NCBI GenBank assembly: GCA_937901445.1
Contig: CALDHY010000041.1
Coordinates: 1-64,000 of the forward strand
DNA from: an uncultured Selenomonadales bacterium
GTDB taxonomy: Bacteria; Bacillota; Negativicutes; Selenomonadales; Selenomonadaceae
Reading direction: 5' to 3'
DNA length: 64,000 nucleotides
In this document: in pieces, positions 1 through 64,000 of the stretch
How positions within the stretch are numbered: position 1 is the stretch's first letter
How the letters are laid out: each line of letters begins with the position of its first letter
Program-made: the position numbers and the translations under genes
Notes under the pieces: generated by a model
Told to the model about the DNA's origin: nothing
Seen by the model: only the letters and a program-made list of their open reading frames with translations
Databases searched by the model: none

Positions 1-1
1 A

Positions 2-33
2 AAAACGCCGCTGCATTTCTGCAACAGCGTTGA
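2..33 (-). terminator. Rho-independent terminator of the oadG-oadB operon
   Basis: On the minus strand an inverted repeat (AACGCTGTTGCA, then its near complement TGCAGCGGCGTT) with a GAAA loop runs straight into a T-tract. It lies just after the oadB stop codon, so the operon ends here and no further subunit gene is co-transcribed downstream. Confidence 0.85.
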
Positions 34-40
34 AAAATTT

Positions 41-1174
41 TTATTTAAGCATTGCAAGCATTGTACCTGCCGCAACCGCCGTACCTATGACGCCTGCCAC
101 ATTCGGGCCCATTGCGTGCATAAGTAAATAATTGCCCGGCTTAGACTTCATACCGACAATTTGACTGACACGCGCCGCCATTGGAACAGCAGAAACGCCC
201 GCCGAGCCGATTAAAGGATTGACTGTCCAATTTGACATACGGCACATAATTTTTCCAAAAATAACGCCGCCTGCCGTACCGCCCATAAATGCTACAAGCC
301 CTAAGCAGATTATAAGCAAAGTTTCAGGTACAAGAAAATCGTCTGCGTTCATCGTCATGCCCGTACCGGTTGCCAAAAAGATTGTGACAATGTTACAAAG
401 TGAATTTTGCGCCGTGTCTGAAAGTCTGTCCGTTACGCCGGATTCACGGAATAAATTACCGAGCATCAACATACCGAGTAACGCGGTAATTGGCGGAAGT
501 AACAAGCTTACAAAAATTGTTACTGCTATTGGAAATACAACGCGCTCAAATTTTGTAACCGTGCGCAATTCCTGCATTACAACTTCACGTTCTTTTTGAC
601 TGGTTAAAGCCTTCATAATTGGCGGCTGAATCATTGGTACGAGTGACATATAAGTATACGCCGCAACTGCGATCGCGCCCAAAAGGTGCGGTGCAAGTTT
701 GATTGAAAGATAAATCGAAGTAGGACCATCTGCGCCGCCTATAATTCCTATTGCCGCCGCCTCTTTAATATCAAAGCCTACAATCATTGCGCCGGCAAGT
801 GCAACGAAAACGCCAATTTGCGCCGCCGCGCCCAAAAGTAATGTTGAAGGTCTTGCAAGTAACGGAGCAAAATCAGTCATTGCGCCAATTCCCAAAAAGA
901 TTAACGGCGGGAAAATTTCATAGTTAATACCGAAACGAATTGCTTTCATGACGTTCATTTCTTCGCCGAAAAATTCGGTGTTGGGGAAGTTCGCAAGAAT
1001 ACAGCCAAAAGCGATTGGTCCCAAAAGTAACGGCTCAAATTCCTTTACAAACGCCATATATAAGAGCAACAGTCCAACGACAATCATAATACCGTTGCCG
1101 GGCGTAAAAGCCGAAAAGCCGCTGTCATTCCAAACTGCTTGGAGCGATACTGAAAAAGCGTCAAAAAATTCCAA
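41..1174 (-). CDS. oadB: Sodium ion-translocating decarboxylase, beta subunit
   Basis: This is the polytopic membrane subunit of the oxaloacetate / methylmalonyl-CoA / glutaconyl-CoA decarboxylase family, which couples decarboxylation of carboxybiotin to Na+ export. The 377-residue length, many hydrophobic segments and the family signature GIIGGADGPTSIY (about residues 140-155), which carries the conserved Asp of the ion path, support the call. A TTG start at 1174 follows an AAGGAGGG site by 7 bases. The oadG-like gene lies immediately upstream. Neither the carboxyltransferase (alpha) nor the biotin carrier gene is in this operon, so the substrate (oxaloacetate, methylmalonyl-CoA or other) cannot be told from the locus. 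Confidence 0.93.
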   Translation of the reverse strand: MEFFDAFSVSLQAVWNDSGFSAFTPGNGIMIVVGLLLLYMAFVKEFEPLLLGPIAFGCILANFPNTEFFGEEMNVMKAIRFGINYEIFPPLIFLGIGAMTDFAPLLARPSTLLLGAAAQIGVFVALAGAMIVGFDIKEAAAIGIIGGADGPTSIYLSIKLAPHLLGAIAVAAYTYMSLVPMIQPPIMKALTSQKEREVVMQELRTVTKFERVVFPIAVTIFVSLLLPPITALLGMLMLGNLFRESGVTDRLSDTAQNSLCNIVTIFLATGTGMTMNADDFLVPETLLIICLGLVAFMGGTAGGVIFGKIMCRMSNWTVNPLIGSAGVSAVPMAARVSQIVGMKSKPGNYLLMHAMGPNVAGVIGTAVAAGTMLAMLK

Positions 1175-1186
1175 CTCAATCCCTCC

Positions 1187-1576
1187 TTAAACGTTTGTTA
1201 AGCCGCTTGTAAGTGCGTTTGAACGCCACGCCGAATTTTTATTGTTGACAACGCGGACTGCGCGAACTTGCCCCGCCGTGACGCCGTACGCGGCGATTGA
1301 CGCTGTAATTACTGCGATAATTTCCGGCGATATTCCCTCTTCGATAACCGGTGCGGGTTCAGGATTTTCAGTTTTCAGCCTTGAAATTATTGCTGCAGTT
1401 TCTTTAGCGGTGTCTTCTTCGTCTTCAGTGTCTTTTGATTGAATTTCAGGCTCTTTAGTCGGGTCTATTGCGTGAATCAATTTAATTAAAAAGCTCAACG
1501 AAATTAACACGACAAATACAACCGTCATATTGATACACATAATTATGAGCGGGTTCGTCGTTACAGGTTGTGACAT
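1187..1576 (-). CDS. OadG-family sodium pump decarboxylase subunit (gamma/delta type)
   Basis: This is a small membrane-anchored subunit that tethers the decarboxylase complex: one N-terminal membrane helix (about residues 8-30), an acidic linker, and a C-terminal segment (IIAVITASIAAYG, then RVV..SAWRS) typical of OadG/MmdD proteins. The second of two in-frame ATGs was chosen because AAGGGAG stands 8 bases before it. The stop overlaps the Shine-Dalgarno site of oadB, so the two are translated as a pair. Family assignment is confident; whether it is OadG or MmdD cannot be decided without the partner subunits. Confidence 0.85.
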   Translation of the reverse strand: MSQPVTTNPLIIMCINMTVVFVVLISLSFLIKLIHAIDPTKEPEIQSKDTEDEEDTAKETAAIISRLKTENPEPAPVIEEGISPEIIAVITASIAAYGVTAGQVRAVRVVNNKNSAWRSNALTSGLTNV

Positions 1577-1619
1577 TAAAAAATCTCCCTTCATTTATAA
1601 AAAACTCCATATATTTTAA

Positions 1620-1709
1620 TGACGCCGCGTCAAAAAATAAAATTCTTTATTTGAATAATTCTTATGCTTAAACTTTATTATAAAAATAAATCATTGCGTC
1701 AACCGGTTG
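1620..1709. promoter_or_regulatory. Divergent intergenic region with two short palindromes
   Basis: Between the divergent oadG and UPF0210 genes lie TGACGC-C-GCGTCA (1620-1632) and the perfect palindrome CAACCGGTTG (1700-1709). Both sit where a repressor or activator could act on either promoter. No matching regulator is known to me and the assignment is only positional. Confidence 0.3.
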
Positions 1710-1778
1710 CAGGTGTTAAAATAAAAAACTAAATTTGCTGTGACTAATGATAATCAATTTTATGGGAGAGATAAAATT

Positions 1779-3140
1779 TTGATAACGATTGAAGATATTC
1801 TTGAAACAAACAGAATGATAACCGAAAATAAACTTGACGTGCGGACAATAACAATGGGAATTTCTTTGAGAGACTGCGCGCATCCTAACCTTCACGAATT
1901 TTGCCGCAACGTCTATGATAAAATCACAAAGACTGCTGAATTTTTGGTTAAAACCGGTGAAGATATTGAGGCTGAATACGGCGTACCAATTATCAACAAA
2001 AGAATTTCTGTTACGCCCGTTGCAATAGCCGCCGAAAGTTGCAAAACTGAAAGTTACGTTCCAATAGCCGAAACTTTGGATAAAGCCGCAAAAGAAGTTG
2101 GAGTAAATTTTATTGGCGGCTTTTCTGCACTTGTTGAAAAAGGTTTTACCAACGGCGATAGGATTTTAATTGAGTCAATTCCTCAAGCATTGGCGGTAAC
2201 TGATTTAGTTTGCAGCAGTGTAAATCTTGCGTCAACTAAGGCGGGTATTAATATGGACTGCGTGCGGGAAATGGGCGAAATTATCAAACGTACCGCCGAA
2301 CTTACGCGCGATAAACAGGCTATTGGTTGTGCAAAGTTGGTAATTTTTGCCAATGCGCCGAATGATAATCCTTTTATGGCGGGTGCGTTTCACGGCGTCA
2401 GCGAGGCTGATACTGTCATAAATGTTGGTGTAAGCGGTCCCGGCGTTGTCAAACACGCGCTTGAAGATTTGAAAGGCGCAAACTTTACCGAAATTGCAGA
2501 GGCGATTAAAAAGACTGCGTTTAAAATTACCCGCGTCGGTCAACTTGTAGCAAAAGAGGCGTCGCGCAGGTTAGGCGTACAATTTGGGATTGTCGATTTA
2601 TCTTTAGCTCCTACGCCCGCCGTCGGTGATTCTGTTGCAAGAATTTTGGAAGAAATGGGGCTTGAAAGTTGCGGCGCGCCCGGTACAACTGCCGCGCTTG
2701 CGCTTTTAAATGACGCGGTTAAAAAAGGCGGTTTAATGGCAAGTTCGCACGTCGGCGGATTAAGCGGGGCTTTTATTCCCGTCAGTGAAGATGAAGGAAT
2801 GATCGCCGCCGTAAATGCGGGCAGTCTTTCGATTGAAAAGTTGGAGGCTATGACTTGCGTTTGCAGCGTCGGCTTAGATATGATAGCGGTTGCAGGCGAT
2901 GTAAGCGCGGCTACAATCAGCGGGATAATTGCGGACGAGGCGGCTATTGGCGTTGTCAACAACAAAACTACCGCTGTTAGAATTATCCCCGTTCCCAATG
3001 CTAAAGTTGGGGACGTGGTAGAATACGGCGGCTTGTTAGGTTACTGCCCTATTGTACCGGTTAAAAGTAATTTCAGTTCAGAAGCGTTTATAGCGCGCGG
3101 CGGCAGAATACCCGCGCCTGTACGGAGTTTAACAAATTAA
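1779..3140 (+). CDS. UPF0210 / PFL family protein (DUF711)
   Basis: This is a conserved protein of unknown biochemical function, called PFL-like for distant similarity to pyruvate formate-lyase folds. From a TTG start at 1779 it is 453 residues, the usual family length, and begins with the typical (M)[16 protein letters not shown] lies 8 bases upstream of this TTG; the longer GTG-initiated frame at 1740 has no ribosome site. The family signature [11 protein letters not shown] is present near the N-terminus. Its last 30 or so bases are repeated just before the next gene. An ACT-domain partner (UPF0237), often adjacent in other genomes, is not seen here. Confidence 0.9.
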
Positions 3141-3142
3141 AA
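3111..3142 (+). repeat. 32-bp direct repeat, copy 1 (end of the UPF0210 gene)
   Basis: CCCGCGCCTGTACGGAGTTT and the following AACAAATTAAAA recur exactly at 3207-3238. Copy 1 encodes the last codons and stop of the UPF0210 gene. Confidence 0.95.
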
Positions 3143-3206
3143 ACGCGGCTGTACTGCTAAAATTAAAAAAACTACAACGCGACAACCGGGTCAAGCGTCA
3201 CGCTTG

Positions 3207-3238
3207 CCCGCGCCTGTACGGAGTTTAACAAATTAAAA
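3207..3238 (+). repeat. 32-bp direct repeat, copy 2 (leader of the GNAT gene)
   Basis: This exact second copy of the 3111-3142 sequence ends on the first base of the following ATG. The 64 bases between the copies hold a short hairpin (CAAGCG-TCA-CGCTTG, about 3192-3206). No clear Shine-Dalgarno site precedes the ATG at 3238. Confidence 0.95.
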
Positions 3239-3684
3239 TGTTTAAGATAAGAAAAATCCTGCGCGAGGATACGGCGGCAGTTTTAAAAATGATGCGCACT
3301 TTTTACAATTCGGCGGCAGTATTAACCAACGGCTCTGAAAAAATTTTTGCGGCGAATATTGAAAATTGTTTAGGCGGCTCCAATTTTATTGAAGGCTTTG
3401 TATTTTTGGCAGAAGAAAAAATTATCGGTTACGGTATGCTTGCGAAAGGCTATTCAACGGAATTTGGCGGCGATTGTATTTGGATTGAAGATATTTTCAT
3501 TGAGCCGGAATATCGCGGGCGCGGCTACGGTACGAAATTTATTGAATACGTCAAAGAAATTTACCCCAATAAAATTTTGCGGCTTGAAACTGAACACGAA
3601 AATTTAAAGGCGTTGAATGTTTATAAAAATTTAGGTTTTAAAGAGTTGCCGTATTTAGAATTAGTTTTGGCAGATATGGATTGA
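3238..3684 (+). CDS. GNAT family N-acetyltransferase
   Basis: This 148-residue single-domain acetyl-CoA-dependent acyltransferase has the cofactor loop (EPEYRGRGYGTKF, about residues 98-110) preceded by the IEDIFIEPEY beta strand and followed by an N-KALNVYKNLGF motif at the C-terminal end, all standard for the fold. The substrate is unknown. It overlaps or abuts endonuclease III, suggesting co-transcription. Initiation is unusual: the leader is a copy of the upstream gene's tail and lacks an evident ribosome site. Confidence 0.85.
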   Translation: MFKIRKILREDTAAVLKMMRTFYNSAAVLTNGSEKIFAANIENCLGGSNFIEGFVFLAEEKIIGYGMLAKGYSTEFGGDCIWIEDIFIEPEYRGRGYGTKFIEYVKEIYPNKILRLETEHENLKALNVYKNLGFKELPYLELVLADMD

Positions 3685-3686
3685 CA

Positions 3687-4316
3687 ATGGAAGATTTCAG
3701 ACTTGAAGAATTAAAAATTTTGGAAGAAACATACGCGGGCGCAATTCCCGAATTAAAATTTGATTCAGTATTTGAATTGTTGGTGGCGGTAATTTTGTCG
3801 GCGCAGTGTACAGATAAGCGCGTTAATATCGTAACGGCTGAACTTTTCCCCGTTGCAAACACGCCTGAAAAAATTTTACAGTTGGGACAAACGCGCCTTG
3901 AAGAAATTATCAGACCGTGCGGCTACTTTCGAGCAAAGGCGAAACATATTTTGGCAACAAGTGAAATGCTGATAAAAAATTACGGCGGCGAAGTTCCTGC
4001 AGATTTTGACGAATTAATAAAATTGCCGGGCGTCGGGCGCAAAACTGCAAATGTTGTTACAAGCGTTGCTTTTAAAAATCCGGCTATTGCGGTTGATACG
4101 CACGTTTTCAGAATTGCTAACCGCACAAAATTAGCCGAAGGTACAACTCCGCTTGAAGTTGAACTCGGCTTACAAAAAATTATTCCAAAAGAAAAATGGG
4201 CTGACGCGCACCATTGGTTAATTTGGCACGGGCGGTTAATTTGTTCGTCGCGCAGTCCAAAATGTAAAGATTGCCCGCTGAATAAAATTTGCCCTTATTT
4301 AGGGATTAAGGACTAA
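3687..4316 (+). CDS. nth: Endonuclease III (DNA glycosylase/AP lyase)
   Basis: This base-excision repair enzyme removes oxidised pyrimidines. The helix-hairpin-helix LPGVGRKTA carries the catalytic Lys (about residue 119) and VDTHV the catalytic Asp (about 137). Four cysteines spaced 6, 2 and 5 residues apart near the C-terminus bind the [4Fe-4S] cluster. The 209-residue length is normal. ATG 3687 is preferred; a TTG at 3681 overlapping the GNAT stop is possible. The final residues GIKD and the stop are encoded by the start of a heptad-repeat hairpin element. Confidence 0.96.
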   Translation: MEDFRLEELKILEETYAGAIPELKFDSVFELLVAVILSAQCTDKRVNIVTAELFPVANTPEKILQLGQTRLEEIIRPCGYFRAKAKHILATSEMLIKNYGGEVPADFDELIKLPGVGRKTANVVTSVAFKNPAIAVDTHVFRIANRTKLAEGTTPLEVELGLQKIIPKEKWADAHHWLIWHGRLICSSRSPKCKDCPLNKICPYLGIKD

Positions 4317-4370
4317 GGGTTAAAGGTTAAAGGTTTTCCTTAGTCCTTATCCCCTAACCCTTAGCCCTTA
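4301..4370. repeat. Heptad-repeat hairpin element between nth and a zinc ribbon gene
   Basis: The left arm is built of AAGGRYT-like 7-mers (GGATTAAGGACTAAGGG) and the right arm of their complements (CCTTAGTCCTTATCCCC and CCTTAGCCCTTA), so a long imperfect hairpin can form. It separates two convergent genes and encodes the last residues and stop of both (nth ...GIKD, zinc ribbon ...NKG). It could also act as a bidirectional terminator. Confidence 0.85.
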
Positions 4371-4591
4371 TTGCGTGCATTTTCTTTTTCGGTAACAACA
4401 ACGTAAATAGTATCGTCGTCTTCGTCAAATTCTGCGCCGCAACGCGGGCAACATTCGTATTTTGTACCGTCGGGCAAAGTGCGCTTGCCTGTGCATTTGG
4501 TACAAAATTCAGTACCGCAACGCTTGCAGTGTAAAATTTCGCCAAAATTTGTCCTGCCGCAACGCGGACACGCCGAATAATATTCTGCCAT
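4361..4591 (-). CDS. Small zinc-ribbon protein
   Basis: This 76-residue protein has four CxxC knuckles in order (CPRC, CKRC, CTKC, CPRC), consistent with two treble-clef or ribbon zinc sites, followed by an acidic tail (EFDEDDD) and a short beta-rich end. The start is the ATG at 4591, which has GGAGGGG 6 bases upstream, rather than the ATG 15 bases earlier. Function is not recognised; such proteins are usually nucleic-acid- or protein-binding accessories. Its C-terminal NKG and stop come from the flanking repeat element. Confidence 0.75.
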   Translation of the reverse strand: MAEYYSACPRCGRTNFGEILHCKRCGTEFCTKCTGKRTLPDGTKYECCPRCGAEFDEDDDTIYVVVTEKENARNKG

Positions 4592-4648
4592 AAAAATCCC
4601 CTCCAAAATTTTTTTGAATTATACCACAAACAAGGAAGGTTGAAAAAT

Positions 4649-5107
4649 TTGTTTGAATATAGACATGCCACTTTTGCTGACGTTGAGACAATGTTCACTT
4701 TGATAAATGATTTTGCAACTGAAGGTTTAATGTTGCCAAAAAGTTATTCGACGCTGTATGAAATTTTGCCTGAATTTATAGTTGCTGTCGAAATTGAAAC
4801 GGGCAAAATTGCAGGTTGCGGCGCGTTGCATTGTACATGGGCTGAACTTGCAGAAATTCGCAGTCTAGCCGTCAGCAAAGATTTTCAAAGGCGCGGGATT
4901 GGCGGCGAAATTGTCAAACGCCTGCTTGAAGACGGTAAAAGACTCGGCGTCAAGAAATTTTTTACATTGACTTACAACACGCCCTTTTTTGCAAGCGTCG
5001 GTTTTCAAATTGTAGAGAAAGAAACTTTGCCGCAAAAAATTTGGAGAGAATGCATCGACTGTCCAAAATTTTCTAAATGTGACGAAATTGCAATGATTCT
5101 GCAATAG
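4649..5107 (+). CDS. GNAT acetyltransferase, short ArgA (N-acetylglutamate synthase)-like
   Basis: This acetyltransferase of about 152 residues has the acetyl-CoA loop FQRRGIGGEIV and the preceding LAEIRSLAV strand. The C-terminal block (IWRECIDCPKFSKCDEIAM) resembles short-form ArgA enzymes that make N-acetylglutamate for arginine synthesis; this is a motif-based inference. TTG 4649 is chosen because AGGAAGG stands 9 bases before it; the TTG at 4640 directly abuts that site. No other arg gene is nearby, so the substrate remains uncertain. Confidence 0.8.
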   Translation: MFEYRHATFADVETMFTLINDFATEGLMLPKSYSTLYEILPEFIVAVEIETGKIAGCGALHCTWAELAEIRSLAVSKDFQRRGIGGEIVKRLLEDGKRLGVKKFFTLTYNTPFFASVGFQIVEKETLPQKIWRECIDCPKFSKCDEIAMILQ

Positions 5108-5110
5108 AAA

Positions 5111-5142
5111 AATCCCCGTCAATTTTCCGGCGGGGATATTTT
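5111..5142. terminator. Bidirectional terminator between convergent genes
   Basis: ATCCCCG and CGGGGAT pair around a 12-base loop, with A-rich sequence before and T7 after, serving the GNAT gene on the plus strand and the TPR gene on the minus strand. Confidence 0.85.
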
Positions 5143-5143
5143 T

Positions 5144-6346
5144 TTAATCTATGTAACCTAATTCTCTTGCCTTTGCAAAATCTGCATTGGCTTTTTCATT
5201 TTCGCCCAACGCTTGATAACATTTCGCTCTGTTTGAATATGCATATTTATCATTCGGATTCAGTTGAATGTATTTTGTAAAATCTGCGACAGCTTTTTGA
5301 TAATCGTTCAAATTATTTTTGTAAATAAGCCCGCGGTTATAGTATGCATTTGCATTATTCGGATTTAACTCAATAGCACGGTTGTAGTCAGAAATAGCTT
5401 GCTCGTACTGTTTTAAATAATTGTAAGCAACGCCGCGGTTGTTGTATGCATATGCATCATTCGGATTAATTTCAATAGCGCGGTTGTAGTCAGAAATAGC
5501 TTGCTCGTACTGTTTTAAATGACGGTAAGCAACGCCGCGGTTGTTGTATGCATTTGCAAAATTCGGATTGAGTTCAACAGCTCGAGTAAAGTCAGAAATT
5601 GCCGCCTCGTACTGTTGCAAATCAGCGTAAGCATTGCCACGCCCATAATATCCTCGATAATCATGGGGCTTTAATGATACAGCTTCATTGAATAATTCTA
5701 ATGCTTTACTAAAATTTTTATTGTTCCAAAAATCTACACCTTCATTAAATTTTTGAATATACAGCGCGTCTTTGTCAATTTCGCTCATTTCCTGTTGAAT
5801 GTTTTGTTTATCCTGCGCAGTTTGGATATTTGCCAATTTTTCTTCCAATTCTTTAATACGGCGTGCTTGTTCCTCAATCAGTTTTTGTTGTGAGTTGTTT
5901 TGCTCCACTAAATTTGATTTTTCGTTGCTGTCACGGCTCCGCCATTCTTTCAGCGCAGTTTCAAAATCTGCAGAATCAACTTGCGCCTCCACAGTTACAA
6001 CGACTTTGATATAACCTGCCGCGTTGCCTGTCAAGGGAACCATTTCAACTTTTACGACGCTGATATTTTTCAGCAAGCCCGCCGCAAATGTTATAACTTC
6101 GTCTTTTTGCAGTTGAAAATTTTCCATAACACTTTCAGAACTGATAAAAATTCCGGCTTGTTCAATGGCGGCGCGTTCGGCATAAAGTTTGGCGTTTTGC
6201 TGGGCAAATTCCGGCGTTTCCTTCATACTCATAATATATTCGCCTGTGCCGGTAACAATTTTTATTTCGGCTTGTACCGGCGAAACTGTCAGCAAATTTA
6301 TAAAAACTGCCGCAACCAAAATTTTTAGAAAAAACTTTTCAAGCAT
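5144..6346 (-). CDS. Exported TPR-repeat protein with LPP20/FlgT-like N-domain
   Basis: The 400-residue protein has a signal peptide (about residues 1-27, ending VQA), a globular domain (about 28-135, with AERAAIEQAG as in LPP20-type domains), a coiled coil (about 140-180, rich in Q/E/K) and six tetratricopeptide repeats to the C-terminus. It is likely a periplasmic or envelope scaffold. ATG 6346 follows GGGGGTG; the GTG nine bases earlier overlaps this site. TPRs 3 and 4 are almost identical in DNA, a recent internal duplication. The partner is unknown. It is terminated by the shared hairpin at 5111-5142. Confidence 0.85.
   Translation of the reverse strand: MLEKFFLKILVAAVFINLLTVSPVQAEIKIVTGTGEYIMSMKETPEFAQQNAKLYAERAAIEQAGIFISSESVMENFQLQKDEVITFAAGLLKNISVVKVEMVPLTGNAAGYIKVVVTVEAQVDSADFETALKEWRSRDSNEKSNLVEQNNSQQKLIEEQARRIKELEEKLANIQTAQDKQNIQQEMSEIDKDALYIQKFNEGVDFWNNKNFSKALELFNEAVSLKPHDYRGYYGRGNAYADLQQYEAAISDFTRAVELNPNFANAYNNRGVAYRHLKQYEQAISDYNRAIEINPNDAYAYNNRGVAYNYLKQYEQAISDYNRAIELNPNNANAYYNRGLIYKNNLNDYQKAVADFTKYIQLNPNDKYAYSNRAKCYQALGENEKANADFAKARELGYID
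5370..5553 (-). repeat. 102-bp-period internal repeat in the TPR gene
   Basis: About 82 bases at 5370-5451 recur with only a few differences at 5472-5553 (for example GCGGTTGTAGTCAGAAATAG in both or with one change). One unit equals one 34-residue TPR, so array length can change by whole repeats. Confidence 0.9.
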
Positions 6347-6380
6347 AAATATCACCCCCGCAAAAGTTTTTCAACGCCGT

Positions 6381-6436
6381 AAATATTTTTCCTGCAACAA
6401 AAAAAACTCCGAGCAATTCAGCCGGAGCTTAATTTT
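6381..6436. repeat. Duplicated terminator-leader block, copy 1
   Basis: The block AAATATTTTTCCTGCAACA through GCCGGAGC and the T-rich end matches 6935-6988 with few differences. The copies flank the brnTA pair exactly. Copy 1 separates brnA from the TPR gene and contains the brnA terminator. Confidence 0.9.
6399..6428 (-). terminator. Terminator of brnTA
   Basis: On the minus strand CTCCG and CGGAG pair around an 11-base loop and run into T8. It is the same hairpin as the one that ends the sucrose hydrolase gene. Confidence 0.75.
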
Positions 6437-6622
6437 TCAGCTTGCAACTTTTTCAGCTTTTTTTCGGCGAAGGCGCGCAGGTTTAAATTTTTTCAATTCT
6501 TCCTTTGAAATTGGCGGAATATCGCTAAAATCAATTTCGTTATCCGGAAGTTGCCGAATTGCCTTTATTCTGTTAAATTGTTCTTCACTGACCTGCACTC
6601 CATTAATAATAAAATTGCTCAT
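6437..6622 (-). CDS. brnA: BrnA-like antitoxin
   Basis: This 61-residue partner lies directly after and overlaps the BrnT toxin by 20 bases, the usual brnT-brnA order. The segment IDFSDIPPISKEELKKFKPAR resembles the linker and C-terminal part of BrnA antitoxins and would neutralise the toxin. It is shorter than many BrnA proteins, and I cannot clearly see a full ribbon-helix-helix DNA-binding domain, so autoregulation is uncertain. GAGGTG inside the brnT end serves as its ribosome site. Confidence 0.72.
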   Translation of the reverse strand: MSNFIINGVQVSEEQFNRIKAIRQLPDNEIDFSDIPPISKEELKKFKPARLRRKKAEKVAS

Positions 6623-6905
6623 AATATTTATTCACCTCATCTTTAGTAGCAGTTCGCGCTGAAATAATTCTGTTTACATCGCCGCGTTCAGTATAAATTA
6701 CCGTCAAAATTTTATCAACTCTGCCGATAATTTTTATTCTGTCTTCGTTGTCACTGTGAATTTCATCATAATCATCAATTAAATTTTCATCAAAAAATAC
6801 CAACGCTGCATCTTCAAAATGAATTTTATGTTTCTTGTAATTTATTTCGGCTTTTTCGGAATCCCAAACAAATTTGTATTCGCCAAGTTCAAAATTTATA
6901 TCCAA
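6603..6905 (-). CDS. brnT: BrnT ribonuclease toxin (type II toxin-antitoxin)
   Basis: This RelE-like-fold ribonuclease toxin shows the family hallmarks in order: FVWDSEKAEINYKKHKI, FEDAALVFFD, the HSDNEDR motif, the central YTERG strand and the RIISARTAT signature near the end. TTG 6905 was chosen because AGGTGA precedes it by 5 bases; GTG 6914 lacks a site. The pair is inserted between sucrose hydrolase and the TPR gene and bounded by duplicated terminator blocks, which suggests acquisition as a cassette. Confidence 0.9.
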   Translation of the reverse strand: MDINFELGEYKFVWDSEKAEINYKKHKIHFEDAALVFFDENLIDDYDEIHSDNEDRIKIIGRVDKILTVIYTERGDVNRIISARTATKDEVNKYYEQFYY

Positions 6906-6921
6906 ATTAATCACCTAATTT

Positions 6922-6949
6922 ATTTTAACATAAAAATATTTTCCTGCAA
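6922..6949 (-). promoter_or_regulatory. Putative sigma-70-type promoter of brnTA
   Basis: TTGCAG, 16 bases, then TAAAAT on the minus strand, shortly before the brnT start. The -35 hexamer lies inside the duplicated block. Confidence 0.45.
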
Positions 6950-6988
6950 CAAAAAAACTCCGACCAATTCAGCCGGAGTTTTATTTTT
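6935..6988. repeat. Duplicated terminator-leader block, copy 2
   Basis: This is the near-identical partner of 6381-6436, located between the sucrose hydrolase stop and brnT. On the minus strand it carries the hydrolase terminator followed by the brnT -35 element. Confidence 0.9.
6950..6981 (-). terminator. Terminator of sucrose-6-phosphate hydrolase gene
   Basis: AACTCCG and CGGAGTT pair around an 11-base loop and continue into T7 on the minus strand, 24 bases after the stop. Confidence 0.85.
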
Positions 6989-7004
6989 TATTGTGGAAAA
7001 AATA

Positions 7005-8459
7005 TTAGTCAACGACGGGTTGAGGAATACCGACGCCCAATTCATAAAATTTGAGGCTGTCAATTTTGAACGCGCCGTCTTTCGGTACAAAAATAATATC
7101 AGTGGAATCTGCGCGAGGGTAAATTCTGGAAGTCATAACTTTTTCGCCGTCATTAATAAAAATTTCAACCAATGAGCGGTCAAGGAAAATTTGAAGTTTC
7201 ATTTTATCTGCGGCAACAACGGGGCATTCACGTTCGCCATCGCCGCCCGCGCCCGCTTCATCACGATTAAATTTGAAAAGCTCCAACGCCTTATTGTATG
7301 AAAGGACGGTTTTTTGAGTCTTATCTTTGGAGGCGCGCAGGTAAATTTCAAATTCTGCAGTTTCGGTTAAATCAATGTCCAAAATTAATTCGCCGCAATC
7401 GCCGCTTACGCCGTCAAATTTCATCGGCTTGTAGAAAGTCAAATTTTCGTAGGATTTTTCTGCAGTGCGGAGGTTTTCCAATTCTTTAATAGGCGTGGTA
7501 AAAACTTTGCCGTTTTTGACGTGAATTTCACGCGGTACGGACATCATACCTGCCCAGCCGTCTTCTTGTTCCGGCATTATGTTATACCACATATCAGCCC
7601 AGCCAATCATAAGCGTGCGCCCGTCGGGAGCTTCCGTAATTTGCGGCGCGTAAAAATCAAAGCCGTAATCCAAAAGTTCAAATTTGCCGTGAATATAAAC
7701 GCCCTTATCATAATCGACTTTGCCCATAAAGTAGCCGGATTGAAAAACGTTCATATATTTGTTGAGTTCACGCTTGATACCTTGCGGCGAAATAATTAAA
7801 ATATCATGCCCTTCAATATTGGCAAAGTTGGGGCATTCCCACATAAAGCCTTCATTGCCTTCAGCACGCGCCATAATGTTTACGAACTCCCATTTGATTA
7901 AGTCTTCAGATTCAAAAAGTACAATTTGCCCCGTCAATCTGTCAGGCGTGCGTGAACCGACAACCATATAGTATTTGTCGTTTTCTTCATTCTTTAAAAC
8001 TTTTGGATCTCTGAAATCACCGACGTGAATTTGTTCATCTTCAGGAGCTACGGCAACGGGATTTTCGGGATATTTGGCAAAGTGTACGCCGTCTTCACTT
8101 ATTGCGATATTTTGAGTTTGTCTGAATCCTTCCGGAATTTCCGGCGTGTCTCTGTGTCCGGTGTAGACAAGATAAAGTTTGCCGTCTTTTTCAATCGCAC
8201 TGCCGCTGAAACAACCGTTACGGTCATAATCTTCCGTCGGAGCAAGTGCAACAGGTAAATGGTTCCAATGTATTAAATCGTCGCTTACAACGTGTCCCCA
8301 GTGCATTGGTCCCCACTGCGCGGTATGCGGATGATACTGATAAAATAAATGGTATTCGCCTTTATAGTAGCAAAAACCGTTAGGGTCGTTAATCCAGCCG
8401 CCGGGCGCGGCAATATGATATTTCGGATAATATCTTGTATTTATAATTCTTAAAGCCAT
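7005..8459 (-). CDS. scrB: Sucrose-6-phosphate hydrolase / beta-fructofuranosidase (GH32)
   Basis: This cytoplasmic glycoside hydrolase splits sucrose-6-phosphate (or sucrose) into glucose-6-P and fructose. WINDPNGF (about residues 22-29) holds the nucleophile Asp25, RDPK the transition-state stabiliser, and WECP the acid/base Glu, with the C-terminal beta-sandwich module completing a normal 484-residue length. There is no signal peptide. ATG 8459 follows GGGAGATGATTC; the upstream ATG at 8474 does not fit the ribosome site. No sucrose PTS, fructokinase or LacI-type regulator is adjacent, so the uptake route is not visible here. Confidence 0.92.
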   Translation of the reverse strand: MALRIINTRYYPKYHIAAPGGWINDPNGFCYYKGEYHLFYQYHPHTAQWGPMHWGHVVSDDLIHWNHLPVALAPTEDYDRNGCFSGSAIEKDGKLYLVYTGHRDTPEIPEGFRQTQNIAISEDGVHFAKYPENPVAVAPEDEQIHVGDFRDPKVLKNEENDKYYMVVGSRTPDRLTGQIVLFESEDLIKWEFVNIMARAEGNEGFMWECPNFANIEGHDILIISPQGIKRELNKYMNVFQSGYFMGKVDYDKGVYIHGKFELLDYGFDFYAPQITEAPDGRTLMIGWADMWYNIMPEQEDGWAGMMSVPREIHVKNGKVFTTPIKELENLRTAEKSYENLTFYKPMKFDGVSGDCGELILDIDLTETAEFEIYLRASKDKTQKTVLSYNKALELFKFNRDEAGAGGDGERECPVVAADKMKLQIFLDRSLVEIFINDGEKVMTSRIYPRADSTDIIFVPKDGAFKIDSLKFYELGVGIPQPVVD

Positions 8460-8565
8460 TGAATCATCTCCCAATTTTTTTTACAAAAGCTTATTCGACG
8501 CCCTTTCAGTTATTCCTTTAACTCAAATTTTTTATTGATGCCATTTTCTATAAAAATCAAAAACC

Positions 8566-8594
8566 TTGACATTTTGTCGAAAAGGAATTATGAT
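8566..8594 (+). promoter_or_regulatory. groESL promoter
   Basis: A consensus TTGACA, 17-base spacer and TATGAT lie 55 bases before groES. I do not see a CIRCE inverted repeat (TTAGCACTC-N9-GAGTGCTAA) or a clear CtsR heptad between here and the start codon. Confidence 0.85.
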
Positions 8595-8648
8595 ATAGCA
8601 GTTTTCAGTTGATAGGCTGAATGTAAACCATTTGGGAGGCAAGATACT

Positions 8649-8930
8649 ATGATTAAACCACTCGGAGACAGAGTTGTAATTGAAGTCGCTGAAGTCGAAC
8701 TCAAGACTAAAAGCGGTATCATAATGCCGGAGACTTCAAAAGAAAAACCGCAAAAAGGTAAAGTTATTGCGGTTGGTACGGGTAAACTTCTCGATAACGG
8801 CACTCGCGCAGTTCCTGAAGTTGAAGTCGGGCAAGACGTACTTTTTAACAAATACGCGGGCAGCGAAGTCAAAGTGGACGATAAAGAATATTTGGTAATT
8901 CGTGAAAGCGATATTTTGGCAATTCTTTAA
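8649..8930 (+). CDS. groES: Co-chaperonin GroES
   Basis: This 93-residue ring cap of the GroEL chamber begins with [11 protein letters not shown], carries the mobile loop around [15 protein letters not shown] that contacts GroEL, and ends with [24 protein letters not shown], all canonical. GGGAGG lies upstream of the ATG. It is followed by groEL with a 99-base gap filled by a heptad-repeat hairpin, which could tune the groES:groEL transcript ratio. Confidence 0.98.
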
Positions 8931-10646
<1,716 letters not shown>

Positions 10647-10647
10647 T

Positions 10648-10692
10648 TTAGGGGTTAGGTTTTAGTGGTTAGTTGTTAGGACTAACGACTGA
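10648..10692. repeat. Degenerate heptad-repeat remnant after groEL
   Basis: A run of GGGGTTAGGTTTTAGTGGTT and GTTAGGACTAACGACT resembles a decayed copy of the heptad element. The rest of the intergenic stretch to 10885 holds the groEL terminator and a TAGGTATAATT motif (10791-10801) shared with the lpxB leader repeats. Confidence 0.5.
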
Positions 10693-10720
10693 AAAATTTA
10701 ATTCTTGTACAAAAAAAATT

Positions 10721-10752
10721 AACACCTCGATAAATTGTCGGGGTGTTTTTTA
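10721..10752 (+). terminator. groESL terminator
   Basis: AACACC-TCGA pairs with TCG-GGGTGTT and is followed by T6. Confidence 0.85.
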
Positions 10753-10885
10753 GTGGCAATTTAGCCGCTTTTAAATCGAAATTTAAGTTTTAGGTATAAT
10801 TCCTGTCAAACGCTTGAAACGCGGCTTACAGACCCCTTCAGGCGCGTGTACAGGCTTGTTTGAAAGTTTGCAAGGAGAAATTTTC

Positions 10886-11077
10886 TTGAAAATATTTTAT
10901 GACGAAAAAATTTGCGTACGTTGCGCCGCCTGCGCGATTGAATCGGAAAACGGCGGAATAAAATTTGAACGCGATAAAATTATTATCGACGAAACTAAAA
11001 TTGAAGATTGGCACGCAATAGCGGCAATTTGTCCAGTCGGCGCGTTGACTTTAAAAAATATTACCTCAAGCGTTTAA
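10886..11077 (+). CDS. Small single-cluster ferredoxin
   Basis: This 63-residue electron carrier has CVRCAAC (three cysteines spaced CxxCxxC) near the N-terminus and a distant ICPVGAL supplying the fourth ligand, fitting one [4Fe-4S] cluster with the second cluster lost. The TTG start at 10886 is supported by AAGGAG 9 bases upstream; upstream in-frame codons lack a site. Its 3' end overlaps the convergent XRE regulator by 17 bases. The redox partner is unknown. Confidence 0.8.
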   Translation: MKIFYDEKICVRCAACAIESENGGIKFERDKIIIDETKIEDWHAIAAICPVGALTLKNITSSV

Positions 11078-11444
11078 CTTTTCGTTTTGCGCGTAAACCT
11101 ACCGAAAAAATTTCTATAAATTGTCCGGCTAAATTTAATTGTTCGGGCGGCAGTCCTTCAAGATTCGTAACAATTTTTGCTATTGGCGCAGACTTTATTA
11201 ACGGTGCAACTTTTACGTTTACATTATCCGTACCCAATAAAATAAAATCTGTCGTAACGTCAAGAGCCTTTGCAATGTTTATGATGGTGCTTGAAGTCAT
11301 ACTTTTTTTGCCCGTTTCAATTTCAAACAAAAAGTGCGGCGAAATTTCAGCCTCCTCCGACAATTTATCACGGGTTTTGCCTTGAGCCTCACGGAGCAAC
11401 CTGATTCTGTTGCCTATGGCTATATTTAAATCTTTTTTGTCCAT
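11061..11444 (-). CDS. XRE-family helix-turn-helix regulator
   Basis: This 127-residue cytoplasmic DNA-binding protein has an HTH_3 domain at about residues 10-66 (IRLLREAQGKTRDKLSEEAE, then HFLFEIETGKK). The C-terminal 55 residues carry no recognisable sensor domain. It lies divergent from the small-gene run at 11635-12484 and could regulate it; that is a positional inference. It overlaps the end of the ferredoxin gene on the opposite strand. Confidence 0.88.
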   Translation of the reverse strand: MDKKDLNIAIGNRIRLLREAQGKTRDKLSEEAEISPHFLFEIETGKKSMTSSTIINIAKALDVTTDFILLGTDNVNVKVAPLIKSAPIAKIVTNLEGLPPEQLNLAGQFIEIFSVGLRAKRKVKRLR

Positions 11445-11634
11445 TCAAGCACGCCCTTTATTTTTTAATAATAAATTAGTGCTGAAAATTTTCGTACAAT
11501 CTATAGATAAAATTTATCCTTGAAATTTTATATCTATAGCTATAAAATGTTTGACGTAAGAAGTGAACTGTTCACCTTGACTTTGGATAAAAAATTTTTT
11601 TGAAATGTGTAGTGTTTTTGGAGGTTGATATTTT

Positions 11635-11820
11635 ATGGAAAACATCGAAAAGAAAAAGGTTGTTCCCGTGAAAATCCCTGAAGGAGAATTTGCCGGATAT
11701 GTTTGTTGCGCAGACTGCAGATTCGGCGAATACGATTCCAAGCGCGAGGAAGTTTGGTTCGGTTACCGTCGCAGATGGATGGATCCAACGGATAACTGCT
11801 CTCATGGAGAGTTCAAATAA
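11635..11820 (+). CDS. Small Cys-rich protein of unknown function
   Basis: This 61-residue protein has VCCADCRFGEYDS, an aromatic/basic stretch WFGYRRRWMDP and a terminal C-SHGE. The cysteines and histidine could bind a metal. GGAGG precedes the ATG by 9 bases, so it is probably a real gene. It is the first of three tightly spaced small genes (only one base to the next), suggesting an operon with the membrane protein and the JAMM protease. I do not recognise the family. Confidence 0.7.
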   Translation: MENIEKKKVVPVKIPEGEFAGYVCCADCRFGEYDSKREEVWFGYRRRWMDPTDNCSHGEFK

Positions 11821-11821
11821 A

Positions 11822-12112
11822 ATGAGCGAAAATCAAAATCGCCAGTATGTTGTAACACGTTCGCCCAAAAGTGTTGGACTCGGCTTGATTCTAACTTTGG
11901 TACTTGGTCCAATCGGTCTTTTTTATGCAACGATAACCGGAGGTGTTATCATGGCTGTTGTAGATACGATATTTGCAATAGCCGGCTTTATGACACTTGG
12001 AATCAGCCTTTTCATTACAGTTCCGCTTGTAAATCTTATTTGTATGGTATGGGCTTACAAAGCAATCACAAAGTACAATGAAGATTTATTCAACGGCAAC
12101 TTGAATGTGTAG
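11822..12112 (+). CDS. Small two-helix membrane protein
   Basis: This 96-residue protein has two hydrophobic segments (about residues 17-37 and 45-75) joined by a tight turn, reminiscent of TM2-type hairpins, and a polar C-terminus. ATG 11822 is preceded by GGAGAG inside the end of the upstream gene; the longer frame starting at 11690 overlaps that gene and is rejected. It lies three bases before the JAMM gene. Function is unknown. Confidence 0.75.
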   Translation: MSENQNRQYVVTRSPKSVGLGLILTLVLGPIGLFYATITGGVIMAVVDTIFAIAGFMTLGISLFITVPLVNLICMVWAYKAITKYNEDLFNGNLNV

Positions 12113-12115
12113 GAA

Positions 12116-12484
12116 ATGAAAATCCGAATCAGCGATACAGTAATTAATGCAATTAAAGAAAATTTATGTCTTCCTGAAAAGGGCGGTATTCTCGGTGTTG
12201 ATGAAAATTTTGTCGTAACGAAATTTTACAATGATTCAACCGGAATTACTACAAAATCGCGGTACATACCTGACATAAAGAAATTAAACGCCGTAATTCA
12301 AAATTGGGCACTTGAAGGCGTTTCATTTATTGGATTTGTTCATACTCATCCTAAAGGCTCGGAAAAACTCTCATCACTTGACATTGAGTACGCGGAAAAA
12401 ATTAAAACGCAGTGTAATTTAACCGAAATTCTCATGTTGTTGTACATTCCGGCAGAAGAAAAATTTTTACAATACCTGATTTGA
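12116..12484 (+). CDS. JAB/JAMM-domain metalloprotease-like protein
   Basis: This 122-residue stand-alone Mov34/MPN fold has the catalytic signature: an upstream Glu (PEKGGILG), then HTHP, and S-x-x-D in LSSLDIEYAE at the spacing expected for zinc binding. Bacterial members remove C-terminal tails from ubiquitin-like or sulfur-carrier proteins, or process tails in defence modules; no such carrier is visible here. It is the third gene of a compact run starting at 11635 and is followed by a strong terminator. Confidence 0.85.
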   Translation: MKIRISDTVINAIKENLCLPEKGGILGVDENFVVTKFYNDSTGITTKSRYIPDIKKLNAVIQNWALEGVSFIGFVHTHPKGSEKLSSLDIEYAEKIKTQCNLTEILMLLYIPAEEKFLQYLI

Positions 12485-12488
12485 CTTT

Positions 12489-12530
12489 AAGAAACAACAT
12501 TATTTTTTTAATCGTGTTGTTTCTTTTATT
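12489..12530 (+). terminator. Terminator of the JAMM operon
   Basis: AAGAAACAACA and TGTTGTTTCTT form an 11-bp perfect stem around a T-rich loop, followed by a T-rich stretch. Confidence 0.85.
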
Positions 12531-12576
12531 TTGATGGACGTCCTTAATTATTTGTCAAAAGTGAAGGGGATTTATT

Positions 12577-13116
12577 ATGAAAAATCATAAATACAATATA
12601 GACGACATAGATATAGAATATATTGTAATGTATATCTGGTATCACAAATGGCAAATACTTTTCATAAGTATTTTTGCTATAGGAATGTTGCCGGGAATTA
12701 TAAGAATAATTTCAATGGCAGGAGTCGGAGTAGGATTGATTTTTGAAGAGGAAAAGCCGCCGACGCCGGATGGCTTTTACGAATGGGAGACTAGTGGTTA
12801 CGAAGGATTTCTTGGAAGACTGAAAGAAACTATTTTATCAGTTGGTGAAAAAGGCAACAGCATTGTTTTTATAGGTTCAATATATACTCCTGAAGAAGCA
12901 ATGTATGTTACAAAAGAAGAAGTAACGGAGTTTAATCGTAGGGTTGAAATGAAACACGCAGATTTCAACGCAGGAATTTTAGCCAAAATACATCCGGCTT
13001 TTCGTTACAGATTAGAAGCTTACCTCTTAAAAGACAAAAATTTTATTATTCTGGTGCCGAGCGGAACTGATATTACAAACTTTTTTAAAATTGAAGAATT
13101 ACAGAAGATAATTTAA
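12577..13116 (+). CDS. Unknown membrane-anchored protein
   Basis: This 179-residue protein has a polar N-terminus of about 25 residues, a hydrophobic segment (about 26-60, possibly two helices) and a soluble C-terminal domain of about 110 residues. AAGGGGA precedes the ATG by 7 bases. No known motif was recognised. Codon and base use in 11.6-13.1 kb looks less GCG/CGC-rich than neighbouring genes, hinting that the region was acquired. Confidence 0.75.
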   Translation: MKNHKYNIDDIDIEYIVMYIWYHKWQILFISIFAIGMLPGIIRIISMAGVGVGLIFEEEKPPTPDGFYEWETSGYEGFLGRLKETILSVGEKGNSIVFIGSIYTPEEAMYVTKEEVTEFNRRVEMKHADFNAGILAKIHPAFRYRLEAYLLKDKNFIILVPSGTDITNFFKIEELQKII

Positions 13117-13146
13117 TTATTAATACCGCGTTAATCGTAAAAAAAT

Positions 13147-13176
13147 AACGCCTCGATAAAATTTCGGGGCGTTTTT
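13147..13176 (+). terminator. Terminator after the 12577 gene
   Basis: AACGCC-TCGA pairs with TTCG-GGGCGTT, followed by T5. It is the same design as the groEL terminator. Confidence 0.8.
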
Positions 13177-13180
13177 CTTT

Positions 13181-13206
13181 TCTTAATCCTTAGTCATTAG
13201 TCTTTA
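13181..13206. repeat. Partial heptad-repeat element
   Basis: CTTAATCCTTAGTCATTAGT is a one-arm version of the heptad repeat. It overlaps the 3' end of the minus-strand gene and encodes its terminal KD and stop. Confidence 0.65.
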
Positions 13207-13763
13207 TTATTTTTTTGAGCTTTTTTTATGCTTTTATCAATGGCTTTATCGAACTTTTTGTAAAATGTTTCACAAGCCTTTTTATAGTCGTTGGAATTTT
13301 TACCAATGGAACGAGTCCCGTACCTTAAACCGTAGACAAAATTTTTGGATTGTGCATCTTTTACATCAAAGAAAAATTGAACTGCCTGATGACTGTTGAT
13401 AACAGTTACTACAATAAAAGCATCAGCATATTTTGCAATATTGTCGTTATAAGTTTTGAGTGCCTCTTCATTTGACAAAGATTTAATGTCAACGCCGGTA
13501 TCACGTTTAATATTTGCCGCAATTTCATCATAAGAAATAACGTAACCATGAGCAACCTTGCTCGCGTCAAAAATTATGTTGGTAAATTCTTCAAAAGTCG
13601 GTTCGGCGGTTTCAACTCTGTAATACATTGGCAAAGCAACCGCCAAACGTTTTATCGTGGAAAGATCTGCTCCTTCATATGTGGTTTCACGAGAAGCCGC
13701 CATTGCAACCGTTGAAGTCAACATTACCGCCAAAATCAGCAGTGTACCAAAAATTTTCTTCAT
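13197..13763 (-). CDS. Secreted protein of unknown function
   Basis: This 188-residue protein has a clear Sec signal peptide (about residues 1-22, cleavage after AMA) and a mixed alpha/beta mature part with a lysine-rich end. GGAGGAAATTTT precedes the ATG. A periplasmic or exported location is likely. The ending NNKD and stop lie within heptad-repeat sequence. No domain was recognised; the pattern VAVALP-MYYRVE after an IKRL strand is loosely like small envelope proteins that resemble lipoproteins. Confidence 0.8.
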   Translation of the reverse strand: MKKIFGTLLILAVMLTSTVAMAASRETTYEGADLSTIKRLAVALPMYYRVETAEPTFEEFTNIIFDASKVAHGYVISYDEIAANIKRDTGVDIKSLSNEEALKTYNDNIAKYADAFIVVTVINSHQAVQFFFDVKDAQSKNFVYGLRYGTRSIGKNSNDYKKACETFYKKFDKAIDKSIKKAQKNNKD

Positions 13764-13778
13764 AAAATTTCCTCCAAA

Positions 13779-14462
13779 TTATTCTAAACCTTTGTAGACG
13801 AACGCGGCAAGCGCAGCCCCTACAAGCGGTCCTACTATAAATACCGGCAAAACTTCAAGCGGTGCGCCGTTGCCGCCCATTGCACAAACAAGCGCAGGTC
13901 CGAAACTTCGCGCAGGATTTACTGAAGTGCCCGTTAAACCAATTCCCAAAATGTGAACACCAACTAAAGTTAAGCCAATGACTAAGCCGCCGAATGAGCC
14001 GTGTTTTGCCTTGTCTGAAGTTACGCCCAAAATATTTATCACAAAAATAAAAGTCAAAATAACTTCAACCATTAAACCTGCAACTGAACTGCCGTGAACG
14101 CCTGCAAGTCCATTCGTACCGAGCCCGCCTGTCATATCAGTAACGCCGCCGGATACAAAAATTGTTGCCAAAATTTCCGCGCCGATAAACGCGCCTATGC
14201 ACTGCGCGATAACGTAGTAAACAAAATCTTTAGTAGTCATTCTGCCGCTCAAAAGTACGCCCAATGAAACAGCAGGGTTAATGTGACAGCCGGAAATGTT
14301 GCCGATTGAATAAGCCATTGCAACAATCGATAAACCAAATGCAAACGCCGTTAAAATGTAGCCGCCGCCCAAAACAGCGTCGCAACCTACAAGCATTGCC
14401 GTACCGCAACCTAAAACAACCAAAGTCATTGTGCCGATACATTCGGCGATATACTTTTTCAT
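13779..14462 (-). CDS. aqpZ: Aquaporin (AqpZ-like, MIP family)
   Basis: This six-helix channel of 227 residues has two NPA boxes, HINPAVS (about 60-66) and SVNPARS in the second half. The second half-helix region carries a His upstream and the Arg of the selectivity filter (VHILGI then SVNPARS), the pattern of water-selective AqpZ rather than glycerol facilitators. ATG 14462 is chosen over a TTG two codons earlier. It begins six bases after dapA, so water-channel expression appears linked to dapA transcription. Confidence 0.93.
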   Translation of the reverse strand: MKKYIAECIGTMTLVVLGCGTAMLVGCDAVLGGGYILTAFAFGLSIVAMAYSIGNISGCHINPAVSLGVLLSGRMTTKDFVYYVIAQCIGAFIGAEILATIFVSGGVTDMTGGLGTNGLAGVHGSSVAGLMVEVILTFIFVINILGVTSDKAKHGSFGGLVIGLTLVGVHILGIGLTGTSVNPARSFGPALVCAMGGNGAPLEVLPVFIVGPLVGAALAAFVYKGLE

Positions 14463-14468
14463 TATCAA

Positions 14469-15362
14469 TTAATCCTCCAATAAACCGTGATTTTTTAAAG
14501 CAGTTTTTACAATTTCCAAATTTTGAGGCTCAATTTCGCTAAGCGGCATTCTTACACTTCCAACATTCCAACTCAAAAGTTTCATTGCCGCCTTAACCGG
14601 AATTGGATTGACTTCACAGAAAAGCGCGTCGATTAAATCGCTGTAGTCAATTTGAAGTTTTGCCGCTGCCTCAACTTTGCCTTCAAAATAAAGTTGGCAA
14701 ATTAAATGTGTATCTTTCGGCGCAACATTCGACAGCACGGAAATTACGCCCTTTCCTCCAACTGACAGAATAGGAATAATTTGATCGTCATTGCCGGAAT
14801 AAATTGCAAGTTCATCGCCGCAAAGTCTGCGCGTCTTTACAATAGCTGACAAATCGCCGTTAGCCTCTTTCGCCGCAACAATATTTTTATGTTTGCAAAG
14901 TTCGGCGTAAGTTTCCGGCTTGATATTAACGCCCGTGCGACTCGGCACGTTGTAAACAATCATTGGAATATCGACGGCGTCAGCAATTTTTGTATAATGG
15001 GCGATTAATCCCTTTTGAGTGCATTTGTTGTAGTAAGGCGTAACCAAAAGTAAACCGTCCGCGCCGACTTTTTCCGCGTACTGCGAAAGTTGAATTGCAT
15101 AATCTGTATCGTTGGAGCCCGTACCCGCAATGACGGGAATTTTTTTGTTTGTACATTCGACGGCAAATTTAATAGCCGCTTTATGTTCCTCGTCAGTCAA
15201 AGTTGCAGATTCGCCGGTTGTACCCGTGATAATAATTGCGTCCGTTCCTTCAGAAATTTGATTGTCGATAATTTTTCCCAGTTCCTCAAAATTAATTTTT
15301 CCCGCGTCATCAAAAGGCGTAATTATCGCCACGCCCGCGCCTGTAAAAATTGTTCTTTTCAT
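14469..15362 (-). CDS. dapA: 4-hydroxy-tetrahydrodipicolinate synthase
   Basis: This enzyme condenses pyruvate with aspartate semialdehyde, the first committed step to meso-DAP and lysine. The motif TGTTGES (about 47-52), catalytic Tyr137 in YNVPSRTG and Schiff-base Lys165 in AAKEANGD are all present in a normal 297-residue protein. It is followed directly by aqpZ. It pairs functionally with ddh at 44994, which would take the product to meso-DAP in one step. Confidence 0.97.
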   Translation of the reverse strand: MKRTIFTGAGVAIITPFDDAGKINFEELGKIIDNQISEGTDAIIITGTTGESATLTDEEHKAAIKFAVECTNKKIPVIAGTGSNDTDYAIQLSQYAEKVGADGLLLVTPYYNKCTQKGLIAHYTKIADAVDIPMIVYNVPSRTGVNIKPETYAELCKHKNIVAAKEANGDLSAIVKTRRLCGDELAIYSGNDDQIIPILSVGGKGVISVLSNVAPKDTHLICQLYFEGKVEAAAKLQIDYSDLIDALFCEVNPIPVKAAMKLLSWNVGSVRMPLSEIEPQNLEIVKTALKNHGLLED

Positions 15363-15378
15363 ATTAGCCCTCCATTTT

Positions 15379-15453
15379 TTAAGGATTAAGGATTAGGAAT
15401 TAAGGACTAAGGATTTAAAATCTTTCATTAACCCTTAACCCTTATTCCTTAGA
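15379..15453. repeat. Heptad-repeat hairpin element upstream of dapA
   Basis: AAGGATT AAGGATT AGGAATT AAGGACT units face the complementary TTAACCCTTAACCCTTATTCC arm. It separates dapA from the alpha/beta hydrolase gene and encodes the latter's last residues (NSKE) and stop. Confidence 0.88.
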
Positions 15454-16290
15454 ATTATAATCAACTTTTTTACTCGATTGAAGATTTTCAAGCGGCGCGT
15501 TTACAAATTGAAAAACAGCCGCCGCCGTTATTTCGTAGTTATCAAGAAACGCCGTATGCCACGCCTTAGGCACTACGCACAATCTGGAATTTTTAATCAT
15601 TTGGTGCGCTTCCAAAACTGTAATTACCGGCGCGTGATCATCTTCATCGCCTACTATTAAAAGTACAGGACAATTTATCGCGCCCAAAGTTTCTTCACCA
15701 ACATTTAAATTGCTCCAAAAAGTCATATAGTCTTTGCCGAATTGTTGCCAACGTTCAGGCTCCGGGCGAATTGTTTTTTGATATTCGACAAAGGCAGGGT
15801 CGATTTTTGCAATTTCTTCAATGTTCAAACTGTCTGCCGAATAATAGCCCGCCTTCAAAGTCCCCGCGCCTATCGCCACAATTCTTTCAACGCGGTCGGG
15901 GTACATTGCCGCCAATTTATAAGCAGTGTACGCGCCGTCACTGAATCCCAAAACTCGCGCAGGTTCCCTTGTAACCGTGTTTAAAACCGTTAAGGCGTCA
16001 TCTGCTTTTTGTTCGTAAGTAAGCGGCGAATTTCCAATTTCAGAGCGTCCGTGCCCGCGCGTTGACATTACAATAACTTTGTAATTTTTTTGGAGCGCGT
16101 CAATGAGTTTGCCCATTTCATAGGGACTGCCAACGCCGCCGCCGTGCAAAACTAAAATAATTTCGCCCGCGCCGTAAACTTCATAATAAATTTTGGCGTC
16201 GCCCGCCTGTACATAATTTCCGGCTTTTAAATTATCGCCGTAAGGAATTTCTGAACCTTTGGCGTTGCCTTGCAGAAAATATCTTGCCAA
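15442..16290 (-). CDS. Alpha/beta-hydrolase
   Basis: This 282-residue serine hydrolase has an oxyanion strand LVLHGGGVGSP, the nucleophile elbow GFSDGAY, an acid residue in GDEDDHAP and a catalytic His in AWHTAFLDN. The lack of a signal peptide suggests it is cytoplasmic. The substrate is unknown; similar enzymes are annotated as esterases or C-C hydrolases. A PEtN-transferase-like gene lies 15 bases upstream on the same strand and may be co-transcribed. Confidence 0.85.
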   Translation of the reverse strand: MARYFLQGNAKGSEIPYGDNLKAGNYVQAGDAKIYYEVYGAGEIILVLHGGGVGSPYEMGKLIDALQKNYKVIVMSTRGHGRSEIGNSPLTYEQKADDALTVLNTVTREPARVLGFSDGAYTAYKLAAMYPDRVERIVAIGAGTLKAGYYSADSLNIEEIAKIDPAFVEYQKTIRPEPERWQQFGKDYMTFWSNLNVGEETLGAINCPVLLIVGDEDDHAPVITVLEAHQMIKNSRLCVVPKAWHTAFLDNYEITAAAVFQFVNAPLENLQSSKKVDYNSKE

Positions 16291-16305
16291 AAATTTTCCC
16301 TCCTG

Positions 16306-18015
16306 TTAATTTTTAGTATAAGGTTTACCGTTGTAAATTCTTTCAAACGTTGTATCGAATTTTTCATTGACAATGCTTTTTGCAGGGTTGAAAGACTCCG
16401 TGCGAATATCCGTTAAATCCAAAATTGTATGAATGATTAAATCTGTGCGGTAGGGATTATCTAAAGCTTTTTCAAGTGCAGTGATTTTTTCGGGGTAAAG
16501 TTCACGAAAACTTTTTGAAGTCCAAACAAGCATTGGAATTTCAATCATACTGCGATTGCCAATTTCTTCCATAGAATGCCCCGAAAATTCGCGCCCGTTT
16601 TCAAAAACTTCCTCGCCGTGATCCGGAATATAAATTATCAGCGCGGTTTTATCCTCAAAACGTTTAAAAATTTCGTCAAGAATAAAATCATTGTATAAAA
16701 CAGCATTATCATATTCGGCGGTAATTTTTTTGGCTTCGGCGGTCGGTTTATCTTCATCGGCGTCTGTAAATTTTGCAAAATCTGCCGGGTAGCGTTCATT
16801 GTATTTTGCGTGCGTGCCGTATAAATGAATGACATAAAAATTTTTTTCGTGCGCCTTTAAAATAAAATCGTCCAACGCCGGAAATAAAACGCTGTCAAAT
16901 TTTCTTGAAAAAAGACTGCCGGTGCCCATTTGTCGTGATTCTGCAAAAAATTTTTCGTCGCAACGCTTGGAATAAATTCTGTCAATATTGCCCCACCAAC
17001 CGGCGGAAGTTTGATTTGAAATCCAAAAAGTATGATAACCTGCGCGACGTACAATGTCAAAAATATTCGGCGCGGTGTACCATTTTTCTTCATCTTCGTC
17101 TTTTTCCGAAAAATTAAAAATTCGCTCCATTGCTGTCATAGTGTAATTCGCGCAGGCGATAACGTCATTGAATTTAAAAATTTCGCCGCGCTTGTATCTT
17201 TCCATAAGTAAAGGATTAGTTTCAAGATTGTAGCCGTAAACTTGCATATGGTTGCGTGTCGTGGCTTCGCCGAGTATAAAAACCACGTACGGAATTTTTG
17301 AGTTGTCGGAAATAATTTTTTCGTCTTGCCTGTCCATTTCAGCCAAAATTTCAGATTCACTGCCAATATTTTTTACCGCCGCGTAAGTATTAAAAACGTT
17401 GCGCCCCAAAATTGTATTTTGCAAGGAAAATTGAACAAGCAGTAAAATGAACTTTCCAACAAAATAAACTGAAGCAATAACGGCAGGCAATAAAACTATC
17501 AGCAAATGATAACTGATTCTGCGCAAATTGTTTTCTGACAAATTTTGAAAAACTGCGCGAAGTTTTTTTACAGCTGCAACAATCAGCGCAATAACCGCCG
17601 CTGTTCCAATTATTACCGGCAAATTAAGCACGTAACTTTGAAAAAATTCTTTTATTTCATTTAAGTTCGTGCCAAGTACAATTTGAATCATATTTTGGTG
17701 CAACGTGTAATTGAATTTATACAGCAGAAAAATATCTGTGACAAAAAATATTGCAAAACAAATTACAATCAGCATCTGCAGAAAAAATTTTGCGCGTTGA
17801 AATTTCACAAACAAAAAATTTATCGTCGCGCAGATTATCAAAATTCCAACTGCCCCGCAATAAAAATTTGTAATTCCTTCGCTCAAAACTTCCCTGTCCG
17901 GAATAATTCGTTCACCGTAAAAAAATTCTTGCAAAAATATTGGCAGGTTTAAAATTATCAAACTGAAGAAAAACCAGCCGTCCGCCTTAAAAAAATTACT
18001 GATTCTGTCGACCAA
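16306..18015 (-). CDS. Phosphoethanolamine transferase-like sulfatase (EptA/CptA type)
   Basis: The 569-residue inner-membrane enzyme has about five N-terminal membrane helices (residues 12-210) and a periplasmic alkaline-phosphatase-fold domain. Metal and catalytic motifs are FILGEATTRNHM, the Thr-rich ANYTMTAME (likely nucleophile), HLYGTHAKY and IPDHGEEVFE with GHSMEE. By family it would add phosphoethanolamine to lipid A or core sugars, consistent with the lipid A operon in this window. TTG 18015 follows GAGGAAA directly after the M16 peptidase stop; the longer frame overlaps that gene. Confidence 0.87.
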   Translation of the reverse strand: MVDRISNFFKADGWFFFSLIILNLPIFLQEFFYGERIIPDREVLSEGITNFYCGAVGILIICATINFLFVKFQRAKFFLQMLIVICFAIFFVTDIFLLYKFNYTLHQNMIQIVLGTNLNEIKEFFQSYVLNLPVIIGTAAVIALIVAAVKKLRAVFQNLSENNLRRISYHLLIVLLPAVIASVYFVGKFILLLVQFSLQNTILGRNVFNTYAAVKNIGSESEILAEMDRQDEKIISDNSKIPYVVFILGEATTRNHMQVYGYNLETNPLLMERYKRGEIFKFNDVIACANYTMTAMERIFNFSEKDEDEEKWYTAPNIFDIVRRAGYHTFWISNQTSAGWWGNIDRIYSKRCDEKFFAESRQMGTGSLFSRKFDSVLFPALDDFILKAHEKNFYVIHLYGTHAKYNERYPADFAKFTDADEDKPTAEAKKITAEYDNAVLYNDFILDEIFKRFEDKTALIIYIPDHGEEVFENGREFSGHSMEEIGNRSMIEIPMLVWTSKSFRELYPEKITALEKALDNPYRTDLIIHTILDLTDIRTESFNPAKSIVNEKFDTTFERIYNGKPYTKN

Positions 18016-18025
18016 AATTTTTTCC

Positions 18026-20947
18026 TCAAATTGCAGGTTTAATCGTCTTGAAAATTTCGGCGTTGTCTTTGACAACATTTTCATTGCCGAAAACGCAGAT
18101 ATTATTTTCATTCATGCAAGCGGCGATAAGCTCGGCAAGTTTTTTAATATCGCCTTGACGCGCACTCAAAATTTCGTTGCGGGATTTTTGGCGGTCGTCA
18201 TAGGTTATACCTCTCAAGCAAAAATCAGCTGCAAGTTGCCCCTTAATCGAAGGCGTCAAAGGCTTATCAACCCTGCTCATTGTGCCAATAATGTATTTAT
18301 CCATTTCCCTTTCTGACACGTCAAAATTTCTCAAAAAATCTGCAGTGCTGTTGAAAACGTCAAGCGTATTTTTTAAATTTGGGTCGCGGTAGGAACCGAA
18401 AAACATTCCGCCGGTACGATTGAAATTGACGAACGCGCCGTAAGCTCCGCCCTGCACGCGAATTTTTGTCCAGAAATAATCATAGCGCAAAATTGTTTCA
18501 AGTACATTCAACGCGCCGCTGTATTCGTAGCCGAGCTTGATAAAGTTTGCGCCCTTGCCGACGTACTGCACGCGGCTTTGAGAATACAAGCCTTCATTCT
18601 GCGCGACGCAAGGAAAATCATAATCTGCGCGAGGATATTCATCAACCGGCAAGCTTTTTATTAATTTGGTTAAGTACGGGCGGAAATTTTTATAGAGTTC
18701 ATCAGTTGCCGTTACACTTACGATTAAGCCGTTGCGATTTAAAATGCGGTTGTAAACGTCTTCCAATTCGTCAACAAGCGTATCAAATTTTTCGTCGAAG
18801 TTTGCAAGCAAGTCTTTCAAAAATTCGTTGAAGGGTAAAATTGCGGCGTCATTGTACGCGCCCGCGTTTGAATAGTATGACGCAATGCGCGCAGCAATAA
18901 TTGTAGGCGCAGAATTTTGCAGATTGAGTTCAATTCCAATTTGTTCTTCTTCGATAATTTCGCGCAGGCGTTTTTTATTTGTGAAAGTTGATTGTGTAAA
19001 AATTTCAGACAAAATTTCAGTCATACTTTCAACTTTCGACGCCAAACATTTTGTATAAACTTTCAAGCGCGGGAAAAAAGAATTGGGCTCGTTTTTCTTT
19101 GTATCGGCGTTAATGTTTGTACCGAAGCCGCCAATATTCAAATTGACAAGGTTAGCTAAATCTTCATAAGAATGTTGGAGAGTATCGACGCGCCCAATTA
19201 ATTCATTCAGCAAAAAAGCGTGAAACATTTTCGATTGCGGGACTTTCAGCGCGTCAAAATATAAATTCAAATAAATAATCCCGTGCGTGTCAACGTTGCT
19301 GAACAGAATCCGCGTGCCGTCAATATCACGAAACATAAGCGGCAACTTTTCCGACTCTTTTTTAATATCGCTGATTTTAATGAGCGGGATTGTTTCCAAT
19401 GCTTCAGGAGTTTCCGGACTTTGCTGGCGAATTTTTAAATTTTTGGCAGTGTCGATAACTTGTTGAATTTCGGCGGGCGTCATTTTAGATTTAATTTCGG
19501 CAAGTTTAGCGGCAGTAGCGGCGTCGCGTTCAACTGCAACGGTTTTACTCGGCGCAAGCGTTATCAAAACTTTGTGCGGGTTGTCGATAAAATATTTCTG
19601 TAAAAGTTTTTCAAAGTATCCGTTGTTTAAGCCGTCCTTGACAATTTTTAAATCGTCTTCATAGCGAAAATAAGTTGTAGGATCGCCGTCATAAATCCAC
19701 GTACGCAAGCCGCGCAGTCCGTAAATTAAACCTTTGGGCATAAAGCCGAAATCTGCCTCGCGCAGTCTGAATTCAAGCAAGTTTATTGACGCCTGCAATA
19801 AAGTTTTGCCTATACCCTGCGCGACAAGTTTTTTAATTTCAGAAATTACAAGTTCATAAAATTTTTCGGCGCAGTCTTTTTCGGAGCCGTTCAAAGTTAC
19901 GCTAAACGCGGGCTGAAGTAAATCTTCCTCAAGTCCGCTGTCAACATCTTTACCAAGTTGAGAATCGATAATAGCTTTTTTGAGCGGCGCGGCGGGCGTT
20001 TGAAAAAGCGCGTGATTTAAAATTTCAATTCCCAAAATTGTTGCAGAGTCTTTAATATCGCCCGTCAAAATGTTCAGCGAAATAAAAGTTTTTTCGGCGT
20101 CATTTTCCTCTTCGCCAATGGGATATTCATCAACAACGCGCTTCATTTCTGTAAAAAGTTTTTGCGGTTTAATTTCGCTGTCAACTTCTATTTTCTCAAA
20201 CTTTGATAAATATTCGCCGTCAAGATATTTCAGCTGCTCTTCAATATCCATATCGCCGTAAAGATAAATGTAACTGTTGGACGGATGATAAAATTTTTTG
20301 TGGAATGCAATAAAATCTTCCTGCGTCAAATTTGGAATAGCTTCAGGGTCGCCGCCGCTTTCAAAACCGTAACAGTTATCGGGGAAAAGTTCGTGCAACG
20401 CCTTTCTAGCCAAAATATCTTCCGGCGCAGATAAGGCACCTTTCATTTCATTGAAGACTACCCCGCTGTAAGTCAAAGGCGAATCAACATTTTCAATTTC
20501 GTAATGCCAGCCTTCCTGCATTAAAATTTCGGGCGTCGTCAACATTGCAGGGAAGAAAACGCTGTCAAGGTATACGTCAACCAAATTTTTAAAATCTTTA
20601 TCGTTACGGCTTGCCACAGGATATGTAGTAAAAGCCGGGAAAGTAATTGCGTTTAAAAAAGTATTCAACGAGCCTTTGACAAGTTCGACGAACGGTTCTT
20701 TCAGCGGGTATTTTCTTGACCCATTTAAAACGGAGTGCTCAAGTACGTGCGCTGTTCCGCAATCATTTTCAGGCGGCGTGCGAAAGGCGATATAAAAAAC
20801 TTTGTTATCGTCATCGTTTGCCACATACAAAACTTTCGCGCAGGTTTTCAAATGTTCCAACGCATAAACTTTTGAGGAAATTTCGGCAACGTCAGAAACA
20901 TTTTTGACTTTAAAGCCGTGCAATTCTTCATTAATTTTTAATTCCAT
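18026..20947 (-). CDS. M16C-family zinc metallopeptidase (presequence-protease-like)
   Basis: This 973-residue two-half clamshell peptidase has the inverted zinc motif HVLEH (His67, Glu70, His71) and the downstream NEMKGALSAPED region supplying the third ligand, as in the Cym1/PreP/insulinase-like M16C family. No signal peptide suggests cytoplasmic degradation of peptides. Full length, with AGGAG before the ATG. The PEtN-transferase gene starts 10 bases after its stop, so the two form an operon. Confidence 0.93.
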   Translation of the reverse strand: MELKINEELHGFKVKNVSDVAEISSKVYALEHLKTCAKVLYVANDDDNKVFYIAFRTPPENDCGTAHVLEHSVLNGSRKYPLKEPFVELVKGSLNTFLNAITFPAFTTYPVASRNDKDFKNLVDVYLDSVFFPAMLTTPEILMQEGWHYEIENVDSPLTYSGVVFNEMKGALSAPEDILARKALHELFPDNCYGFESGGDPEAIPNLTQEDFIAFHKKFYHPSNSYIYLYGDMDIEEQLKYLDGEYLSKFEKIEVDSEIKPQKLFTEMKRVVDEYPIGEEENDAEKTFISLNILTGDIKDSATILGIEILNHALFQTPAAPLKKAIIDSQLGKDVDSGLEEDLLQPAFSVTLNGSEKDCAEKFYELVISEIKKLVAQGIGKTLLQASINLLEFRLREADFGFMPKGLIYGLRGLRTWIYDGDPTTYFRYEDDLKIVKDGLNNGYFEKLLQKYFIDNPHKVLITLAPSKTVAVERDAATAAKLAEIKSKMTPAEIQQVIDTAKNLKIRQQSPETPEALETIPLIKISDIKKESEKLPLMFRDIDGTRILFSNVDTHGIIYLNLYFDALKVPQSKMFHAFLLNELIGRVDTLQHSYEDLANLVNLNIGGFGTNINADTKKNEPNSFFPRLKVYTKCLASKVESMTEILSEIFTQSTFTNKKRLREIIEEEQIGIELNLQNSAPTIIAARIASYYSNAGAYNDAAILPFNEFLKDLLANFDEKFDTLVDELEDVYNRILNRNGLIVSVTATDELYKNFRPYLTKLIKSLPVDEYPRADYDFPCVAQNEGLYSQSRVQYVGKGANFIKLGYEYSGALNVLETILRYDYFWTKIRVQGGAYGAFVNFNRTGGMFFGSYRDPNLKNTLDVFNSTADFLRNFDVSEREMDKYIIGTMSRVDKPLTPSIKGQLAADFCLRGITYDDRQKSRNEILSARQGDIKKLAELIAACMNENNICVFGNENVVKDNAEIFKTIKPAI

Positions 20948-21036
20948 AAATGTAACTCCTAATTTGAAAAATTTTTGACAACATTATAACATAGACTTGA
21001 AAATTTTCTACAGATTTTTGAAACGGGGCAGATTGA

Positions 21037-21351
21037 ATGTTCATTGGCAAGGAAAATAAAATTTCAGCCGACCACTTGCAGGCGGGCGAAACAATTATAA
21101 TTGTTGGTTTTGGGCAGTCAATGACGCCAATTTTAAAATCGGGGCAACCCGTCATAGTTGCGCCGGTTACTGCTGAAACTGTCTTGAAAAAAAATGACGT
21201 TGTATTTTGCAAAGTTGCCGGTCACTATTACCTTCATAAAATTACAGCAATTCGCAACGGCAACACTTTTCAAATTTCAAACAATCACGGACACTCCAAC
21301 GGATGGATTAGTAAAAATTGTATTTACGGCGTTATGATAAAAAAACTTTAA
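21037..21351 (+). CDS. Mini S24/S26-type peptidase domain protein
   Basis: This 104-residue protein consists almost only of the signal-peptidase/LexA catalytic fold: GQSMTPILKSG holds the candidate nucleophile Ser, and a following strand VFCKVAGHYYLHKI could offer the general-base Lys. No transmembrane anchor and no DNA-binding domain are present, so its target is unclear. Similar small proteins are annotated as S24/S26 peptidases. It starts divergently from the M16 peptidase gene. The ribosome site is weak. Confidence 0.72.
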   Translation: MFIGKENKISADHLQAGETIIIVGFGQSMTPILKSGQPVIVAPVTAETVLKKNDVVFCKVAGHYYLHKITAIRNGNTFQISNNHGHSNGWISKNCIYGVMIKKL

Positions 21352-21403
21352 AAAATTTTTTCAAGAATTTTAGAATTGTCAAAAAATTTCATTTATAATT
21401 CAG

Positions 21404-21446
21404 CCGCCTGTGTTAAACTTGCTAAAGTTATATCGGCGGTTATTTT
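21404..21446 (+). terminator. Nested hairpin upstream of the porin gene
   Basis: CCGCC and GGCGG enclose AACTT-GCTA-AAGTT, followed by TTATTTTT. It may terminate the mini-peptidase transcript, or act in the long (about 140-base) leader of the porin gene; a TATAAT box lies at 21394-21399 without a good -35. Confidence 0.4.
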
Positions 21447-21538
21447 TGGGGGTTTATTTTTATTTTTTTGGAATTATTTTTTTATATGACGACCTTCAAA
21501 AAACTGTCAACGAAAATTTGTTTTGTGGAGGGTTTCAA

Positions 21539-23041
21539 ATGAAATTTTTCAGCAAGAAAAAACTGGCGGCAGCTATTCTTTCAACTTCGCTTTTTATCGT
21601 AAGCCCGCAAGTTGACGCGGCAAACTTTTTTGAAGAAGTTCCGGCAAATGATTGGGCATATTCGGCGGTAAATGAATTAATCGAAACAGGAAATGTTCCC
21701 GGCTACGATCAAAAAATTCCTGAAGGCAGAATTTTAAGCCGCCTTGAAATGGCTATGATCGTTGATGAGGCTATGAAAAATTCTTCGGCGTTTACAAGTC
21801 AACAACGCAACGTTTTAAATCGTTTGAATAGAGAGTATTTCTACGATATTAAAAAAGTTCAACTTTTGAGCAAAATTGACAGACTCGACGAACAAACTTT
21901 AGATAACCTCGATAAACCGCAAAGAGACGATGAAGGCGAAGTTTTATTTACAACTGAAGAAACTGACAAATTAAAAGCATTGGCTAACCGTTTTGAAATT
22001 AACGGCTTCGCGCAGATCCGCCACGATCATACCATTGAAAGTGCGTGGACTCCTGAACCTACACTTGGCGGCGACGGCGTTTATCATTACAACGCGCCCG
22101 GCGAAAAAACCCGTTCAACGCCTTCAACTTATACAAAAATTGACTTAACCGCAAAATATAAAATCAATGAGAAATGGAGAGCCGGAGCAAACTTTATCCT
22201 GCGCGGCAACACTGATGAAGTTGACGATTGGACTTGGAGCGGCGGCGAAAATGTTTCAACTGTTCCTTCACCGTGGGTCTGGGTTGAAGGTAACGTAGGC
22301 GGCGGGCGCGGCATTGATATTAAATTTGGTCGCTGGAATGAATGGACGCCAATGGGCTGGGGCTACGATATGGACTCTGACGTAACCGGCGGACAAATTG
22401 CCTTTGGTAATCCAAAATTCAGAACTACTTTTACTGCTGTTAAAGTTGACTTGTGGGATAACTACATGAGCAGTAATTATCTGCAAAACGTGCGCGGCTA
22501 CGAAACTGACGACGATACACCTTTTGTAGGCGTTCGTTGGGATTGGCAAGCAAATGATAAAACAGACGTACATTTCGGCGTACACGGAATGGGCGCAATG
22601 ACAAGCCGCTATCAAGATGATAAACGCAAAAATCACGTGCTTTACTATTGGGCGCACGCAGGCTACAAATTCAATGACGACTGGAAGATTCACGGCGGCT
22701 TAATCAACAGTAACGCAAAAATGATTGATCATCCATGGGGCGAAGACGGCCCCAATCCTACAACAAGTCCCGGCTATTGGTTCAATGTTTGGTACAAGAA
22801 TATTGACTTGCAAAATCCCGGCACTTACGATATTTGGGCAACCTACCGCAAAGAGCCCGGTAAATCTTGGGTAACTGTTACTGACTGGTGGCCCAAAAAT
22901 GCTGAAGGCTTCCGCGTCGGCGCAGATTATGTTGTTGCCAAAAATATGTTCTTCACAACGTGGGCTGACAAAATTAAAGAAATTGACACTCGTGCAAAAC
23001 ACACCCGCTATCGTTTCCAAATGCAATTTATGTTTGAATAA
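21539..23041 (+). CDS. Outer-membrane porin with N-terminal SLH domain
   Basis: This 500-residue protein has a signal peptide (about 1-24, ending VDA), one SLH domain (about 28-85, with the VPANDWAYSAVNELIETG pattern), a short helical linker, and a long C-terminal beta-barrel rich in alternating aromatic residues that ends in FMFE. In Negativicutes such proteins tie the outer membrane to cadaverine-modified peptidoglycan and form the main diffusion channel. ATG 21539 follows GGAGGG; the longer frame upstream is excluded because the signal peptide begins here. A heptad element begins at its stop codon. Confidence 0.92.
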   Translation: MKFFSKKKLAAAILSTSLFIVSPQVDAANFFEEVPANDWAYSAVNELIETGNVPGYDQKIPEGRILSRLEMAMIVDEAMKNSSAFTSQQRNVLNRLNREYFYDIKKVQLLSKIDRLDEQTLDNLDKPQRDDEGEVLFTTEETDKLKALANRFEINGFAQIRHDHTIESAWTPEPTLGGDGVYHYNAPGEKTRSTPSTYTKIDLTAKYKINEKWRAGANFILRGNTDEVDDWTWSGGENVSTVPSPWVWVEGNVGGGRGIDIKFGRWNEWTPMGWGYDMDSDVTGGQIAFGNPKFRTTFTAVKVDLWDNYMSSNYLQNVRGYETDDDTPFVGVRWDWQANDKTDVHFGVHGMGAMTSRYQDDKRKNHVLYYWAHAGYKFNDDWKIHGGLINSNAKMIDHPWGEDGPNPTTSPGYWFNVWYKNIDLQNPGTYDIWATYRKEPGKSWVTVTDWWPKNAEGFRVGADYVVAKNMFFTTWADKIKEIDTRAKHTRYRFQMQFMFE

Positions 23042-23098
23042 GGATTAAGGATTAAGGGCTAAGGATTAAGGGGGGTTAGGAAAAATTCCTAATCCCTT
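23038..23098. repeat. Heptad-repeat hairpin element after the porin gene
   Basis: AAGGATT AAGGGCT AAGGATT units form the left arm and a shorter CCTAATCCC right arm follows an A-rich loop. It lies between the porin and the esterase gene. Confidence 0.85.
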
Positions 23099-23119
23099 TT
23101 TTTGATAGGAGGTTTTGAT

Positions 23120-24505
23120 ATGAACTGGAAAAAAGCTTTAAAAATGGGAATTTGCGGCGCGGCAACTTTCGCACTCATTGCGGGCGGCGGAATTACTGAA
23201 GCGGCGGCTCCCGCTCAACAACTGCCCTGTTACAAAACTGTTACTGAAGTTTTTGACTGGGGACCTTCAGTTTCAAAATTGATTGTAAATCTCGGTACAA
23301 AAATTAATGCAAAGGAAGTTGACAAAGATACTTTCAAAGTTTACGTTCGCCGCGTTTTGCCGGACGGCGCGTTGACTATTGCTGAAGCTACGAAAATCCA
23401 AAATACAATCGTAACTTTAGGCAGTGAGGCGCGCGATGACAGCGATTTACAAGGTTATCGTGAAATTACCAACGCTTATGTTTCAGACGCAGACGGCAAC
23501 CCCGTTAGAAATGGAAATTTCGTTACAATAGAAATGAAAGTTTCGCCGACTGATAATTTGGGCGCGGCGTTAAATTTTGACTTGAAAACTTTTTATAATT
23601 CTTTCGTAAAATCTGAATATACAATTACTCAAAATAAAAAGCTCGGCAATTTCAAAAATTTGGTTATCGACAATTTCAAAGGCGATATTCGCCCGACAGT
23701 TGACAATTTTAAATTTGGAAATTACAAACTGGGCGCGGCGTTCGGCGGCAGTTTGGGGCGCGGCGTAAGCTATGCACTTTATGAACCGGCGCAGGACGGC
23801 AATAAACACCCGCTGATTGTTTGGTTGCACGGCGGCGGCGAGGGCGGCAATTCTTCACCGGCTTTACCGATTATGGGCAATAAAGCCACTGCCCTTGCTG
23901 AAGATAACATTCAAAAATATTTCGGCGGCGCGTACGTTTTGGCTCCGCAATGCCCGACTGTATGGATGGAAGGCGCGGACGCCTTTGCTGACGGCAAGCC
24001 GCTTTATGAAGAAGTTTTAATTTCGCTGATTAATGAAATGGTCGCGGCTAATCCGAATATTGACACAAGCAGAATTTATTTGGGCGGAGACAGCAACGGC
24101 GGCTATATGACGCTTTGCCTTGTTCGTGATTATCCTGGTTATTTTGCGGCGGCGTTCCCTGTTTGTGAAGGGCTTGCAGACAGTTTAATTACTGACAGCG
24201 ATTTAAAGAATTTATCGCAGACGCCCCTTTGGTTCGTAGCCGCCAAAACTGATACAACTTTACCGCCGGATAAATATTCTGTACCGACGGTTCAAAGACT
24301 GCGCAATATTGGCGCGGAAGTTTATTTTACTTACTTTGATGATGTTCACGATACAAGCGGCAAATATTTTAAAGAGGACGGCGCGGCTTATGAATATCCC
24401 GGACATTGGAGCTGGATTTACGTTTACAATGATGAAGTTTCAACCGATATCAACGGCAAAAATATTAAGCTTATGGAATGGCTAGCCTCTCAAGTAAGAA
24501 AATAA
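23120..24505 (+). CDS. Secreted serine esterase with Ig-like N-domain
   Basis: This 461-residue exported hydrolase has a signal peptide (about 1-30, ending TEAAA), an N-terminal beta-sandwich (about 40-195) of the kind found ahead of bacterial esterases, then an alpha/beta-hydrolase domain with IVWLHGGGEGG, nucleophile Ser in GGDSNGGY, an acidic residue around AKTDTTLPPD and His near HDTSG or PGHWSW. Likely a periplasmic or surface esterase/peptidase acting on plant or peptide substrates. ATG 23120 has AGGAGG 7 bases before it. Confidence 0.88.
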   Translation: MNWKKALKMGICGAATFALIAGGGITEAAAPAQQLPCYKTVTEVFDWGPSVSKLIVNLGTKINAKEVDKDTFKVYVRRVLPDGALTIAEATKIQNTIVTLGSEARDDSDLQGYREITNAYVSDADGNPVRNGNFVTIEMKVSPTDNLGAALNFDLKTFYNSFVKSEYTITQNKKLGNFKNLVIDNFKGDIRPTVDNFKFGNYKLGAAFGGSLGRGVSYALYEPAQDGNKHPLIVWLHGGGEGGNSSPALPIMGNKATALAEDNIQKYFGGAYVLAPQCPTVWMEGADAFADGKPLYEEVLISLINEMVAANPNIDTSRIYLGGDSNGGYMTLCLVRDYPGYFAAAFPVCEGLADSLITDSDLKNLSQTPLWFVAAKTDTTLPPDKYSVPTVQRLRNIGAEVYFTYFDDVHDTSGKYFKEDGAAYEYPGHWSWIYVYNDEVSTDINGKNIKLMEWLASQVRK

Positions 24506-24814
24506 TTATCTAAAAAAATATAACTATTCCAAAAAAGTATTTAAGTTACAAAAAAAAAATCTCGATAAATATTTTGAAAATATTCAACCGCCTGAATTAA
24601 ACGGCGGAAATTGAAGTTTTAACGGTTCTTTTAAACTTATGGTTAGTCAAAAAATAGGTAAAGTCTTCGCGGCGTTCGCAATGTGCACGGCGTGACGACT
24701 TCATTTCGGCGACGGTCGAATTTTGGCGAAGATTTTACTTGTTGTATAAACGGCGTGAAGGAACTCGCCGAAAAAAAAGGATAAATGCATTTATTAGCCA
24801 AGGAGGAAATTACA
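24506..24814 (+). other. 309-base upstream region of flagellin
   Basis: No gene is visible here. From left to right there are an AT-rich stretch, a short hairpin CCGCC-N10-GGCGG (about 24590-24609), an inverted repeat TAAAGTCTTCG (24659-24669) with CGAAGATTTTA (24727-24737) enclosing GC-richer sequence, the sigma-28-type promoter (24747-24774), and a perfect palindrome ATAAATGCATTTAT (24781-24794) just before the Shine-Dalgarno site. Confidence 0.6.
24747..24774 (+). promoter_or_regulatory. Sigma-28 (FliA/SigD)-type flagellin promoter
   Basis: TAAA, 16 bases, then GCCGAAAA closely matches the flagellar sigma consensus (TAAA-N15-GCCGATAA) and lies 40 bases ahead of the flagellin ATG. Confidence 0.8.
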
Positions 24815-26239
24815 ATGGCAATGGTAGTAAAAAACAACATGAGTGCGGTTAACACCCTTAACACGTTGAACAAGAATCAGGGCGCGCTCGGCAAAAGCTT
24901 AGCAAAAGTTTCAAGCGGTATGAAAATCAATTCCGCACAAGATGACGCTTCCGGGTTTGCAATTTCTGAACGTATGCGCGTTATGGTTCGTGCTCTCGAT
25001 CAAGCTACTCAAAACACCCAGAACGGTTCTTCAATGATGAAAGTTGCTGAAGGTGCCGTATCCAATACTGTTGAAATTCTCAAGACCCTTAAAGAAAAAG
25101 CTATCAACGCGGCAACCGACACAAATACTGATGACGACCGCGCAACTATCCAAAAAGAAATTGACCAGTTCGTTGACCAAATCAATGACAACGCCCTCGT
25201 TACTTTTAACGGCAAATACCTTCTCGATGGTTCCAAATCTGCCAAAACTGCCAATCCCGACGGCACTACTAAAACTGTAATGCTTAATCAATCTTTGTCA
25301 ACTGATACTGTGATTTCCGATTCAGATAACGCGAGCGGCAATACTCATCTGACAGTTTTGAAAGATCGCGCAGGTAACAGCCTTAATATCGTTAATGGTG
25401 ATACCGTCAAAGTTTCTTGGGTTATTCAAGGTAAAACATATGTTGCTCAAGAAATGACAGTTGCTACCGAAGGAACTATGTTTGTATCAACTTTAGCAGA
25501 CGTTTTTAACAAGGCTACGACTGAATCAAATCAATCATTGTCAGCATTTGGAACAACTACTGACGTTACTGCTTATGACGGTACAACCAATCTGAATTTG
25601 GAGGCTAATACTGATAATCAAGCAATTATGGGTATAACTGCTGCCGGCACGAGAATTGCAACACCGAACGGCGAAGCAGGTATAACTTTGACAGCAGCAA
25701 ATGGCGGTTTGGATAATCAAATTACCGGTTTCACCATTACCGTTATTGACCAATTCGGCAACGCCAAAAAATCTGCTACGGAACATTTGGAATTTAGTAC
25801 TACGATTTTTGCCGCAAACAAGAGCGACGATAATGCTTTGAAGATTCATGCCGGTGCATCTGCAGGACAGACAATTTCAATAGGCTTGGCTGATATGCGT
25901 GCTGAAGCACTCGGTTTGCAAAATTCCGACGCCTCTGTCATTAGTGTAGCAGATCCCGAAAAAGCAAACGCCGCTATTTCTGCCTTCGATACAGCATTGA
26001 AGAAAGCCCTCGATATGTCAACCACCATTGGTGCGATTGAGGCACGTCTCGAATACACCGCAAACAACCTGACAACTTCAAGTGAAAACGTCCAGGCGGC
26101 AGAATCTACAATTCGTGATGCTGATATGGCTAAGGAAATGACGAACTACACCAAGAATAACGTCTTGTTGCAGGCGGCTCAATCTATGCTTGCTCAAGCT
26201 AACCAAAACTCCAGCGCAGTACTTAGCTTGTTGCAGTAA
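24815..26239 (+). CDS. fliC: Flagellin
   Basis: This 474-residue filament subunit has conserved D0/D1 N-terminal (MAMVVKNNMSAVNTLNTLNK through about residue 150) and C-terminal (about 395-474, ending in the NQNSSAVLSLLQ tail) helices, with a variable surface-exposed middle region rich in Thr, Ala and Asp. It is exported by the flagellar type III system. AAGGAGG precedes ATG 24815 and a sigma-28-type promoter drives it. It stands alone here: no chaperone, cap or other flagellar gene is adjacent. Confidence 0.97.
   Translation: MAMVVKNNMSAVNTLNTLNKNQGALGKSLAKVSSGMKINSAQDDASGFAISERMRVMVRALDQATQNTQNGSSMMKVAEGAVSNTVEILKTLKEKAINAATDTNTDDDRATIQKEIDQFVDQINDNALVTFNGKYLLDGSKSAKTANPDGTTKTVMLNQSLSTDTVISDSDNASGNTHLTVLKDRAGNSLNIVNGDTVKVSWVIQGKTYVAQEMTVATEGTMFVSTLADVFNKATTESNQSLSAFGTTTDVTAYDGTTNLNLEANTDNQAIMGITAAGTRIATPNGEAGITLTAANGGLDNQITGFTITVIDQFGNAKKSATEHLEFSTTIFAANKSDDNALKIHAGASAGQTISIGLADMRAEALGLQNSDASVISVADPEKANAAISAFDTALKKALDMSTTIGAIEARLEYTANNLTTSSENVQAAESTIRDADMAKEMTNYTKNNVLLQAAQSMLAQANQNSSAVLSLLQ
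25366..25373 (+). repeat. Representative copy of the dispersed octamer TCGCGCAG
   Basis: One of many copies counted by eye across the window on both strands. Other examples are 2562-2569, 9310-9317, 13908-13915, 15954-15961, 17148-17155 and 30442-30449 on the plus strand, and reverse copies (CTGCGCGA) near 3259, 7109, 10930, 14212 and 18624. This one lies inside flagellin. Confidence 0.6.
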
Positions 26240-26343
26240 TTTAAACTGACCATTAGTTTATTGTAACAGTTGAAAAAATTATCGCGTAAATGATTTACAC
26301 CTCCAACAGTGAGGCTCAACGACACTAAAATTTAAAAGAAATG

Positions 26344-26378
26344 AAAACCGCCCGTTTCGCTTGAAGCGGCGGTTTTTT
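26344..26378 (+). terminator. Terminator of flagellin
   Basis: AAAACCGCC and GGCGGTTTT pair, then T-rich. It lies 105 bases after the flagellin stop; the stretch between holds no recognised feature. Confidence 0.85.
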
Positions 26379-26393
26379 AGTTGTAAAAAAAAG

Positions 26394-26421
26394 TTCACAA
26401 TATAAAAAAATGTGCTATAAT
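26394..26421 (+). promoter_or_regulatory. thrS promoter (extended -10)
   Basis: TTCACA, 16 bases, then TATAAT preceded by TGC. The start site would fall only about 15-20 bases before the thrS start codon, leaving no room for a T-box leader. Confidence 0.75.
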
Positions 26422-26445
26422 ACGCGTTTGAAGGAGGCTTTTATT

Positions 26446-28230
26446 GTGGAAAAAATTATAACGAAAGATGGCAGTATAGCGGAAGTCGAAGGCGCGGAGG
26501 CGTTACATTCACTGCGCCACACTGCGTCACATATTATGGCACAAGCGATAAAACATTTGTACGGCGGCGCGGACGGTAAAGCGGTTCAGCTTGCGATTGG
26601 TCCTGCGATTGACACCGGCTTTTATTATGATATTGATATGGAGCGCAAACTTACCGACGAAGATTTGGCTGACATTGAAGCCGAAATGAAAAAAATCATC
26701 AAACAGAATCTGAAACTTGAACGCAGTGTTTTAAGTCGTGAAGCCGCGCTGAAAAAATTTTCTGACGAGGGCGAAAGTTACAAAGTCGAACTGATAACAG
26801 ATTTACCGGTTGACGCCGAAATTTCACTTTTTACGCAGGGCGATTTTACCGACCTTTGCGCAGGTCCGCACGTACTTTCAACCGGCAAAGTTAAGGCGTT
26901 CAAATTAATGTCATTGGCTGGCGCGTATTGGCGCGGCGATGAACATAATAAAATGTTGCAGAGAATTTACGGCACGGCTTTTTTCAACAAAGATGAACTC
27001 AACGAATATCTGCATATGTTGGAAGAGGCGGCGCGCCGCGATCACAGGAAACTCGGTAAAGAGTTGGATATTTTCAGCTTGCATGATGAAGGTCCCGGTT
27101 TTCCTTTCTTCCATCCAAACGGTATGATTATTCAAAATGAGTTGATAAATTATTGGCGAGAAGTTCACCGCCGCTACGGTTATCAGGAAATTAAAACGCC
27201 CGTGATTTTAAACCGTAAACTCTGGGAAACTTCCGGGCATTGGGATCACTACAAAGAAAATATGTATTTCACGAAAATTGACGATGAAGATTACGCGGTT
27301 AAACCTATGAATTGTCCCGGCGGAATGTTGGTTTACAATTCGCATCCGCACAGCTACAGAGAATTACCTTTGCGTTTGGGCGAATTGGGACTTGTACACC
27401 GCCACGAAATTAGCGGCGCGTTGCACGGGCTTTTCAGAGTTCGTAACTTTACGCAAGATGACGCACATATTTTTATGACGCCGGAACAAGTTGAGCCGGA
27501 AATTCAAAAGACGATTGATTTATTTGACGAAGTTTATAAAACATTCGGTTTGACGTACAAGGCGGAACTTTCCACGCGCCCTGAAAATTCAATGGGCAGT
27601 GACGAAATTTGGGAAATGGCAACCGCCGCCCTTAAAAAAGCGTTGGATAATCGCGGCTTGGAATACGTCATAAATGAAGGCGACGGCGCGTTTTACGGTC
27701 CGAAGATAGATTTTCACTTGAAAGACTCAATCGGGCGCACGTGGCAATGTGGAACGATTCAACTTGATATGCTCCTTCCCGAAAAATTCGATTTAACCTA
27801 TACCGGCGAAGACGGCGAAAAACACCGCCCAATTATGGTTCATAGGGTTGTTTACGGCAGTATCGAACGTTTCATTGGAATTTTGATTGAAAACTACGCG
27901 GGCGCGTTTCCTGTCTGGTTGACGCCCGTACAAATAAAAATTTTGCCAATTACCGACAAACATTCAGACTACGCAAAAAAACTGTACGAAAAATTTTTCA
28001 ATTTAGGTTTTCGCGCAGAAATTGACGACCGCAACGAAAAAACCGGCAAGAAAATTCGTGATGCACAGGTTAAGAAAATTCCCTATATGATTGTTATTGG
28101 TGATAAAGAAATTGAAACGGGAATTTTGCCAATTCGCAAGTACGGCTCGAAAGACAGCGTAGAAATGAGCGTTGACGATTTTATTTCCTACGTACAAGAA
28201 AAAATTTCTACCCGCGCTGCCGAATATTAA
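26446..28230 (+). CDS. thrS: Threonyl-tRNA synthetase lacking the TGS domain
   Basis: This class II synthetase charges tRNA-Thr. The editing domain (HTASHIMAQA and later LCAGPHV), zinc-binding core (MNCPGG), motif 2 (FRVRNFTQDDAHIF) and motif 3 (GSIERFIGILIE) plus the anticodon domain are present. From the GTG at 26446 (AAGGAGG upstream) the protein has 594 residues and starts only about 15 residues before the editing domain, so the usual N-terminal TGS domain of about 60 residues is absent. The promoter overlaps the region where a TGS domain would be encoded, so this is not a start error. Confidence 0.96.
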   Translation: MEKIITKDGSIAEVEGAEALHSLRHTASHIMAQAIKHLYGGADGKAVQLAIGPAIDTGFYYDIDMERKLTDEDLADIEAEMKKIIKQNLKLERSVLSREAALKKFSDEGESYKVELITDLPVDAEISLFTQGDFTDLCAGPHVLSTGKVKAFKLMSLAGAYWRGDEHNKMLQRIYGTAFFNKDELNEYLHMLEEAARRDHRKLGKELDIFSLHDEGPGFPFFHPNGMIIQNELINYWREVHRRYGYQEIKTPVILNRKLWETSGHWDHYKENMYFTKIDDEDYAVKPMNCPGGMLVYNSHPHSYRELPLRLGELGLVHRHEISGALHGLFRVRNFTQDDAHIFMTPEQVEPEIQKTIDLFDEVYKTFGLTYKAELSTRPENSMGSDEIWEMATAALKKALDNRGLEYVINEGDGAFYGPKIDFHLKDSIGRTWQCGTIQLDMLLPEKFDLTYTGEDGEKHRPIMVHRVVYGSIERFIGILIENYAGAFPVWLTPVQIKILPITDKHSDYAKKLYEKFFNLGFRAEIDDRNEKTGKKIRDAQVKKIPYMIVIGDKEIETGILPIRKYGSKDSVEMSVDDFISYVQEKISTRAAEY

Positions 28231-28259
28231 TGCAACTCTAATTAAATTTTGGAATTTAC
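28167..28259 (+). repeat. Tandem repeat, copy A (thrS 3' end)
   Basis: The last 64 bases of thrS plus about 29 bases beyond, beginning GAGCGTTGACG, recur 99 bases downstream at 28266-28357. Confidence 0.92.
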
Positions 28260-28265
28260 ACAAAA

Positions 28266-28357
28266 GAGCGTTGACGCTTTTATTTCCTGCGTACAGAAAA
28301 AATTTCTACCCGCGCCGCTGAAAATTAATGTAATTCTAATGAAATTTTGGAAATTAT
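28266..28357 (+). repeat. Tandem repeat, copy B (non-coding echo of thrS end)
   Basis: It matches copy A with scattered substitutions and small indels. It no longer forms part of a reading frame and serves as the leader of the next gene; a TATAAT box follows at 28362-28367. Confidence 0.92.
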
Positions 28358-28393
28358 GTTTTATAATTCGGCAGTCTTAAGGAGGTTATAAAA

Positions 28394-28687
28394 ATGAATT
28401 TGAAAAAGGTTTTAACAGGCGCATTGATTGGCGCGTTTATATTTGGAGTTTCTGCAAGCAGTATTCAGCCTGTAAGCGCGGCGTCCTCAAGAGATGCTGA
28501 AATTACATTTGATAAACAGGGCAAAACTAAAAACAAATTTGAACGTACAAGAAATGAAATGGCAGGCAACGACAGAAATACTGACGGCAAAAACCCGCCG
28601 GAGCCGCCGAAAGATTCAAACGGCAACCCCATTGCTCCGCCCGACAGAAACAATAACGACAATGACAGAAATGCTGACAGAAGATAA
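28394..28687 (+). CDS. Small exported low-complexity protein
   Basis: This 97-residue product has a signal peptide (about 1-29, ending VSA) and a mature part rich in Asn, Asp, Arg, Lys and Pro with no hydrophobic core, so it is likely disordered and extracytoplasmic. AAGGAGG lies 8 bases before the ATG. No homologous family was recognised. Its stop is three bases before the trkA start, so it may share a transcript with trkA. Confidence 0.7.
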   Translation: MNLKKVLTGALIGAFIFGVSASSIQPVSAASSRDAEITFDKQGKTKNKFERTRNEMAGNDRNTDGKNPPEPPKDSNGNPIAPPDRNNNDNDRNADRR

Positions 28688-28690
28688 AAA

Positions 28691-30052
28691 ATGCGCGTTG
28701 TAATTGTAGGCGCGGGCAAACTTGGTTACACAATCGCCGAACTTTTGAGCAGTGAACAAATTGAAGTTGTCGTCGTAGATAAAAATGAAGAACAACTCGT
28801 AGCCGTCAAAGAAAATCTCGACGTTATGACGATTAATAAAAACGGCACTAATCCAATAACTTTGAATGACCCTGACATTAACGGCGCAGATATTCTTATT
28901 GCCGTAACAGATACTGATGAAGTTAATATGGTTGCGTGCGTTTTGGCGAAAAAACACGGCTTGAAACATACAATCGCCCGTATTCGTGATATGCAATTTA
29001 TGGGCGAGGCGAAAGATTATCTTAAAAAAAATTTCGATATTGATTTAATGGTAAATCCCGAGTTAATCGCCGCCAATGAAATTTACCGAATTTTAATGAC
29101 GCCCGCCGCGTTGAATGTTGACGATTTCGCAGGCGGCAAAGTTCGACTTTTTGAGGCAAAAATCGACAAACACAGCAAATGGTTAAATATTCCGCTGAAA
29201 GATATGAAACTGCCTGAAGGCGTTTTGGCGGGCTTGATTCACCGCGACCACCAAATGATTATTCCGCACGGCAACGATGCTTTTAAAGTTCATGACAGCG
29301 CGTATTTTATAGGTTTTCCCGAATCAATCGAAAAGCTAAGTTTAACTTTCGTACAACAAAATACACGCCCGCTTGAAAAAGTTATGATAATTGGCGCGGG
29401 CAGAATTTCAAGGGCGTTGGTTACTCAATTAAATTCTGCAGGTGTTTCAGTGAAAGTCATTGAAAACGATCGTAAACGCTGCGAGGATATGGCGGCGATT
29501 TTACAGAGCGGCAGTATCGCAATTTACGGCGATGGTACAAATGTTGACTTGCTTGCTGAAGAGGGAATTGCTTCAGCTGATGTTGTAGTTTGTTTGACTG
29601 ATGATGACCGGCTAAATTTGATGATGGCTTTAATTGCGAAACATATGGGCGCAAAAAAAACCGTCGTCCGCGTTTATCGAACTGAATATGTTGACTTGAT
29701 AGAAAAAGTTGGCGTTGACGTTGTAATTTCTGCGCGACTTTTATCGGCAAGTGAAATTTTGGCGTTCGTTCGGCGCGGCGGTGTTACTCGTGTTTCAATT
29801 TTGGAAGGCGCAAGGGCTGAAGCGGTTGAAGTTATCGTTCAAAAAGGCACTCGCGCAGAAGGCAAAAAGTTAATGGAAGTAAACCTGCCGAAGTCTTGTT
29901 TAGTTTGTGCGTACGTGCGGAAAAACAAGGCGGCAATTCCCAACGGCAACACGATTCTTTTGCACGGCGATAAAATTATTTTATTTTGTCTGCGCGGCTC
30001 GGCTCAGGAAGTTGTCAGCTGGTTTACCAATGAACAAAGATTTATAGTTTGA
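28691..30052 (+). CDS. trkA: Trk potassium uptake regulator TrkA
   Basis: This cytoplasmic gating ring subunit of Trk/Ktr K+ channels has two RCK_N-RCK_C pairs in 453 residues. Each RCK_N begins with a Rossmann motif (VIVGAGKLGYTIAELL at residue 3 and MIIGAGRISRALVTQL in the second half) that binds NAD(H) or ATP. No trkH membrane partner is in the window, so the channel gene must lie elsewhere. The start ATG lacks a strong ribosome site; translation may be coupled to the small gene before it. Confidence 0.95.
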   Translation: MRVVIVGAGKLGYTIAELLSSEQIEVVVVDKNEEQLVAVKENLDVMTINKNGTNPITLNDPDINGADILIAVTDTDEVNMVACVLAKKHGLKHTIARIRDMQFMGEAKDYLKKNFDIDLMVNPELIAANEIYRILMTPAALNVDDFAGGKVRLFEAKIDKHSKWLNIPLKDMKLPEGVLAGLIHRDHQMIIPHGNDAFKVHDSAYFIGFPESIEKLSLTFVQQNTRPLEKVMIIGAGRISRALVTQLNSAGVSVKVIENDRKRCEDMAAILQSGSIAIYGDGTNVDLLAEEGIASADVVVCLTDDDRLNLMMALIAKHMGAKKTVVRVYRTEYVDLIEKVGVDVVISARLLSASEILAFVRRGGVTRVSILEGARAEAVEVIVQKGTRAEGKKLMEVNLPKSCLVCAYVRKNKAAIPNGNTILLHGDKIILFCLRGSAQEVVSWFTNEQRFIV

Positions 30053-30143
30053 AATACCGGTCGTCAGAAATGGCGGCTTTTTTTGTTGAAAAAATTTCTT
30101 TCAACTGTTATACTAAATTGTTTTTTTGAAAGGGGCGATTGAA

Positions 30144-30617
30144 ATGAACATTTACGAAGGAAAATTAACCGGCAAAGGTTTAAAAATTGGTATAGTGGTT
30201 GCGCGTTTCAATGAATTTATTACAAGCAAACTTTTAAGCGGCGCGCTCGACGTTTTAAAGCGGCATGAAGTTGCAGATGATGATATTTCAGTTGCATGGG
30301 TGCCGGGCAGTTTTGAAATTCCGCTCGTTGCAAAGAAATTGGCTGAAAGTAAAAATTTTGACGCGGTAATTTGTTTAGGCGCGGTTATTCGCGGCGCAAC
30401 CACTCATTACGATTATGTTTGCAATGAAGTTTCAAAGGGCGTCGCGCAGGTTGGATTACAAACGGGCGTACCAACAATTTTTGGCGTTGTTACAACTGAA
30501 AATATTCAACAGGCGATTGAACGCGCCGGAACTAAGGCGGGAAATAAAGGCTCGGACGCCGCAATTTCCGCTATTGAAATGGCTAATCTTTTAAAGGGGT
30601 TAAGGGCTAAGGACTAG
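30144..30617 (+). CDS. ribH: 6,7-dimethyl-8-ribityllumazine synthase
   Basis: This penultimate riboflavin enzyme joins the ribitylaminopyrimidine with dihydroxybutanone phosphate. Family motifs [33 protein letters not shown] and FGVVTTEN are present. The 157-residue start ATG 30144 follows AAAGGGGCG. No ribD, ribE or ribBA gene and no FMN riboswitch is seen nearby, so ribH is an orphan here. The last residues GLRAKD and stop come from a heptad-repeat element. Confidence 0.96.
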
Positions 30618-30655
30618 GGATTAGGGAATTTTCCCTTCTTCCCAAAATTAGCTGA
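30596..30655. repeat. Heptad-repeat hairpin element between ribH and rbfA
   Basis: AAGGGGTT AAGGGCT AAGGACT AGGGATT AGGG units, then a short complementary TTCCCTTCTTCCC. The left arm encodes the ribH C-terminus and stop. Confidence 0.85.
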
Positions 30656-30671
30656 AGGGAGATTTTTATTA

Positions 30672-31076
30672 ATGAGTTCACAATTAAGAATTGAAAAATT
30701 ACAAGAATTGATAAAGCAAGAAGTCAGCAAAATGTTGCTGTACGATATTAAAGACCCGCGAATAGGTTTTGTTACGGTTACTGAAGTTGAAATGACCGGA
30801 GACCTGCGCGAGGCAACAATTTTTGTAAGCATAATGGGCAATGACGAACAGATTAAAGATACAATGGACGGTTTAAAAAGTGCACTGGGATTTGTACGAC
30901 GTGAAATTGGCAAGCGTATTCGTTTAAGATTTACGCCGGAAATTTCTTTTGCGCCTGATAAATCGCTTGACTACAGCGAGCACATTCAAAAAATTTTATT
31001 GCAGATTGAAAAGGAGCGTGATTCGGTTGAAAATAACTCTTCCGGTGGCGGCGTCGAAAATTCGGACGGCAAATAA
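30672..31076 (+). CDS. rbfA: Ribosome-binding factor A
   Basis: This KH-like 30S maturation factor has 134 residues, with IEKLQELIKQEVSKML at the N-terminus, DPRIGFVTVTEVEMTGDL and the terminal LRFTPEISFAPDKS-SEHI block. GAAGGGAG precedes ATG 30672. It starts a conserved trio with nrnA and truB; infB, usually upstream, is absent from this window. Its 3' end overlaps nrnA by 50 bases in another frame. Confidence 0.97.
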   Translation: MSSQLRIEKLQELIKQEVSKMLLYDIKDPRIGFVTVTEVEMTGDLREATIFVSIMGNDEQIKDTMDGLKSALGFVRREIGKRIRLRFTPEISFAPDKSLDYSEHIQKILLQIEKERDSVENNSSGGGVENSDGK

Positions 31077-32046
31077 CATTTTGGTAACGGCACACGTCAA
31101 CCCCGACGGCGATGCTATCGGCTCTGTTTTAGCAGTATTGCAAGTTTTGCGCTCAATGGGTAAAGATGTTGCGGCTTACATTGATGATAAAATACCAAAA
31201 AATTTTTCGGTTATGCCGTATGCTGAAGAAATCAGACAACCGCGCGAAGATGAAAAATTTGACGCTGATTTAATGTTAGTTTTGGATACTGCGCCCGACA
31301 GAATCGGCGCGGTTAAAAATTTGACTGACGCGCCAATTTTAAATATCGACCATCACATTACCAACAAGGGCGATGAAGGCGATTTATACGTTGACGCGGA
31401 CGCGGCGGCTACTTGCGAAATTATTTTTCAACTGTTTAAGGAAATGCACGCCGAAATTACAACCAACGTTGCAGTTTGTCTTTACACGGGGCTTGCCACT
31501 GATACCGGATTTTTTAATTATTCAAATACTAAGCCTGCAACTTTACGCACGGCGGCTGAACTTGTTGAGGCGGGCGTTCAACCGAATTTAATTTCTGAAC
31601 AACTTGAAAAACGCACTTTCCAAGAAATTCAAATTATGAGCGCGGCTCTTCAAACTACAAAACTTTTTTACGGCGGCAAAGTTGTCGGGATGTTTATTGA
31701 CAGGGAACTTTACAGCCAAGTTGAAACAACTGAAGGCTTGATTGATTTAATCAGAGTGATTGACAGCGCGGACGTTGCATTTCTGATAACCGAAAAGGAA
31801 CAAAAAGTTTGTCGCGTTTCAATGCGTTCAAAGGGCGTTGAAGTTTCAAGCATTGCAAAAAGACTCGGCGGCGGCGGGCACGTGCGCGCGGCGGGCTGTA
31901 CGATTTACGAAAGTATGGACGTTGCCAAAACTATTTTGATTCGTACCATTGGCGAATTTATGATTGAAAACGGTTATTTGCGCCCGGCAGATTTTGAAAA
32001 CCGCGATGAAGTCGATTTAGCCGCAATGAATTTTGAAAATGAATGA
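31027..32046 (+). CDS. nrnA: DHH/DHHA1 phosphoesterase (NrnA-type nanoRNase / pAp phosphatase)
   Basis: This Mn-dependent exonuclease degrades 2-5-nt RNAs and pAp. HVNPDGDAIGS, DTAPDRIG and the NIDHHITN (DHH) motif build the metal site, and the DHHA1 domain ends with the GGGGHVRAAGC substrate loop. TTG 31027 is supported by AAGGAGCG about 8 bases upstream and gives 339 residues; the start lies inside rbfA, indicating translational coupling. The frame reported from 30949 has no such site. Confidence 0.94.
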   Translation: MKITLPVAASKIRTANNILVTAHVNPDGDAIGSVLAVLQVLRSMGKDVAAYIDDKIPKNFSVMPYAEEIRQPREDEKFDADLMLVLDTAPDRIGAVKNLTDAPILNIDHHITNKGDEGDLYVDADAAATCEIIFQLFKEMHAEITTNVAVCLYTGLATDTGFFNYSNTKPATLRTAAELVEAGVQPNLISEQLEKRTFQEIQIMSAALQTTKLFYGGKVVGMFIDRELYSQVETTEGLIDLIRVIDSADVAFLITEKEQKVCRVSMRSKGVEVSSIAKRLGGGGHVRAAGCTIYESMDVAKTILIRTIGEFMIENGYLRPADFENRDEVDLAAMNFENE

Positions 32047-32902
32047 CGGATTTTTAAATTTAAACAAGGCGGCGGGAATGACAAGCCACGACGCGGTAAA
32101 TTTCGTGCGAAAAATTTTCGGTACAAAAAAAGTTGGACACGCGGGAACGCTTGACCCGGCGGCGGTAGGAGTTTTACCGGTTGCAGTCGGGCGCGCCACA
32201 AAATTTATAGAATACATTTCAGATTTCGACAAAACATATCGCGCAGAAATTTTACTTGGCGTTAAAACGTCTACAGGCGATTTTGAGGGCGAAATTGTTT
32301 CACAGGTAAAAAATATCCAACTGCCGCCTGAACCCGCCTTAAAATCGATTCTGGAGCGTTTCACGGGCAAAATTTTTCAAGTTCCTTCAAAATATTCTGC
32401 CGTAAAAATTCACGGGCAAAAAGCTTACAATCTTGCAAGAAAAAATATTGAGTTTGAAATGCCGCGCCGCCTTGTCACGATTAACAAAATTGAAATTCTG
32501 CGCGTTGAGGAAAATATTTTGACGCTGGAAATTGACTGTTCAAAAGGCACGTATATTCGCACTTTAGCTGAAGATATTGGCGAAAGTTTGAGCCTTCCCG
32601 CCACGTTGAAATTTTTACAGCGCGTTCGAGTCGGTAATTTTTATTTGAAGGACGCCGCCACGATTGACGATTTAAAAATTTCTGCCGAAAAATTCTTATT
32701 GCCGGTTGATTCTTGTTTGAATCATTTGAAAACTTTTGAATTGCCGTCGCGCAGGCTTAAAGCTTTTTGTAACGGCTTACCTACAAATATTTCTGCGGCT
32801 GATGAAATTGTGAAAGTTTACGCGGCGGGGAAATTTTTGGGCGTAGGGAAATTTCACGGCGGCGAATTACGCGCGGCAAAATTATTTGATACAGAAATTT
32901 GA
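32039..32902 (+). CDS. truB: tRNA pseudouridine-55 synthase
   Basis: This enzyme converts U55 of tRNAs to pseudouridine. The N-terminal GFLNLNKAAGMTSHDAV and the catalytic Asp in GHAGTLDPAA are canonical, and the C-terminal PUA-like part gives a normal 287 residues. ATG 32039 overlaps the nrnA stop by 8 bases, so it is coupled to nrnA. ribF, which usually follows, is missing here; a terminator closes the operon. Confidence 0.96.
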   Translation: MNDGFLNLNKAAGMTSHDAVNFVRKIFGTKKVGHAGTLDPAAVGVLPVAVGRATKFIEYISDFDKTYRAEILLGVKTSTGDFEGEIVSQVKNIQLPPEPALKSILERFTGKIFQVPSKYSAVKIHGQKAYNLARKNIEFEMPRRLVTINKIEILRVEENILTLEIDCSKGTYIRTLAEDIGESLSLPATLKFLQRVRVGNFYLKDAATIDDLKISAEKFLLPVDSCLNHLKTFELPSRRLKAFCNGLPTNISAADEIVKVYAAGKFLGVGKFHGGELRAAKLFDTEI

Positions 32903-32912
32903 AATGATATAC

Positions 32913-32948
32913 AACCGCTTAAGTATACAACTTGGGCGGTTTTTTTGT
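32913..32948 (+). terminator. Terminator of rbfA-nrnA-truB
   Basis: AACCGC and GCGGTT around an 18-base loop (with an inner AAGT/ACTT pair) followed by T7. Confidence 0.8.
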
Positions 32949-33009
32949 GCAATAAAAAAGTCCGCGACTGCGAACTGAAAATTTTTAAAATCACGATGTT
33001 AAAAACTAT

Positions 33010-34143
33010 TCACATTAAATTAAACCATTCAGAAAAATTTTGTTCCTGCGTGAAGTTTATCAATTCGCCAATTTGCGGCGTCAAAAGTTTGTAGCTTTTA
33101 TTGAAACTTTCAGCCGTTAAATCTTTATAGGGAGCGTTCCAGGCGTGCCGCGCCAATGCAAATTTCCCCGCGTGAATCGGTATAACTTTTTTGGCGTGAA
33201 TATCTTCAGCGGCGTCTGCAGTTTCATTCGGCAAAAGGTGTATTGCATGCCACGCCTTGTTATATTGCCCGTTTTCCATAAATGCAAAGTCAAAACTGCC
33301 GAAAGTTTCACCAATTTTTTTGAAGTGGTTGCTGTAGCCGCCGTCGCCGCTGCAAAAAATTTTTCGTTCCGGCGTTATGAAGGCGTAGCTGCACCATTCA
33401 GTAGGATTTTGTTTTAACAGACGCCCGGAAAAATGTTGACTTGTCAAAATGTACGCCTTCAAATTATTTCCAATTTCAATTTCAGAGTCCCAATCTTCCT
33501 CAATAATTTTTTCAAGCGGAAATCCCCATTGTTCAAAATATTCACCGACGCCCAATGAACACATAACAATTTTAATTTTCGGCTTTAACGCCATAATCGA
33601 CGGGTAGTCTAAGTGGTCCCAGTGATCGTGCGTTATCGCCAAAATATCAATTTCCGGAAAATCTTCAGCCGTGTAAATATTGCTGCCTTCAAAGGCGCGG
33701 TTTATAAAAAATATTGGCGAAGCATATTCACTGAAAACGGGGTCGATTAAAATTTTTTTACCGGCAAGTTGCAAATAGATTGTTGAGTGTCCCATCCAAA
33801 CGGCACAATCTAAATTCGGCGGCAATTCTTTTAAATTTGTTTTGACGCTCGGAATTGGGCGCGGCGGCATTAATTCGGATTTATCGCCGAATAAAAATTT
33901 CAACGTGGCTATTATTCTGTTTTCTTTGTCAGTTTCATAATCAGACATAACTTGTACCGGAACCAAACATTCAAAGTGATCTGTAAAATAATGTGGCGAA
34001 TTTAAAATTTTTTGAAGACGTGCGCCGCTCGGCAACCTGCCAAATTCCGGGCGATTGATATAATAAAAAATTCCGCCGCCGCTTAAAGCCGCCAAGCCTG
34101 CCGCGCCGATTAAACCCTTTTTAATAAAATTCCTGCGATTCAT
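33010..34143 (-). CDS. Tat-signal metallo-beta-lactamase-fold hydrolase
   Basis: This 377-residue protein has an N-terminal twin-arginine-like signal (MNRRNFIKKG, then a hydrophobic stretch to about residue 30) and a metallo-beta-lactamase domain with the zinc motif THDHWDHLD (about 180), a WMGHST strand before it and later His/Asp ligands (SGDGGY, IPIHAGKF). The domain resembles NAPE-PLD/lactonase-type hydrolases. ATG 34143 follows AGAGGT. It sits 4 bases after the glycosyltransferase, on the same strand. The substrate is unknown. Confidence 0.87.
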   Translation of the reverse strand: MNRRNFIKKGLIGAAGLAALSGGGIFYYINRPEFGRLPSGARLQKILNSPHYFTDHFECLVPVQVMSDYETDKENRIIATLKFLFGDKSELMPPRPIPSVKTNLKELPPNLDCAVWMGHSTIYLQLAGKKILIDPVFSEYASPIFFINRAFEGSNIYTAEDFPEIDILAITHDHWDHLDYPSIMALKPKIKIVMCSLGVGEYFEQWGFPLEKIIEEDWDSEIEIGNNLKAYILTSQHFSGRLLKQNPTEWCSYAFITPERKIFCSGDGGYSNHFKKIGETFGSFDFAFMENGQYNKAWHAIHLLPNETADAAEDIHAKKVIPIHAGKFALARHAWNAPYKDLTAESFNKSYKLLTPQIGELINFTQEQNFSEWFNLM

Positions 34144-34147
34144 TTTT

Positions 34148-35131
34148 TTACCTCTGTTCAATATTTCGTTCAGTGAAAATTCCGTGCCGGTAAATCATTT
34201 TTGCGCCGTTCATTTCGTCAATCAAATAAATTGGACGATTTTTAGTTTCGTGGAAAATTTGACTCAAGTATTCGCCGATAATTCCCAACGCCAAAAGTTG
34301 CATACCGCCCAAAAATAAAATTACCGTCATTAAAGTTGGATAACCTGCAACGGGGTCGCCGTAAATTAACGCCATTGCGATAACAAAAATCATGTAAGCC
34401 ATTGCGCCAAATGAAACTGTCATTCCAATAAACGTCATTATGTGCAGCGGCGCGGTTGTAAAGCTTGTCATTCCCTTTATCGCCAAATTGAAAAGTGCTT
34501 TATAATTCCAGCTTGACGCGCCCGCCGTGCGTTCCTGTACTTCAAAGGGAAATTCTTTTTTGCGATAACCAACCCACGTAAAAAGTCCTTTTGTAAACCG
34601 CTGATTTTCCCGCATTAATCTTAAAGCCTCGATACAGCGTTTATCTAAAAGCCGAAAGTCTCCAACGTCGCGCTGCAATTCGTAGGAAGTGCTGAACTTT
34701 TTCATAATGGCGTAAAAAATATTCGCGCAGGTACGCTTCAACCACGTTTCGCCCGCCCTGTCAATGCGCTTGCCGCAAACGTCATCGTAACCTTCACGCC
34801 AATATTTTACCATTTCGGCAATTTTTGACGCGGGGTGTTGTAAGTCTGCATCCATAATAATTGCGGCGTCGCCCTCCGCGTAGTCAAGCCCTGCCATCAT
34901 TGCAGATTCTTTGCCGAAATTTCTGGACAAACTCAAATATGAAACTTTCGGATATTTTTTGGCAAGCTCGCGCAGGTGTTGAAGTGTACCGTCGCGGCTG
35001 CCGTCATTCACGAACAAATAAAAAAATTCGCAGTTTGGAATTTTTTCAACGTGTTTTTGTACTTCAGGATAAAAAAAATCTATTCCGGCTTCTTCGTTGT
35101 AGCACGGCACAATTATTGTAATTTTGTCCAT
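34148..35131 (-). CDS. Polyprenyl-phosphate glycosyltransferase (GT2, GtrB/DPM1 type)
   Basis: This 327-residue membrane enzyme has an N-terminal GT-A domain with IIVPCYNEEAG, VNDGSRDGT and the metal motif MDADLQHP, plus two C-terminal membrane helices (about 228-255 and 262-290). By family it would transfer a sugar from a nucleotide donor to undecaprenyl phosphate at the cytoplasmic face, for lipid or wall polymer decoration. ATG 35131 follows AAGGAG by 8 bases; the longer frame to 35185 lacks a site. It is co-directional with the downstream hydrolase. Confidence 0.93.
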   Translation of the reverse strand: MDKITIIVPCYNEEAGIDFFYPEVQKHVEKIPNCEFFYLFVNDGSRDGTLQHLRELAKKYPKVSYLSLSRNFGKESAMMAGLDYAEGDAAIIMDADLQHPASKIAEMVKYWREGYDDVCGKRIDRAGETWLKRTCANIFYAIMKKFSTSYELQRDVGDFRLLDKRCIEALRLMRENQRFTKGLFTWVGYRKKEFPFEVQERTAGASSWNYKALFNLAIKGMTSFTTAPLHIMTFIGMTVSFGAMAYMIFVIAMALIYGDPVAGYPTLMTVILFLGGMQLLALGIIGEYLSQIFHETKNRPIYLIDEMNGAKMIYRHGIFTERNIEQR

Positions 35132-35189
35132 AAAATTTCTCCTTTTTGCAGGTAAAATTTTATGCACTGTTTTATTTTCTGTCAAATAA

Positions 35190-35216
35190 AAAAACCGCCA
35201 AATTTTACCGGCGGCT
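35190..35216 (-). terminator. Terminator after the condensation-domain gene
   Basis: On the minus strand GCCGCC and GGCGGT pair around a 10-base loop and are followed by T7, separating the transporter operon from the glycosyltransferase. Confidence 0.85.
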
Positions 35217-35224
35217 GAAAATTT

Positions 35225-36517
35225 TCAGTTAAGAATTTCTGAAATTAATTTATTTTCGTCCTGCAACTTTGCAACAATTTCATCAAAAGTTGCGGCGAAT
35301 TTTTCCATTGCACTTTCTGAATATCTGCTTGCGTCGTAGCCGTATTCTACAATGTAAGTTCCGTCTTCATTGAGATTAACTTCAATATCAAGCGTGTTTT
35401 CGACAGATGACCATTCATTTGTCGGCAATTCGATAATTTCGGCAGGATAACCGCCAATATCATAATCTGCATTGTGAATTTTCTTCTGAAAAATAAAAGT
35501 CGCGCAGATTTCCTGCAAGCCGCTGCTGTAAGCCGTGCTTAAACTTCTGTGATATTTTATGCCGGTATTCATTTCTATTTCGAGTGAGTCAAGAAAATCT
35601 TTAACGCTCTCATCGTCTTCAAAGTCGTAACGAATAGGAAATTGTTCCAACATTGCGCCCATTAAGCGGCGTTCTTGAGCGTTGTAGCGTCCGTTGTGTA
35701 CCCAATCCATTATTGCATTTTTGGAGCCTGAAGTTTTGGCAATGGCAAGCATTGACGCGCCAAGAAAAAAAATATGTTCTTTACGTTTGCTTTCAGAAAA
35801 ATATTTTTGCGTGATATTTTTGACCGGCGCAAATAAAGTTTCGCTTTGCCACGCTTCAACATTATCAATATCGACAGGCGGCAAATGTTTTTTTTCGTCA
35901 AAATCTTTCAATGTATCGTTCCAAAATTTATTGCCTTCCGCCAATTCTTCCGGCGAAACTCTCAATTCATCCAAAATATAATCTGCATAATTTAGCGGCT
36001 GATGTGTAATTTTTTTGCCCTTGTAGCGTGAATTCATTTCTCGCCAAAAGAGTACAGCTATTGCCGTGCCGTCAATAATTGCGTGGTAAAAATCCAGAAA
36101 AAAATATTTTGCCGTCGGAGTTTCAAAAAGATAAAATCTGTACAGCGGTTTATTTATCAACGGGTAGGGCTTTTTTAAAATTTCCTTGCGAATTTCAAAT
36201 TCTTCGTCAGAAATTTTTTCAACTTTCACGGATACAAGTTCGCCGTCAAAACGTTGGCAAAGGTCAGAAGTTTCAGGGTGAAAAACTAATCTGCAACGAA
36301 AAATATCATGAGCGTTTAAAGTGTCGTTGACAGCCTGCGCGAGGCGGTTTAAATCAATTTCCGGCGCAAGTTTAAACAACGCGCCAATATTCATCATTGT
36401 AGATTTTACCTTGTTGAAATGTGAATCAATCGTCCAAAGTTGAATCGCGCGCAACGGATAATAGCCCGTTGTTTTCAGCGCGTGATTAATTATTCGTGTT
36501 TCGTAGTTTGTTTCCAT
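35225..36517 (-). CDS. Stand-alone condensation-domain acyltransferase
   Basis: This 430-residue protein has the two-lobe chloramphenicol-acetyltransferase-like fold of NRPS condensation domains and related acyltransferases. The active-site motif reads YHAIIDG, keeping the catalytic second His and the Asp-Gly of HHxxxDG. No carrier or adenylation domain is in the window, so it may act on acyl-CoA or on lipids as PapA-type enzymes do. ATG 36517 follows GAGGAG, which overlaps the MATE stop, so it is translationally coupled to the transporter. The substrate is unknown. Confidence 0.8.
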   Translation of the reverse strand: METNYETRIINHALKTTGYYPLRAIQLWTIDSHFNKVKSTMMNIGALFKLAPEIDLNRLAQAVNDTLNAHDIFRCRLVFHPETSDLCQRFDGELVSVKVEKISDEEFEIRKEILKKPYPLINKPLYRFYLFETPTAKYFFLDFYHAIIDGTAIAVLFWREMNSRYKGKKITHQPLNYADYILDELRVSPEELAEGNKFWNDTLKDFDEKKHLPPVDIDNVEAWQSETLFAPVKNITQKYFSESKRKEHIFFLGASMLAIAKTSGSKNAIMDWVHNGRYNAQERRLMGAMLEQFPIRYDFEDDESVKDFLDSLEIEMNTGIKYHRSLSTAYSSGLQEICATFIFQKKIHNADYDIGGYPAEIIELPTNEWSSVENTLDIEVNLNEDGTYIVEYGYDASRYSESAMEKFAATFDEIVAKLQDENKLISEILN

Positions 36518-36532
36518 AAAAAAATTCACTCC

Positions 36533-38230
36533 TCAAAATTGCAAAGTTACGCGGTTTTCGTCGCCGCTTGAGTTGTAATTTCGGTTTACAAAATTTGCCG
36601 TTACGCCTTCAATAAAAAATTCCCTGAAATTGAATTGCCCTTCGTTCGCAGTTTTCAAAATATCGTAAGGTTCGCCGTTGTCACGAATTATCAAAGTAAT
36701 TTTATCTTCAAACAAAATTGAAAATTCCAGCTGAAAAATTTTATCGCCCGCCCGTTCAGCCGAGTGCAAGCCGAATTCTTCAACGCACAAAACAATTTTA
36801 TTTATAACTTTGTCGGGAACGCCGCGCCGCGTTAATTCGGCGTCAATTTTTTTCGTCAACGCCATAACTTCAGCAAAAGTTGCGTCAATGTCATAGGAAA
36901 TTTGGCGGCTTAAATTTTCGGCGTCAATCATTAAAAGTCCTGCGCGATTTTTTGTCAAAATAAAATTCAGCAAGTAAGCCGCCGCAAATGAACCGCCTAC
37001 ACTAAGCCAAAAAATATTCATTGAGAATTGCCCGCCAATTACCATACCGACGCCCGGCAAAACTAACAGCAACAAAATTTTTATCAACGCGCCGTAATTT
37101 AATTTTTCAATGTAGATATAATAATTGGCAAGCATAAGCGTACAGCCCAAAAAAGTTGTGAACGGCAAAAAGTACCGCATTGCAACCGCCGCTTCATCTG
37201 CCAAAATTTCATCTTCGACGCCGAACATTGCCGGTAAAAAATCTGCGAAAATCATTCCCGCCGCCGTCATTATCAAACTTATTGCAACCGTTGCCGTCAT
37301 TCCAACTTTCATTGTTTTTATTACGCTGTGCAAATTATTTTCTGCGTGATATTGACAGATCATCGGCTGGAGGCAGTCAACAAGCCCCGTGTAAACCGCA
37401 ATTATCAGCGTCAACAAATTTACTGCAACCGTGACGATTATAATTTTTTCTTCGCCGAAATTTGCTATAACTTGCATTGATAAAAGTACCGGCAAAATCG
37501 AAATGCAAAGAGTATCAACCGAATGATAGAAGCTGTAAAAAATTCCCTGCCAAGTTTTTTTCAAGCTCCAATACCAATTAAAATGCAGTTGACTCCGCCC
37601 GCCGGTTAAATAGTAAAGTTGTACGAAAATACTTGCCAAAGTTCCAAGCGTCGTTGCAAGACCAATTCCGCGCACGCCGATATTTGGGCAAAGGACAATA
37701 TCCAGAACAATATTTGTGATGAACGCCGCGCCCGCCGCTATTAAACAAGCCCGCTCCATTCCTTCAGCAAAAAAAATTGTGTAATTAAAAATGCTGACAA
37801 ATTGAAACAACACCAAAAAAATTATCCCGCTGTAATATTCATTGGCAAAAAATTTCAAGTGCGGCGAAATTTCCCAAAACGCTAAAATTTCTTCGCGCAG
37901 GAAATATAAAGCCGCAAAAAATACCAAACTGCAACCGATTGATAAAATTAAGCCCAAACTAAAAAGCCTGTTGACTTCTGCGCGATCGTTTCTGCCCTGC
38001 GCGTAACTTGCCATCATTGCAAGCCCGTCTGAAATTAAATACGCCACAAATAATATCAGCGTAAAAATTGGAAAAATTAAAGTCATTGCGGCAACTGCGT
38101 CATCGCCGACAACTTGTCCGGCTACAACATTATCTGTCAACATTAAAATATACGCGCTTATCATTGAAACCATTGACGCCACAAAAACGGATTTAAAGCG
38201 CGTTGAAATTACAGTCTTTTTATCGAACAA
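36533..38230 (-). CDS. MATE-family transporter fused to an anti-sigma/HATPase domain
   Basis: The first 430 or so residues form a 12-helix MATE (multidrug/toxin exporter) domain with the usual TDNVVAGQVVGDDAVAA opening. The last 130 residues (from about 430) match the GHKL/RsbW-type ATP-binding fold: VLCVEEFGLHSAE (N-box position, with His instead of the usual Asn) and LIIRDNGEPYDI (G1 box). TTG 38230 follows GGAGG by 7 bases. It is coupled to the condensation-domain gene. The tail may sense nucleotide or bind a regulatory protein; this is inference. Confidence 0.85.
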   Translation of the reverse strand: MFDKKTVISTRFKSVFVASMVSMISAYILMLTDNVVAGQVVGDDAVAAMTLIFPIFTLILFVAYLISDGLAMMASYAQGRNDRAEVNRLFSLGLILSIGCSLVFFAALYFLREEILAFWEISPHLKFFANEYYSGIIFLVLFQFVSIFNYTIFFAEGMERACLIAAGAAFITNIVLDIVLCPNIGVRGIGLATTLGTLASIFVQLYYLTGGRSQLHFNWYWSLKKTWQGIFYSFYHSVDTLCISILPVLLSMQVIANFGEEKIIIVTVAVNLLTLIIAVYTGLVDCLQPMICQYHAENNLHSVIKTMKVGMTATVAISLIMTAAGMIFADFLPAMFGVEDEILADEAAVAMRYFLPFTTFLGCTLMLANYYIYIEKLNYGALIKILLLLVLPGVGMVIGGQFSMNIFWLSVGGSFAAAYLLNFILTKNRAGLLMIDAENLSRQISYDIDATFAEVMALTKKIDAELTRRGVPDKVINKIVLCVEEFGLHSAERAGDKIFQLEFSILFEDKITLIIRDNGEPYDILKTANEGQFNFREFFIEGVTANFVNRNYNSSGDENRVTLQF

Positions 38231-38299
38231 AATTTAACCTCCAAAAATTTTTTACATTATAACACAAAAAAAGCGGCTGATTTACCGCCGTTAAAATTT

Positions 38300-39475
38300 T
38301 TAAAGTTCTCCAACTTTCCTGAACATAATAATTGATAAAAATGTTGCCACCAAAATAATTACGCCGAGCCCCGTTACGAAATCGCCCCAAGGCAAAGTAC
38401 CTAACGCCATTCCGATACTTCCAAAAATATTCGGTACAAAGTTTATCATTGAAGACGCCGTGCCTATATTTTCTTTCGCCTTGTTCAAAAGTATTTCCAT
38501 TGCAAACGGGCGCGCAACAGTGCCAATTACGGTAAAAGGCAGGAATGACAACAAAAACGCCCACGCGCTGATATGTCCCGGCAAAGTTACAAGAGTACCG
38601 CTGGCTACTGCTATTAAAAATAAAAATTGCATAAGCCGTTCATTTGACATCCAGTTTTTTAATTTCAAATATAAAACCGGACCCATTACGCCCGCCGCCG
38701 CGTTCGCCGCAAAGAAATAGCTGTACTCTTGCGCAGTCAAGCCGAAATTGTCAATGTACACAAATGAAGATACGCTCAAATACGCCATGAAAGGCAAAGA
38801 CAACAGAGCGAACATTATTAAAATCGTCATAAAAACTTTTTGCTGTGCAACTTGTTTCAAAAGTAAAATTGAATCAAAAACATTTCCTTTGTAGCGTTTT
38901 TCCGGCGGCAAAGTTTCAGTGTACAAGAACGCCAAAATTAAATTTATTGTGCCGATTAATGTTAAGACGTAAAACGCGCCGCGCCAATCTGTGAATCTTA
39001 ACAAGAAGCCGCCGATTAACGGAGCCGCCATTGGTCCGATAACGCCCAATGCTTGAGTTATTACCAAAATGTTTGTCATTAATTTGCCGCGAAATGAATC
39101 TTTGATAATCGTTGTTGCAACCGTAATTATTGCGCCGGAACCCACGCCTTCAAAAAATCTTCCCACAAGCAAAATATAAATGTTTGACGCCGTCGCGCAG
39201 GCTATCGAGGCGATTGTAAAAATTACCGAGCCAAAAATTAAAATTGGTTTTCGCCCGTATTTATCGCTCAAAGGTCCGAAAATTACCATACTTACCGCGA
39301 ACATCAAGAAAAAAATTGTAAGCGTCAAGCCGACCAAAAATTCAGCCGCGCCGAAATATTTTCCCAATTCAGGCAGTGCCGGCAAGTACATATCAGTTGC
39401 CAACGGCGGGTAAATATTCATAAATGTTATAAATCCTACCATTGCCGGTATCGTCAAATGTTTCTGCCTAACCAA
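38300..39475 (-). CDS. Bcr/CflA-family MFS efflux transporter
   Basis: This 391-residue, 12-helix drug:H+ antiporter has the family signature ATDMYLPALPEL in the first loop, SDKYGRKP (motif A) between helices 2 and 3, and GRFFEGVGSG in helix 4. The TTG start at 39475 has AAAGGAG 9-10 bases upstream. It lies 70 bases before the MATE gene on the same strand and may be co-transcribed. Substrate unknown; relatives export bicyclomycin, chloramphenicol or amino-acid derivatives. Confidence 0.93.
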   Translation of the reverse strand: MVRQKHLTIPAMVGFITFMNIYPPLATDMYLPALPELGKYFGAAEFLVGLTLTIFFLMFAVSMVIFGPLSDKYGRKPILIFGSVIFTIASIACATASNIYILLVGRFFEGVGSGAIITVATTIIKDSFRGKLMTNILVITQALGVIGPMAAPLIGGFLLRFTDWRGAFYVLTLIGTINLILAFLYTETLPPEKRYKGNVFDSILLLKQVAQQKVFMTILIMFALLSLPFMAYLSVSSFVYIDNFGLTAQEYSYFFAANAAAGVMGPVLYLKLKNWMSNERLMQFLFLIAVASGTLVTLPGHISAWAFLLSFLPFTVIGTVARPFAMEILLNKAKENIGTASSMINFVPNIFGSIGMALGTLPWGDFVTGLGVIILVATFLSIIMFRKVGEL

Positions 39476-39500
39476 TGAAATTTCTCCTTTCAGTCGAAAT

Positions 39501-39556
39501 TTAGGGATTAGGGATTAAGGGCTAAGGTCTAGGGAAAAGCCTTTAATCCTTAAAAA
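39501..39556. repeat. Heptad-repeat hairpin element upstream of the MFS gene
   Basis: AGGGATT AGGGATT AAGGGCT AAGGTCT AGGG units, an AAAA loop and a CCTTTAATCCTTA right arm. It lies between two minus-strand genes. Confidence 0.88.
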
Positions 39557-39576
39557 TTTTATCACAAAAAAATTTT

Positions 39577-40182
39577 TTATGTAAGTTGTTGAAAAACTAT
39601 CAAGCCGCCCTTGTTTGAAAATCCGGTGTCCCAGAGCATATCAAAATTAAACCAACGCGCCACGCCGTATGAAACAACTTTAACTTTCCAATCTTCATTC
39701 AAAATTTCATAGCCGGTCAACAAAAACCAATGCCACACATAATCCCGCAAAATTGGATTTTTATGATACAGCGTCAAACAGGGGACAGGGTAGCCGTTGT
39801 CAATCTGATGCTTTAAAACCATATGCGTTGCCTTAAAGTCGTTGTCCCCGTTCCAACCCAAAAGTTGTAAATTATTTTCGCCGCGCTCGCGCAGAAATTG
39901 TGTAAAGCCGTCAATGTAAATTTCCAACTTGTTAATTCCCTGCCAGCGCGGGTGAAGGTACGGCTTCATAACGTCAGAAAATTTTATGTAATCAGCCTTT
40001 GAAATATTTTTCACGTCGAAAGGATAAAGCCCGTGCAGATTTTTATACAGTTCAAAATAAATCGAACAATCACAAGCCGTAACGGCGGCACAACCGCCAA
40101 TCCTCATCATATATTCAGGAAACCAATCCTGCTGCCCGCCGTAAGACGCGCCAATTTTAAAGTACGGTAATTCAACTCTCAA
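39577..40182 (-). CDS. Putative C39/papain-like cysteine peptidase family protein
   Basis: This 201-residue protein begins with a beta strand and GASYGGQQDWFP, then GGCAAVTACDC (candidate catalytic Cys) and, late in the sequence, WHWFLLTGYE (candidate His), the layout of C39-like and other papain-fold peptidases. No signal peptide is visible. TTG 40182 follows GAGAGGCG. Assignment rests on these motifs only, and its substrate is unknown. It is transcribed away from the divergent yqeG operon. Confidence 0.65.
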   Translation of the reverse strand: MRVELPYFKIGASYGGQQDWFPEYMMRIGGCAAVTACDCSIYFELYKNLHGLYPFDVKNISKADYIKFSDVMKPYLHPRWQGINKLEIYIDGFTQFLRERGENNLQLLGWNGDNDFKATHMVLKHQIDNGYPVPCLTLYHKNPILRDYVWHWFLLTGYEILNEDWKVKVVSYGVARWFNFDMLWDTGFSNKGGLIVFQQLT

Positions 40183-40287
40183 AATGTTTCGCCTCTCAAT
40201 CTTTTAATCATTATACACTTTACAATAATTGACGCAAAATTTTTTGTGTATTATACTAAAAAAAATCATAGCGCGGGAGTTTTATAA

Positions 40288-40827
40288 ATGCTGGAAAAGT
40301 TTTATCCGTACGAATACGCCGAAAGTGTTTTTGTGATTGACTATGAAAAACTTTTTGCCAAAGGTTATCGCGGAATTATTTTTGATATCGATATGACGTT
40401 GGTACCGCATGGCTGCGACGCTACAGAAAAAGTTGAGCAGCTTTTTAAAACTGTTCACGCCGCCGGCTTAAAAACTTTGTTGCTTACAAACAACGACGAA
40501 AAGCGCGTCAAAAAATTTATAAAGAATATTGAGACCGCGTATATTTGCGACGCTCAAAAACCTAATCCAAAAAATTATCTTAAAGCTGTTGAATTGTTGA
40601 ACATAAAAAAGCACGAGGCAATTTATATCGGCGATCAAATTTTTATTGACATTTACGGCGCAAATAAAAGCGGCATCGCCAATATTCTTGTAAAATATGT
40701 AACGGCTCATGAAGAAAAAAATATCGGCATTCGGCGCAACTTGGAAAAAATTATTCTAAAGTTTTATTCTTACAGTAAATCTTACCATAACAGAATCGGC
40801 GATATTTATTTGACGGAGGATTTTTAA
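40288..40827 (+). CDS. yqeG: YqeG-family HAD phosphatase
   Basis: This 179-residue HAD IIIA phosphatase has motif I IIFDIDMTLVP (nucleophile Asp33, Asp35), motif II LLTNND and motif III/IV KPNPKNY with IGDQIFIDIYGANK. Family members include phosphatidylglycerophosphatases; the substrate here is unproven. RBS GGGAG precedes the ATG. The next gene (vanW-like) starts directly at its stop, and a TIM-barrel gene follows, making a three-gene operon. Confidence 0.92.
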   Translation: MLEKFYPYEYAESVFVIDYEKLFAKGYRGIIFDIDMTLVPHGCDATEKVEQLFKTVHAAGLKTLLLTNNDEKRVKKFIKNIETAYICDAQKPNPKNYLKAVELLNIKKHEAIYIGDQIFIDIYGANKSGIANILVKYVTAHEEKNIGIRRNLEKIILKFYSYSKSYHNRIGDIYLTEDF

Positions 40828-41658
40828 ATGTTTGGAAAGAAAAGAATTTTATTTTGTGAAATTCATCCCGTTTGTTACAGAATTTCTCTGCAAAAAGAAA
40901 TTGGCAAGCGTCACTTAAAAGATTTTTTGAGCGGTGAAAAATTTTCCGAACAACGGCAGACAGAAATTTTGCCAAATTTAGTTTCAAGTTGGAGTTCAAA
41001 TTTGATTAAACGTGCGCCCGGCGTAGAATTGAGGCTTCAAGAAAATAAAGCCGTCAATATAGATTTGGCTTGCAAAAAAATTAACGGCATTATAATTCAG
41101 CCCGGCGAAATTTTTTCATTTTGGCGCACGGTCGGTAAACCTACTAAAAGCAAAGGTTACAAGGACGGGCGCGTTATCATAAAAAATAAATTAATCCCCG
41201 GAATTGGCGGCGGTCTTTGTAATTTGGGCAACACAATTCACAGAATGATTTTACACAGCCCCTTGAAAGTTACTGAAATTCATCATCATTCGGACGCTCT
41301 CGCCCCGGACGAAGGTAAGCGCGTACCTTTCAGCGCGGGAACTTCGATAAGCTACAACTATATTGATTTCAGATTTAAAAATATTACCGAACAAAATTTT
41401 CAGTTATGTTTGTGGTGTGAAAATGAAAAATTGTATGGTGAACTTCGCAGCGAAACTGAATTTCCCTATGAATACAGACTTGTTGAAGAAAATCACCACT
41501 TCCACAAGGAAGGCGATAAATTTTTTAGAGTTTCAAAAATTTACCGTGAAACTTCAGATAAAATTACCGGAACTGTTTTGGCAAAAGAATTGGTTTGGGA
41601 TAATCATTCTGAAGTTATGTATGACTATAATTTAATTCCAAAAGATTTAATAAAGTGA
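40828..41658 (+). CDS. VanW family protein
   Basis: The 276-residue protein contains the VanW core (about 80-200): PGEIFSFWRTVGKPTKSKGY, then GIGGGLCNLGNTIH and HHSDALAP. VanW proteins occur in glycopeptide-resistance clusters and many unrelated loci; their biochemical role is unknown. No vanA, vanH or vanX gene is near, so this does not indicate resistance. ATG 40828 abuts the yqeG stop and GGAGG lies inside yqeG. Confidence 0.9.
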   Translation: MFGKKRILFCEIHPVCYRISLQKEIGKRHLKDFLSGEKFSEQRQTEILPNLVSSWSSNLIKRAPGVELRLQENKAVNIDLACKKINGIIIQPGEIFSFWRTVGKPTKSKGYKDGRVIIKNKLIPGIGGGLCNLGNTIHRMILHSPLKVTEIHHHSDALAPDEGKRVPFSAGTSISYNYIDFRFKNITEQNFQLCLWCENEKLYGELRSETEFPYEYRLVEENHHFHKEGDKFFRVSKIYRETSDKITGTVLAKELVWDNHSEVMYDYNLIPKDLIK

Positions 41659-41667
41659 GGAGACTAT

Positions 41668-42333
41668 ATGAATAAACCGAAATTAATTGTAATGTTGACG
41701 CACCACGACAGGACAGTTAAAAACGCACCGGAAATTTTCAACCAATGTAAAAATTCTAAGGCAAAAATTTTCGGCTTCAAAGAGGAAGGTATTCCTTACG
41801 CCGAAATGAAAACTTTGTTTGAGGCTATAAAAAATTGCGGCAAAAGTACCGCGCTTGAAGTTGTAGCTTACACCGAAAAAGAATGTATTGACGCCGCCGA
41901 AAAAGCCGTTGAATGTAACTGCGATTTTTTAATGGGTACGAAATTTTTTGATTCAGTCAATAATTTTTGCAAGAAACATAATTTAAAATATATGCCGTTC
42001 GTCGGCGAAATTACGGGGCGACCTTCAGTGCTTGAGGGAACTTTGGCAGGTATGGTTGACGAGGCTAAAAATTATTTGTCAAAAGGTGTTTTTGGAATTG
42101 ATTTACTCGGCTACAGATACACCGGCGATGCAACCGCGCTCAATAAAAAATTCGTCGCGCAGATTAACGCGCCTGTTTGCATTGCGGGCAGTGTCAATTC
42201 TTACCAACGCCTTGACGAAATTAAAGCCGCCAATTCTTGGGCGTTTACAATAGGCGGAGCTTTTTTTGAAAATAAATTCGGTAAAGATTTTTCTGCACAA
42301 ATTAATTTAGTTTGCGATTATATTTCAGAATAA
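41668..42333 (+). CDS. TIM-barrel protein of unknown function
   Basis: This 221-residue predicted beta/alpha barrel has strands ending LIVMLTHHDRT, ALEVVAY, FLMGTKFF, FVGEITGRPS, GIDLLGYRY, VCIAGSVNS and AFTIGGAFFENKF; the last two resemble a phosphate-binding pocket of NanE/HisA-like barrels. Catalytic residues cannot be assigned with confidence. GGAG precedes the ATG; it is the third gene after yqeG and vanW. Confidence 0.7.
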   Translation: MNKPKLIVMLTHHDRTVKNAPEIFNQCKNSKAKIFGFKEEGIPYAEMKTLFEAIKNCGKSTALEVVAYTEKECIDAAEKAVECNCDFLMGTKFFDSVNNFCKKHNLKYMPFVGEITGRPSVLEGTLAGMVDEAKNYLSKGVFGIDLLGYRYTGDATALNKKFVAQINAPVCIAGSVNSYQRLDEIKAANSWAFTIGGAFFENKFGKDFSAQINLVCDYISE

Positions 42334-42370
42334 TTTCCGCTTTATAAATTAAAAAATTTCAGAAAATATC

Positions 42371-42399
42371 TTGACGAATAGCGGCAAAAGTTTTAAACT
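42371..42399 (+). promoter_or_regulatory. Promoter of the lactate-dehydrogenase-family gene
   Basis: TTGACG, 17 bases, then TAAACT. The leader then holds a short hairpin GGGG-AAAGT-CCCC (42413-42425). No clear Rex operator was seen. Confidence 0.6.
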
Positions 42400-42459
42400 T
42401 TGTAACAGTTAAGGGGAAAGTCCCCACGAAGTTTTTTTTAATCAAGGGAGGAATTTTTA

Positions 42460-43428
42460 ATGAGCAATCGCAGAAAAATCGTCGTCGTCGGTACTTCTAA
42501 CGTCGGTTCGGCAGTCGTCAACAAACTTGCTGACTTCCAGCTTGCATCGGAAATTGTTTTGATTGACCTTAATTTGGACAAGGCTTGGGGCGAAGCTACA
42601 GACTCCAGCCACGCTACAGCTTGCGTTTACAGCACAAATATTAAATTCCGCGCAACAGGTGACTACAGCGCGTGTAAAGATGCTAACATTGTTATCATTT
42701 GCGCCGGTCCTTCAATTCGCCCCGGTGAAACTCCTGACAGACTTAAACTCGCCGGCACAAATGCAAAAATTATGAACAGCGTTTTCCGCGCAGTTGCCGA
42801 ACATACCAAAGAAGCTGTCATTATTCTTATTACCAATCCGCTTGACGTTGCAACTTATGTTGTCAGCAAAATTGCAGACGAAATTGGCTACCCGCGTAAT
42901 TTGATTCTCGGCACAGGCACAATGCTTGAAACTTACCGCTTCCGCCGTATCCTTGCCAATGAATATGAAGTAGACCCCAAAAATATCAACGGCTACGTAC
43001 TCGGCGAACACGGCAACGCAGCATTTGTCGCTTGGTCAACCACCGGCTGCGCAGGCTTCCCGCTTGAAAAATTGGATGAATATTTCCACCATGAAAAACC
43101 GCTTGACAAAAAAGCTGTCGAACAGGAACTCATTAACGTTGCTTACGAAGTCATTAACAAAAAAGGCTTCACAAATACCGGTGTTGCTATGGCGGCTGTT
43201 CGTTTCGTTAAATCAGTACTTTACGATGAACATACAATTCTGCCCTGCTCCGCTATTCTCAATGGCGAATACGGAATTAAAAACGTTGCTCTTTCGTTGC
43301 CGCGTATGGTTTGCGCTGACGGCTTAATGCGTGTATTTGAAGTTGCTCTTAATGATGAAGAACTTGAAAAACTTCATGCTGCTGCAAAATCCGTTCGCAG
43401 TGCTCTCGATGGCGCAGGTATCGAATAA
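42460..43428 (+). CDS. ldh: L-lactate dehydrogenase-family protein (2-hydroxyacid dehydrogenase)
   Basis: This NAD-dependent LDH/MDH fold of 322 residues has Rossmann GTSNVGSA, the NPLDV strand, catalytic His in LGEHGNAAF and a strong SD (AAGGGAGG). The substrate loop is unusual: CAGPSIRPGETPDRL has Ile where LDHs have the Gln that selects lactate, and two extra residues before the Arg. The relay Asp (usual LDTARFR) is Glu in LETYRFR. Lactate is the likely substrate by family and context, but another 2-oxoacid is possible. Confidence 0.85.
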   Translation: MSNRRKIVVVGTSNVGSAVVNKLADFQLASEIVLIDLNLDKAWGEATDSSHATACVYSTNIKFRATGDYSACKDANIVIICAGPSIRPGETPDRLKLAGTNAKIMNSVFRAVAEHTKEAVIILITNPLDVATYVVSKIADEIGYPRNLILGTGTMLETYRFRRILANEYEVDPKNINGYVLGEHGNAAFVAWSTTGCAGFPLEKLDEYFHHEKPLDKKAVEQELINVAYEVINKKGFTNTGVAMAAVRFVKSVLYDEHTILPCSAILNGEYGIKNVALSLPRMVCADGLMRVFEVALNDEELEKLHAAAKSVRSALDGAGIE

Positions 43429-43457
43429 TTTTAAATTTTTTTCTCAAAAACTTTTCG

Positions 43458-43491
43458 GAGTCGACGCCGGTCTCGGTGTTGACTCTTTTTA
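43458..43491 (+). terminator. Terminator of ldh
   Basis: GAGTCGACGCCG and CGGTGTTGACTC form a 12-bp stem (two G-U) with a 4-base loop, followed by T5. Confidence 0.9.
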
Positions 43492-43522
43492 GTTTACAAA
43501 AAAATTTGAGGAAGTGTTAAAC

Positions 43523-44059
43523 TTGAAATTAGGAAAAATTTTAGGCGTAGGAATTTTGGCGACGGGATTAATTTTTAGCGGTTGCTTAGATGAAGAAACT
43601 GAAACTGCGGCGGCGATACAAGTTACAGGTGAAAAATTCCCGCAATTTTCGGCTGTAAATCTTTCTGAAGAAACTGTAACGAATGACATTTTCGCGCAGA
43701 AAAAAATTACCGTGATAAATATTTGGGGGACTTTTTGCCCGCCGTGTATTGGCGAAATGCCGGAACTCGGCGAATGGGCGCGAAATATGCCCGCTGACGC
43801 GCAGATTATAGGGATTATTTGCGATGTCAACGGCAATGAAGATTTTCAAACTATCGACGCCGCAAAACAAATTCTGCGCGAGGCAAACGCAAATTTCGTA
43901 AATCTTATACCGAACGCCGCAATTTTTGAATATCTGCAAAAAGTTGACGCCGTACCAACAACAATTTTTGTTGACGCGCAGGGAAATTTAATTGGCGAGC
44001 CGGTAATTGGCGCGGACGTTGACAGTTACAAACAAAGAGTTGAAGAATACTTGAAATGA
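43523..44059 (+). CDS. TlpA/ResA-like thioredoxin lipoprotein
   Basis: This 178-residue membrane-anchored thiol-disulfide reductase has a signal peptide with lipobox LIFSGC (about 17-22), a thioredoxin fold with WGTFCPPC and the cis-Pro region VPTTIFVD. It is likely to act outside the cytoplasmic membrane on cysteines of partner proteins. TTG 43523 follows GAGGAAG by 8 bases; the GTG nine bases earlier overlaps this site. The ATGA overlap with the next 42-aa gene and the ferredoxin membrane protein after it form a redox operon. Confidence 0.9.
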   Translation: MKLGKILGVGILATGLIFSGCLDEETETAAAIQVTGEKFPQFSAVNLSEETVTNDIFAQKKITVINIWGTFCPPCIGEMPELGEWARNMPADAQIIGIICDVNGNEDFQTIDAAKQILREANANFVNLIPNAAIFEYLQKVDAVPTTIFVDAQGNLIGEPVIGADVDSYKQRVEEYLK

Positions 44060-44184
44060 AAAAAACTTTTGCGATAATTTTAACGGCGGTGATTTTTATT
44101 TGGTACGGGATTGAACGCGGCGAAGTTCCAATAATTTTAAAAAAGGCGGTAAACATTTGCTTAGAATGTATCGGCTTAGGCTAA
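44056..44184 (+). CDS. CXXC microprotein (CD1871A family)
   Basis: This 42-residue product has a single hydrophobic helix (about 5-18), a YRGE-like WYGIERGE turn and a C-terminal ICLECIGLG with the CXXC pair. I recognise it as the short CXXC-motif family often found between a TlpA-like lipoprotein and a polyferredoxin membrane protein. It overlaps tlpA by ATGA and the following gene by 19 bases. The CXXC end may relay electrons or thiols between those two; that is inferred from context. Confidence 0.85.
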   Translation: MKKTFAIILTAVIFIWYGIERGEVPIILKKAVNICLECIGLG

Positions 44185-44993
44185 TAATTCAACTGATAAG
44201 TTGCGGGCTGATGAATCCGCGCGTTGGAAATTTTTTGACGGGCAAAATTTATCGAGGCGATTTAAAAAATTTTTGTACGCCGGGCTTGAATTGTTATTCG
44301 TGTCCGGCGGCAATTTTTGTTTGCCCTATAGGCGCATTGCAAGCTGTAGGCGGCGCGGCAAATTTCAAGTTCAGCTTTTATGTTGCAGGATTTTTATTGC
44401 TTGTTGGAGTATTTTTGGGGCGTGCAATTTGCGGCTTTATGTGTCCTTTCGGCTTGTTTCAAGAATTGCTTTATAAAATTCCAGTGCCAAAATTAAAATT
44501 GTGGCGACCGCTGATTTACGTAAAATATTTTGTATTGATAATTTTTGTGCTGATTTTACCGGCAACTTTGACAAATTACGCGGGAACAGGCGCGCCGTTT
44601 TTTTGTGAATACGTTTGCCCGGCGGGAACGCTTGAGGCGGGTTTGCCGCTGATTTTGACACACGCCGAATTCAGAAATATTTTGGGCGAATTGTTCACTT
44701 TGAAAGTTTCAATTTTAATTTTGACAATCACCGGAAGTTTAACGGTGTACAGATTTTTTTGCAGGGTACTTTGTCCGCTCGGCGCAATTTACGGCTTATT
44801 GAATCGTTACAGTATTTACAGCTTAAAATTCGACGAAAAACTTTGTACAAATTGCGGGCGTTGCAGTAAAATCTGTAAGATGAACGTTGCGCCGAATTCT
44901 CAAAAAATTTCTGCCGAATGTATTTATTGCGGCGAATGTGAAAAAGTTTGTCCGAGCGGCGCAATTAAAATTAATTTTGGAGGTAAAAATTAA
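44166..44993 (+). CDS. Membrane-bound 4Fe-4S ferredoxin protein (NapH/YccM-like)
   Basis: This 275-residue protein has about five membrane helices with cysteine clusters at their ends: GLNCYSCPAAIFVCPIGAL (about 40-58), CGFMCPFG, CEYVCPAG and CRVLCPLG. A C-terminal dicluster ferredoxin domain follows with CTNCGRCSKICKMNV and CIYCGECEKVCPSGA. It would pass electrons across or along the membrane, probably to the TlpA/CXXC pair. ATG 44166 fits the family N-terminus and lies inside the microprotein gene; no strong SD is visible, which suggests coupling. Confidence 0.9.
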   Translation: MYRLRLIIQLISCGLMNPRVGNFLTGKIYRGDLKNFCTPGLNCYSCPAAIFVCPIGALQAVGGAANFKFSFYVAGFLLLVGVFLGRAICGFMCPFGLFQELLYKIPVPKLKLWRPLIYVKYFVLIIFVLILPATLTNYAGTGAPFFCEYVCPAGTLEAGLPLILTHAEFRNILGELFTLKVSILILTITGSLTVYRFFCRVLCPLGAIYGLLNRYSIYSLKFDEKLCTNCGRCSKICKMNVAPNSQKISAECIYCGECEKVCPSGAIKINFGGKN

Positions 44994-45974
44994 ATGAAGA
45001 TAGGAATTTTGGGCTATGGAAATTTGGGGCGCGGTGTTGAATACGCAGTTAAAGAAAATCCTGATATGGAACTTGCGGCAGTTTTTACGCGCAGAAATCC
45101 GGCTGAAGTAAAAATTCAAACGCCGAATGTTCCCGTTGTAAGCGCAGATGACGCCAAAAATTGGAAAGATAAAATTGACGTTATGATTTTATGCGGCGGC
45201 AGTGCCACAGATTTACCGGTACAGACGCCGAAATTTGCCGAAATGTTTAACGTCATTGACAGTTTCGACACACACGCAAAAATCCCCGAACATTTTAGTA
45301 ATGTTGACGCGGCGGCGAAAAATTCTAATCACGTTGCAATTATTTCTGTCGGTTGGGATCCGGGATTGTTTTCATTGGCGCGCGCTTACGGTAATGCAAT
45401 TCTTCCCGACGGCAAAGATTATACATTTTGGGGCAAGGGCGTAAGTCAAGGGCACTCTGACGCCGTGCGCCGAATCAAGGGCGTTAAAAACGCTAAACAA
45501 TATACAATTCCAATCGACGCGGCACTTGAAGCGGTACGCAGCGGAAAAAATCCTGAACTTACCACACGTCAAAAACACCTGCGCGAATGTTTTGTAGTTT
45601 TGGCGGAAGGCGCGGACGCCGCCGAAGTTGAACGCCAAATTAAAACCATGCCGAATTATTTTGCAGATTATGATACAACGGTTAATTTTATCAGCGAGGA
45701 AGAATTTTATAAAAATCACAGCGGCTTGGCACATGGCGGCTTTGTAATTCGCAGCGGCAGTACCGGCGAAAATAAATCACACAATCACATTATAGAATTT
45801 AGCTTGAAACTTGATTCAAACCCTGAATTTACAACGAGCGTTTTGGTTGCATATGCACGCGCGGCTTTTCGTCTGTACAATGAAAAAAATTTCGGCTGTA
45901 AAACTGTTTTGGATATTCCGCCCGCGTATCTTTCGGCAAAGGACGGCGCAGACCTCCGCGCCCACTTACTCTGA
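44994..45974 (+). CDS. ddh: meso-diaminopimelate D-dehydrogenase
   Basis: This NADPH-dependent enzyme reductively aminates tetrahydrodipicolinate directly to meso-DAP, bypassing the acyl-DAP branches. The N-terminal Rossmann GILGYGNLGRG, the LCGGSATDLPVQTP strand, the DSFDTHAKIPEH motif and WDPGLFS are characteristic of Ddh. The 326-residue length is normal; GGAGG precedes the ATG one base after the ferredoxin gene. With dapA this gives a short meso-DAP/lysine route. Confidence 0.96.
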   Translation: MKIGILGYGNLGRGVEYAVKENPDMELAAVFTRRNPAEVKIQTPNVPVVSADDAKNWKDKIDVMILCGGSATDLPVQTPKFAEMFNVIDSFDTHAKIPEHFSNVDAAAKNSNHVAIISVGWDPGLFSLARAYGNAILPDGKDYTFWGKGVSQGHSDAVRRIKGVKNAKQYTIPIDAALEAVRSGKNPELTTRQKHLRECFVVLAEGADAAEVERQIKTMPNYFADYDTTVNFISEEEFYKNHSGLAHGGFVIRSGSTGENKSHNHIIEFSLKLDSNPEFTTSVLVAYARAAFRLYNEKNFGCKTVLDIPPAYLSAKDGADLRAHLL

Positions 45975-46642
45975 TGGCTCTGAAACTTCCAACGCCGCCC
46001 ACGCCGCCGACAATCGACAAGGGCGAAGCTACAGAATCAACGCCGCGAATTGACGTACACCAATTTTTTGAAATTCCAATTAAACGAGAAACTGAAACGC
46101 CCGTCGTGCAGGATGAAAAACCTACAGCAACACCGCCGCCTCAAACTGTCGAACGAAAAGTTACAACGCCTGAAGATATGGCGCGTGATGCGGTTGCTAA
46201 CGGCGCGGGAGCTTTAACCAAAAAAACTGTTACACGCCCTGAAACTGAAACGCCCGCGCCCGTCAATCCGCCTGCAACTGCAAATTTGCCCGTTACAAAT
46301 GATAGAGCAAGCAGGGGCAAAGAAATTCTGCGCGAGTTTCAAGAAGAAGACAGACAAACGCTTCAAACAACAGAAACGCCGCGCAATTTCCGGCATTATC
46401 AAAATGAAAGTTACAGCGGCTTTTATTGGATTATAATGTTGGTTGCAGTTGGAATTTTGAGTCTTGTTTTTGTAAGAAAGTTTTTAGTGCGTAAAAATCC
46501 TAAACTCAAAAAATCTGAACTGTTTGAAGGCTCCGGCGAAAAATTAAAAGCAGTATCCGAAAAAGTTTCCGCGCCAATAAAAAAATCGCCGCCGCCCAAA
46601 AAAGACGACGACAAAGGCAAACATTTTGAAGTTAGAGTTTAA
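45974..46642 (+). CDS. Proline-rich single-pass membrane protein
   Basis: This 222-residue protein has a long disordered Pro/Thr/Glu-rich N-terminal part (about 1-145), one transmembrane helix (about 148-168, YWIIMLVAVGILSLVFV) and a basic C-terminal tail. Its ATG shares a base with the ddh stop (TGATG), so it is coupled to ddh. No domain was recognised; such layouts occur in envelope or division-associated anchors. It converges on folK::dfrA, overlapping it by 11 bases. Confidence 0.75.
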   Translation: MALKLPTPPTPPTIDKGEATESTPRIDVHQFFEIPIKRETETPVVQDEKPTATPPPQTVERKVTTPEDMARDAVANGAGALTKKTVTRPETETPAPVNPPATANLPVTNDRASRGKEILREFQEEDRQTLQTTETPRNFRHYQNESYSGFYWIIMLVAVGILSLVFVRKFLVRKNPKLKKSELFEGSGEKLKAVSEKVSAPIKKSPPPKKDDDKGKHFEVRV

Positions 46643-47549
46643 CATAGTACAAAATTTTAAAATCCGAAAAATTTTTAGTGTCAGCTAATTTAAATTCGTC
46701 AAATTTTGGAAAGAAACAATCCGCCGGTTTTTCGGCGTCAACAACAGTTAAAAAAATTTCTGCCGCGTATGGTAAAATTTCACTAAAAATTTCTGCGCCG
46801 CCAATTACAAAATTTTTATCGTCAACATTCAAAACTTGCCACAAATTTTCAACACTGCTTACAATTTCGGCGTTGGGAATTTTTTCAAGCGTGCGGCTCA
46901 AAATAATATTCCTGCGCGACGGCAACGGCTGACAATTCGGCAAAGTGGCTAAAGTTTTCCGCCCGTAAATTACAACGTTATTCAGCGTCAACGCACGAAA
47001 ATTTTTCATATCAGCCGGAATTTTAAACAGCAAATTATTTTTGTAACCTAAGCCAAAATTTTTGTCGACGCAGGCAACCATTTTCAATTTAAAGTCAATG
47101 GGACTGCCTGTAATTTTTTTTACTTCGTCGCCGTGCAATTCAAATTTCAAATTCGGTAAAATTTCACTTAAAGGCACTAAAACAAAATCCCGCTTGTACA
47201 AAAATTTGTGCGGTACAGTTAATCTTTCGGAATTTATTTTTACGCCGTCAATCAATAAAATATCAATGTCAATCGTGCGTGCGCCCCAATGTTCCTTTCG
47301 CACCCTGCCGAGTTCAATTTCAATTTTTTGTAATTCGTCAAGCAGTAAAAGCGGTTCAAGTTTTGAAGAAATTTTTATCGCCGCGTTAATAAAATTTGGC
47401 TGATTCGTGACGCCCCAAGCCGCCGTTTCGTAAAATGACGATACGCGCAGAATTTCGACGCCGCGAATTTTTTTTATGTGTTCAATCGCCGCGTAAAGAT
47501 TTTTTTGACGATCGCCCAAATTTGCGCCTAAGCCCAAGTAGCAAATCAT
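46632..47549 (-). CDS. folK: HPPK-DHFR fusion (folate pyrophosphokinase / dihydrofolate reductase)
   Basis: This 305-residue bifunctional protein has residues 1-155 as hydroxymethyl-dihydropterin pyrophosphokinase (LGLGANLGDR, RKEHWGARTIDIDILL with metal Asps) and residues 156-305 as dihydrofolate reductase (MVACVDKNFGLGYKNN, catalytic Asp180 in IPADMKNF, IYGRKT and FVIGGAEIF). It would act at both ends of the folate branch with the co-operonic folP and folB. ATGA overlap with folB. A fusion of these two enzymes is uncommon; a frameshift is unlikely because the reading frame is continuous. Confidence 0.92.
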   Translation of the reverse strand: MICYLGLGANLGDRQKNLYAAIEHIKKIRGVEILRVSSFYETAAWGVTNQPNFINAAIKISSKLEPLLLLDELQKIEIELGRVRKEHWGARTIDIDILLIDGVKINSERLTVPHKFLYKRDFVLVPLSEILPNLKFELHGDEVKKITGSPIDFKLKMVACVDKNFGLGYKNNLLFKIPADMKNFRALTLNNVVIYGRKTLATLPNCQPLPSRRNIILSRTLEKIPNAEIVSSVENLWQVLNVDDKNFVIGGAEIFSEILPYAAEIFLTVVDAEKPADCFFPKFDEFKLADTKNFSDFKILYYVKL

Positions 47550-47908
47550 TTTCTGCGCCTCGAAATTTCAACTGCCGCTTCAAAATATCTTACCGGCAAC
47601 GGCGCGTTCGGCTTATGCAACGTAACTTTCAAACTTTCAATTTTGGGATAATTTTTTAATAAAGTTGCAGCAATTTCTTCAGCAACAGTTTCAATCAGTT
47701 TGCGAGGAGTGCCGCCGACAACTCTTTCAACGTCAAACAAAACTTGCGCGTAGTCAACAGTTTCAGAAATATTATCCGTCCTGCCCGCCGCGTCCAAACT
47801 CAAATTTAATTCAATGTCAACCTTAAAAATTTGCCCGCGCTTTTGTTCCGCCGCACTGCAGCCGTGCCGCCCGAAAATTTCTATACCCGTTAAAATTATT
47901 TTATCCAA
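47546..47908 (-). CDS. folB: Dihydroneopterin aldolase
   Basis: This 120-residue enzyme converts dihydroneopterin to hydroxymethyl-dihydropterin. IILTGIEIFGRHGCSAAEQKRGQ and the terminal KPNAPLPVRYFEAAVEI are typical. TTG 47908 is preferred because GGGAGG lies 7 bases before it; GTG 47923 overlaps the site. It lies between folP and folK::dfrA with overlapping or near-overlapping ends, so all are co-translated after serS. Confidence 0.95.
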   Translation of the reverse strand: MDKIILTGIEIFGRHGCSAAEQKRGQIFKVDIELNLSLDAAGRTDNISETVDYAQVLFDVERVVGGTPRKLIETVAEEIAATLLKNYPKIESLKVTLHKPNAPLPVRYFEAAVEISRRRK

Positions 47909-47909
47909 G

Positions 47910-48668
47910 TTAAAACCTCCCACTTAAAATATCAGTCATTTTTAACATTTTGGAAATCATCGCCACGTTATGAACGCGCACGATATTAACGCCCTGCGCC
48001 GCCGCCAAAACGCAAATTGCGCCGGTTGCCTCGTCGCGGTTATTAATGTCAAAGCCGGTTGCATAGCCTATAACGCTTTTTCTGCTTACGCCCAAAAGTA
48101 GGGGAATTTCCCGCCCATCCAAAAATTTAAACTCGCGCAGATTTTTTAATATTGTCAAATTTTCTTCCTGCGTTTTATTAAAGCCAATTCCAACATCGAA
48201 AATAATTTGTAAATCGTCGCGCAGATTTTCTTTGAAAAAATTTTTAATATCAGAAATGACGCCGCCGGAAATTTTTTTATTGTGCATTAGAATCAGCGGC
48301 GCACCAAATTTTTTTGCAACGTCAAACATATCGCCGCCGACTGCATTTATAATTGACGCGCCGTTTGAAAGGGCAAATTCAGCAACTTCCGGCTTGTAAG
48401 TATCAACAGAAATTGGCACGTCGAAATTTTTTATTACGGGCAAAACTTTTTCAAGGCGGCTAATTTCTTCAGCGGCTGAAATTGGCGTAAAATTAGGGCG
48501 GGTAGATTCTGCGCCAATGTCAAGAATATCTGCGCCGTCTTCGACAAGTTTTTTGGCGTGTTGAATTGCGTTTTCAGCAGAATAAAAAAAACCGCCGTCC
48601 GAAAAGCTGTCCGGCGTAACATTTAAAATTCCCATTACTAAAGTTTTTTTTGTAAGGTCAAGTTTCAT
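47910..48668 (-). CDS. folP: Dihydropteroate synthase
   Basis: This enzyme joins p-aminobenzoate to the pterin pyrophosphate and is the sulfonamide target. Motifs [15 protein letters not shown] (loop 1), DIGAESTRP (loop 2), VSVD-like [14 protein letters not shown] and the terminal RVHNV are present. At 252 residues it is slightly shorter than many homologues, with a compact central loop. ATGA overlap with the serS stop. Confidence 0.95.
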
Positions 48669-49936
48669 TTGATAATTTCGACTCCGCCCATATACGGGAT
48701 TAAAGCTTTTGGCACTGTAACAGTACCATCTTCATTTTGATAATTTTCAAGAATAGCGGCAACCGTGCGACCGACTGCAATTCCGGAGCCGTTCAAAGTG
48801 TGAACAAATTCAGGCTTAGATTTACTGTCGCGGCGGAATTTAATATTGGCGCGGCGGGCTTGATAATCAGTACAATTTGAACACGAGGAAATTTCACGAT
48901 ATTTATTTTGCGCGGGCATCCAAACTTCAATATCGTAAGTTTTGGCTGAAGTGAAGCTCATATCGCCGGTGCAAAGTAAAACGACGCGGTAGGGAATTTC
49001 TAAAATTCTTAAAACGTCTTCGGCGGCGTCAACCATACTTTCAAGTTCATCCCATGAAGTTTCGGGCGTTGTAAATTTAATCAGTTCGACTTTGTTAAAT
49101 TGGTGTTGACGAATCAAGCCGCGAGGATCACGACCTGCCGAGCCTGCCTCCGCACGAAAACACGCGGTATAACAACTGTAATATTCCGGCAAATTTTCAG
49201 CAGATAAAATTTCGTCACGATGATAATTTGTTGTAGGGACTTCAGCAGTTGGAACAAGATAATAATCAAGGTTTTCAAGTTTGAACATATCTTCAGCGAA
49301 TTTTGGAAGTTGCCCGGTGCCAATCATACTGTCTTTGTTGACAATGTAAGGAGCAAGCATTTCTGTATAGCCGTGTTTATTGGCGTGCAAGTCCATCATA
49401 AAATTAATACAAGCGCGTTCGAGGCGTGCGCCGAGTCCGCGATAAAAAGTAAAACGTGCGCCTGTAACTTTAGCGGCGCGGTCTGCGTCAAGGATTTTCA
49501 AATTTTCGCCAATTTCCCAATGTGCCTTAGGCGTGAAATTAAATTGGCGCGGTGTACCGTTGCGGCGGATTTCGGGGTTTTCGCTGTCGTCTTTTCCAAT
49601 AGGTACGTCGTCTTTTGGAATGTTAGGAATATGTAAAAGAATATCGCGCAGATTTTCTTCAACGTTGCGAAGTTCATTATCAAGGGCGGAAATTTTATCG
49701 CCGACGGCGCGCATTTCGGCTGAAATTGCGGCAGTATCTTCACCGGCTTTTTTCATTGCGCCAATTTTTTTTGAAGTGGAATTACGTTGAGTTTTGAGTT
49801 GCTCGACTTCATTTAAGAGGGCGCGGCGTTTTTGTTCAAGTTCAGCAAAACTGTCAAGATTCAAAGAGTTGTTACGATTTTTTAACATTGTACGCACTTC
49901 ATCCAGATTATCACGTACAAACTTCATATCAAGCAT
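48665..49936 (-). CDS. serS: Seryl-tRNA synthetase
   Basis: This class II synthetase of 423 residues has an N-terminal coiled-coil tRNA arm (about 25-105), motif 2 [23 protein letters not shown] and motif 3 [19 protein letters not shown] sequence near the end. ATG 49936 follows AAAGGAGCG; the upstream frame start at 49954 does not. A promoter with a short leader and no T-box drives it. It heads the folate operon, an arrangement that ties folate genes to a housekeeping promoter. Confidence 0.97.
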
Positions 49937-49963
49937 TTTGTTCGCTCCTTTCAAATATTATGA

Positions 49964-49992
49964 AGTATAACACTGCAAAAAAAAAATAACAA
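49964..49992 (-). promoter_or_regulatory. serS-fol operon promoter
   Basis: On the minus strand TTGTTA, 17 bases (including a run of ten T), then TATACT preceded by TGT (extended -10). The leader is only about 20 bases. Confidence 0.65.
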
Positions 49993-50084
49993 CTTTTGAA
50001 ATTATGAATCAGCAATAACCTTTATCAATGATTGAAAAAATTTTTTATAATTTTTTAGAAAACTTGAAGGATTTATAAAAAAAT

Positions 50085-50144
50085 TGTCGTAATTTCCCTC
50101 TGGGGGAGGGTTGAAGGCAACGCCCCTTTTGGGGTGATGTTTTA
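50085..50144. repeat. GC-rich REP-like segment upstream of serS
   Basis: CCCTCTGGGGGAGGG and CGCCCCTTTTGGGGTG are two adjacent small hairpins in otherwise very AT-rich sequence. The look is that of a REP-type palindromic unit; one copy only in this window. The rest of 49993-50150 is AT-rich with no feature seen. Confidence 0.4.
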
Positions 50145-50149
50145 TGCAC

Positions 50150-50178
50150 AAAAAAACTCTCCGCATAACGAAGAGTGG
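50150..50178 (-). terminator. Terminator of the 50195-50923 gene
   Basis: On the minus strand ACTCTTCG and CGGAGAGT pair around TTATG and continue into T7. Confidence 0.85.
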
Positions 50179-50194
50179 AAAGTTAAGAAAAAAT

Positions 50195-50923
50195 TTAATC
50201 GACAGTGCCGCCGGTAAGTTTACTTTTGGTTGCGTCGAAACGTTTCATAATTTCATTGTAAGTTTTGCTTGTAATGTCGGGCATATCGTTAAGCCCTGTT
50301 GCGGTATTCCAAGCTGCTCCGGCTTGTCTGAAACCTTCTTCAACGGCTGCGCGCATTTCTTCAAGTTTTTCAGGATCGCCGCCTGCAAAAAGTTCAGCAA
50401 GTCCAAAAATTCTGTCTGAAACTGCACCAACGGACCATTCGCCGCCATCTGCAACTGCCGCCGCAGCGTCTTCAGCATTTGTGGCAACGCTCGGCAACGC
50501 AAATCTTGAGGCGTCAACTTGAAGACCGCCGAAATTTAAAATTCCCGTGCCTTCGTCAAGCCAGCCCTGCAATTTGTTGTTGTTGTCAGTCAAAACTTGA
50601 ATCATTAAGTTAAGCATTGCCTGTTCTTGCATAGCCGCTGATTCTTCGAGGTAACGCATTGCATCAGCTGAAAGTCCCTTAGATTTTTGGGCGTCCGTGT
50701 TGTCAACAGTTACGTTGTCGGATTCTTGCGACATTGCCTGAAGTGCTTCATCAGAAATGTTGACTGAAAAAGCCGCGCCGTGTGCACTTTCGGAAGTATC
50801 CTGTTTTGCCGCGCTTGCATAGGCGTTGACTGCAGATTGAATCTTTGCCGCCGAAGAATTTTTTTGCGCCGTAAACTGCCCGACGTTTTGAGCCGCCACG
50901 TTAGAAATTGTACTTACATCCAT
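50195..50923 (-). CDS. Unknown Ala/Gln-rich cytoplasmic protein
   Basis: This 242-residue protein has no signal peptide or membrane helix; it is low in cysteine and rich in Ala, Asp, Gln and Glu, with predicted helices. The N-terminus (MDVSTISNVAAQNVGQ) resembles that of small secreted or flagellum-associated proteins, but no family was recognised. AGGAGG lies upstream of the ATG. Another unknown gene lies just upstream on the same strand. Confidence 0.75.
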   Translation of the reverse strand: MDVSTISNVAAQNVGQFTAQKNSSAAKIQSAVNAYASAAKQDTSESAHGAAFSVNISDEALQAMSQESDNVTVDNTDAQKSKGLSADAMRYLEESAAMQEQAMLNLMIQVLTDNNNKLQGWLDEGTGILNFGGLQVDASRFALPSVATNAEDAAAAVADGGEWSVGAVSDRIFGLAELFAGGDPEKLEEMRAAVEEGFRQAGAAWNTATGLNDMPDITSKTYNEIMKRFDATKSKLTGGTVD

Positions 50924-50985
50924 GTTAATAACCTCCTAAAAATAGAAAAGAATCTATCGTCAAGGCAAATTGCCCTGTCTTCAAA

Positions 50986-51399
50986 TTATAGCATTAAAAG
51001 TTCAGCCAATGTAAATCGTTGAACAAATTTAATATCAGTTTTGCCTTCAGGTGTTGGCGGTGCGGAATAATCCGGCATTGGTACAAGGTGCGGTTTAATT
51101 TTTTGGGTGGCGTCAATTTGTCCGTCTTTGTACGTTGTGATTGTAATTGAGCCGTCGGGGCGGAATCTTTTTATTGTTTCGATAACCGGCATTGTATTTG
51201 CGGCGGTTAAATTTTCGTTGGAAAGATTTTGGACTGATTCTTTAAATTCTTCGTCAACCTGCGCGAGTTTTTGAGAAAGAATTTTTGCGTAGTCTGAAGA
51301 AAAACCTGCAGAATTATTGGCGGCAAAAGTACTGCTTTGATTTTTGGAAAGTTTTGATTGTACAACGTTTGAAATTAAATCGACGTTCCACGCGCTCAT
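50986..51399 (-). CDS. Unknown protein with short beta-strand motif
   Basis: This 137-residue protein begins MSAWNVDLISNVVQSKL and contains IETIKRFRPDGSITITTYKDG in its second half. ATG 51399 follows AAAGGAGCG by 7-8 bases; the longer frame reaching 51624 runs through the pilin gene's promoter region and is rejected. It probably shares a transcript with the 50195 gene. Function is unknown. Confidence 0.7.
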   Translation of the reverse strand: MSAWNVDLISNVVQSKLSKNQSSTFAANNSAGFSSDYAKILSQKLAQVDEEFKESVQNLSNENLTAANTMPVIETIKRFRPDGSITITTYKDGQIDATQKIKPHLVPMPDYSAPPTPEGKTDIKFVQRFTLAELLML

Positions 51400-51486
51400 T
51401 TCCAACGCTCCTTTCAAATTTTTATAAACCAATTCAACAGTTTTATCGTTATTTTTCAACTGCGCCTTAATAAAAATTTTTCTGCC

Positions 51487-51515
51487 TTGAAAATTAAATT
51501 TGCCGTTGCTATAAT
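51487..51515 (+). promoter_or_regulatory. Promoter of the pilin-like gene
   Basis: TTGAAA, 17 bases, then TATAAT with a TGC extension. The start would lie about 20 bases before the ATG. Confidence 0.8.
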
Positions 51516-51540
51516 TTTTCAAAAACTTGGAGGAATAAAA

Positions 51541-51927
51541 ATGAATCAGAAAGGCTTCGCAACGCTTGAAATTATTTTGATGGTTATGGTAATTGGAATT
51601 TTGGCAACAATGGCAGTCCCGCAATTTGAAAAAATGACTGCCGCCGCCAATACTTCAAAAGTGCAATCAGATTTAGCGGCGATTAACACGGCATTTGCAG
51701 TGTATCAAATGACGCAAACAAACACCGTTACAAATTTAGATATAAACACGCTAGCTGATTATTTTGAAAATGGCATACCGCAAAAACCTACCGGCAAAAT
51801 TTATGTAACAACCACAGGAACAACAACTCCTGCCCTTACTGATATAAATTCTGAATGGAATTATGCCATTACGAGCGGAAAGGCAACCTTTGGCGGTTAT
51901 ACAGCTGATAAATTCACAATGAAATAA
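51541..51927 (+). CDS. Type IV pilin-like (pseudopilin) protein
   Basis: This 128-residue protein has a class III leader: MNQKG followed by FATLEIILMVMVIGILATMAV, with cleavage expected after Gly5, Glu at +5 and a long N-terminal helix. The C-terminal part is small and Thr-rich. It would be exported by a type IV pilus or type II secretion machinery, which is not in this window. GGAGG precedes the ATG. It is a single gene with its own promoter and terminator. Confidence 0.88.
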   Translation: MNQKGFATLEIILMVMVIGILATMAVPQFEKMTAAANTSKVQSDLAAINTAFAVYQMTQTNTVTNLDINTLADYFENGIPQKPTGKIYVTTTGTTTPALTDINSEWNYAITSGKATFGGYTADKFTMK

Positions 51928-51944
51928 ATTGAATACAAAAAATT

Positions 51945-51980
51945 TTGCGATTGAGTAAAAAACTTAGTCGCAATTTTTTT
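51945..51980 (+). terminator. Terminator of the pilin-like gene
   Basis: TTGCGATTGAGT pairs with ACTTAGTCGCAA (a few wobbles) around an A-rich loop, followed by T7. Confidence 0.85.
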
Positions 51981-51989
51981 ATGCAGTTA

Positions 51990-52018
51990 TCGACGTAAAA
52001 AAAGATTAATGTTATAAT
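51990..52018 (+). promoter_or_regulatory. Promoter of the lipid A operon
   Basis: TCGACG, 17 bases, TATAAT with TGT in front (extended -10), about 30 bases before the lpxC start. Confidence 0.7.
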
Positions 52019-52049
52019 GACTGAAATTTTTTTGAAAGGGGAAAGAATT

Positions 52050-52880
52050 TTGCCAAAACAAAAAACCTTGAAAAGTTCAATCGCCGTAACGGGCAAAGGC
52101 TTACATTCCGGCGTTGACGTGCAACTGGAATTAAAACCGGCTGAAGTTGACAGCGGAATTTTTTTTGTGCGTACAGATTTAGCGGCAAGAAATAAAATCT
52201 GCGCGACGCCTGAAAATGTAACTTCGACGTTGCGGGCAACAACGCTTGAAGAAAACGGCGTCAAAGTTTTTACGGTTGAACATTTGATGAGCGCGCTTGC
52301 GGCTTGCGGAATTGACAACTGCGCGGTTGAAATGAACGCCGAAGAACCGCCGGTACTTGAGGGAAATTCTATTGGCTTTTTTGAAATGATAAAGTCCGCC
52401 GGTACGATTGAACAAGCCGCCGAACGCAAAATTATTCAGCTTGAAAAAGTTTATCGCGCAGATTCTGATGACGGCAAAAAATTTATAATCGCCCTGCCTT
52501 ATGACGGCTTCAGAATAAGTTTCACTTCGATAAATCCGCACCCGCTGATTGGTATTCAGTACGCAGATTTTGAAATAACTGAAGAAATTTATAAAACCGA
52601 AATTGCGCCTGCACGTACAATCGCTTATGAAAAGGAAGTTGAGGCGTTGCACGCGGCAGGATTGGGGCGCGGCGGCAATTTGGATAACGTGATTGTTTAC
52701 AACGACGAAGGCTGGCTTAACAAATTAAAATATCCGAATGAACTTGTACGCCATAAAATTTTGGACGTTATAGGCGATTTGCGGCTGATAGGTTTTTTGA
52801 AATGTCATATAATCGCAGTTGCGTCGGGACACGCCCTTAACGCTAAACTTGCCAAAAAAATTTCTGCAGATTTTAATTAA
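52050..52880 (+). CDS. lpxC: UDP-3-O-acyl-N-acetylglucosamine deacetylase
   Basis: This is the committed, zinc-dependent step of lipid A synthesis. Zinc ligands are His78 in VEHLMSAL and the HKILDVIGD His/Asp pair; catalytic His is in SGHALN near the end. It is 276 residues from TTG 52050, which has AAAGGGGA 7 bases upstream; the ORF extending to 52017 overlaps the promoter. First gene of a six-gene envelope operon and not fused to fabZ, which follows after 16 bases. Confidence 0.97.
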   Translation: MPKQKTLKSSIAVTGKGLHSGVDVQLELKPAEVDSGIFFVRTDLAARNKICATPENVTSTLRATTLEENGVKVFTVEHLMSALAACGIDNCAVEMNAEEPPVLEGNSIGFFEMIKSAGTIEQAAERKIIQLEKVYRADSDDGKKFIIALPYDGFRISFTSINPHPLIGIQYADFEITEEIYKTEIAPARTIAYEKEVEALHAAGLGRGGNLDNVIVYNDEGWLNKLKYPNELVRHKILDVIGDLRLIGFLKCHIIAVASGHALNAKLAKKISADFN

Positions 52881-52896
52881 GATTGGAGAGTTATAA

Positions 52897-53358
52897 ATGG
52901 TATTGGAAATTGAAGAAATTATGAAGATACTCCCGCACCGCCCGCCAATGTTACTGGTGGACAGAATTTTGGAAATTGAGCCGTTTAAATCAGCAACCGG
53001 CTTAAAAAATATCACAATGAATGAGCCGCAATTTATGGGGCACTTTCCAAATCATCCAATTTTTCCCGGCGTCCTTCAGCTTGAGGCAATGGCACAAGTA
53101 GGCGGCGTTGCCATGCTTTACCCTGCCGAACACAGAGGCAAAATTGCGCTTTTCGGCGGTATGGACAATATAAAATTCAAACGCCCGATCGTACCCGGCG
53201 ATACTTTAATTACTAAGGCGGAAATTGTTAAAGTGCGCGGCGTTTTCGGCGTTCTTCATGCTGATGGTTACGTTGATGATAAGCTTGTATCAGCTGCAGA
53301 TTTTAAATTTGCACTCAAAACGAATGAGGAGCTTTTTGGTTTAAGAAATAAGGATTAA
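52897..53358 (+). CDS. fabZ: (3R)-hydroxyacyl-ACP dehydratase
   Basis: This hot-dog-fold dehydratase of fatty-acid elongation supplies or competes for the 3-hydroxyacyl-ACP used by LpxA. LPHRPPMLLVD, catalytic His49 in GHFPNHPIFPG and Glu63 in QLEAMAQ are present. The 153-residue length is normal; TTGGAGAG precedes the ATG. The C-terminus RNKD and stop come from a decayed heptad-repeat element. The gene sits between lpxC and lpxA, a common arrangement. Confidence 0.96.
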   Translation: MVLEIEEIMKILPHRPPMLLVDRILEIEPFKSATGLKNITMNEPQFMGHFPNHPIFPGVLQLEAMAQVGGVAMLYPAEHRGKIALFGGMDNIKFKRPIVPGDTLITKAEIVKVRGVFGVLHADGYVDDKLVSAADFKFALKTNEELFGLRNKD

Positions 53359-53380
53359 TCCTAAAACTTAAAACCTAAAC
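53346..53380. repeat. Decayed heptad-repeat element after fabZ
   Basis: AATAAGGATTAATCCTAAAA and following AAACCTAAAC resemble a partial copy; GGATTAATCC is itself palindromic. It encodes the last residues and stop of fabZ. Confidence 0.55.
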
Positions 53381-53394
53381 GGGAGCTGGGTAAA

Positions 53395-54198
53395 ATGATA
53401 AATTCGGAAAATAACATTCATGAAACGGCGGTTATTTCAAGCAGTGCAAAAATCGGGCAAAACGTTACAATCGGACCATACACGGTTATTGGCGACGAAG
53501 TGGAAATTGGCGACGGCTCGAATATTGGACCAAACGCCGTTATCGCAAGTTATACAACGATTGGTAAAGACTGCAGAATTTTTCAATTTGCATCTGTTGG
53601 CGAAATACCGCAAGATTTAAAATTCAAGGGCGAAAAAACTTATACATACATTGGCGATAGGACGGTTATTCGTGAAGGCGCAACCATTCACAGAGCAACC
53701 GGCGAAGGCAACGAAACGCGCGTTGGTACAGATTGCCTTTTAATGGCGTACATTCACATTGCACATAACTGCACGCTCGGCAACCACGTTATCATGTCAA
53801 ATTTGGCAAGCTGCGCCGGTCATGCAACCGTTGAAGATAGAGTTGTTATTGGCGGAATGGCGGGCGTTCATCAATTCGTAAAAATTGGACGAAATGCAAT
53901 GGTCGGTGGTATGAGCAAACTTGTTCAAGACGTTGTACCTTATACCATTGTTGACGGGCACCCTGCAAAAGTTGTCGGCTTAAATAACGTTGGAATTTCT
54001 CGCGCAGGTATTCCACTTGAGTCGCGCAGATTGATTAAAAAAGCTTACAAAATTTTATATCGTTCGGGCTTGAGTTTGGCTGAAGCTATTGCAGTGATTG
54101 AACAGGAAGTTGATTCTTGTGAGGAAGTCGAACACTTTTTAAGATTTTTAAGAAATGCTGAACGCGGTATTTGCAGGGAACGCCGCGACGTTGAGTAG
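53395..54198 (+). CDS. lpxA: UDP-N-acetylglucosamine acyltransferase
   Basis: This first lipid A enzyme is a left-handed beta-helix built of hexapeptide repeats (IGQNVTIGPYTVIGDEVEIGDGSNIGP and so on, about residues 15-190), with the catalytic His in AYIHIAHNC and a C-terminal helical domain. 267 residues. The RBS is GGGAGCTGGG. It precedes lpxI. Confidence 0.97.
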   Translation: MINSENNIHETAVISSSAKIGQNVTIGPYTVIGDEVEIGDGSNIGPNAVIASYTTIGKDCRIFQFASVGEIPQDLKFKGEKTYTYIGDRTVIREGATIHRATGEGNETRVGTDCLLMAYIHIAHNCTLGNHVIMSNLASCAGHATVEDRVVIGGMAGVHQFVKIGRNAMVGGMSKLVQDVVPYTIVDGHPAKVVGLNNVGISRAGIPLESRRLIKKAYKILYRSGLSLAEAIAVIEQEVDSCEEVEHFLRFLRNAERGICRERRDVE

Positions 54199-54243
54199 TG
54201 GGATAGTGCTATAGTTTTGTAGTGGAATAGCTTTTACTATCAC
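54196..54243. repeat. Short palindromic spacer between lpxA and lpxI
   Basis: TAGTGGGATAG and CTATCACACTA face each other with GTAGTGGAATAGC between. It is different in sequence from the heptad elements but similar in design, and lies inside the operon. Confidence 0.5.
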
Positions 54244-54265
54244 ACTAATACAGGAGGTTGATTAA

Positions 54266-55069
54266 ATGGAAAAACTCGGAATATTGGCGGGAGTAGGAAA
54301 ATTGCCGGTAGAATGCGCCCGCGCCGCACAACAACTCGGCTACGAAGTTTATGCTATCGGACTTTTGCCGGAAACTGATTCACAAATTGCAGAATTTGCA
54401 AACGATTATAAAAATATCAGCGTGGCTCAACTTGACGCAATTTTAAACTACCTTAAAGAAAATGAAATTACCCGCGTTACAATGATTGGCAAAGTTACAA
54501 AAGAATTACTTTTCAACGGCGCAGTTCAACCTGATTCAAGAATGTTGCAACTGATAATGTCTTTGCCCGACCGCCGCGACGATACAATTATGATGGCGTT
54601 TGTACGTGAATTGGCAATGGCAGGAATGCACGCCTTCGATCAAACTTCACTTATCAGAAAATTAATCCCCAAGCGCGGCACAATCACAAGCCGTGAACCT
54701 ACAAGCGTTGAAAAATCTGATATGGAATTTGGCTTTTTTATTGCAAAGGAACTCGGACGCCTTGACATTGGACAAACTGTAGTTGTAAAAAATCGCGCAG
54801 TTATGGCACTTGAAGCGATTGAAGGCACGGACGCCTGTATTTTGCGCGGCGGCAAACTTTCGGGCGGCGGCGCAGTCGTTACGAAAGTTTCAAAGCCGAA
54901 TCAAGATAACCGTTTTGACGTTCCAACCGTCGGCAAAAAAACTCTTGAGGTTATGGCGGAAGTCGGAGCCACTGCGCTTGCGATTGAGGCTGATAAAACT
55001 TTGATGGTTGACAGAGAAGGCACGGTTGCATTTGCTGAAGAAAAGGGAATTTGTATTATTGCAATGTAA
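54266..55069 (+). CDS. lpxI: UDP-2,3-diacylglucosamine pyrophosphatase LpxI
   Basis: This enzyme cleaves UDP-diacylglucosamine to lipid X, replacing LpxH. The 267-residue DUF1009-type protein begins with LGILAGVGKLPVECARAAQ and contains RRDDTIMMAFV, LIPKRGTITSREPT and VGATALAIEADKTLMVD, typical of LpxI. AGGAGG precedes the ATG. It sits between lpxA and lpxB as expected for this lineage; lpxD must lie elsewhere. Confidence 0.95.
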   Translation: MEKLGILAGVGKLPVECARAAQQLGYEVYAIGLLPETDSQIAEFANDYKNISVAQLDAILNYLKENEITRVTMIGKVTKELLFNGAVQPDSRMLQLIMSLPDRRDDTIMMAFVRELAMAGMHAFDQTSLIRKLIPKRGTITSREPTSVEKSDMEFGFFIAKELGRLDIGQTVVVKNRAVMALEAIEGTDACILRGGKLSGGGAVVTKVSKPNQDNRFDVPTVGKKTLEVMAEVGATALAIEADKTLMVDREGTVAFAEEKGICIIAM

Positions 55070-55212
55070 AAATTAAAACCGCCGTATTTGCGTGTAAATG
55101 CCCCCAGAATTGATTTTAATTTTTTTAGGTATAATTAACTTAAATTACAGGTAAAGACACTTACAGGCGATTCTAGCCGCCTTAGAATTGATATTTAAAA
55201 ATTTGTTTGAAA
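55069..55212 (+). repeat. 144-bp tandem repeat upstream of lpxB, copy 1
   Basis: It starts in the lpxI stop region and runs through TTTTTTTAGGTATAATTAAC, TTACAGGTAAAGACACTTAC and GCGATTCTAGCCGCC to TTTGTTTGAAA. Copy 2 follows 155 bases later, with about ten differences. Both copies include a TATAAT or TATATT box and a small GCGATTCTAGCCGC fold. Together they fill the 312-base gap between lpxI and lpxB. Confidence 0.95.
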
Positions 55213-55223
55213 TTTTTCTATTG

Positions 55224-55367
55224 AAAATTAAAACCGCCGTATTTGCGCGTAAATGCCCTTAGAATTAATTTTGATTTTTTTAGGTATATTTAACTTAAAT
55301 TACAGGTAAAGACACTTACAGGCGATTCTAGCCGCCTTAAAATCGATATTTAAAAATTTGTTTGAAA
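55224..55367 (+). repeat. 144-bp tandem repeat upstream of lpxB, copy 2
   Basis: This is the second copy of the leader unit; its end, TTTGTTTGAAAG, merges with the lpxB ribosome-binding region. A related but diverged version (TTTTAGGTATAATT, ACAG, CAGGCG, TTGTTTGAAAG) precedes the ferredoxin gene at 10786-10870. Confidence 0.95.
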
Positions 55368-55381
55368 GAGGCGAAAAAGTT

Positions 55382-56500
55382 TTGAAAATAATGCTGTCAG
55401 CGGGCGAAGCGTCCGGCGATGTTCACGGGGCAACTTTAGCCGTCGAAATGAAAAAACTTTCGCCTTCGATTGAACTTTTTGGAATGGGCGGCGACAAAAT
55501 GGCGGCGGCGGGCGTTCGTATCGTTCGCAACTACAAAGATTATAACGTTATGGGCGTCGTTGAAGTTGTAAAAAATCTGCGCAGAATTTTTAAATTGCTG
55601 GAAGATTTAACCGAAATTGCCCGCGTCGAAAAGCCGGATTTACTTGTACTGATTGATTATCCTGATTTTAATTGGCGGCTTGCAAAGCGCGTTAAAAAAT
55701 TCGGTATAAAAATTTTGTCGTACATACCGCCGAGCGCGTGGGCGTGGCGAAAAGGACGCGCTGCAGATTGTGCAAAAATCGCCGATGAATTTATTGCAAT
55801 ATTCCCGTTTGAATTGCCCGTCTACCAACAAGCCGGAGCAAAAATTTCTTTTTTGGGGAATCCGCTTGTTGACGCCGTAAAAACTCAATTTACTTTCAGA
55901 GAAGCTAAAAAATATTTCGGCGTCAGAAAATCTGATAAAGTTATTTTATTAATGCCGGGCAGTCGCCGCCAAGAAATAAAATTGTTATTGCCGGAAATGT
56001 TAAACGCGGCAAAAATTTTATCGAAGTTAAAACCTGCGCGATTCTTTTTGCCGGTTGCAGACAGCGTGGACGAAACAGAAATAAAGCGGCAAATTGAAAA
56101 TTCCGGCGTTGCAATCACTTTAACAAAAAATTATCGCTACGATTTAATGAAAATTGCAGACGCCGCAATGGCAACTTCAGGGACTGTAATTTTGGAGGCG
56201 GCGTTAATGGACTTGCCGTGCGTTGTACTTTACAAAATGGCGCGGCTAAATTATTTTATTGGAAAAATGCTCGTCGATATAGAAAATTTTAGCTTGCCAA
56301 ATATTTTGATGGGCAAAAAAATTCAGCCTGAACTTTTGCAAGATGAAGTAACCGGCGAAAGAATTGCTGAAGAAATTTTAAAAATCTGCCGTAACCGTGA
56401 AAAAGTCGTGGCAGATTTAAAAACGGCTTGCGCAAAACTCGGCGAACCCGGCGCGGCTGAACGTATTGCAAAAAAAATTTTACAGGTTGCCGAAAATTAA
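55382..56500 (+). CDS. lpxB: Lipid A disaccharide synthase
   Basis: This GT-B glycosyltransferase joins lipid X and UDP-diacylglucosamine. The N-terminus KIMLSAGEASGDVHGA, the FGMGGDKMAAAG block, YIPPSAWAWRKGR and the LLMPGSRRQEI donor-site motif are diagnostic; 372 residues. TTG 55382 is chosen because family members begin here and AGAGG stands upstream; the ORF from 55358 is unsupported. It has its own long repeated leader, so it may be separately regulated within the operon. Confidence 0.96.
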   Translation: MKIMLSAGEASGDVHGATLAVEMKKLSPSIELFGMGGDKMAAAGVRIVRNYKDYNVMGVVEVVKNLRRIFKLLEDLTEIARVEKPDLLVLIDYPDFNWRLAKRVKKFGIKILSYIPPSAWAWRKGRAADCAKIADEFIAIFPFELPVYQQAGAKISFLGNPLVDAVKTQFTFREAKKYFGVRKSDKVILLMPGSRRQEIKLLLPEMLNAAKILSKLKPARFFLPVADSVDETEIKRQIENSGVAITLTKNYRYDLMKIADAAMATSGTVILEAALMDLPCVVLYKMARLNYFIGKMLVDIENFSLPNILMGKKIQPELLQDEVTGERIAEEILKICRNREKVVADLKTACAKLGEPGAAERIAKKILQVAEN

Positions 56501-56504
56501 AACT

Positions 56505-58229
56505 ATGAAAAATTATCGAAGACTTTTAGCTTATATAAAACCTTATTTAGGACGGCTGGGGCTTGCCGTCATTTGCATTATCATTGCCTCCGGCGCAAAT
56601 TTGTACTTGCCGTGGATTATCAAAGATATGATTGATAAAGTGCTTGCCGAAAAAGATATGGCAATGCTGAATATAATTTCGGTCAGTATCGTGGTAGTTT
56701 TTGCGATTCGCGGCTTTTTTTACTATTGGCAGTCATACCTTGTTTCGTACATTGGGCAGCGCGTGGTTGTTGACGTGCGGGAAGTTATGTTTAAAAAATT
56801 TCAGCGAATGCCAATGGCGTATTTTGACAAACACCAGACCGGCGAAACAATGAGTTACGTTACAAATGACGTTGCCGCAATTCAAGCCGCGCTTGTCGAT
56901 AACTTGATTGAATTTTTTACAGAGGCGGCAATTTTAGTCGGTTCAATCGTCTTAATGCTGTACATTGACTGGAAATTAACTTTGTTGACTTTATTAACGG
57001 TTCCAATGGTCGGCTACGCAATGAAAATTTTTGGACGCAAAATTAAACGCGCCGGTACACTGATTCAAGAAAGAATGGCTGATATTACCGCGCTGTTGCA
57101 GGAAAGTATTTCATCAATCCGCGTTGTAAAATCTTTCGTGCGTGAAGACTACGAAATAAAAAGATTTCGCGCAGAAAACCTTTTGAACTTTCAAGCCGTC
57201 ATGAAAAACGTTAAATTAACAAGTTTGTTGACGCCGACGGTTGAATTTTTGGCGGCGGTTGCAGTAACTTTTATTGTATGGTTCGGCGGCTATGAAGTTG
57301 TTCAAGGGATAATGTCCGCCGGTTCACTCGTTGCATTTTTAACCTACGCGGTAAATTTGGCTAATCCGGTAAAAAGACTTTCCAGAATTTACGGCAGAAT
57401 GCAACAGGCAATGGCGGCGATTGACAGAATTTTTTCAGTGCTTGACATGAAAGAAACGGTAAACGATAAGCCGGACGCCGTTACACTGCCGAAAGTTTCA
57501 GGGCAAGTTGCGGTTGAAAATGTAACTTTTTCGTACGATGAAAAACACAACGCGCTTGAAAACGTAAGCTTTGAAGTTTCGCCCGGTCAAATGATAGCCT
57601 TTGTAGGTCCTAGTGGCGCGGGTAAATCTACCATTGCAAATTTAATTCCGCGCTTTTATGATGTCAACGCGGGCGCAATAAAAATTGACGGCTACGATAT
57701 ACGCGACGTTACGTTAAATTCACTGCGCGAGCAAATTGGAATTGTGCCACAGGAAACGCTTTTATTCAGTACAACGGTAATGGAAAATATTCGATACGGC
57801 AAACTTGATGCAACAGATGAAGAAGTTATAGCGGCGGCAAAGGCGGCGAATGCTGACAGTTTTATAAACGATTTGCCGAATGGTTATCAAACGCAAATTG
57901 GCGAGCGCGGCTTAAATCTTAGTGGCGGGCAACGTCAAAGAATGGCAATAGCGCGGGCAATGTTGAAGAATCCGCAAATTTTAATTTTGGACGAGGCAAC
58001 CAGCGCGCTTGATACTGAAAGTGAAAAAATTGTACAGGCGGCACTTGATGAGTTAATGGTCGGGCGAACAAGTTTTGTAATTGCGCACAGGTTGAGTACG
58101 ATTTTTGCGGCGGATCAAATTTTTGTAATTGACAAAGGCAGGATTTGTGAACACGGCACGCACCAAGAATTATTGAAACTGGGCGGCGTGTACAGCAATT
58201 TATATAACATTCAATTTGGCAAACTTTAA
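56505..58229 (+). CDS. msbA: Lipid A flippase, MsbA-type ABC exporter
   Basis: This 574-residue half-transporter has six membrane helices (about 15-300) and a C-terminal ATPase with Walker A GPSGAGKS, Q-loop, signature LSGGQRQRMA, Walker B ILILDEATSALD and H-loop AHRLST. It flips core-lipid A across the inner membrane. ATG 56505 lies five bases after lpxB. Lipid-A context favours MsbA over a drug exporter. lpxK and kdtA are not in this window. Confidence 0.93.
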   Translation: MKNYRRLLAYIKPYLGRLGLAVICIIIASGANLYLPWIIKDMIDKVLAEKDMAMLNIISVSIVVVFAIRGFFYYWQSYLVSYIGQRVVVDVREVMFKKFQRMPMAYFDKHQTGETMSYVTNDVAAIQAALVDNLIEFFTEAAILVGSIVLMLYIDWKLTLLTLLTVPMVGYAMKIFGRKIKRAGTLIQERMADITALLQESISSIRVVKSFVREDYEIKRFRAENLLNFQAVMKNVKLTSLLTPTVEFLAAVAVTFIVWFGGYEVVQGIMSAGSLVAFLTYAVNLANPVKRLSRIYGRMQQAMAAIDRIFSVLDMKETVNDKPDAVTLPKVSGQVAVENVTFSYDEKHNALENVSFEVSPGQMIAFVGPSGAGKSTIANLIPRFYDVNAGAIKIDGYDIRDVTLNSLREQIGIVPQETLLFSTTVMENIRYGKLDATDEEVIAAAKAANADSFINDLPNGYQTQIGERGLNLSGGQRQRMAIARAMLKNPQILILDEATSALDTESEKIVQAALDELMVGRTSFVIAHRLSTIFAADQIFVIDKGRICEHGTHQELLKLGGVYSNLYNIQFGKL

Positions 58230-58243
58230 AAATATTAAGGGAG

Positions 58244-58404
58244 GTCGCTCGCCGCACTTCGTTTTTACCGGCAACGTTAAAATTTCTGCAACGCAGTAAA
58301 ACGCGGCTTAAATTGTAAAGTTTTTGAAAGTTTGACGCGAAAAACACAGGCGAGCGACGCTTCTTTCTTTTGCCAGGCTTTTATTTCTTCTAAAGAAAGA
58401 AAAG
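58244..58404. repeat. Palindromic intergenic element after msbA
   Basis: GTCGCTCGCC (58244-58253) and its exact complement GGCGAGCGAC (58349-58358) enclose about 95 bases. A second hairpin follows at 58360-58404, formed by TTCTTTCTTTT and AAAGAAAGAAAAG. It may be a small non-autonomous mobile unit or a structured transcript end. The inner part includes ACGCGGCTTA and TTTGAAAGTTTG as seen before the ferredoxin gene. Confidence 0.65.
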
Positions 58405-58443
58405 CCGACTTGTCAAAATAAAAATAATTAAGAGTGATAAAAA

Positions 58444-58902
58444 ATGACAGAAAAAAATAAACGCCCCGATTGGGACGAATACTTTTTAAATATAGCGCAG
58501 GAAGTCGGCAAGCGTTCAACTTGTTTGAGGCGGCGTTACGGCGCAATTATCGTAAAAGATAAAATCATTGTAAGCACGGGCTACAACGGCGCACCACGCG
58601 GCGAGGCTAACTGCATTGATACGGGAATTTGTGAACGTGAAAGGTTAAACATTCCAAAAGGCGAACGCTACGAATTGTGCGTTGCAGTTCACGCCGAGCA
58701 AAACGCAATTATCAATGGCGACCCGCTTAAAACGCAAGGTGCTACAATGTATATCGTTGGCATTAATGTTGCTGATGGAAGTTACGCGTCCGGCGAGCCT
58801 TGCCTTCTTTGCCGCCGTATGATTAAAAATGCGCAGATTGAAAAAGTTATCAGCCGAAATACAAAAGGCGAAATTGAAGAAATAAAAATCGACGAGCTTT
58901 AA
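58444..58902 (+). CDS. comEB: dCMP deaminase (ComEB-type)
   Basis: This zinc-dependent cytidylate deaminase makes dUMP for thymidylate synthesis. The VHAEQNAI motif holds the His83 ligand and Glu85 proton shuttle, and PCLLC holds Cys120 and Cys123. 152 residues, normal. In Bacillus the name ComEB comes from the competence operon; here no comEA or comEC is adjacent. It converges on the DUF116 gene with a 4-base overlap. Confidence 0.93.
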   Translation: MTEKNKRPDWDEYFLNIAQEVGKRSTCLRRRYGAIIVKDKIIVSTGYNGAPRGEANCIDTGICERERLNIPKGERYELCVAVHAEQNAIINGDPLKTQGATMYIVGINVADGSYASGEPCLLCRRMIKNAQIEKVISRNTKGEIEEIKIDEL

Positions 58903-59669
58903 TCTTCGATAATTTGACTTAAAACTTTTTTAACTTCGTTAATGTCAACGCGGGTGTTGTAACAAGGACCATTAGGGCGAATGTTCAATACGCCGACTGC
59001 CGGTAAAGGATAAACATCTTGAATACCGCTCATCAAGTCACGTTCGCAAGCAATGGCAAGCACGGCTTGAGGGCGGTTATTTATTACAACTTGACGCGCC
59101 AAAGTGCCGCCCGTTGCCACGAAAAATACAAATCCCAATTCTTCAGAAAGTTTCATTAAATCGCCAATGTTACAGCCGCCGCAACGTTTGCAGTTATTGG
59201 GGTCGCGGGTAATTTTGTGCGGGCAGGTTGCAAGTTGCAAGCAGTGCGGTACAAGTACCAAAAGTTTTTTCGCAGGGACTTTAATTCGGCTTTTCATAAA
59301 AATTAAATTGCTCACTGCGATAAAAGAGCCTTCCAACTGCCGCCGCTTTATCCCAAAAATTTTTCCGATTCTTACCGCCATTGGAAACAAAAATTTAATA
59401 ATTGCAAAAGTGTATTTGTGAAAAAGTTTCAGCGTCGGCAAGCCCTTTACCGCCAAAACCATATTGCAAACCGCGCCGAATGAAAATGTTGAAATGAAAA
59501 TTAAAAATGCGCCCAATATCGCCGGCAGATATTCATAAATATTTTCTAGTCCCAAATAAGAAATTCGCCAAATTCCGTACAACGCCAGCGCAATTAAAAA
59601 TTCTGTAATTAATAAAAGTCCAAGAAATAATCTTTTTTTTGGGCGTATCGCCGCCAATGTACTTAGCAT
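58899..59669 (-). CDS. DUF116 family membrane protein
   Basis: This 256-residue protein has two N-terminal membrane helices (about 14-34 and 46-75), then the DUF116 domain with LVLVPHCLQLATCPHKIT, the cysteine cluster CKRCGGCNIGDLM and VATGGTLARQVV. The Cys set (CxxCxxC) suggests a metal or iron-sulfur site. Family function is unknown. AGGAAG precedes the ATG. It follows ruvA on the same strand by 15 bases and may be in that operon. Confidence 0.88.
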   Translation of the reverse strand: MLSTLAAIRPKKRLFLGLLLITEFLIALALYGIWRISYLGLENIYEYLPAILGAFLIFISTFSFGAVCNMVLAVKGLPTLKLFHKYTFAIIKFLFPMAVRIGKIFGIKRRQLEGSFIAVSNLIFMKSRIKVPAKKLLVLVPHCLQLATCPHKITRDPNNCKRCGGCNIGDLMKLSEELGFVFFVATGGTLARQVVINNRPQAVLAIACERDLMSGIQDVYPLPAVGVLNIRPNGPCYNTRVDINEVKKVLSQIIED

Positions 59670-59684
59670 TTCTTCACTTCCTTT

Positions 59685-60269
59685 TTAAAATTTGCTCAAT
59701 TCTTTCAGCGCAAATTTTATTAATTGTTCGGTTGTAGAATTTTTTGGCGCGCGTTTCAAAACTGCCGAAATTTCTGCTGAAGTGTAACCTAACGCCGAAA
59801 GTGCGTCCGTTGCTTCGTCAATCGCAGCAGATTTTATTTGTACCGGTTTAAAGTCCTGCGCGACGTTTTCGGTTGATAAATTTTTAACTTTGTCTTTGAG
59901 TTCAAGTAAAATTCGTTGCGCAGATTTTTTACCGACGCCCGGCAATTTTGTAAGCGCGTTTATATCTTGATTGACAACCGCCGCCACAAACTCCGCAACA
60001 GAAATTTTTGAAACAATCGCTAGCGCAGATTTTGCCCCGACGCCGCTAACCGTCAAAAGATTTTCAAAAAGTTCAAACGTCTCACGTGTTTTGAAGCCGT
60101 ACAAATTTATTGCATCTTCCCTAACCGCCGTATGAATAAAAAATTCAGCCGCCGCGCCAATTTCCAATCCCGAAGGATTAACCGAAATTCTGTAGCCTAC
60201 GCCGTTCACGTCCAAAATAATTTCATCGCCGAAAATAAATTTAATCTTGCCGCTAAGATAACCTATCAT
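59685..60269 (-). CDS. ruvA: Holliday junction helicase accessory RuvA
   Basis: This 194-residue DNA-binding tetramer subunit has an OB fold (MIGYLSGKIKFIF, YGFKTRETFELFENLLTVSGVGAK), two helix-hairpin-helix motifs (VSGVGAKSALAI and LPGVGKKSAQRI) and the flexible C-terminal domain III that contacts RuvB. No Shine-Dalgarno site is visible before ATG 60269, because the leader is the heptad-repeat element. ruvB is not next to it in this window. Confidence 0.96.
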   Translation of the reverse strand: MIGYLSGKIKFIFGDEIILDVNGVGYRISVNPSGLEIGAAAEFFIHTAVREDAINLYGFKTRETFELFENLLTVSGVGAKSALAIVSKISVAEFVAAVVNQDINALTKLPGVGKKSAQRILLELKDKVKNLSTENVAQDFKPVQIKSAAIDEATDALSALGYTSAEISAVLKRAPKNSTTEQLIKFALKELSKF

Positions 60270-60275
60270 TTTTTA

Positions 60276-60327
60276 GAGGCTAAGGGTTAAGGAAAAAATC
60301 CTTAATCCTTAATCCTTAATCCTTATT
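60276..60327. repeat. Heptad-repeat hairpin element between ruvC and ruvA
   Basis: GGCTAAGGGTTAAGG, an A-rich loop, and CCTTAATCCTTAATCCTTAA form the arms. On the minus strand it begins at the ruvC stop and ends a few bases before the ruvA ATG, leaving no room for a normal ribosome site. Confidence 0.9.
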
Positions 60328-60827
60328 TACCCTCCCAACAAATTGCGCCGCTGTAAAGAATTTGCCTCGTACGCTGCGCTAATCGCTATTGCCAACGCGT
60401 CTGCAACGTCATCGGGCTTGGGCGGCTCGGCTAAGTTTAAAATTCTCGTTACCATATAAATAACCTGTTCCTTAGTCGCTCCGCCGTAACCCGTGATTGA
60501 CATTTTAACTTCATTTGGCGTCATTTCTACCAAGTCTAAATTATTTTGCGCCGCGCAAAGTAAAACTATTCCCCGCGCTTGCCCGACCGGTATTGCGGTT
60601 GTTGAATTTTTGCCGAAAAATAATTTTTCCACGCCCATAACTTCAGGCTGAAATTTTTTTACGATTATATCAAGTTCCATGTAAATTTTTAAAAGTCTGT
60701 CTTGCATACGCGCTTGAGGGCTTGTGGTTATTGCGCCGTAATTTTTGGCGATTAACCGCCCTTGAAATTGTTCAACCAAGCCGTAACCGCAAATTGCCGT
60801 TCCCGGGTCTATTCCCAACGCTAACAT
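60327..60827 (-). CDS. ruvC: Crossover junction endonuclease RuvC
   Basis: This RNase H-fold Holliday junction resolvase has catalytic acids Asp7 in GIDPGTAICGYG, Glu in MGVEKLFFGKN and Asp residues in KPDDVADALAIA. 166 residues. ATG 60827 shares a base with the yebC stop (TAATG read on the minus strand), so translation is coupled to yebC. Order yebC-ruvC-ruvA is common in Firmicutes. Confidence 0.97.
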   Translation of the reverse strand: MLALGIDPGTAICGYGLVEQFQGRLIAKNYGAITTSPQARMQDRLLKIYMELDIIVKKFQPEVMGVEKLFFGKNSTTAIPVGQARGIVLLCAAQNNLDLVEMTPNEVKMSITGYGGATKEQVIYMVTRILNLAEPPKPDDVADALAIAISAAYEANSLQRRNLLGG

Positions 60828-61558
60828 TATTCGTCAGCAAATTCATAATTGCCGTAAACGTTTTGAACATCGTCATCTTCGTCCAGCGCGTCAAGCAGTT
60901 TTTGCATTTTTTCAGTATCTTTATCAGAAAGTTTAACGGTTGTATCGGGAACTTGCGTAATTTCGGCGGAGGCGGTTTCAATTCCCTTTTCAGCCAAAAC
61001 TTTTTCTACTGCGTCAAAATCTTCAGGCGCAGCTGTAATTTCAAAGGATTCATCGTCCGCTTCCATATCTTCCGCGCCGGCTTCCATAACAATTTCCATT
61101 AAAGTATCTTCATCGTCAAAAGTTTCTTTATCGACAACGAACACAGCTTTTTTCTTGAACATCCAACCAACGCAGCCTGTTTCGCCCAAATTGCCGCCGT
61201 GCTTGCTGAAAATATGACGAATTGACGCCGCCGTACGGTTGCGATTGTCTGTCAAAATATCCAGCATTAAAGCAGAACCGCCCGGTCCGTAGCCTTCATA
61301 GGTAATTTCTTCATAGTTGGAATTGTCTGAAGAGCCGAGCCCCTTTTGAATTGCGCGGTTGATATTGTCTTTTGTAATGTTATTGGCGCGCGCCTTTGAA
61401 AGAGCGAGTTTTAAGCGCATGTTGCCTGTCGGATCTGCGCCGCCCATTTTTACGGCGATTGTAATTTCACGACTGATTTTTGTAGTCATTGCGCCGCGTA
61501 TTGCGTCATTTGCGCCTTTCTTGCGTTTAATATTTGCCCATTTTGAATGTCCTGACAT
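60827..61558 (-). CDS. yebC: YebC/PmpR family protein (TACO1-like)
   Basis: This 243-residue cytoplasmic protein has MSGHSKWANIKRKKGANDA, TYEGYGPGGSALMLDILTDN and HGGNLGETGCVGWMF, typical of the family. Members bind DNA as regulators or help ribosomes through proline-rich stretches; which role applies here is unknown. It starts the yebC-ruvC-ruvA run; GGAGAG precedes the ATG. Confidence 0.96.
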   Translation of the reverse strand: MSGHSKWANIKRKKGANDAIRGAMTTKISREITIAVKMGGADPTGNMRLKLALSKARANNITKDNINRAIQKGLGSSDNSNYEEITYEGYGPGGSALMLDILTDNRNRTAASIRHIFSKHGGNLGETGCVGWMFKKKAVFVVDKETFDDEDTLMEIVMEAGAEDMEADDESFEITAAPEDFDAVEKVLAEKGIETASAEITQVPDTTVKLSDKDTEKMQKLLDALDEDDDVQNVYGNYEFADE

Positions 61559-61623
61559 ATTAACTCTCCTTTAAAATTATTTTTTTTGAAAACCGGATAA
61601 CCTGCTCCGGCTAGCGTTTTCTC

Positions 61624-62244
61624 CTAATAACCGGCTGACATTTTTTTGGTAGGTCTATTATTAATCTTAAATTGCATTGATAACTTGCTGTAGTCTTCCG
61701 GATTGAAATTAACATTTTCAAAAGAAATATTCAGCGCGTCGAAATTTACAGCTGTATCGCTTTTTATGACGGCGACGGCGTTACCAATTCCAATATATTT
61801 TTTGTTTTTGACTTTGAGCGGGATTCTGAAATTGTTGTTGCACAAATAAATTTCGTCAACGCCTTCATCGAGTAAATCGCCCAAATCTTCCTGATTAAAA
61901 GCAACGCTGTCAACTTTCGCCAAAATATTTGTATCGTTGGTAAAAGTTTTTAACTTTGCAAGGCGTTCATTTCGCCACGCAATAATTTCAGGGTCTTCAG
62001 ATTTTTGAACGCCGAAAATTTTGTACAGCTTATTTTCTAAATCCGGATCATTTCTAGACAAGGCGGCTACTTTTTCGGCTTCATCTTCATAGTAACGCTC
62101 GCGCAGAAATTTTATCAAGCTGCCGTCAAAGGCATAATCTGCCAACGCCGCAACATTAAAATTTTGGCGCAAACTTTCAATATCTCTTACCTCAACGTCA
62201 TTCAGAAAAAGCGGCGTTTTAGGTTTTCGAGTTAATATAGGCAC
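61624..62244 (-). CDS. Unknown protein with LRxNF...F-x-DGSLxxxLRERYY motif
   Basis: This 206-residue soluble protein has a helical N-terminal half with FDGSLIKFLRERYYEDEAEKVAAL, a pattern I know from many uncharacterised Firmicute proteins, and a beta-rich C-terminal half (DEIYLCNNNFRIPLKV, IGIGNAVAVIKSD). GTG 62244 follows GAGGTGA. It stands after the GNAT gene. Function is unknown. Confidence 0.78.
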   Translation of the reverse strand: MPILTRKPKTPLFLNDVEVRDIESLRQNFNVAALADYAFDGSLIKFLRERYYEDEAEKVAALSRNDPDLENKLYKIFGVQKSEDPEIIAWRNERLAKLKTFTNDTNILAKVDSVAFNQEDLGDLLDEGVDEIYLCNNNFRIPLKVKNKKYIGIGNAVAVIKSDTAVNFDALNISFENVNFNPEDYSKLSMQFKINNRPTKKMSAGY

Positions 62245-62253
62245 AGTATCACC

Positions 62254-62718
62254 TCACAGAATTTTTTTCATATAAATCACGTCGTCCATAGGATTATCAT
62301 AATACGGCGGAATTTCAACGAATCCAAATTTTTTGTACAAATGAATCGCACTTTGCAAAGGTTTAATCGTGTCCAAAACAATTTCCTTGTAACCGTCATT
62401 TTTTGCGGCGTCAAGAATTTTTTCAACAAGTAAAACGCCTGCGCGAAGGTGGCGGAAATTTTCCTTGACGAAAAGTCTTTTCATTTCGCAACGTTCGGAA
62501 TTGTGGCGATGGTAAGCAACGCAACCTATAATTTCGCCGGTGTCAATTTGCGCACAAAGTAAACGCCCTTCCGGCGGCAAATATTTTTCTGCAAGGTCTG
62601 CAAGTTCAGAATCTAAATTTTGAAAAGATAAATCCCGCCCCAAAAATTTTGTGTACTCAATGATTAAATTTTTAACTTCGGCAAGATATTTTGTGCCGTC
62701 AACAATTTTAATTTCCAT
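62254..62718 (-). CDS. GNAT family N-acetyltransferase
   Basis: This 154-residue acetyltransferase has [21 protein letters not shown] (beta 4 region), the acetyl-CoA loop [14 protein letters not shown] (a degenerate RxxGxG/A: R-H-L-R-A-G), and [10 protein letters not shown] near the end. The substrate is unknown. Its ATG overlaps the tyrS end by 11 bases, so it is translated from the same message. Confidence 0.88.
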
Positions 62719-63919
62719 TTGTCAACCTGTAAAATTTCTTTTTGCCCTTGCGAATGACGGCGGGAAAATCTTTTTCAGCCAAAATATAATCCGCGTCAGA
62801 AATTTTTTCGTCATTCAAAGTTAAGCCGTTTTGAGAAATGAGGCGGCGACCTTCAGCCTTCGACTCGATAACTTTTGCGGCGGCTAAAACGTCAAGCAAC
62901 TTTTTACCGACGGCGTCTGCAACTTCGATACTTGGAATATTTTCTGAACTTTGCCCTGCGAAAATTGCGGCGGCAGATTTTGCGGCGGCGTCAGCATTTT
63001 CTTTGCCGTGTACCAACTTTGTAACTTCATAGGCAAGAATTTTTTTGGCTTCGTTAATTTCTGAATCCTTCAGCGCGCTAAGGCGATTAACTTCGTCCAT
63101 TGGTAAGAAAGTTAAAAGTGAAAGACAAGTTTTAACGTCGGCGTCGTCAACATTGCGCCAATATTGGTAAAAATCGTACGGGCTAACTTTTTCTGCGTCA
63201 AGCCACAACGCGCCGCCTGCAGTTTTACCCATTTTGGAGCCGTCGCTTTTCGTCAAAAGTTTGTTTGTCAAGCCGAAAACATTTCTGCCGGTTTTACGCC
63301 GTACAAGTTCAACGCCCGCAATTATATTTGACCATTGGTCGTCGCCGCCCAGTTGCATTTCGCAGTTAAATTCAGAATTGAGTTTGTAAAAATCGTACGC
63401 CTGCATAACCATATAATTAAATTCAAGAAAAGTTAAGCCTTTTTCCCAACGCTGCTTGTAGCATTCGGCGGCTAACATTCTATTTACCGTGAAATGATGC
63501 CCGACTTCCCGCAAAAGTTCAATGTAACCGAGCTTGCGCAACCAATCGCCGTTATTAACCATTAAAGCCTTGCCGTCAGAAAAATCAATAAAACGTGAAA
63601 TTTGCTTTTTGAAACATTCACAGTTATGCTCAATAATTTCATCAGTCAAAACTTTTCGTAAATCTGAACGCCCTGAAGGATCTCCAACAGTGCCCGTGCC
63701 GCCGCCTACAAGTGCTATCGGGCGATGTCCGGCGCGTTGCATGTGCGCCATTACCATAAGTGCGATAAAGTGCCCCGCGTGCAAACTGTCAGCCGTCGGG
63801 TCAAATCCAATATAAAAAGTTACAGATTTTTCACCGAGCATTTTTCTAACTTCAGCTTCATCCGTGCATTGCGCAATAAAGCCGCGCTCTTTCAAAGTAT
63901 CAAAAACATTTTCTGCCAA
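62708..63919 (-). CDS. tyrS: Tyrosyl-tRNA synthetase
   Basis: This class I synthetase charges tRNA-Tyr. A HIGH-like HAGH motif (residues 47-50) follows [19 protein letters not shown] and the KMSKS-like SKMGKT signature are present, followed by a C-terminal S4 RNA-binding domain. 403 residues. AAGGAGAG precedes ATG 63919. No T-box antiterminator is seen in the 80 bases upstream; instead the leader is a heptad-repeat element running to the end of the window. Confidence 0.97.
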
Positions 63920-63935
63920 TTAACTCTCTCCTTTT

Positions 63936-64000
63936 TTAAGGGCTAAGGTCTAAGGGCTAAGGGCTAATGAAAAATCCTTAATCCTTAATCCTTAATCCTT
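63936..64000. repeat. Heptad-repeat hairpin element upstream of tyrS (cut by window end)
   Basis: TTAAGGGCTAAGGTCTAAGG and GCTAAGGGCTAATG form one arm; CCTTAATCCTTAATCCTTAA forms the other, around an AAAA loop. It is the most regular copy and may continue past the window. Confidence 0.9.

Follow-up and report, generated by a model that had tools for sequence, protein, structure and literature searches.

A candidate DNA uptake sequence with two dialects in gut Selenomonadaceae

Two families of the Proteobacteria have been described as taking up DNA with a sequence bias (PMC7811141). In the Pasteurellaceae, the USS (Hin AAGTGCGGT, Apl ACAAGCGGT) has a G+C-rich core of 8-10 bp followed, in its extended forms, by a downstream A/T tract, and the minor pilin PpdA/ComN is its predicted receptor (PMC12616744). 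In the Neisseriaceae, DUS dialects can coexist, as in S. muelleri, where a single genome holds two of them (PMC3630211). The minor pilin FimT of Legionella, whose closest structural homologue is FimU, carries at its C-terminus a GRxR that contributes to DNA binding, and it bound DNA whichever probe was used (Braus et al., 2022; PMC8897410). Within the Negativicutes, a type IV pilus/T2SS-like competence locus serves transformation in Veillonella parvula; the authors of that work found no word of at least 10 bp with at least 100 copies and left the case of shorter words (9 bp or less) open (PMC5397411).

Here we describe a short word, TCGCGCAG, in a stretch of 64,000 nucleotides (the window, 40.9% G+C) from an uncultured member of the Selenomonadaceae. 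The original prediction had estimated 75-80 copies of CGCGCAG, about 43 forward and 35 reverse, most of them preceded by T and followed by G or A. An exact count gives 80 (45 forward, 35 reverse), with T before 61 and G or A after 63 (33 and 30, respectively). The 61 copies of TCGCGCAG lie on both strands (36 on +, 25 on -), and every one of the 61 window copies of TCGCGCA continues with G. An order-3 Markov model expects 2.2 copies of the octamer (27.6-fold excess) and 13.6 of the heptamer (5.9-fold), confirming strong over-representation on both strands, and the first and last copies match the predicted range of 1258 to 62450. Most of the 19 heptamers without the leading T are probably outside the system, as their number is not far from the Markov figure for the whole heptamer. 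The copies are as follows (exact counts; starts are those of the 8-bp word).

1258..62446, both strands, all 61 copies of TCGCGCAG, starting at:
1258- 2562+ 3259- 4248+ 7109- 8804+ 9310+ 10232+ 10930- 13908+ 14202- 15955+ 17040- 17148+ 17553- 17826+
18599- 18625- 18960+ 19758+ 19817- 20836+ 22008+ 25366+ 28011+ 29730- 29851+ 30442+ 30804- 32239+ 32747+
34723+ 34968+ 35500+ 36335- 36940- 37893+ 37978- 39193+ 39887+ 42155+ 43692+ 43874- 45579- 46328- 46912-
48133+ 48217+ 49644+ 51259- 52199- 52454+ 54000+ 54022+ 54793+ 56034- 57167+ 57723- 59856- 62099+ 62439-
1258..1265, - strand, first copy of TCGCGCAG
2562..2569, + strand, copy of TCGCGCAG with GTTA next
54000..54029, + strand, rare close pair of TCGCGCAG, 22 bp apart in the same ORF (53395-54198)
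62439..62446, - strand, last copy of TCGCGCAG
1874..52326, both strands, 19 copies of CGCGCAG without the leading T, starting at:
1874- 6473+ 7333+ 8316- 9979- 14827- 18887+ 19710+ 22199- 29990-
32498- 37997- 42786+ 43797+ 43974+ 45087+ 47443+ 50347- 52319-

The earlier argument that codon preference alone could not explain copies lying in all three frames also holds. Synonymous-codon shuffling of the window genes leaves 3.1 coding copies (sd 1.7) against 61 observed. These are spread over the sense frames (6, 11, 17) and the antisense frames (14, 5, 8), with all six classes enriched, which answers codon-pair use in one frame. Single-base variants had been proposed as a control: nine variants of the heptamer were counted in the window, and the heptamer outnumbers them about 3- to 14-fold. 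When the window genome is pooled with four related genomes (844 kb), TCGCGCAG is the top over-represented 8-mer (730 vs 39.3 expected), and its 24 single-base variants together reach 796 copies against 905.6 expected, the highest single one standing at 1.72-fold. The codon shuffle alone is no proof, since numerous other 7-8-mers of this group also exceed it (z about 7 to 19).

The word is found well beyond the window, as a search of related genomes shows. Seven of 189 family genomes hold 1242 to 2335 copies each of TCGCGCAG (the T dialect), and others hold up to 2103 copies of CCGCGCAG, which differs by one letter (the C dialect). The dialects follow phylogeny, with the T clade, window included, supported at UFBoot 100, and CCGCGCAG is near control level in T-dialect genomes. 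The carriers are gut Selenomonadaceae in which the word occurs about once per kilobase, the density of TCGCGCAG being near one per 0.8 to 1.6 kb. Like the Pasteurellaceae USS, the word thus occurs in the order of once per kb on both strands, with dialects along the phylogeny; it differs in being a candidate word of unrelated sequence and from another phylum (Bacillota, Negativicutes). Like the Neisseriaceae DUS, it reaches thousands of copies in dialects along the core-genome tree, with a minor pilin as reader (ComP there, a candidate here), and two genomes (G071 and G100) each combine both dialects, as S. muelleri does. Unlike the DUS, which is 10-12 bp long and often forms inverted pairs at terminators, TCGCGCAG is shorter and its close pairs are fewer than expected. 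Unlike in Veillonella parvula, where no uptake sequence is known, a candidate word is visible here, and the statement that none had been described for Negativicutes agrees with the open-licence PMC literature, which yielded none. A third dialect was sought in the available sequence of six motif-poor genomes (G111, G113, G002, G094, G107 and G092), and no word stood out there to the degree that TCGCGCAG does. Two other words were observed: TCCGCGCG in G113 (47 vs 9.5) and AAAATTTT, which is also over-represented in this group at the level of DNA (180 coding copies vs 24.6 after codon shuffling in G003).

The placement of the copies also resembles that of the USS. The extended consensus is TCGCGCAG-R-W-T-T-T, and the downstream flank is A/T-rich in both dialects, recalling the G+C-rich core and A/T tract of the Pasteurellaceae (PMC12616744). 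Copies of TCGCGCAG sit at protein positions tolerant of change. The USS is likewise a motif of tolerant codons. Orthologs were compared only for genes whose best match covered over 60% of the query, most C genomes being represented by two or three genes. Of the sites aligned within a dialect, 61% retain the word, exceeding the conservation of permuted words two- to three-fold, with turnover between clades. Sites of the C dialect align with TCGCGCAG in T genomes in only 6 of 237 cases, and T sites aligned in C genomes are identical in 58 of 494, not above permuted words (297/2326). A switch of dialect by point mutation at shared sites was therefore rejected; the switch came with site turnover. 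These data bear on a compositional or codon-pair bias under which the word itself would not be selected. The many other 7-8-mers above codon shuffles would fit such a bias, but six enriched frames, single-base variants that together are not enriched, the near-control level of CCGCGCAG in T genomes and the excess conservation of the sites make it highly improbable. In phage-bearing stretches the result is mixed. Eight terminase-bearing stretches contain 44 copies against 85.2 expected; four with full-length phage genes have 15 vs 51.9, a decayed prophage (L310) has 14 vs 14.6 and the other three 15 vs 18.6, so that such stretches are not uniformly poor in the word.

Strand orientation bears on the two functions named in the original prediction, a DNA uptake sequence or a Chi-like signal. 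Chi words are normally biased to the leading strand. With GC skew as a proxy for replication direction, the T dialect is evenly split over five sets, 364 copies lying on the strand that is locally richer in G and 364 on its complement, and the T-dialect genome G089, where GC skew tracks gene strand (rho 0.93), has 144 against 168 (p 0.19). The T dialect thus shows no preferred orientation relative to replication or to transcription, and the strand test suggested earlier is negative there. The C dialect is not clean: in G001, orientation follows GC skew (rho 0.78, p 0.003, 12 bins; 99 vs 83) and gene strand (rho 0.77, p 0.004; 105 vs 77), and in G003 nearly so for GC skew (rho 0.69, p 0.058; 36 vs 31). 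If the word were Chi-like, an AddAB/RecBCD-type enzyme would read TCGCGCAG on one strand and turn from degradation to recombination, and copies would be kept for repair. Its length, G+C-rich sequence and genome-wide enrichment would fit, as would site conservation; Lactococcus Chi, GCGCGTG, is also G+C rich. The orientation in G001 leaves the case against Chi incomplete, but its excess is small, a density of one per 0.8 to 1.6 kb is high for a Chi 8-mer, and an A/T flank and one-letter dialects would be unusual. Chi as the main explanation is accordingly rejected on the strand symmetry of the T dialect, and we regard it as unlikely. The uptake half of the prediction finds support in density, dialects, the A/T flank, tolerant codons, this symmetry, and a competence-type pilus with a FimT-like pilin in relatives.

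Relatives encode genes of the pilus motor as well as a minor pilin resembling FimT, and like Veillonella parvula they are Negativicutes with genes for a competence-type IV pilus. ComEC is present in 183 and DprA in 176 of 189 family genomes (no DprA was found in G101, whose assembly may be incomplete), and T2SSF (PilC family) in 22 of 22 relatives searched. The motif-less G111 and G113 likewise have ComEC, DprA, PilC and the FimT-like pilin, so the machinery does not predict the motif; ComEC and DprA, being near-universal in the family, were dropped as discriminators. In the window itself no competence machinery was found, as the original prediction had said; the pilin-like gene that it reported there was not recovered, two signature scans showing no prepilin N-terminus in the window, which does not exclude such a gene.

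A FimT profile matched in 46 genomes, and the 30 with a retrieved locus were aligned; 8 of 20 retrieved pilus loci were inspected. The Pfam N_methyl profile matched only 3 of 20 whole genomes, probably because it is short, and a two-row FimT alignment did better. The candidate pilin has a prepilin N-terminus and a GspH/FimU fold, the latter assigned by a second aligner that does not exclude other families, whereas the top Foldseek ranks went to unrelated proteins and no match had an E below 0.001. The C-terminal GRxR tail is present in 26 of 30 aligned pilins and missing in four, including that of the C-dialect G001; no FimT-like pilin matched in the C-dialect G114 and G117. All 7 T-dialect pilins have a tail reading RGxY, which none of the 23 others has. 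This tail has a single origin in the tree, as does the T dialect, so their match counts as one evolutionary event. The candidate is thus, like Legionella FimT, a type IV minor pilin with a C-terminal GRxR (FimT itself was absent from the aligned structures), and unlike FimT its dialect-specific RGxY tail may add sequence preference. It differs from the predicted USS receptor PpdA/ComN in being FimT/FimU/GspH-like, and its resemblance to FimU/GspH may also set it apart from ComP.

The tail also bears on a HIP1-like reading, in which the word would be maintained by a process unlinked to DNA uptake and perhaps related to methylation or structure. HIP1 is a palindromic octamer that occurs throughout the genes of cyanobacteria, and there is no agreement on its function. 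It shares with the present word its length and its place across genes, and the enrichment of AAAATTTT in the same group would fit, but TCGCGCAG is not palindromic and such a process has no place for a dialect change that coincides with a change in a DNA-binding type of pilin tail; we consider it improbable.

On this evidence, TCGCGCAG probably serves a diderm, naturally competent lineage of Selenomonadaceae as a DNA uptake sequence. DNA-level over-representation, dialects that follow the tree, site conservation, the placement of copies in tolerant codons, their strand symmetry within the T dialect, and machinery with a FimT-like pilin in relatives support it; from these sequence patterns we infer preferential uptake, a pilin reader and drive. 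At the cell surface, a competence-type IV pilus bearing the FimT-like minor pilin would bind double-stranded DNA from outside more readily if this DNA contains the motif, and retraction would deliver the DNA to ComEC, DprA and recombination. Incoming tagged DNA would recombine more often, and copies would thereby accumulate by molecular drive, in either orientation, at positions where the protein allows them. A single change of receptor preference, from the CCGCGCAG dialect to TCGCGCAG, would have taken place in the common ancestor of the T genomes. In our best reading the uptake sequence evolved independently, with dialects, and would, as far as we know, be the first outside Proteobacteria. 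More tentatively, it is possible, if somewhat doubtful, that this is the first self-DNA uptake system outside that phylum and that a change at the GRxR tail (the gain of RGxY) made the switch from C to T, turning a general DNA-binding pilin into a sequence reader.

If true, an independent case in another phylum would mean that the trait evolves repeatedly, and would provide a third set of dialects for testing drive against selection and a small receptor in which specificity may be switched through the tail. Tagged donor DNA would be a practical handle for these bacteria, for which, to our knowledge, few genetic tools exist. Such a case would also suggest that gene exchange in gut Selenomonadaceae takes place mainly among relatives.

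The original prediction had put CGCGCAG at about 75–80 copies, mostly after T; 80 are counted in the window (64,000 bp, 40.9% G+C), of which 61 (36 forward, 25 reverse) are the octamer TCGCGCAG, with G following TCGCGCA in 61 of 61 cases. Against the 2.2 copies of TCGCGCAG predicted by an order-3 Markov model, these 61 are a 27.6-fold enrichment. When synonymous codons were shuffled among all ORFs taken as genes, preserving proteins and codon use, 3.1 (sd 1.7) were expected, and enrichment held in all six combinations of frame and orientation in the window, which bears out the earlier argument that codon preference is insufficient. The same shuffle in four related genomes gave observed/expected counts of 113/6.4 (G098), 116/8.4 (G099), 110/8.1 (G101), and 292/20.4 (G089). 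Because these nulls fall far short and all six classes are enriched, the excess reflects selection or drive on the DNA and not on codons. Single-base variants, proposed earlier as a comparison, behave differently: across the window and these four genomes (844 kb, hereafter the five T sets), the 24 variants sum to 796 copies against 905.6 expected, i.e., below expectation, the best reaching 1.72x at most.

The word was also to be sought in related genomes, and of the 189 family genomes counted exactly seven, all of the T clade, hold 1242–2335 copies (6.2–12.3 per 10 kb, with genome sizes to 0.1 Mb; reversed word as control, 165–431), the next-densest being G009 at 3.8 per 10 kb, 1.9 times control. 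A one-letter C dialect, CCGCGCAG, reaches at least 4 per 10 kb in 24 of the 189 (e.g., 2007 copies in G095, 2103 in G110, 1926 in G085, and 1508 in G001). Of five C genomes sampled at 20 kb each, three have it as their most frequent 8-mer by rank; in G067 it is second and in G121 third. CCGCGCAG lies close to control in all seven T genomes (123–375 vs. 158–290), while TCGCGCAG in C genomes is lower but does not match control in every case (G110, 356 vs. 501; G095, 306 vs. 227; G001, 382 vs. 166). Neither word exceeds two copies in the samples from G111, G113, Schwartzia (L004), S. montiformis (L010), and L015. Two single assemblies carry both dialects in plenty, G100 (772 T, 1244 C) and G071 (625 T, 1058 C); each is either a two-dialect genome, resembling that described in Neisseriaceae (PMC3630211), or a mixed assembly. 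In G113, a genome without YCGCGCAG, TCCGCGCG stands out most of all 8-mers when codons are shuffled (47 vs. 9.5; stretches L189, L237, and L266), possibly another dialect or plain composition.

By threonyl-tRNA synthetase, G072 (95% identity) is closest to the window among 17 genomes searched, and its FimT-like minor pilin is identical to the database protein P0001; of the relatives with names in the species collection, most are Selenomonadaceae assemblies from rumen and gut, such as Selenomonadaceae RGIG7806 (88%) and Quinella sp. 2Q5 (85%). In a tree built on three proteins encoded at syntenic loci, with the full set of three not available from every genome, the window clusters with G072, G089, G087, G093, G098, G099, and G101 in one clade (UFBoot 100). 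Since the C dialect is paraphyletic and the T dialect nested inside it when rooted on G113, the simplest history is a single C-to-T change. FimT binds DNA partly through a flexible C-terminal tail with GRxR (PMC8897410), and a GRxR near the C-terminus, after a DSVG-like stretch, is found in 26 of 30 aligned pilins (7/7 T, 12/15 C, 7/8 other). The longer form GRxRGxY occurs in all seven T-dialect pilins, its tyrosine in 0/15 C and 0/8 other pilins; a dialect-blind count finds it in 32 of 35 database homologs. Because T is one clade, tail and dialect amount to a single correlated change, which is no proof of cause.

To follow site evolution, ten genes of the window were codon-aligned to their counterparts in up to 21 relatives, most C genomes contributing two or three genes. 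Inside the T clade TCGCGCAG is retained at 334/551 aligned positions (permuted 8-mers, 836/2896), and between two T subclades at 57/93 (45/204); inside C, CCGCGCAG is retained at 126/271 (796/2974). Across dialects, T sites read TCGCGCAG in C genomes at 58/494, no excess over permuted words (297/2326), and C sites read TCGCGCAG in T genomes at just 6/237, again no excess; the two C clades, which use the same word, have 0/46 and 0/36 sites in common (permuted, 53/872). Maintenance of the word thus acts in trans, with single sites gained and lost. Amino-acid identity to the other dialect, T to C, is 0.51 at motif codons, compared with 0.70 for the remaining codons of these genes and 0.74 for permuted words; from C to T it is 0.49 vs. 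0.70, and within the T clade 0.85 vs. 0.84. The word occupies protein positions tolerant of change, as Findlay and Redfield (2009; cited in PMC7811141) reportedly found for Haemophilus.

Flanks and placement were characterized largely in the five T sets. Their 729 copies show A/G at base 9 (79%), A/T at base 10 (75%), T-rich bases 11–13 (43–48%), and weak A/T enrichment to ~12 bp either side, and the C-dialect form in G001 is CCGCGCAG-A-T-T (182 copies). This arrangement, a G+C-rich core with a downstream A/T tract, is shared with the extended Pasteurellaceae uptake forms AAAGTGCGGTCAATTTT and AACAAGCGGTCAAATTT (PMC12616744). The strand-bias test suggested with the original prediction used the locally G-rich strand in 20-kb bins as leading-strand proxy. 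The T sets taken together are symmetric:

Copies of TCGCGCAG on the G-rich/other strand
Five T sets: 364/364
Window: 34/25
G098: 65/55
G099: 66/55
G101: 55/61
G089: 144/168

In G089 (480 kb) orientation is uncorrelated with GC skew or gene strand, and for G101, over 5 bins, the trend was negative (rho -0.87, p 0.054). In the C genome G001, CCGCGCAG orientation correlates with GC skew (rho 0.78, p 0.003, 12 bins; 99 vs. 83), which counts against full strand symmetry, and also with gene strand (105 vs. 77); G003 has a similar, non-significant pattern (36 vs. 31). Over G089 contig 2, G098, G099, and G101, 25 gaps are shorter than 100 bp, half the number (~55) that random placement would give. Copies are spaced more evenly than by chance in the window (CV 0.77, with 3.4 kb as the largest gap), G099 (0.86), and G101 (0.89), but not in G089 (0.98) or G098 (1.00). 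Density is higher in coding than in intergenic DNA in all five T sets; the largest word-free gap within 360 kb of G089, 10.9 kb, spans rpoB-rpoC.

Eight terminase-gene stretches hold 44 copies against 85.2 predicted from host density. In the four whose portal or head genes are full-length the count is 15 vs. 51.9, the decayed prophage L310 (G099 contig 41; terminase and portal fragmented) is at host density with 14 vs. 14.6, and the other three have 15 vs. 18.6. These counts fit slow word gain by resident DNA, though the test is weak.

Other repeated words were also observed. Degenerate heptad arrays (TTAAGGA, CTAAGGG), mostly intergenic, are at most places followed by inverted copies (TCCTTAA), and can form hairpins, which may be terminators:

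Heptad arrays in the window
4303-4375
8935-8998
15383-15450
23042-23080
60278-60330
63941-64000

The arrays of G001 differ (AGTGGTC, AGTGAAA; L083-L092). The palindrome AAAATTTT, also seen in G110, has 208 sites in 182 kb of G003 (56% G+C; L093-L100, L002), with 180 in genes vs. 24.6 after synonymous-codon shuffling, in all three frames; it is over-represented at the DNA level in this Selenomonadaceae group.

DNA uptake sequences have so far been described in Pasteurellaceae and Neisseriaceae (PMC7811141). For Veillonella, a transformable Negativicute, a published search detected no word of at least 10 bp with 100 or more copies, its authors leaving shorter words open (PMC5397411). For uptake sequences or natural transformation in Negativicutes, Selenomonadaceae, Selenomonas, or Quinella, open-licence PMC listed, by subject, only work on a Veillonella outer membrane proteome and on Streptococcus mutans phages. 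Taken together, the word's length, density, A/T flank, dialects, T-clade symmetry, depleted close pairs, change-tolerant positions, and maintenance in trans, together with a competence-type pilus, match known uptake sequences. The likeness to uptake sequences first proposed from the window is thereby strengthened, and the word is probably a DNA uptake sequence in Selenomonadaceae, with putative roles in uptake, binding, and drive.
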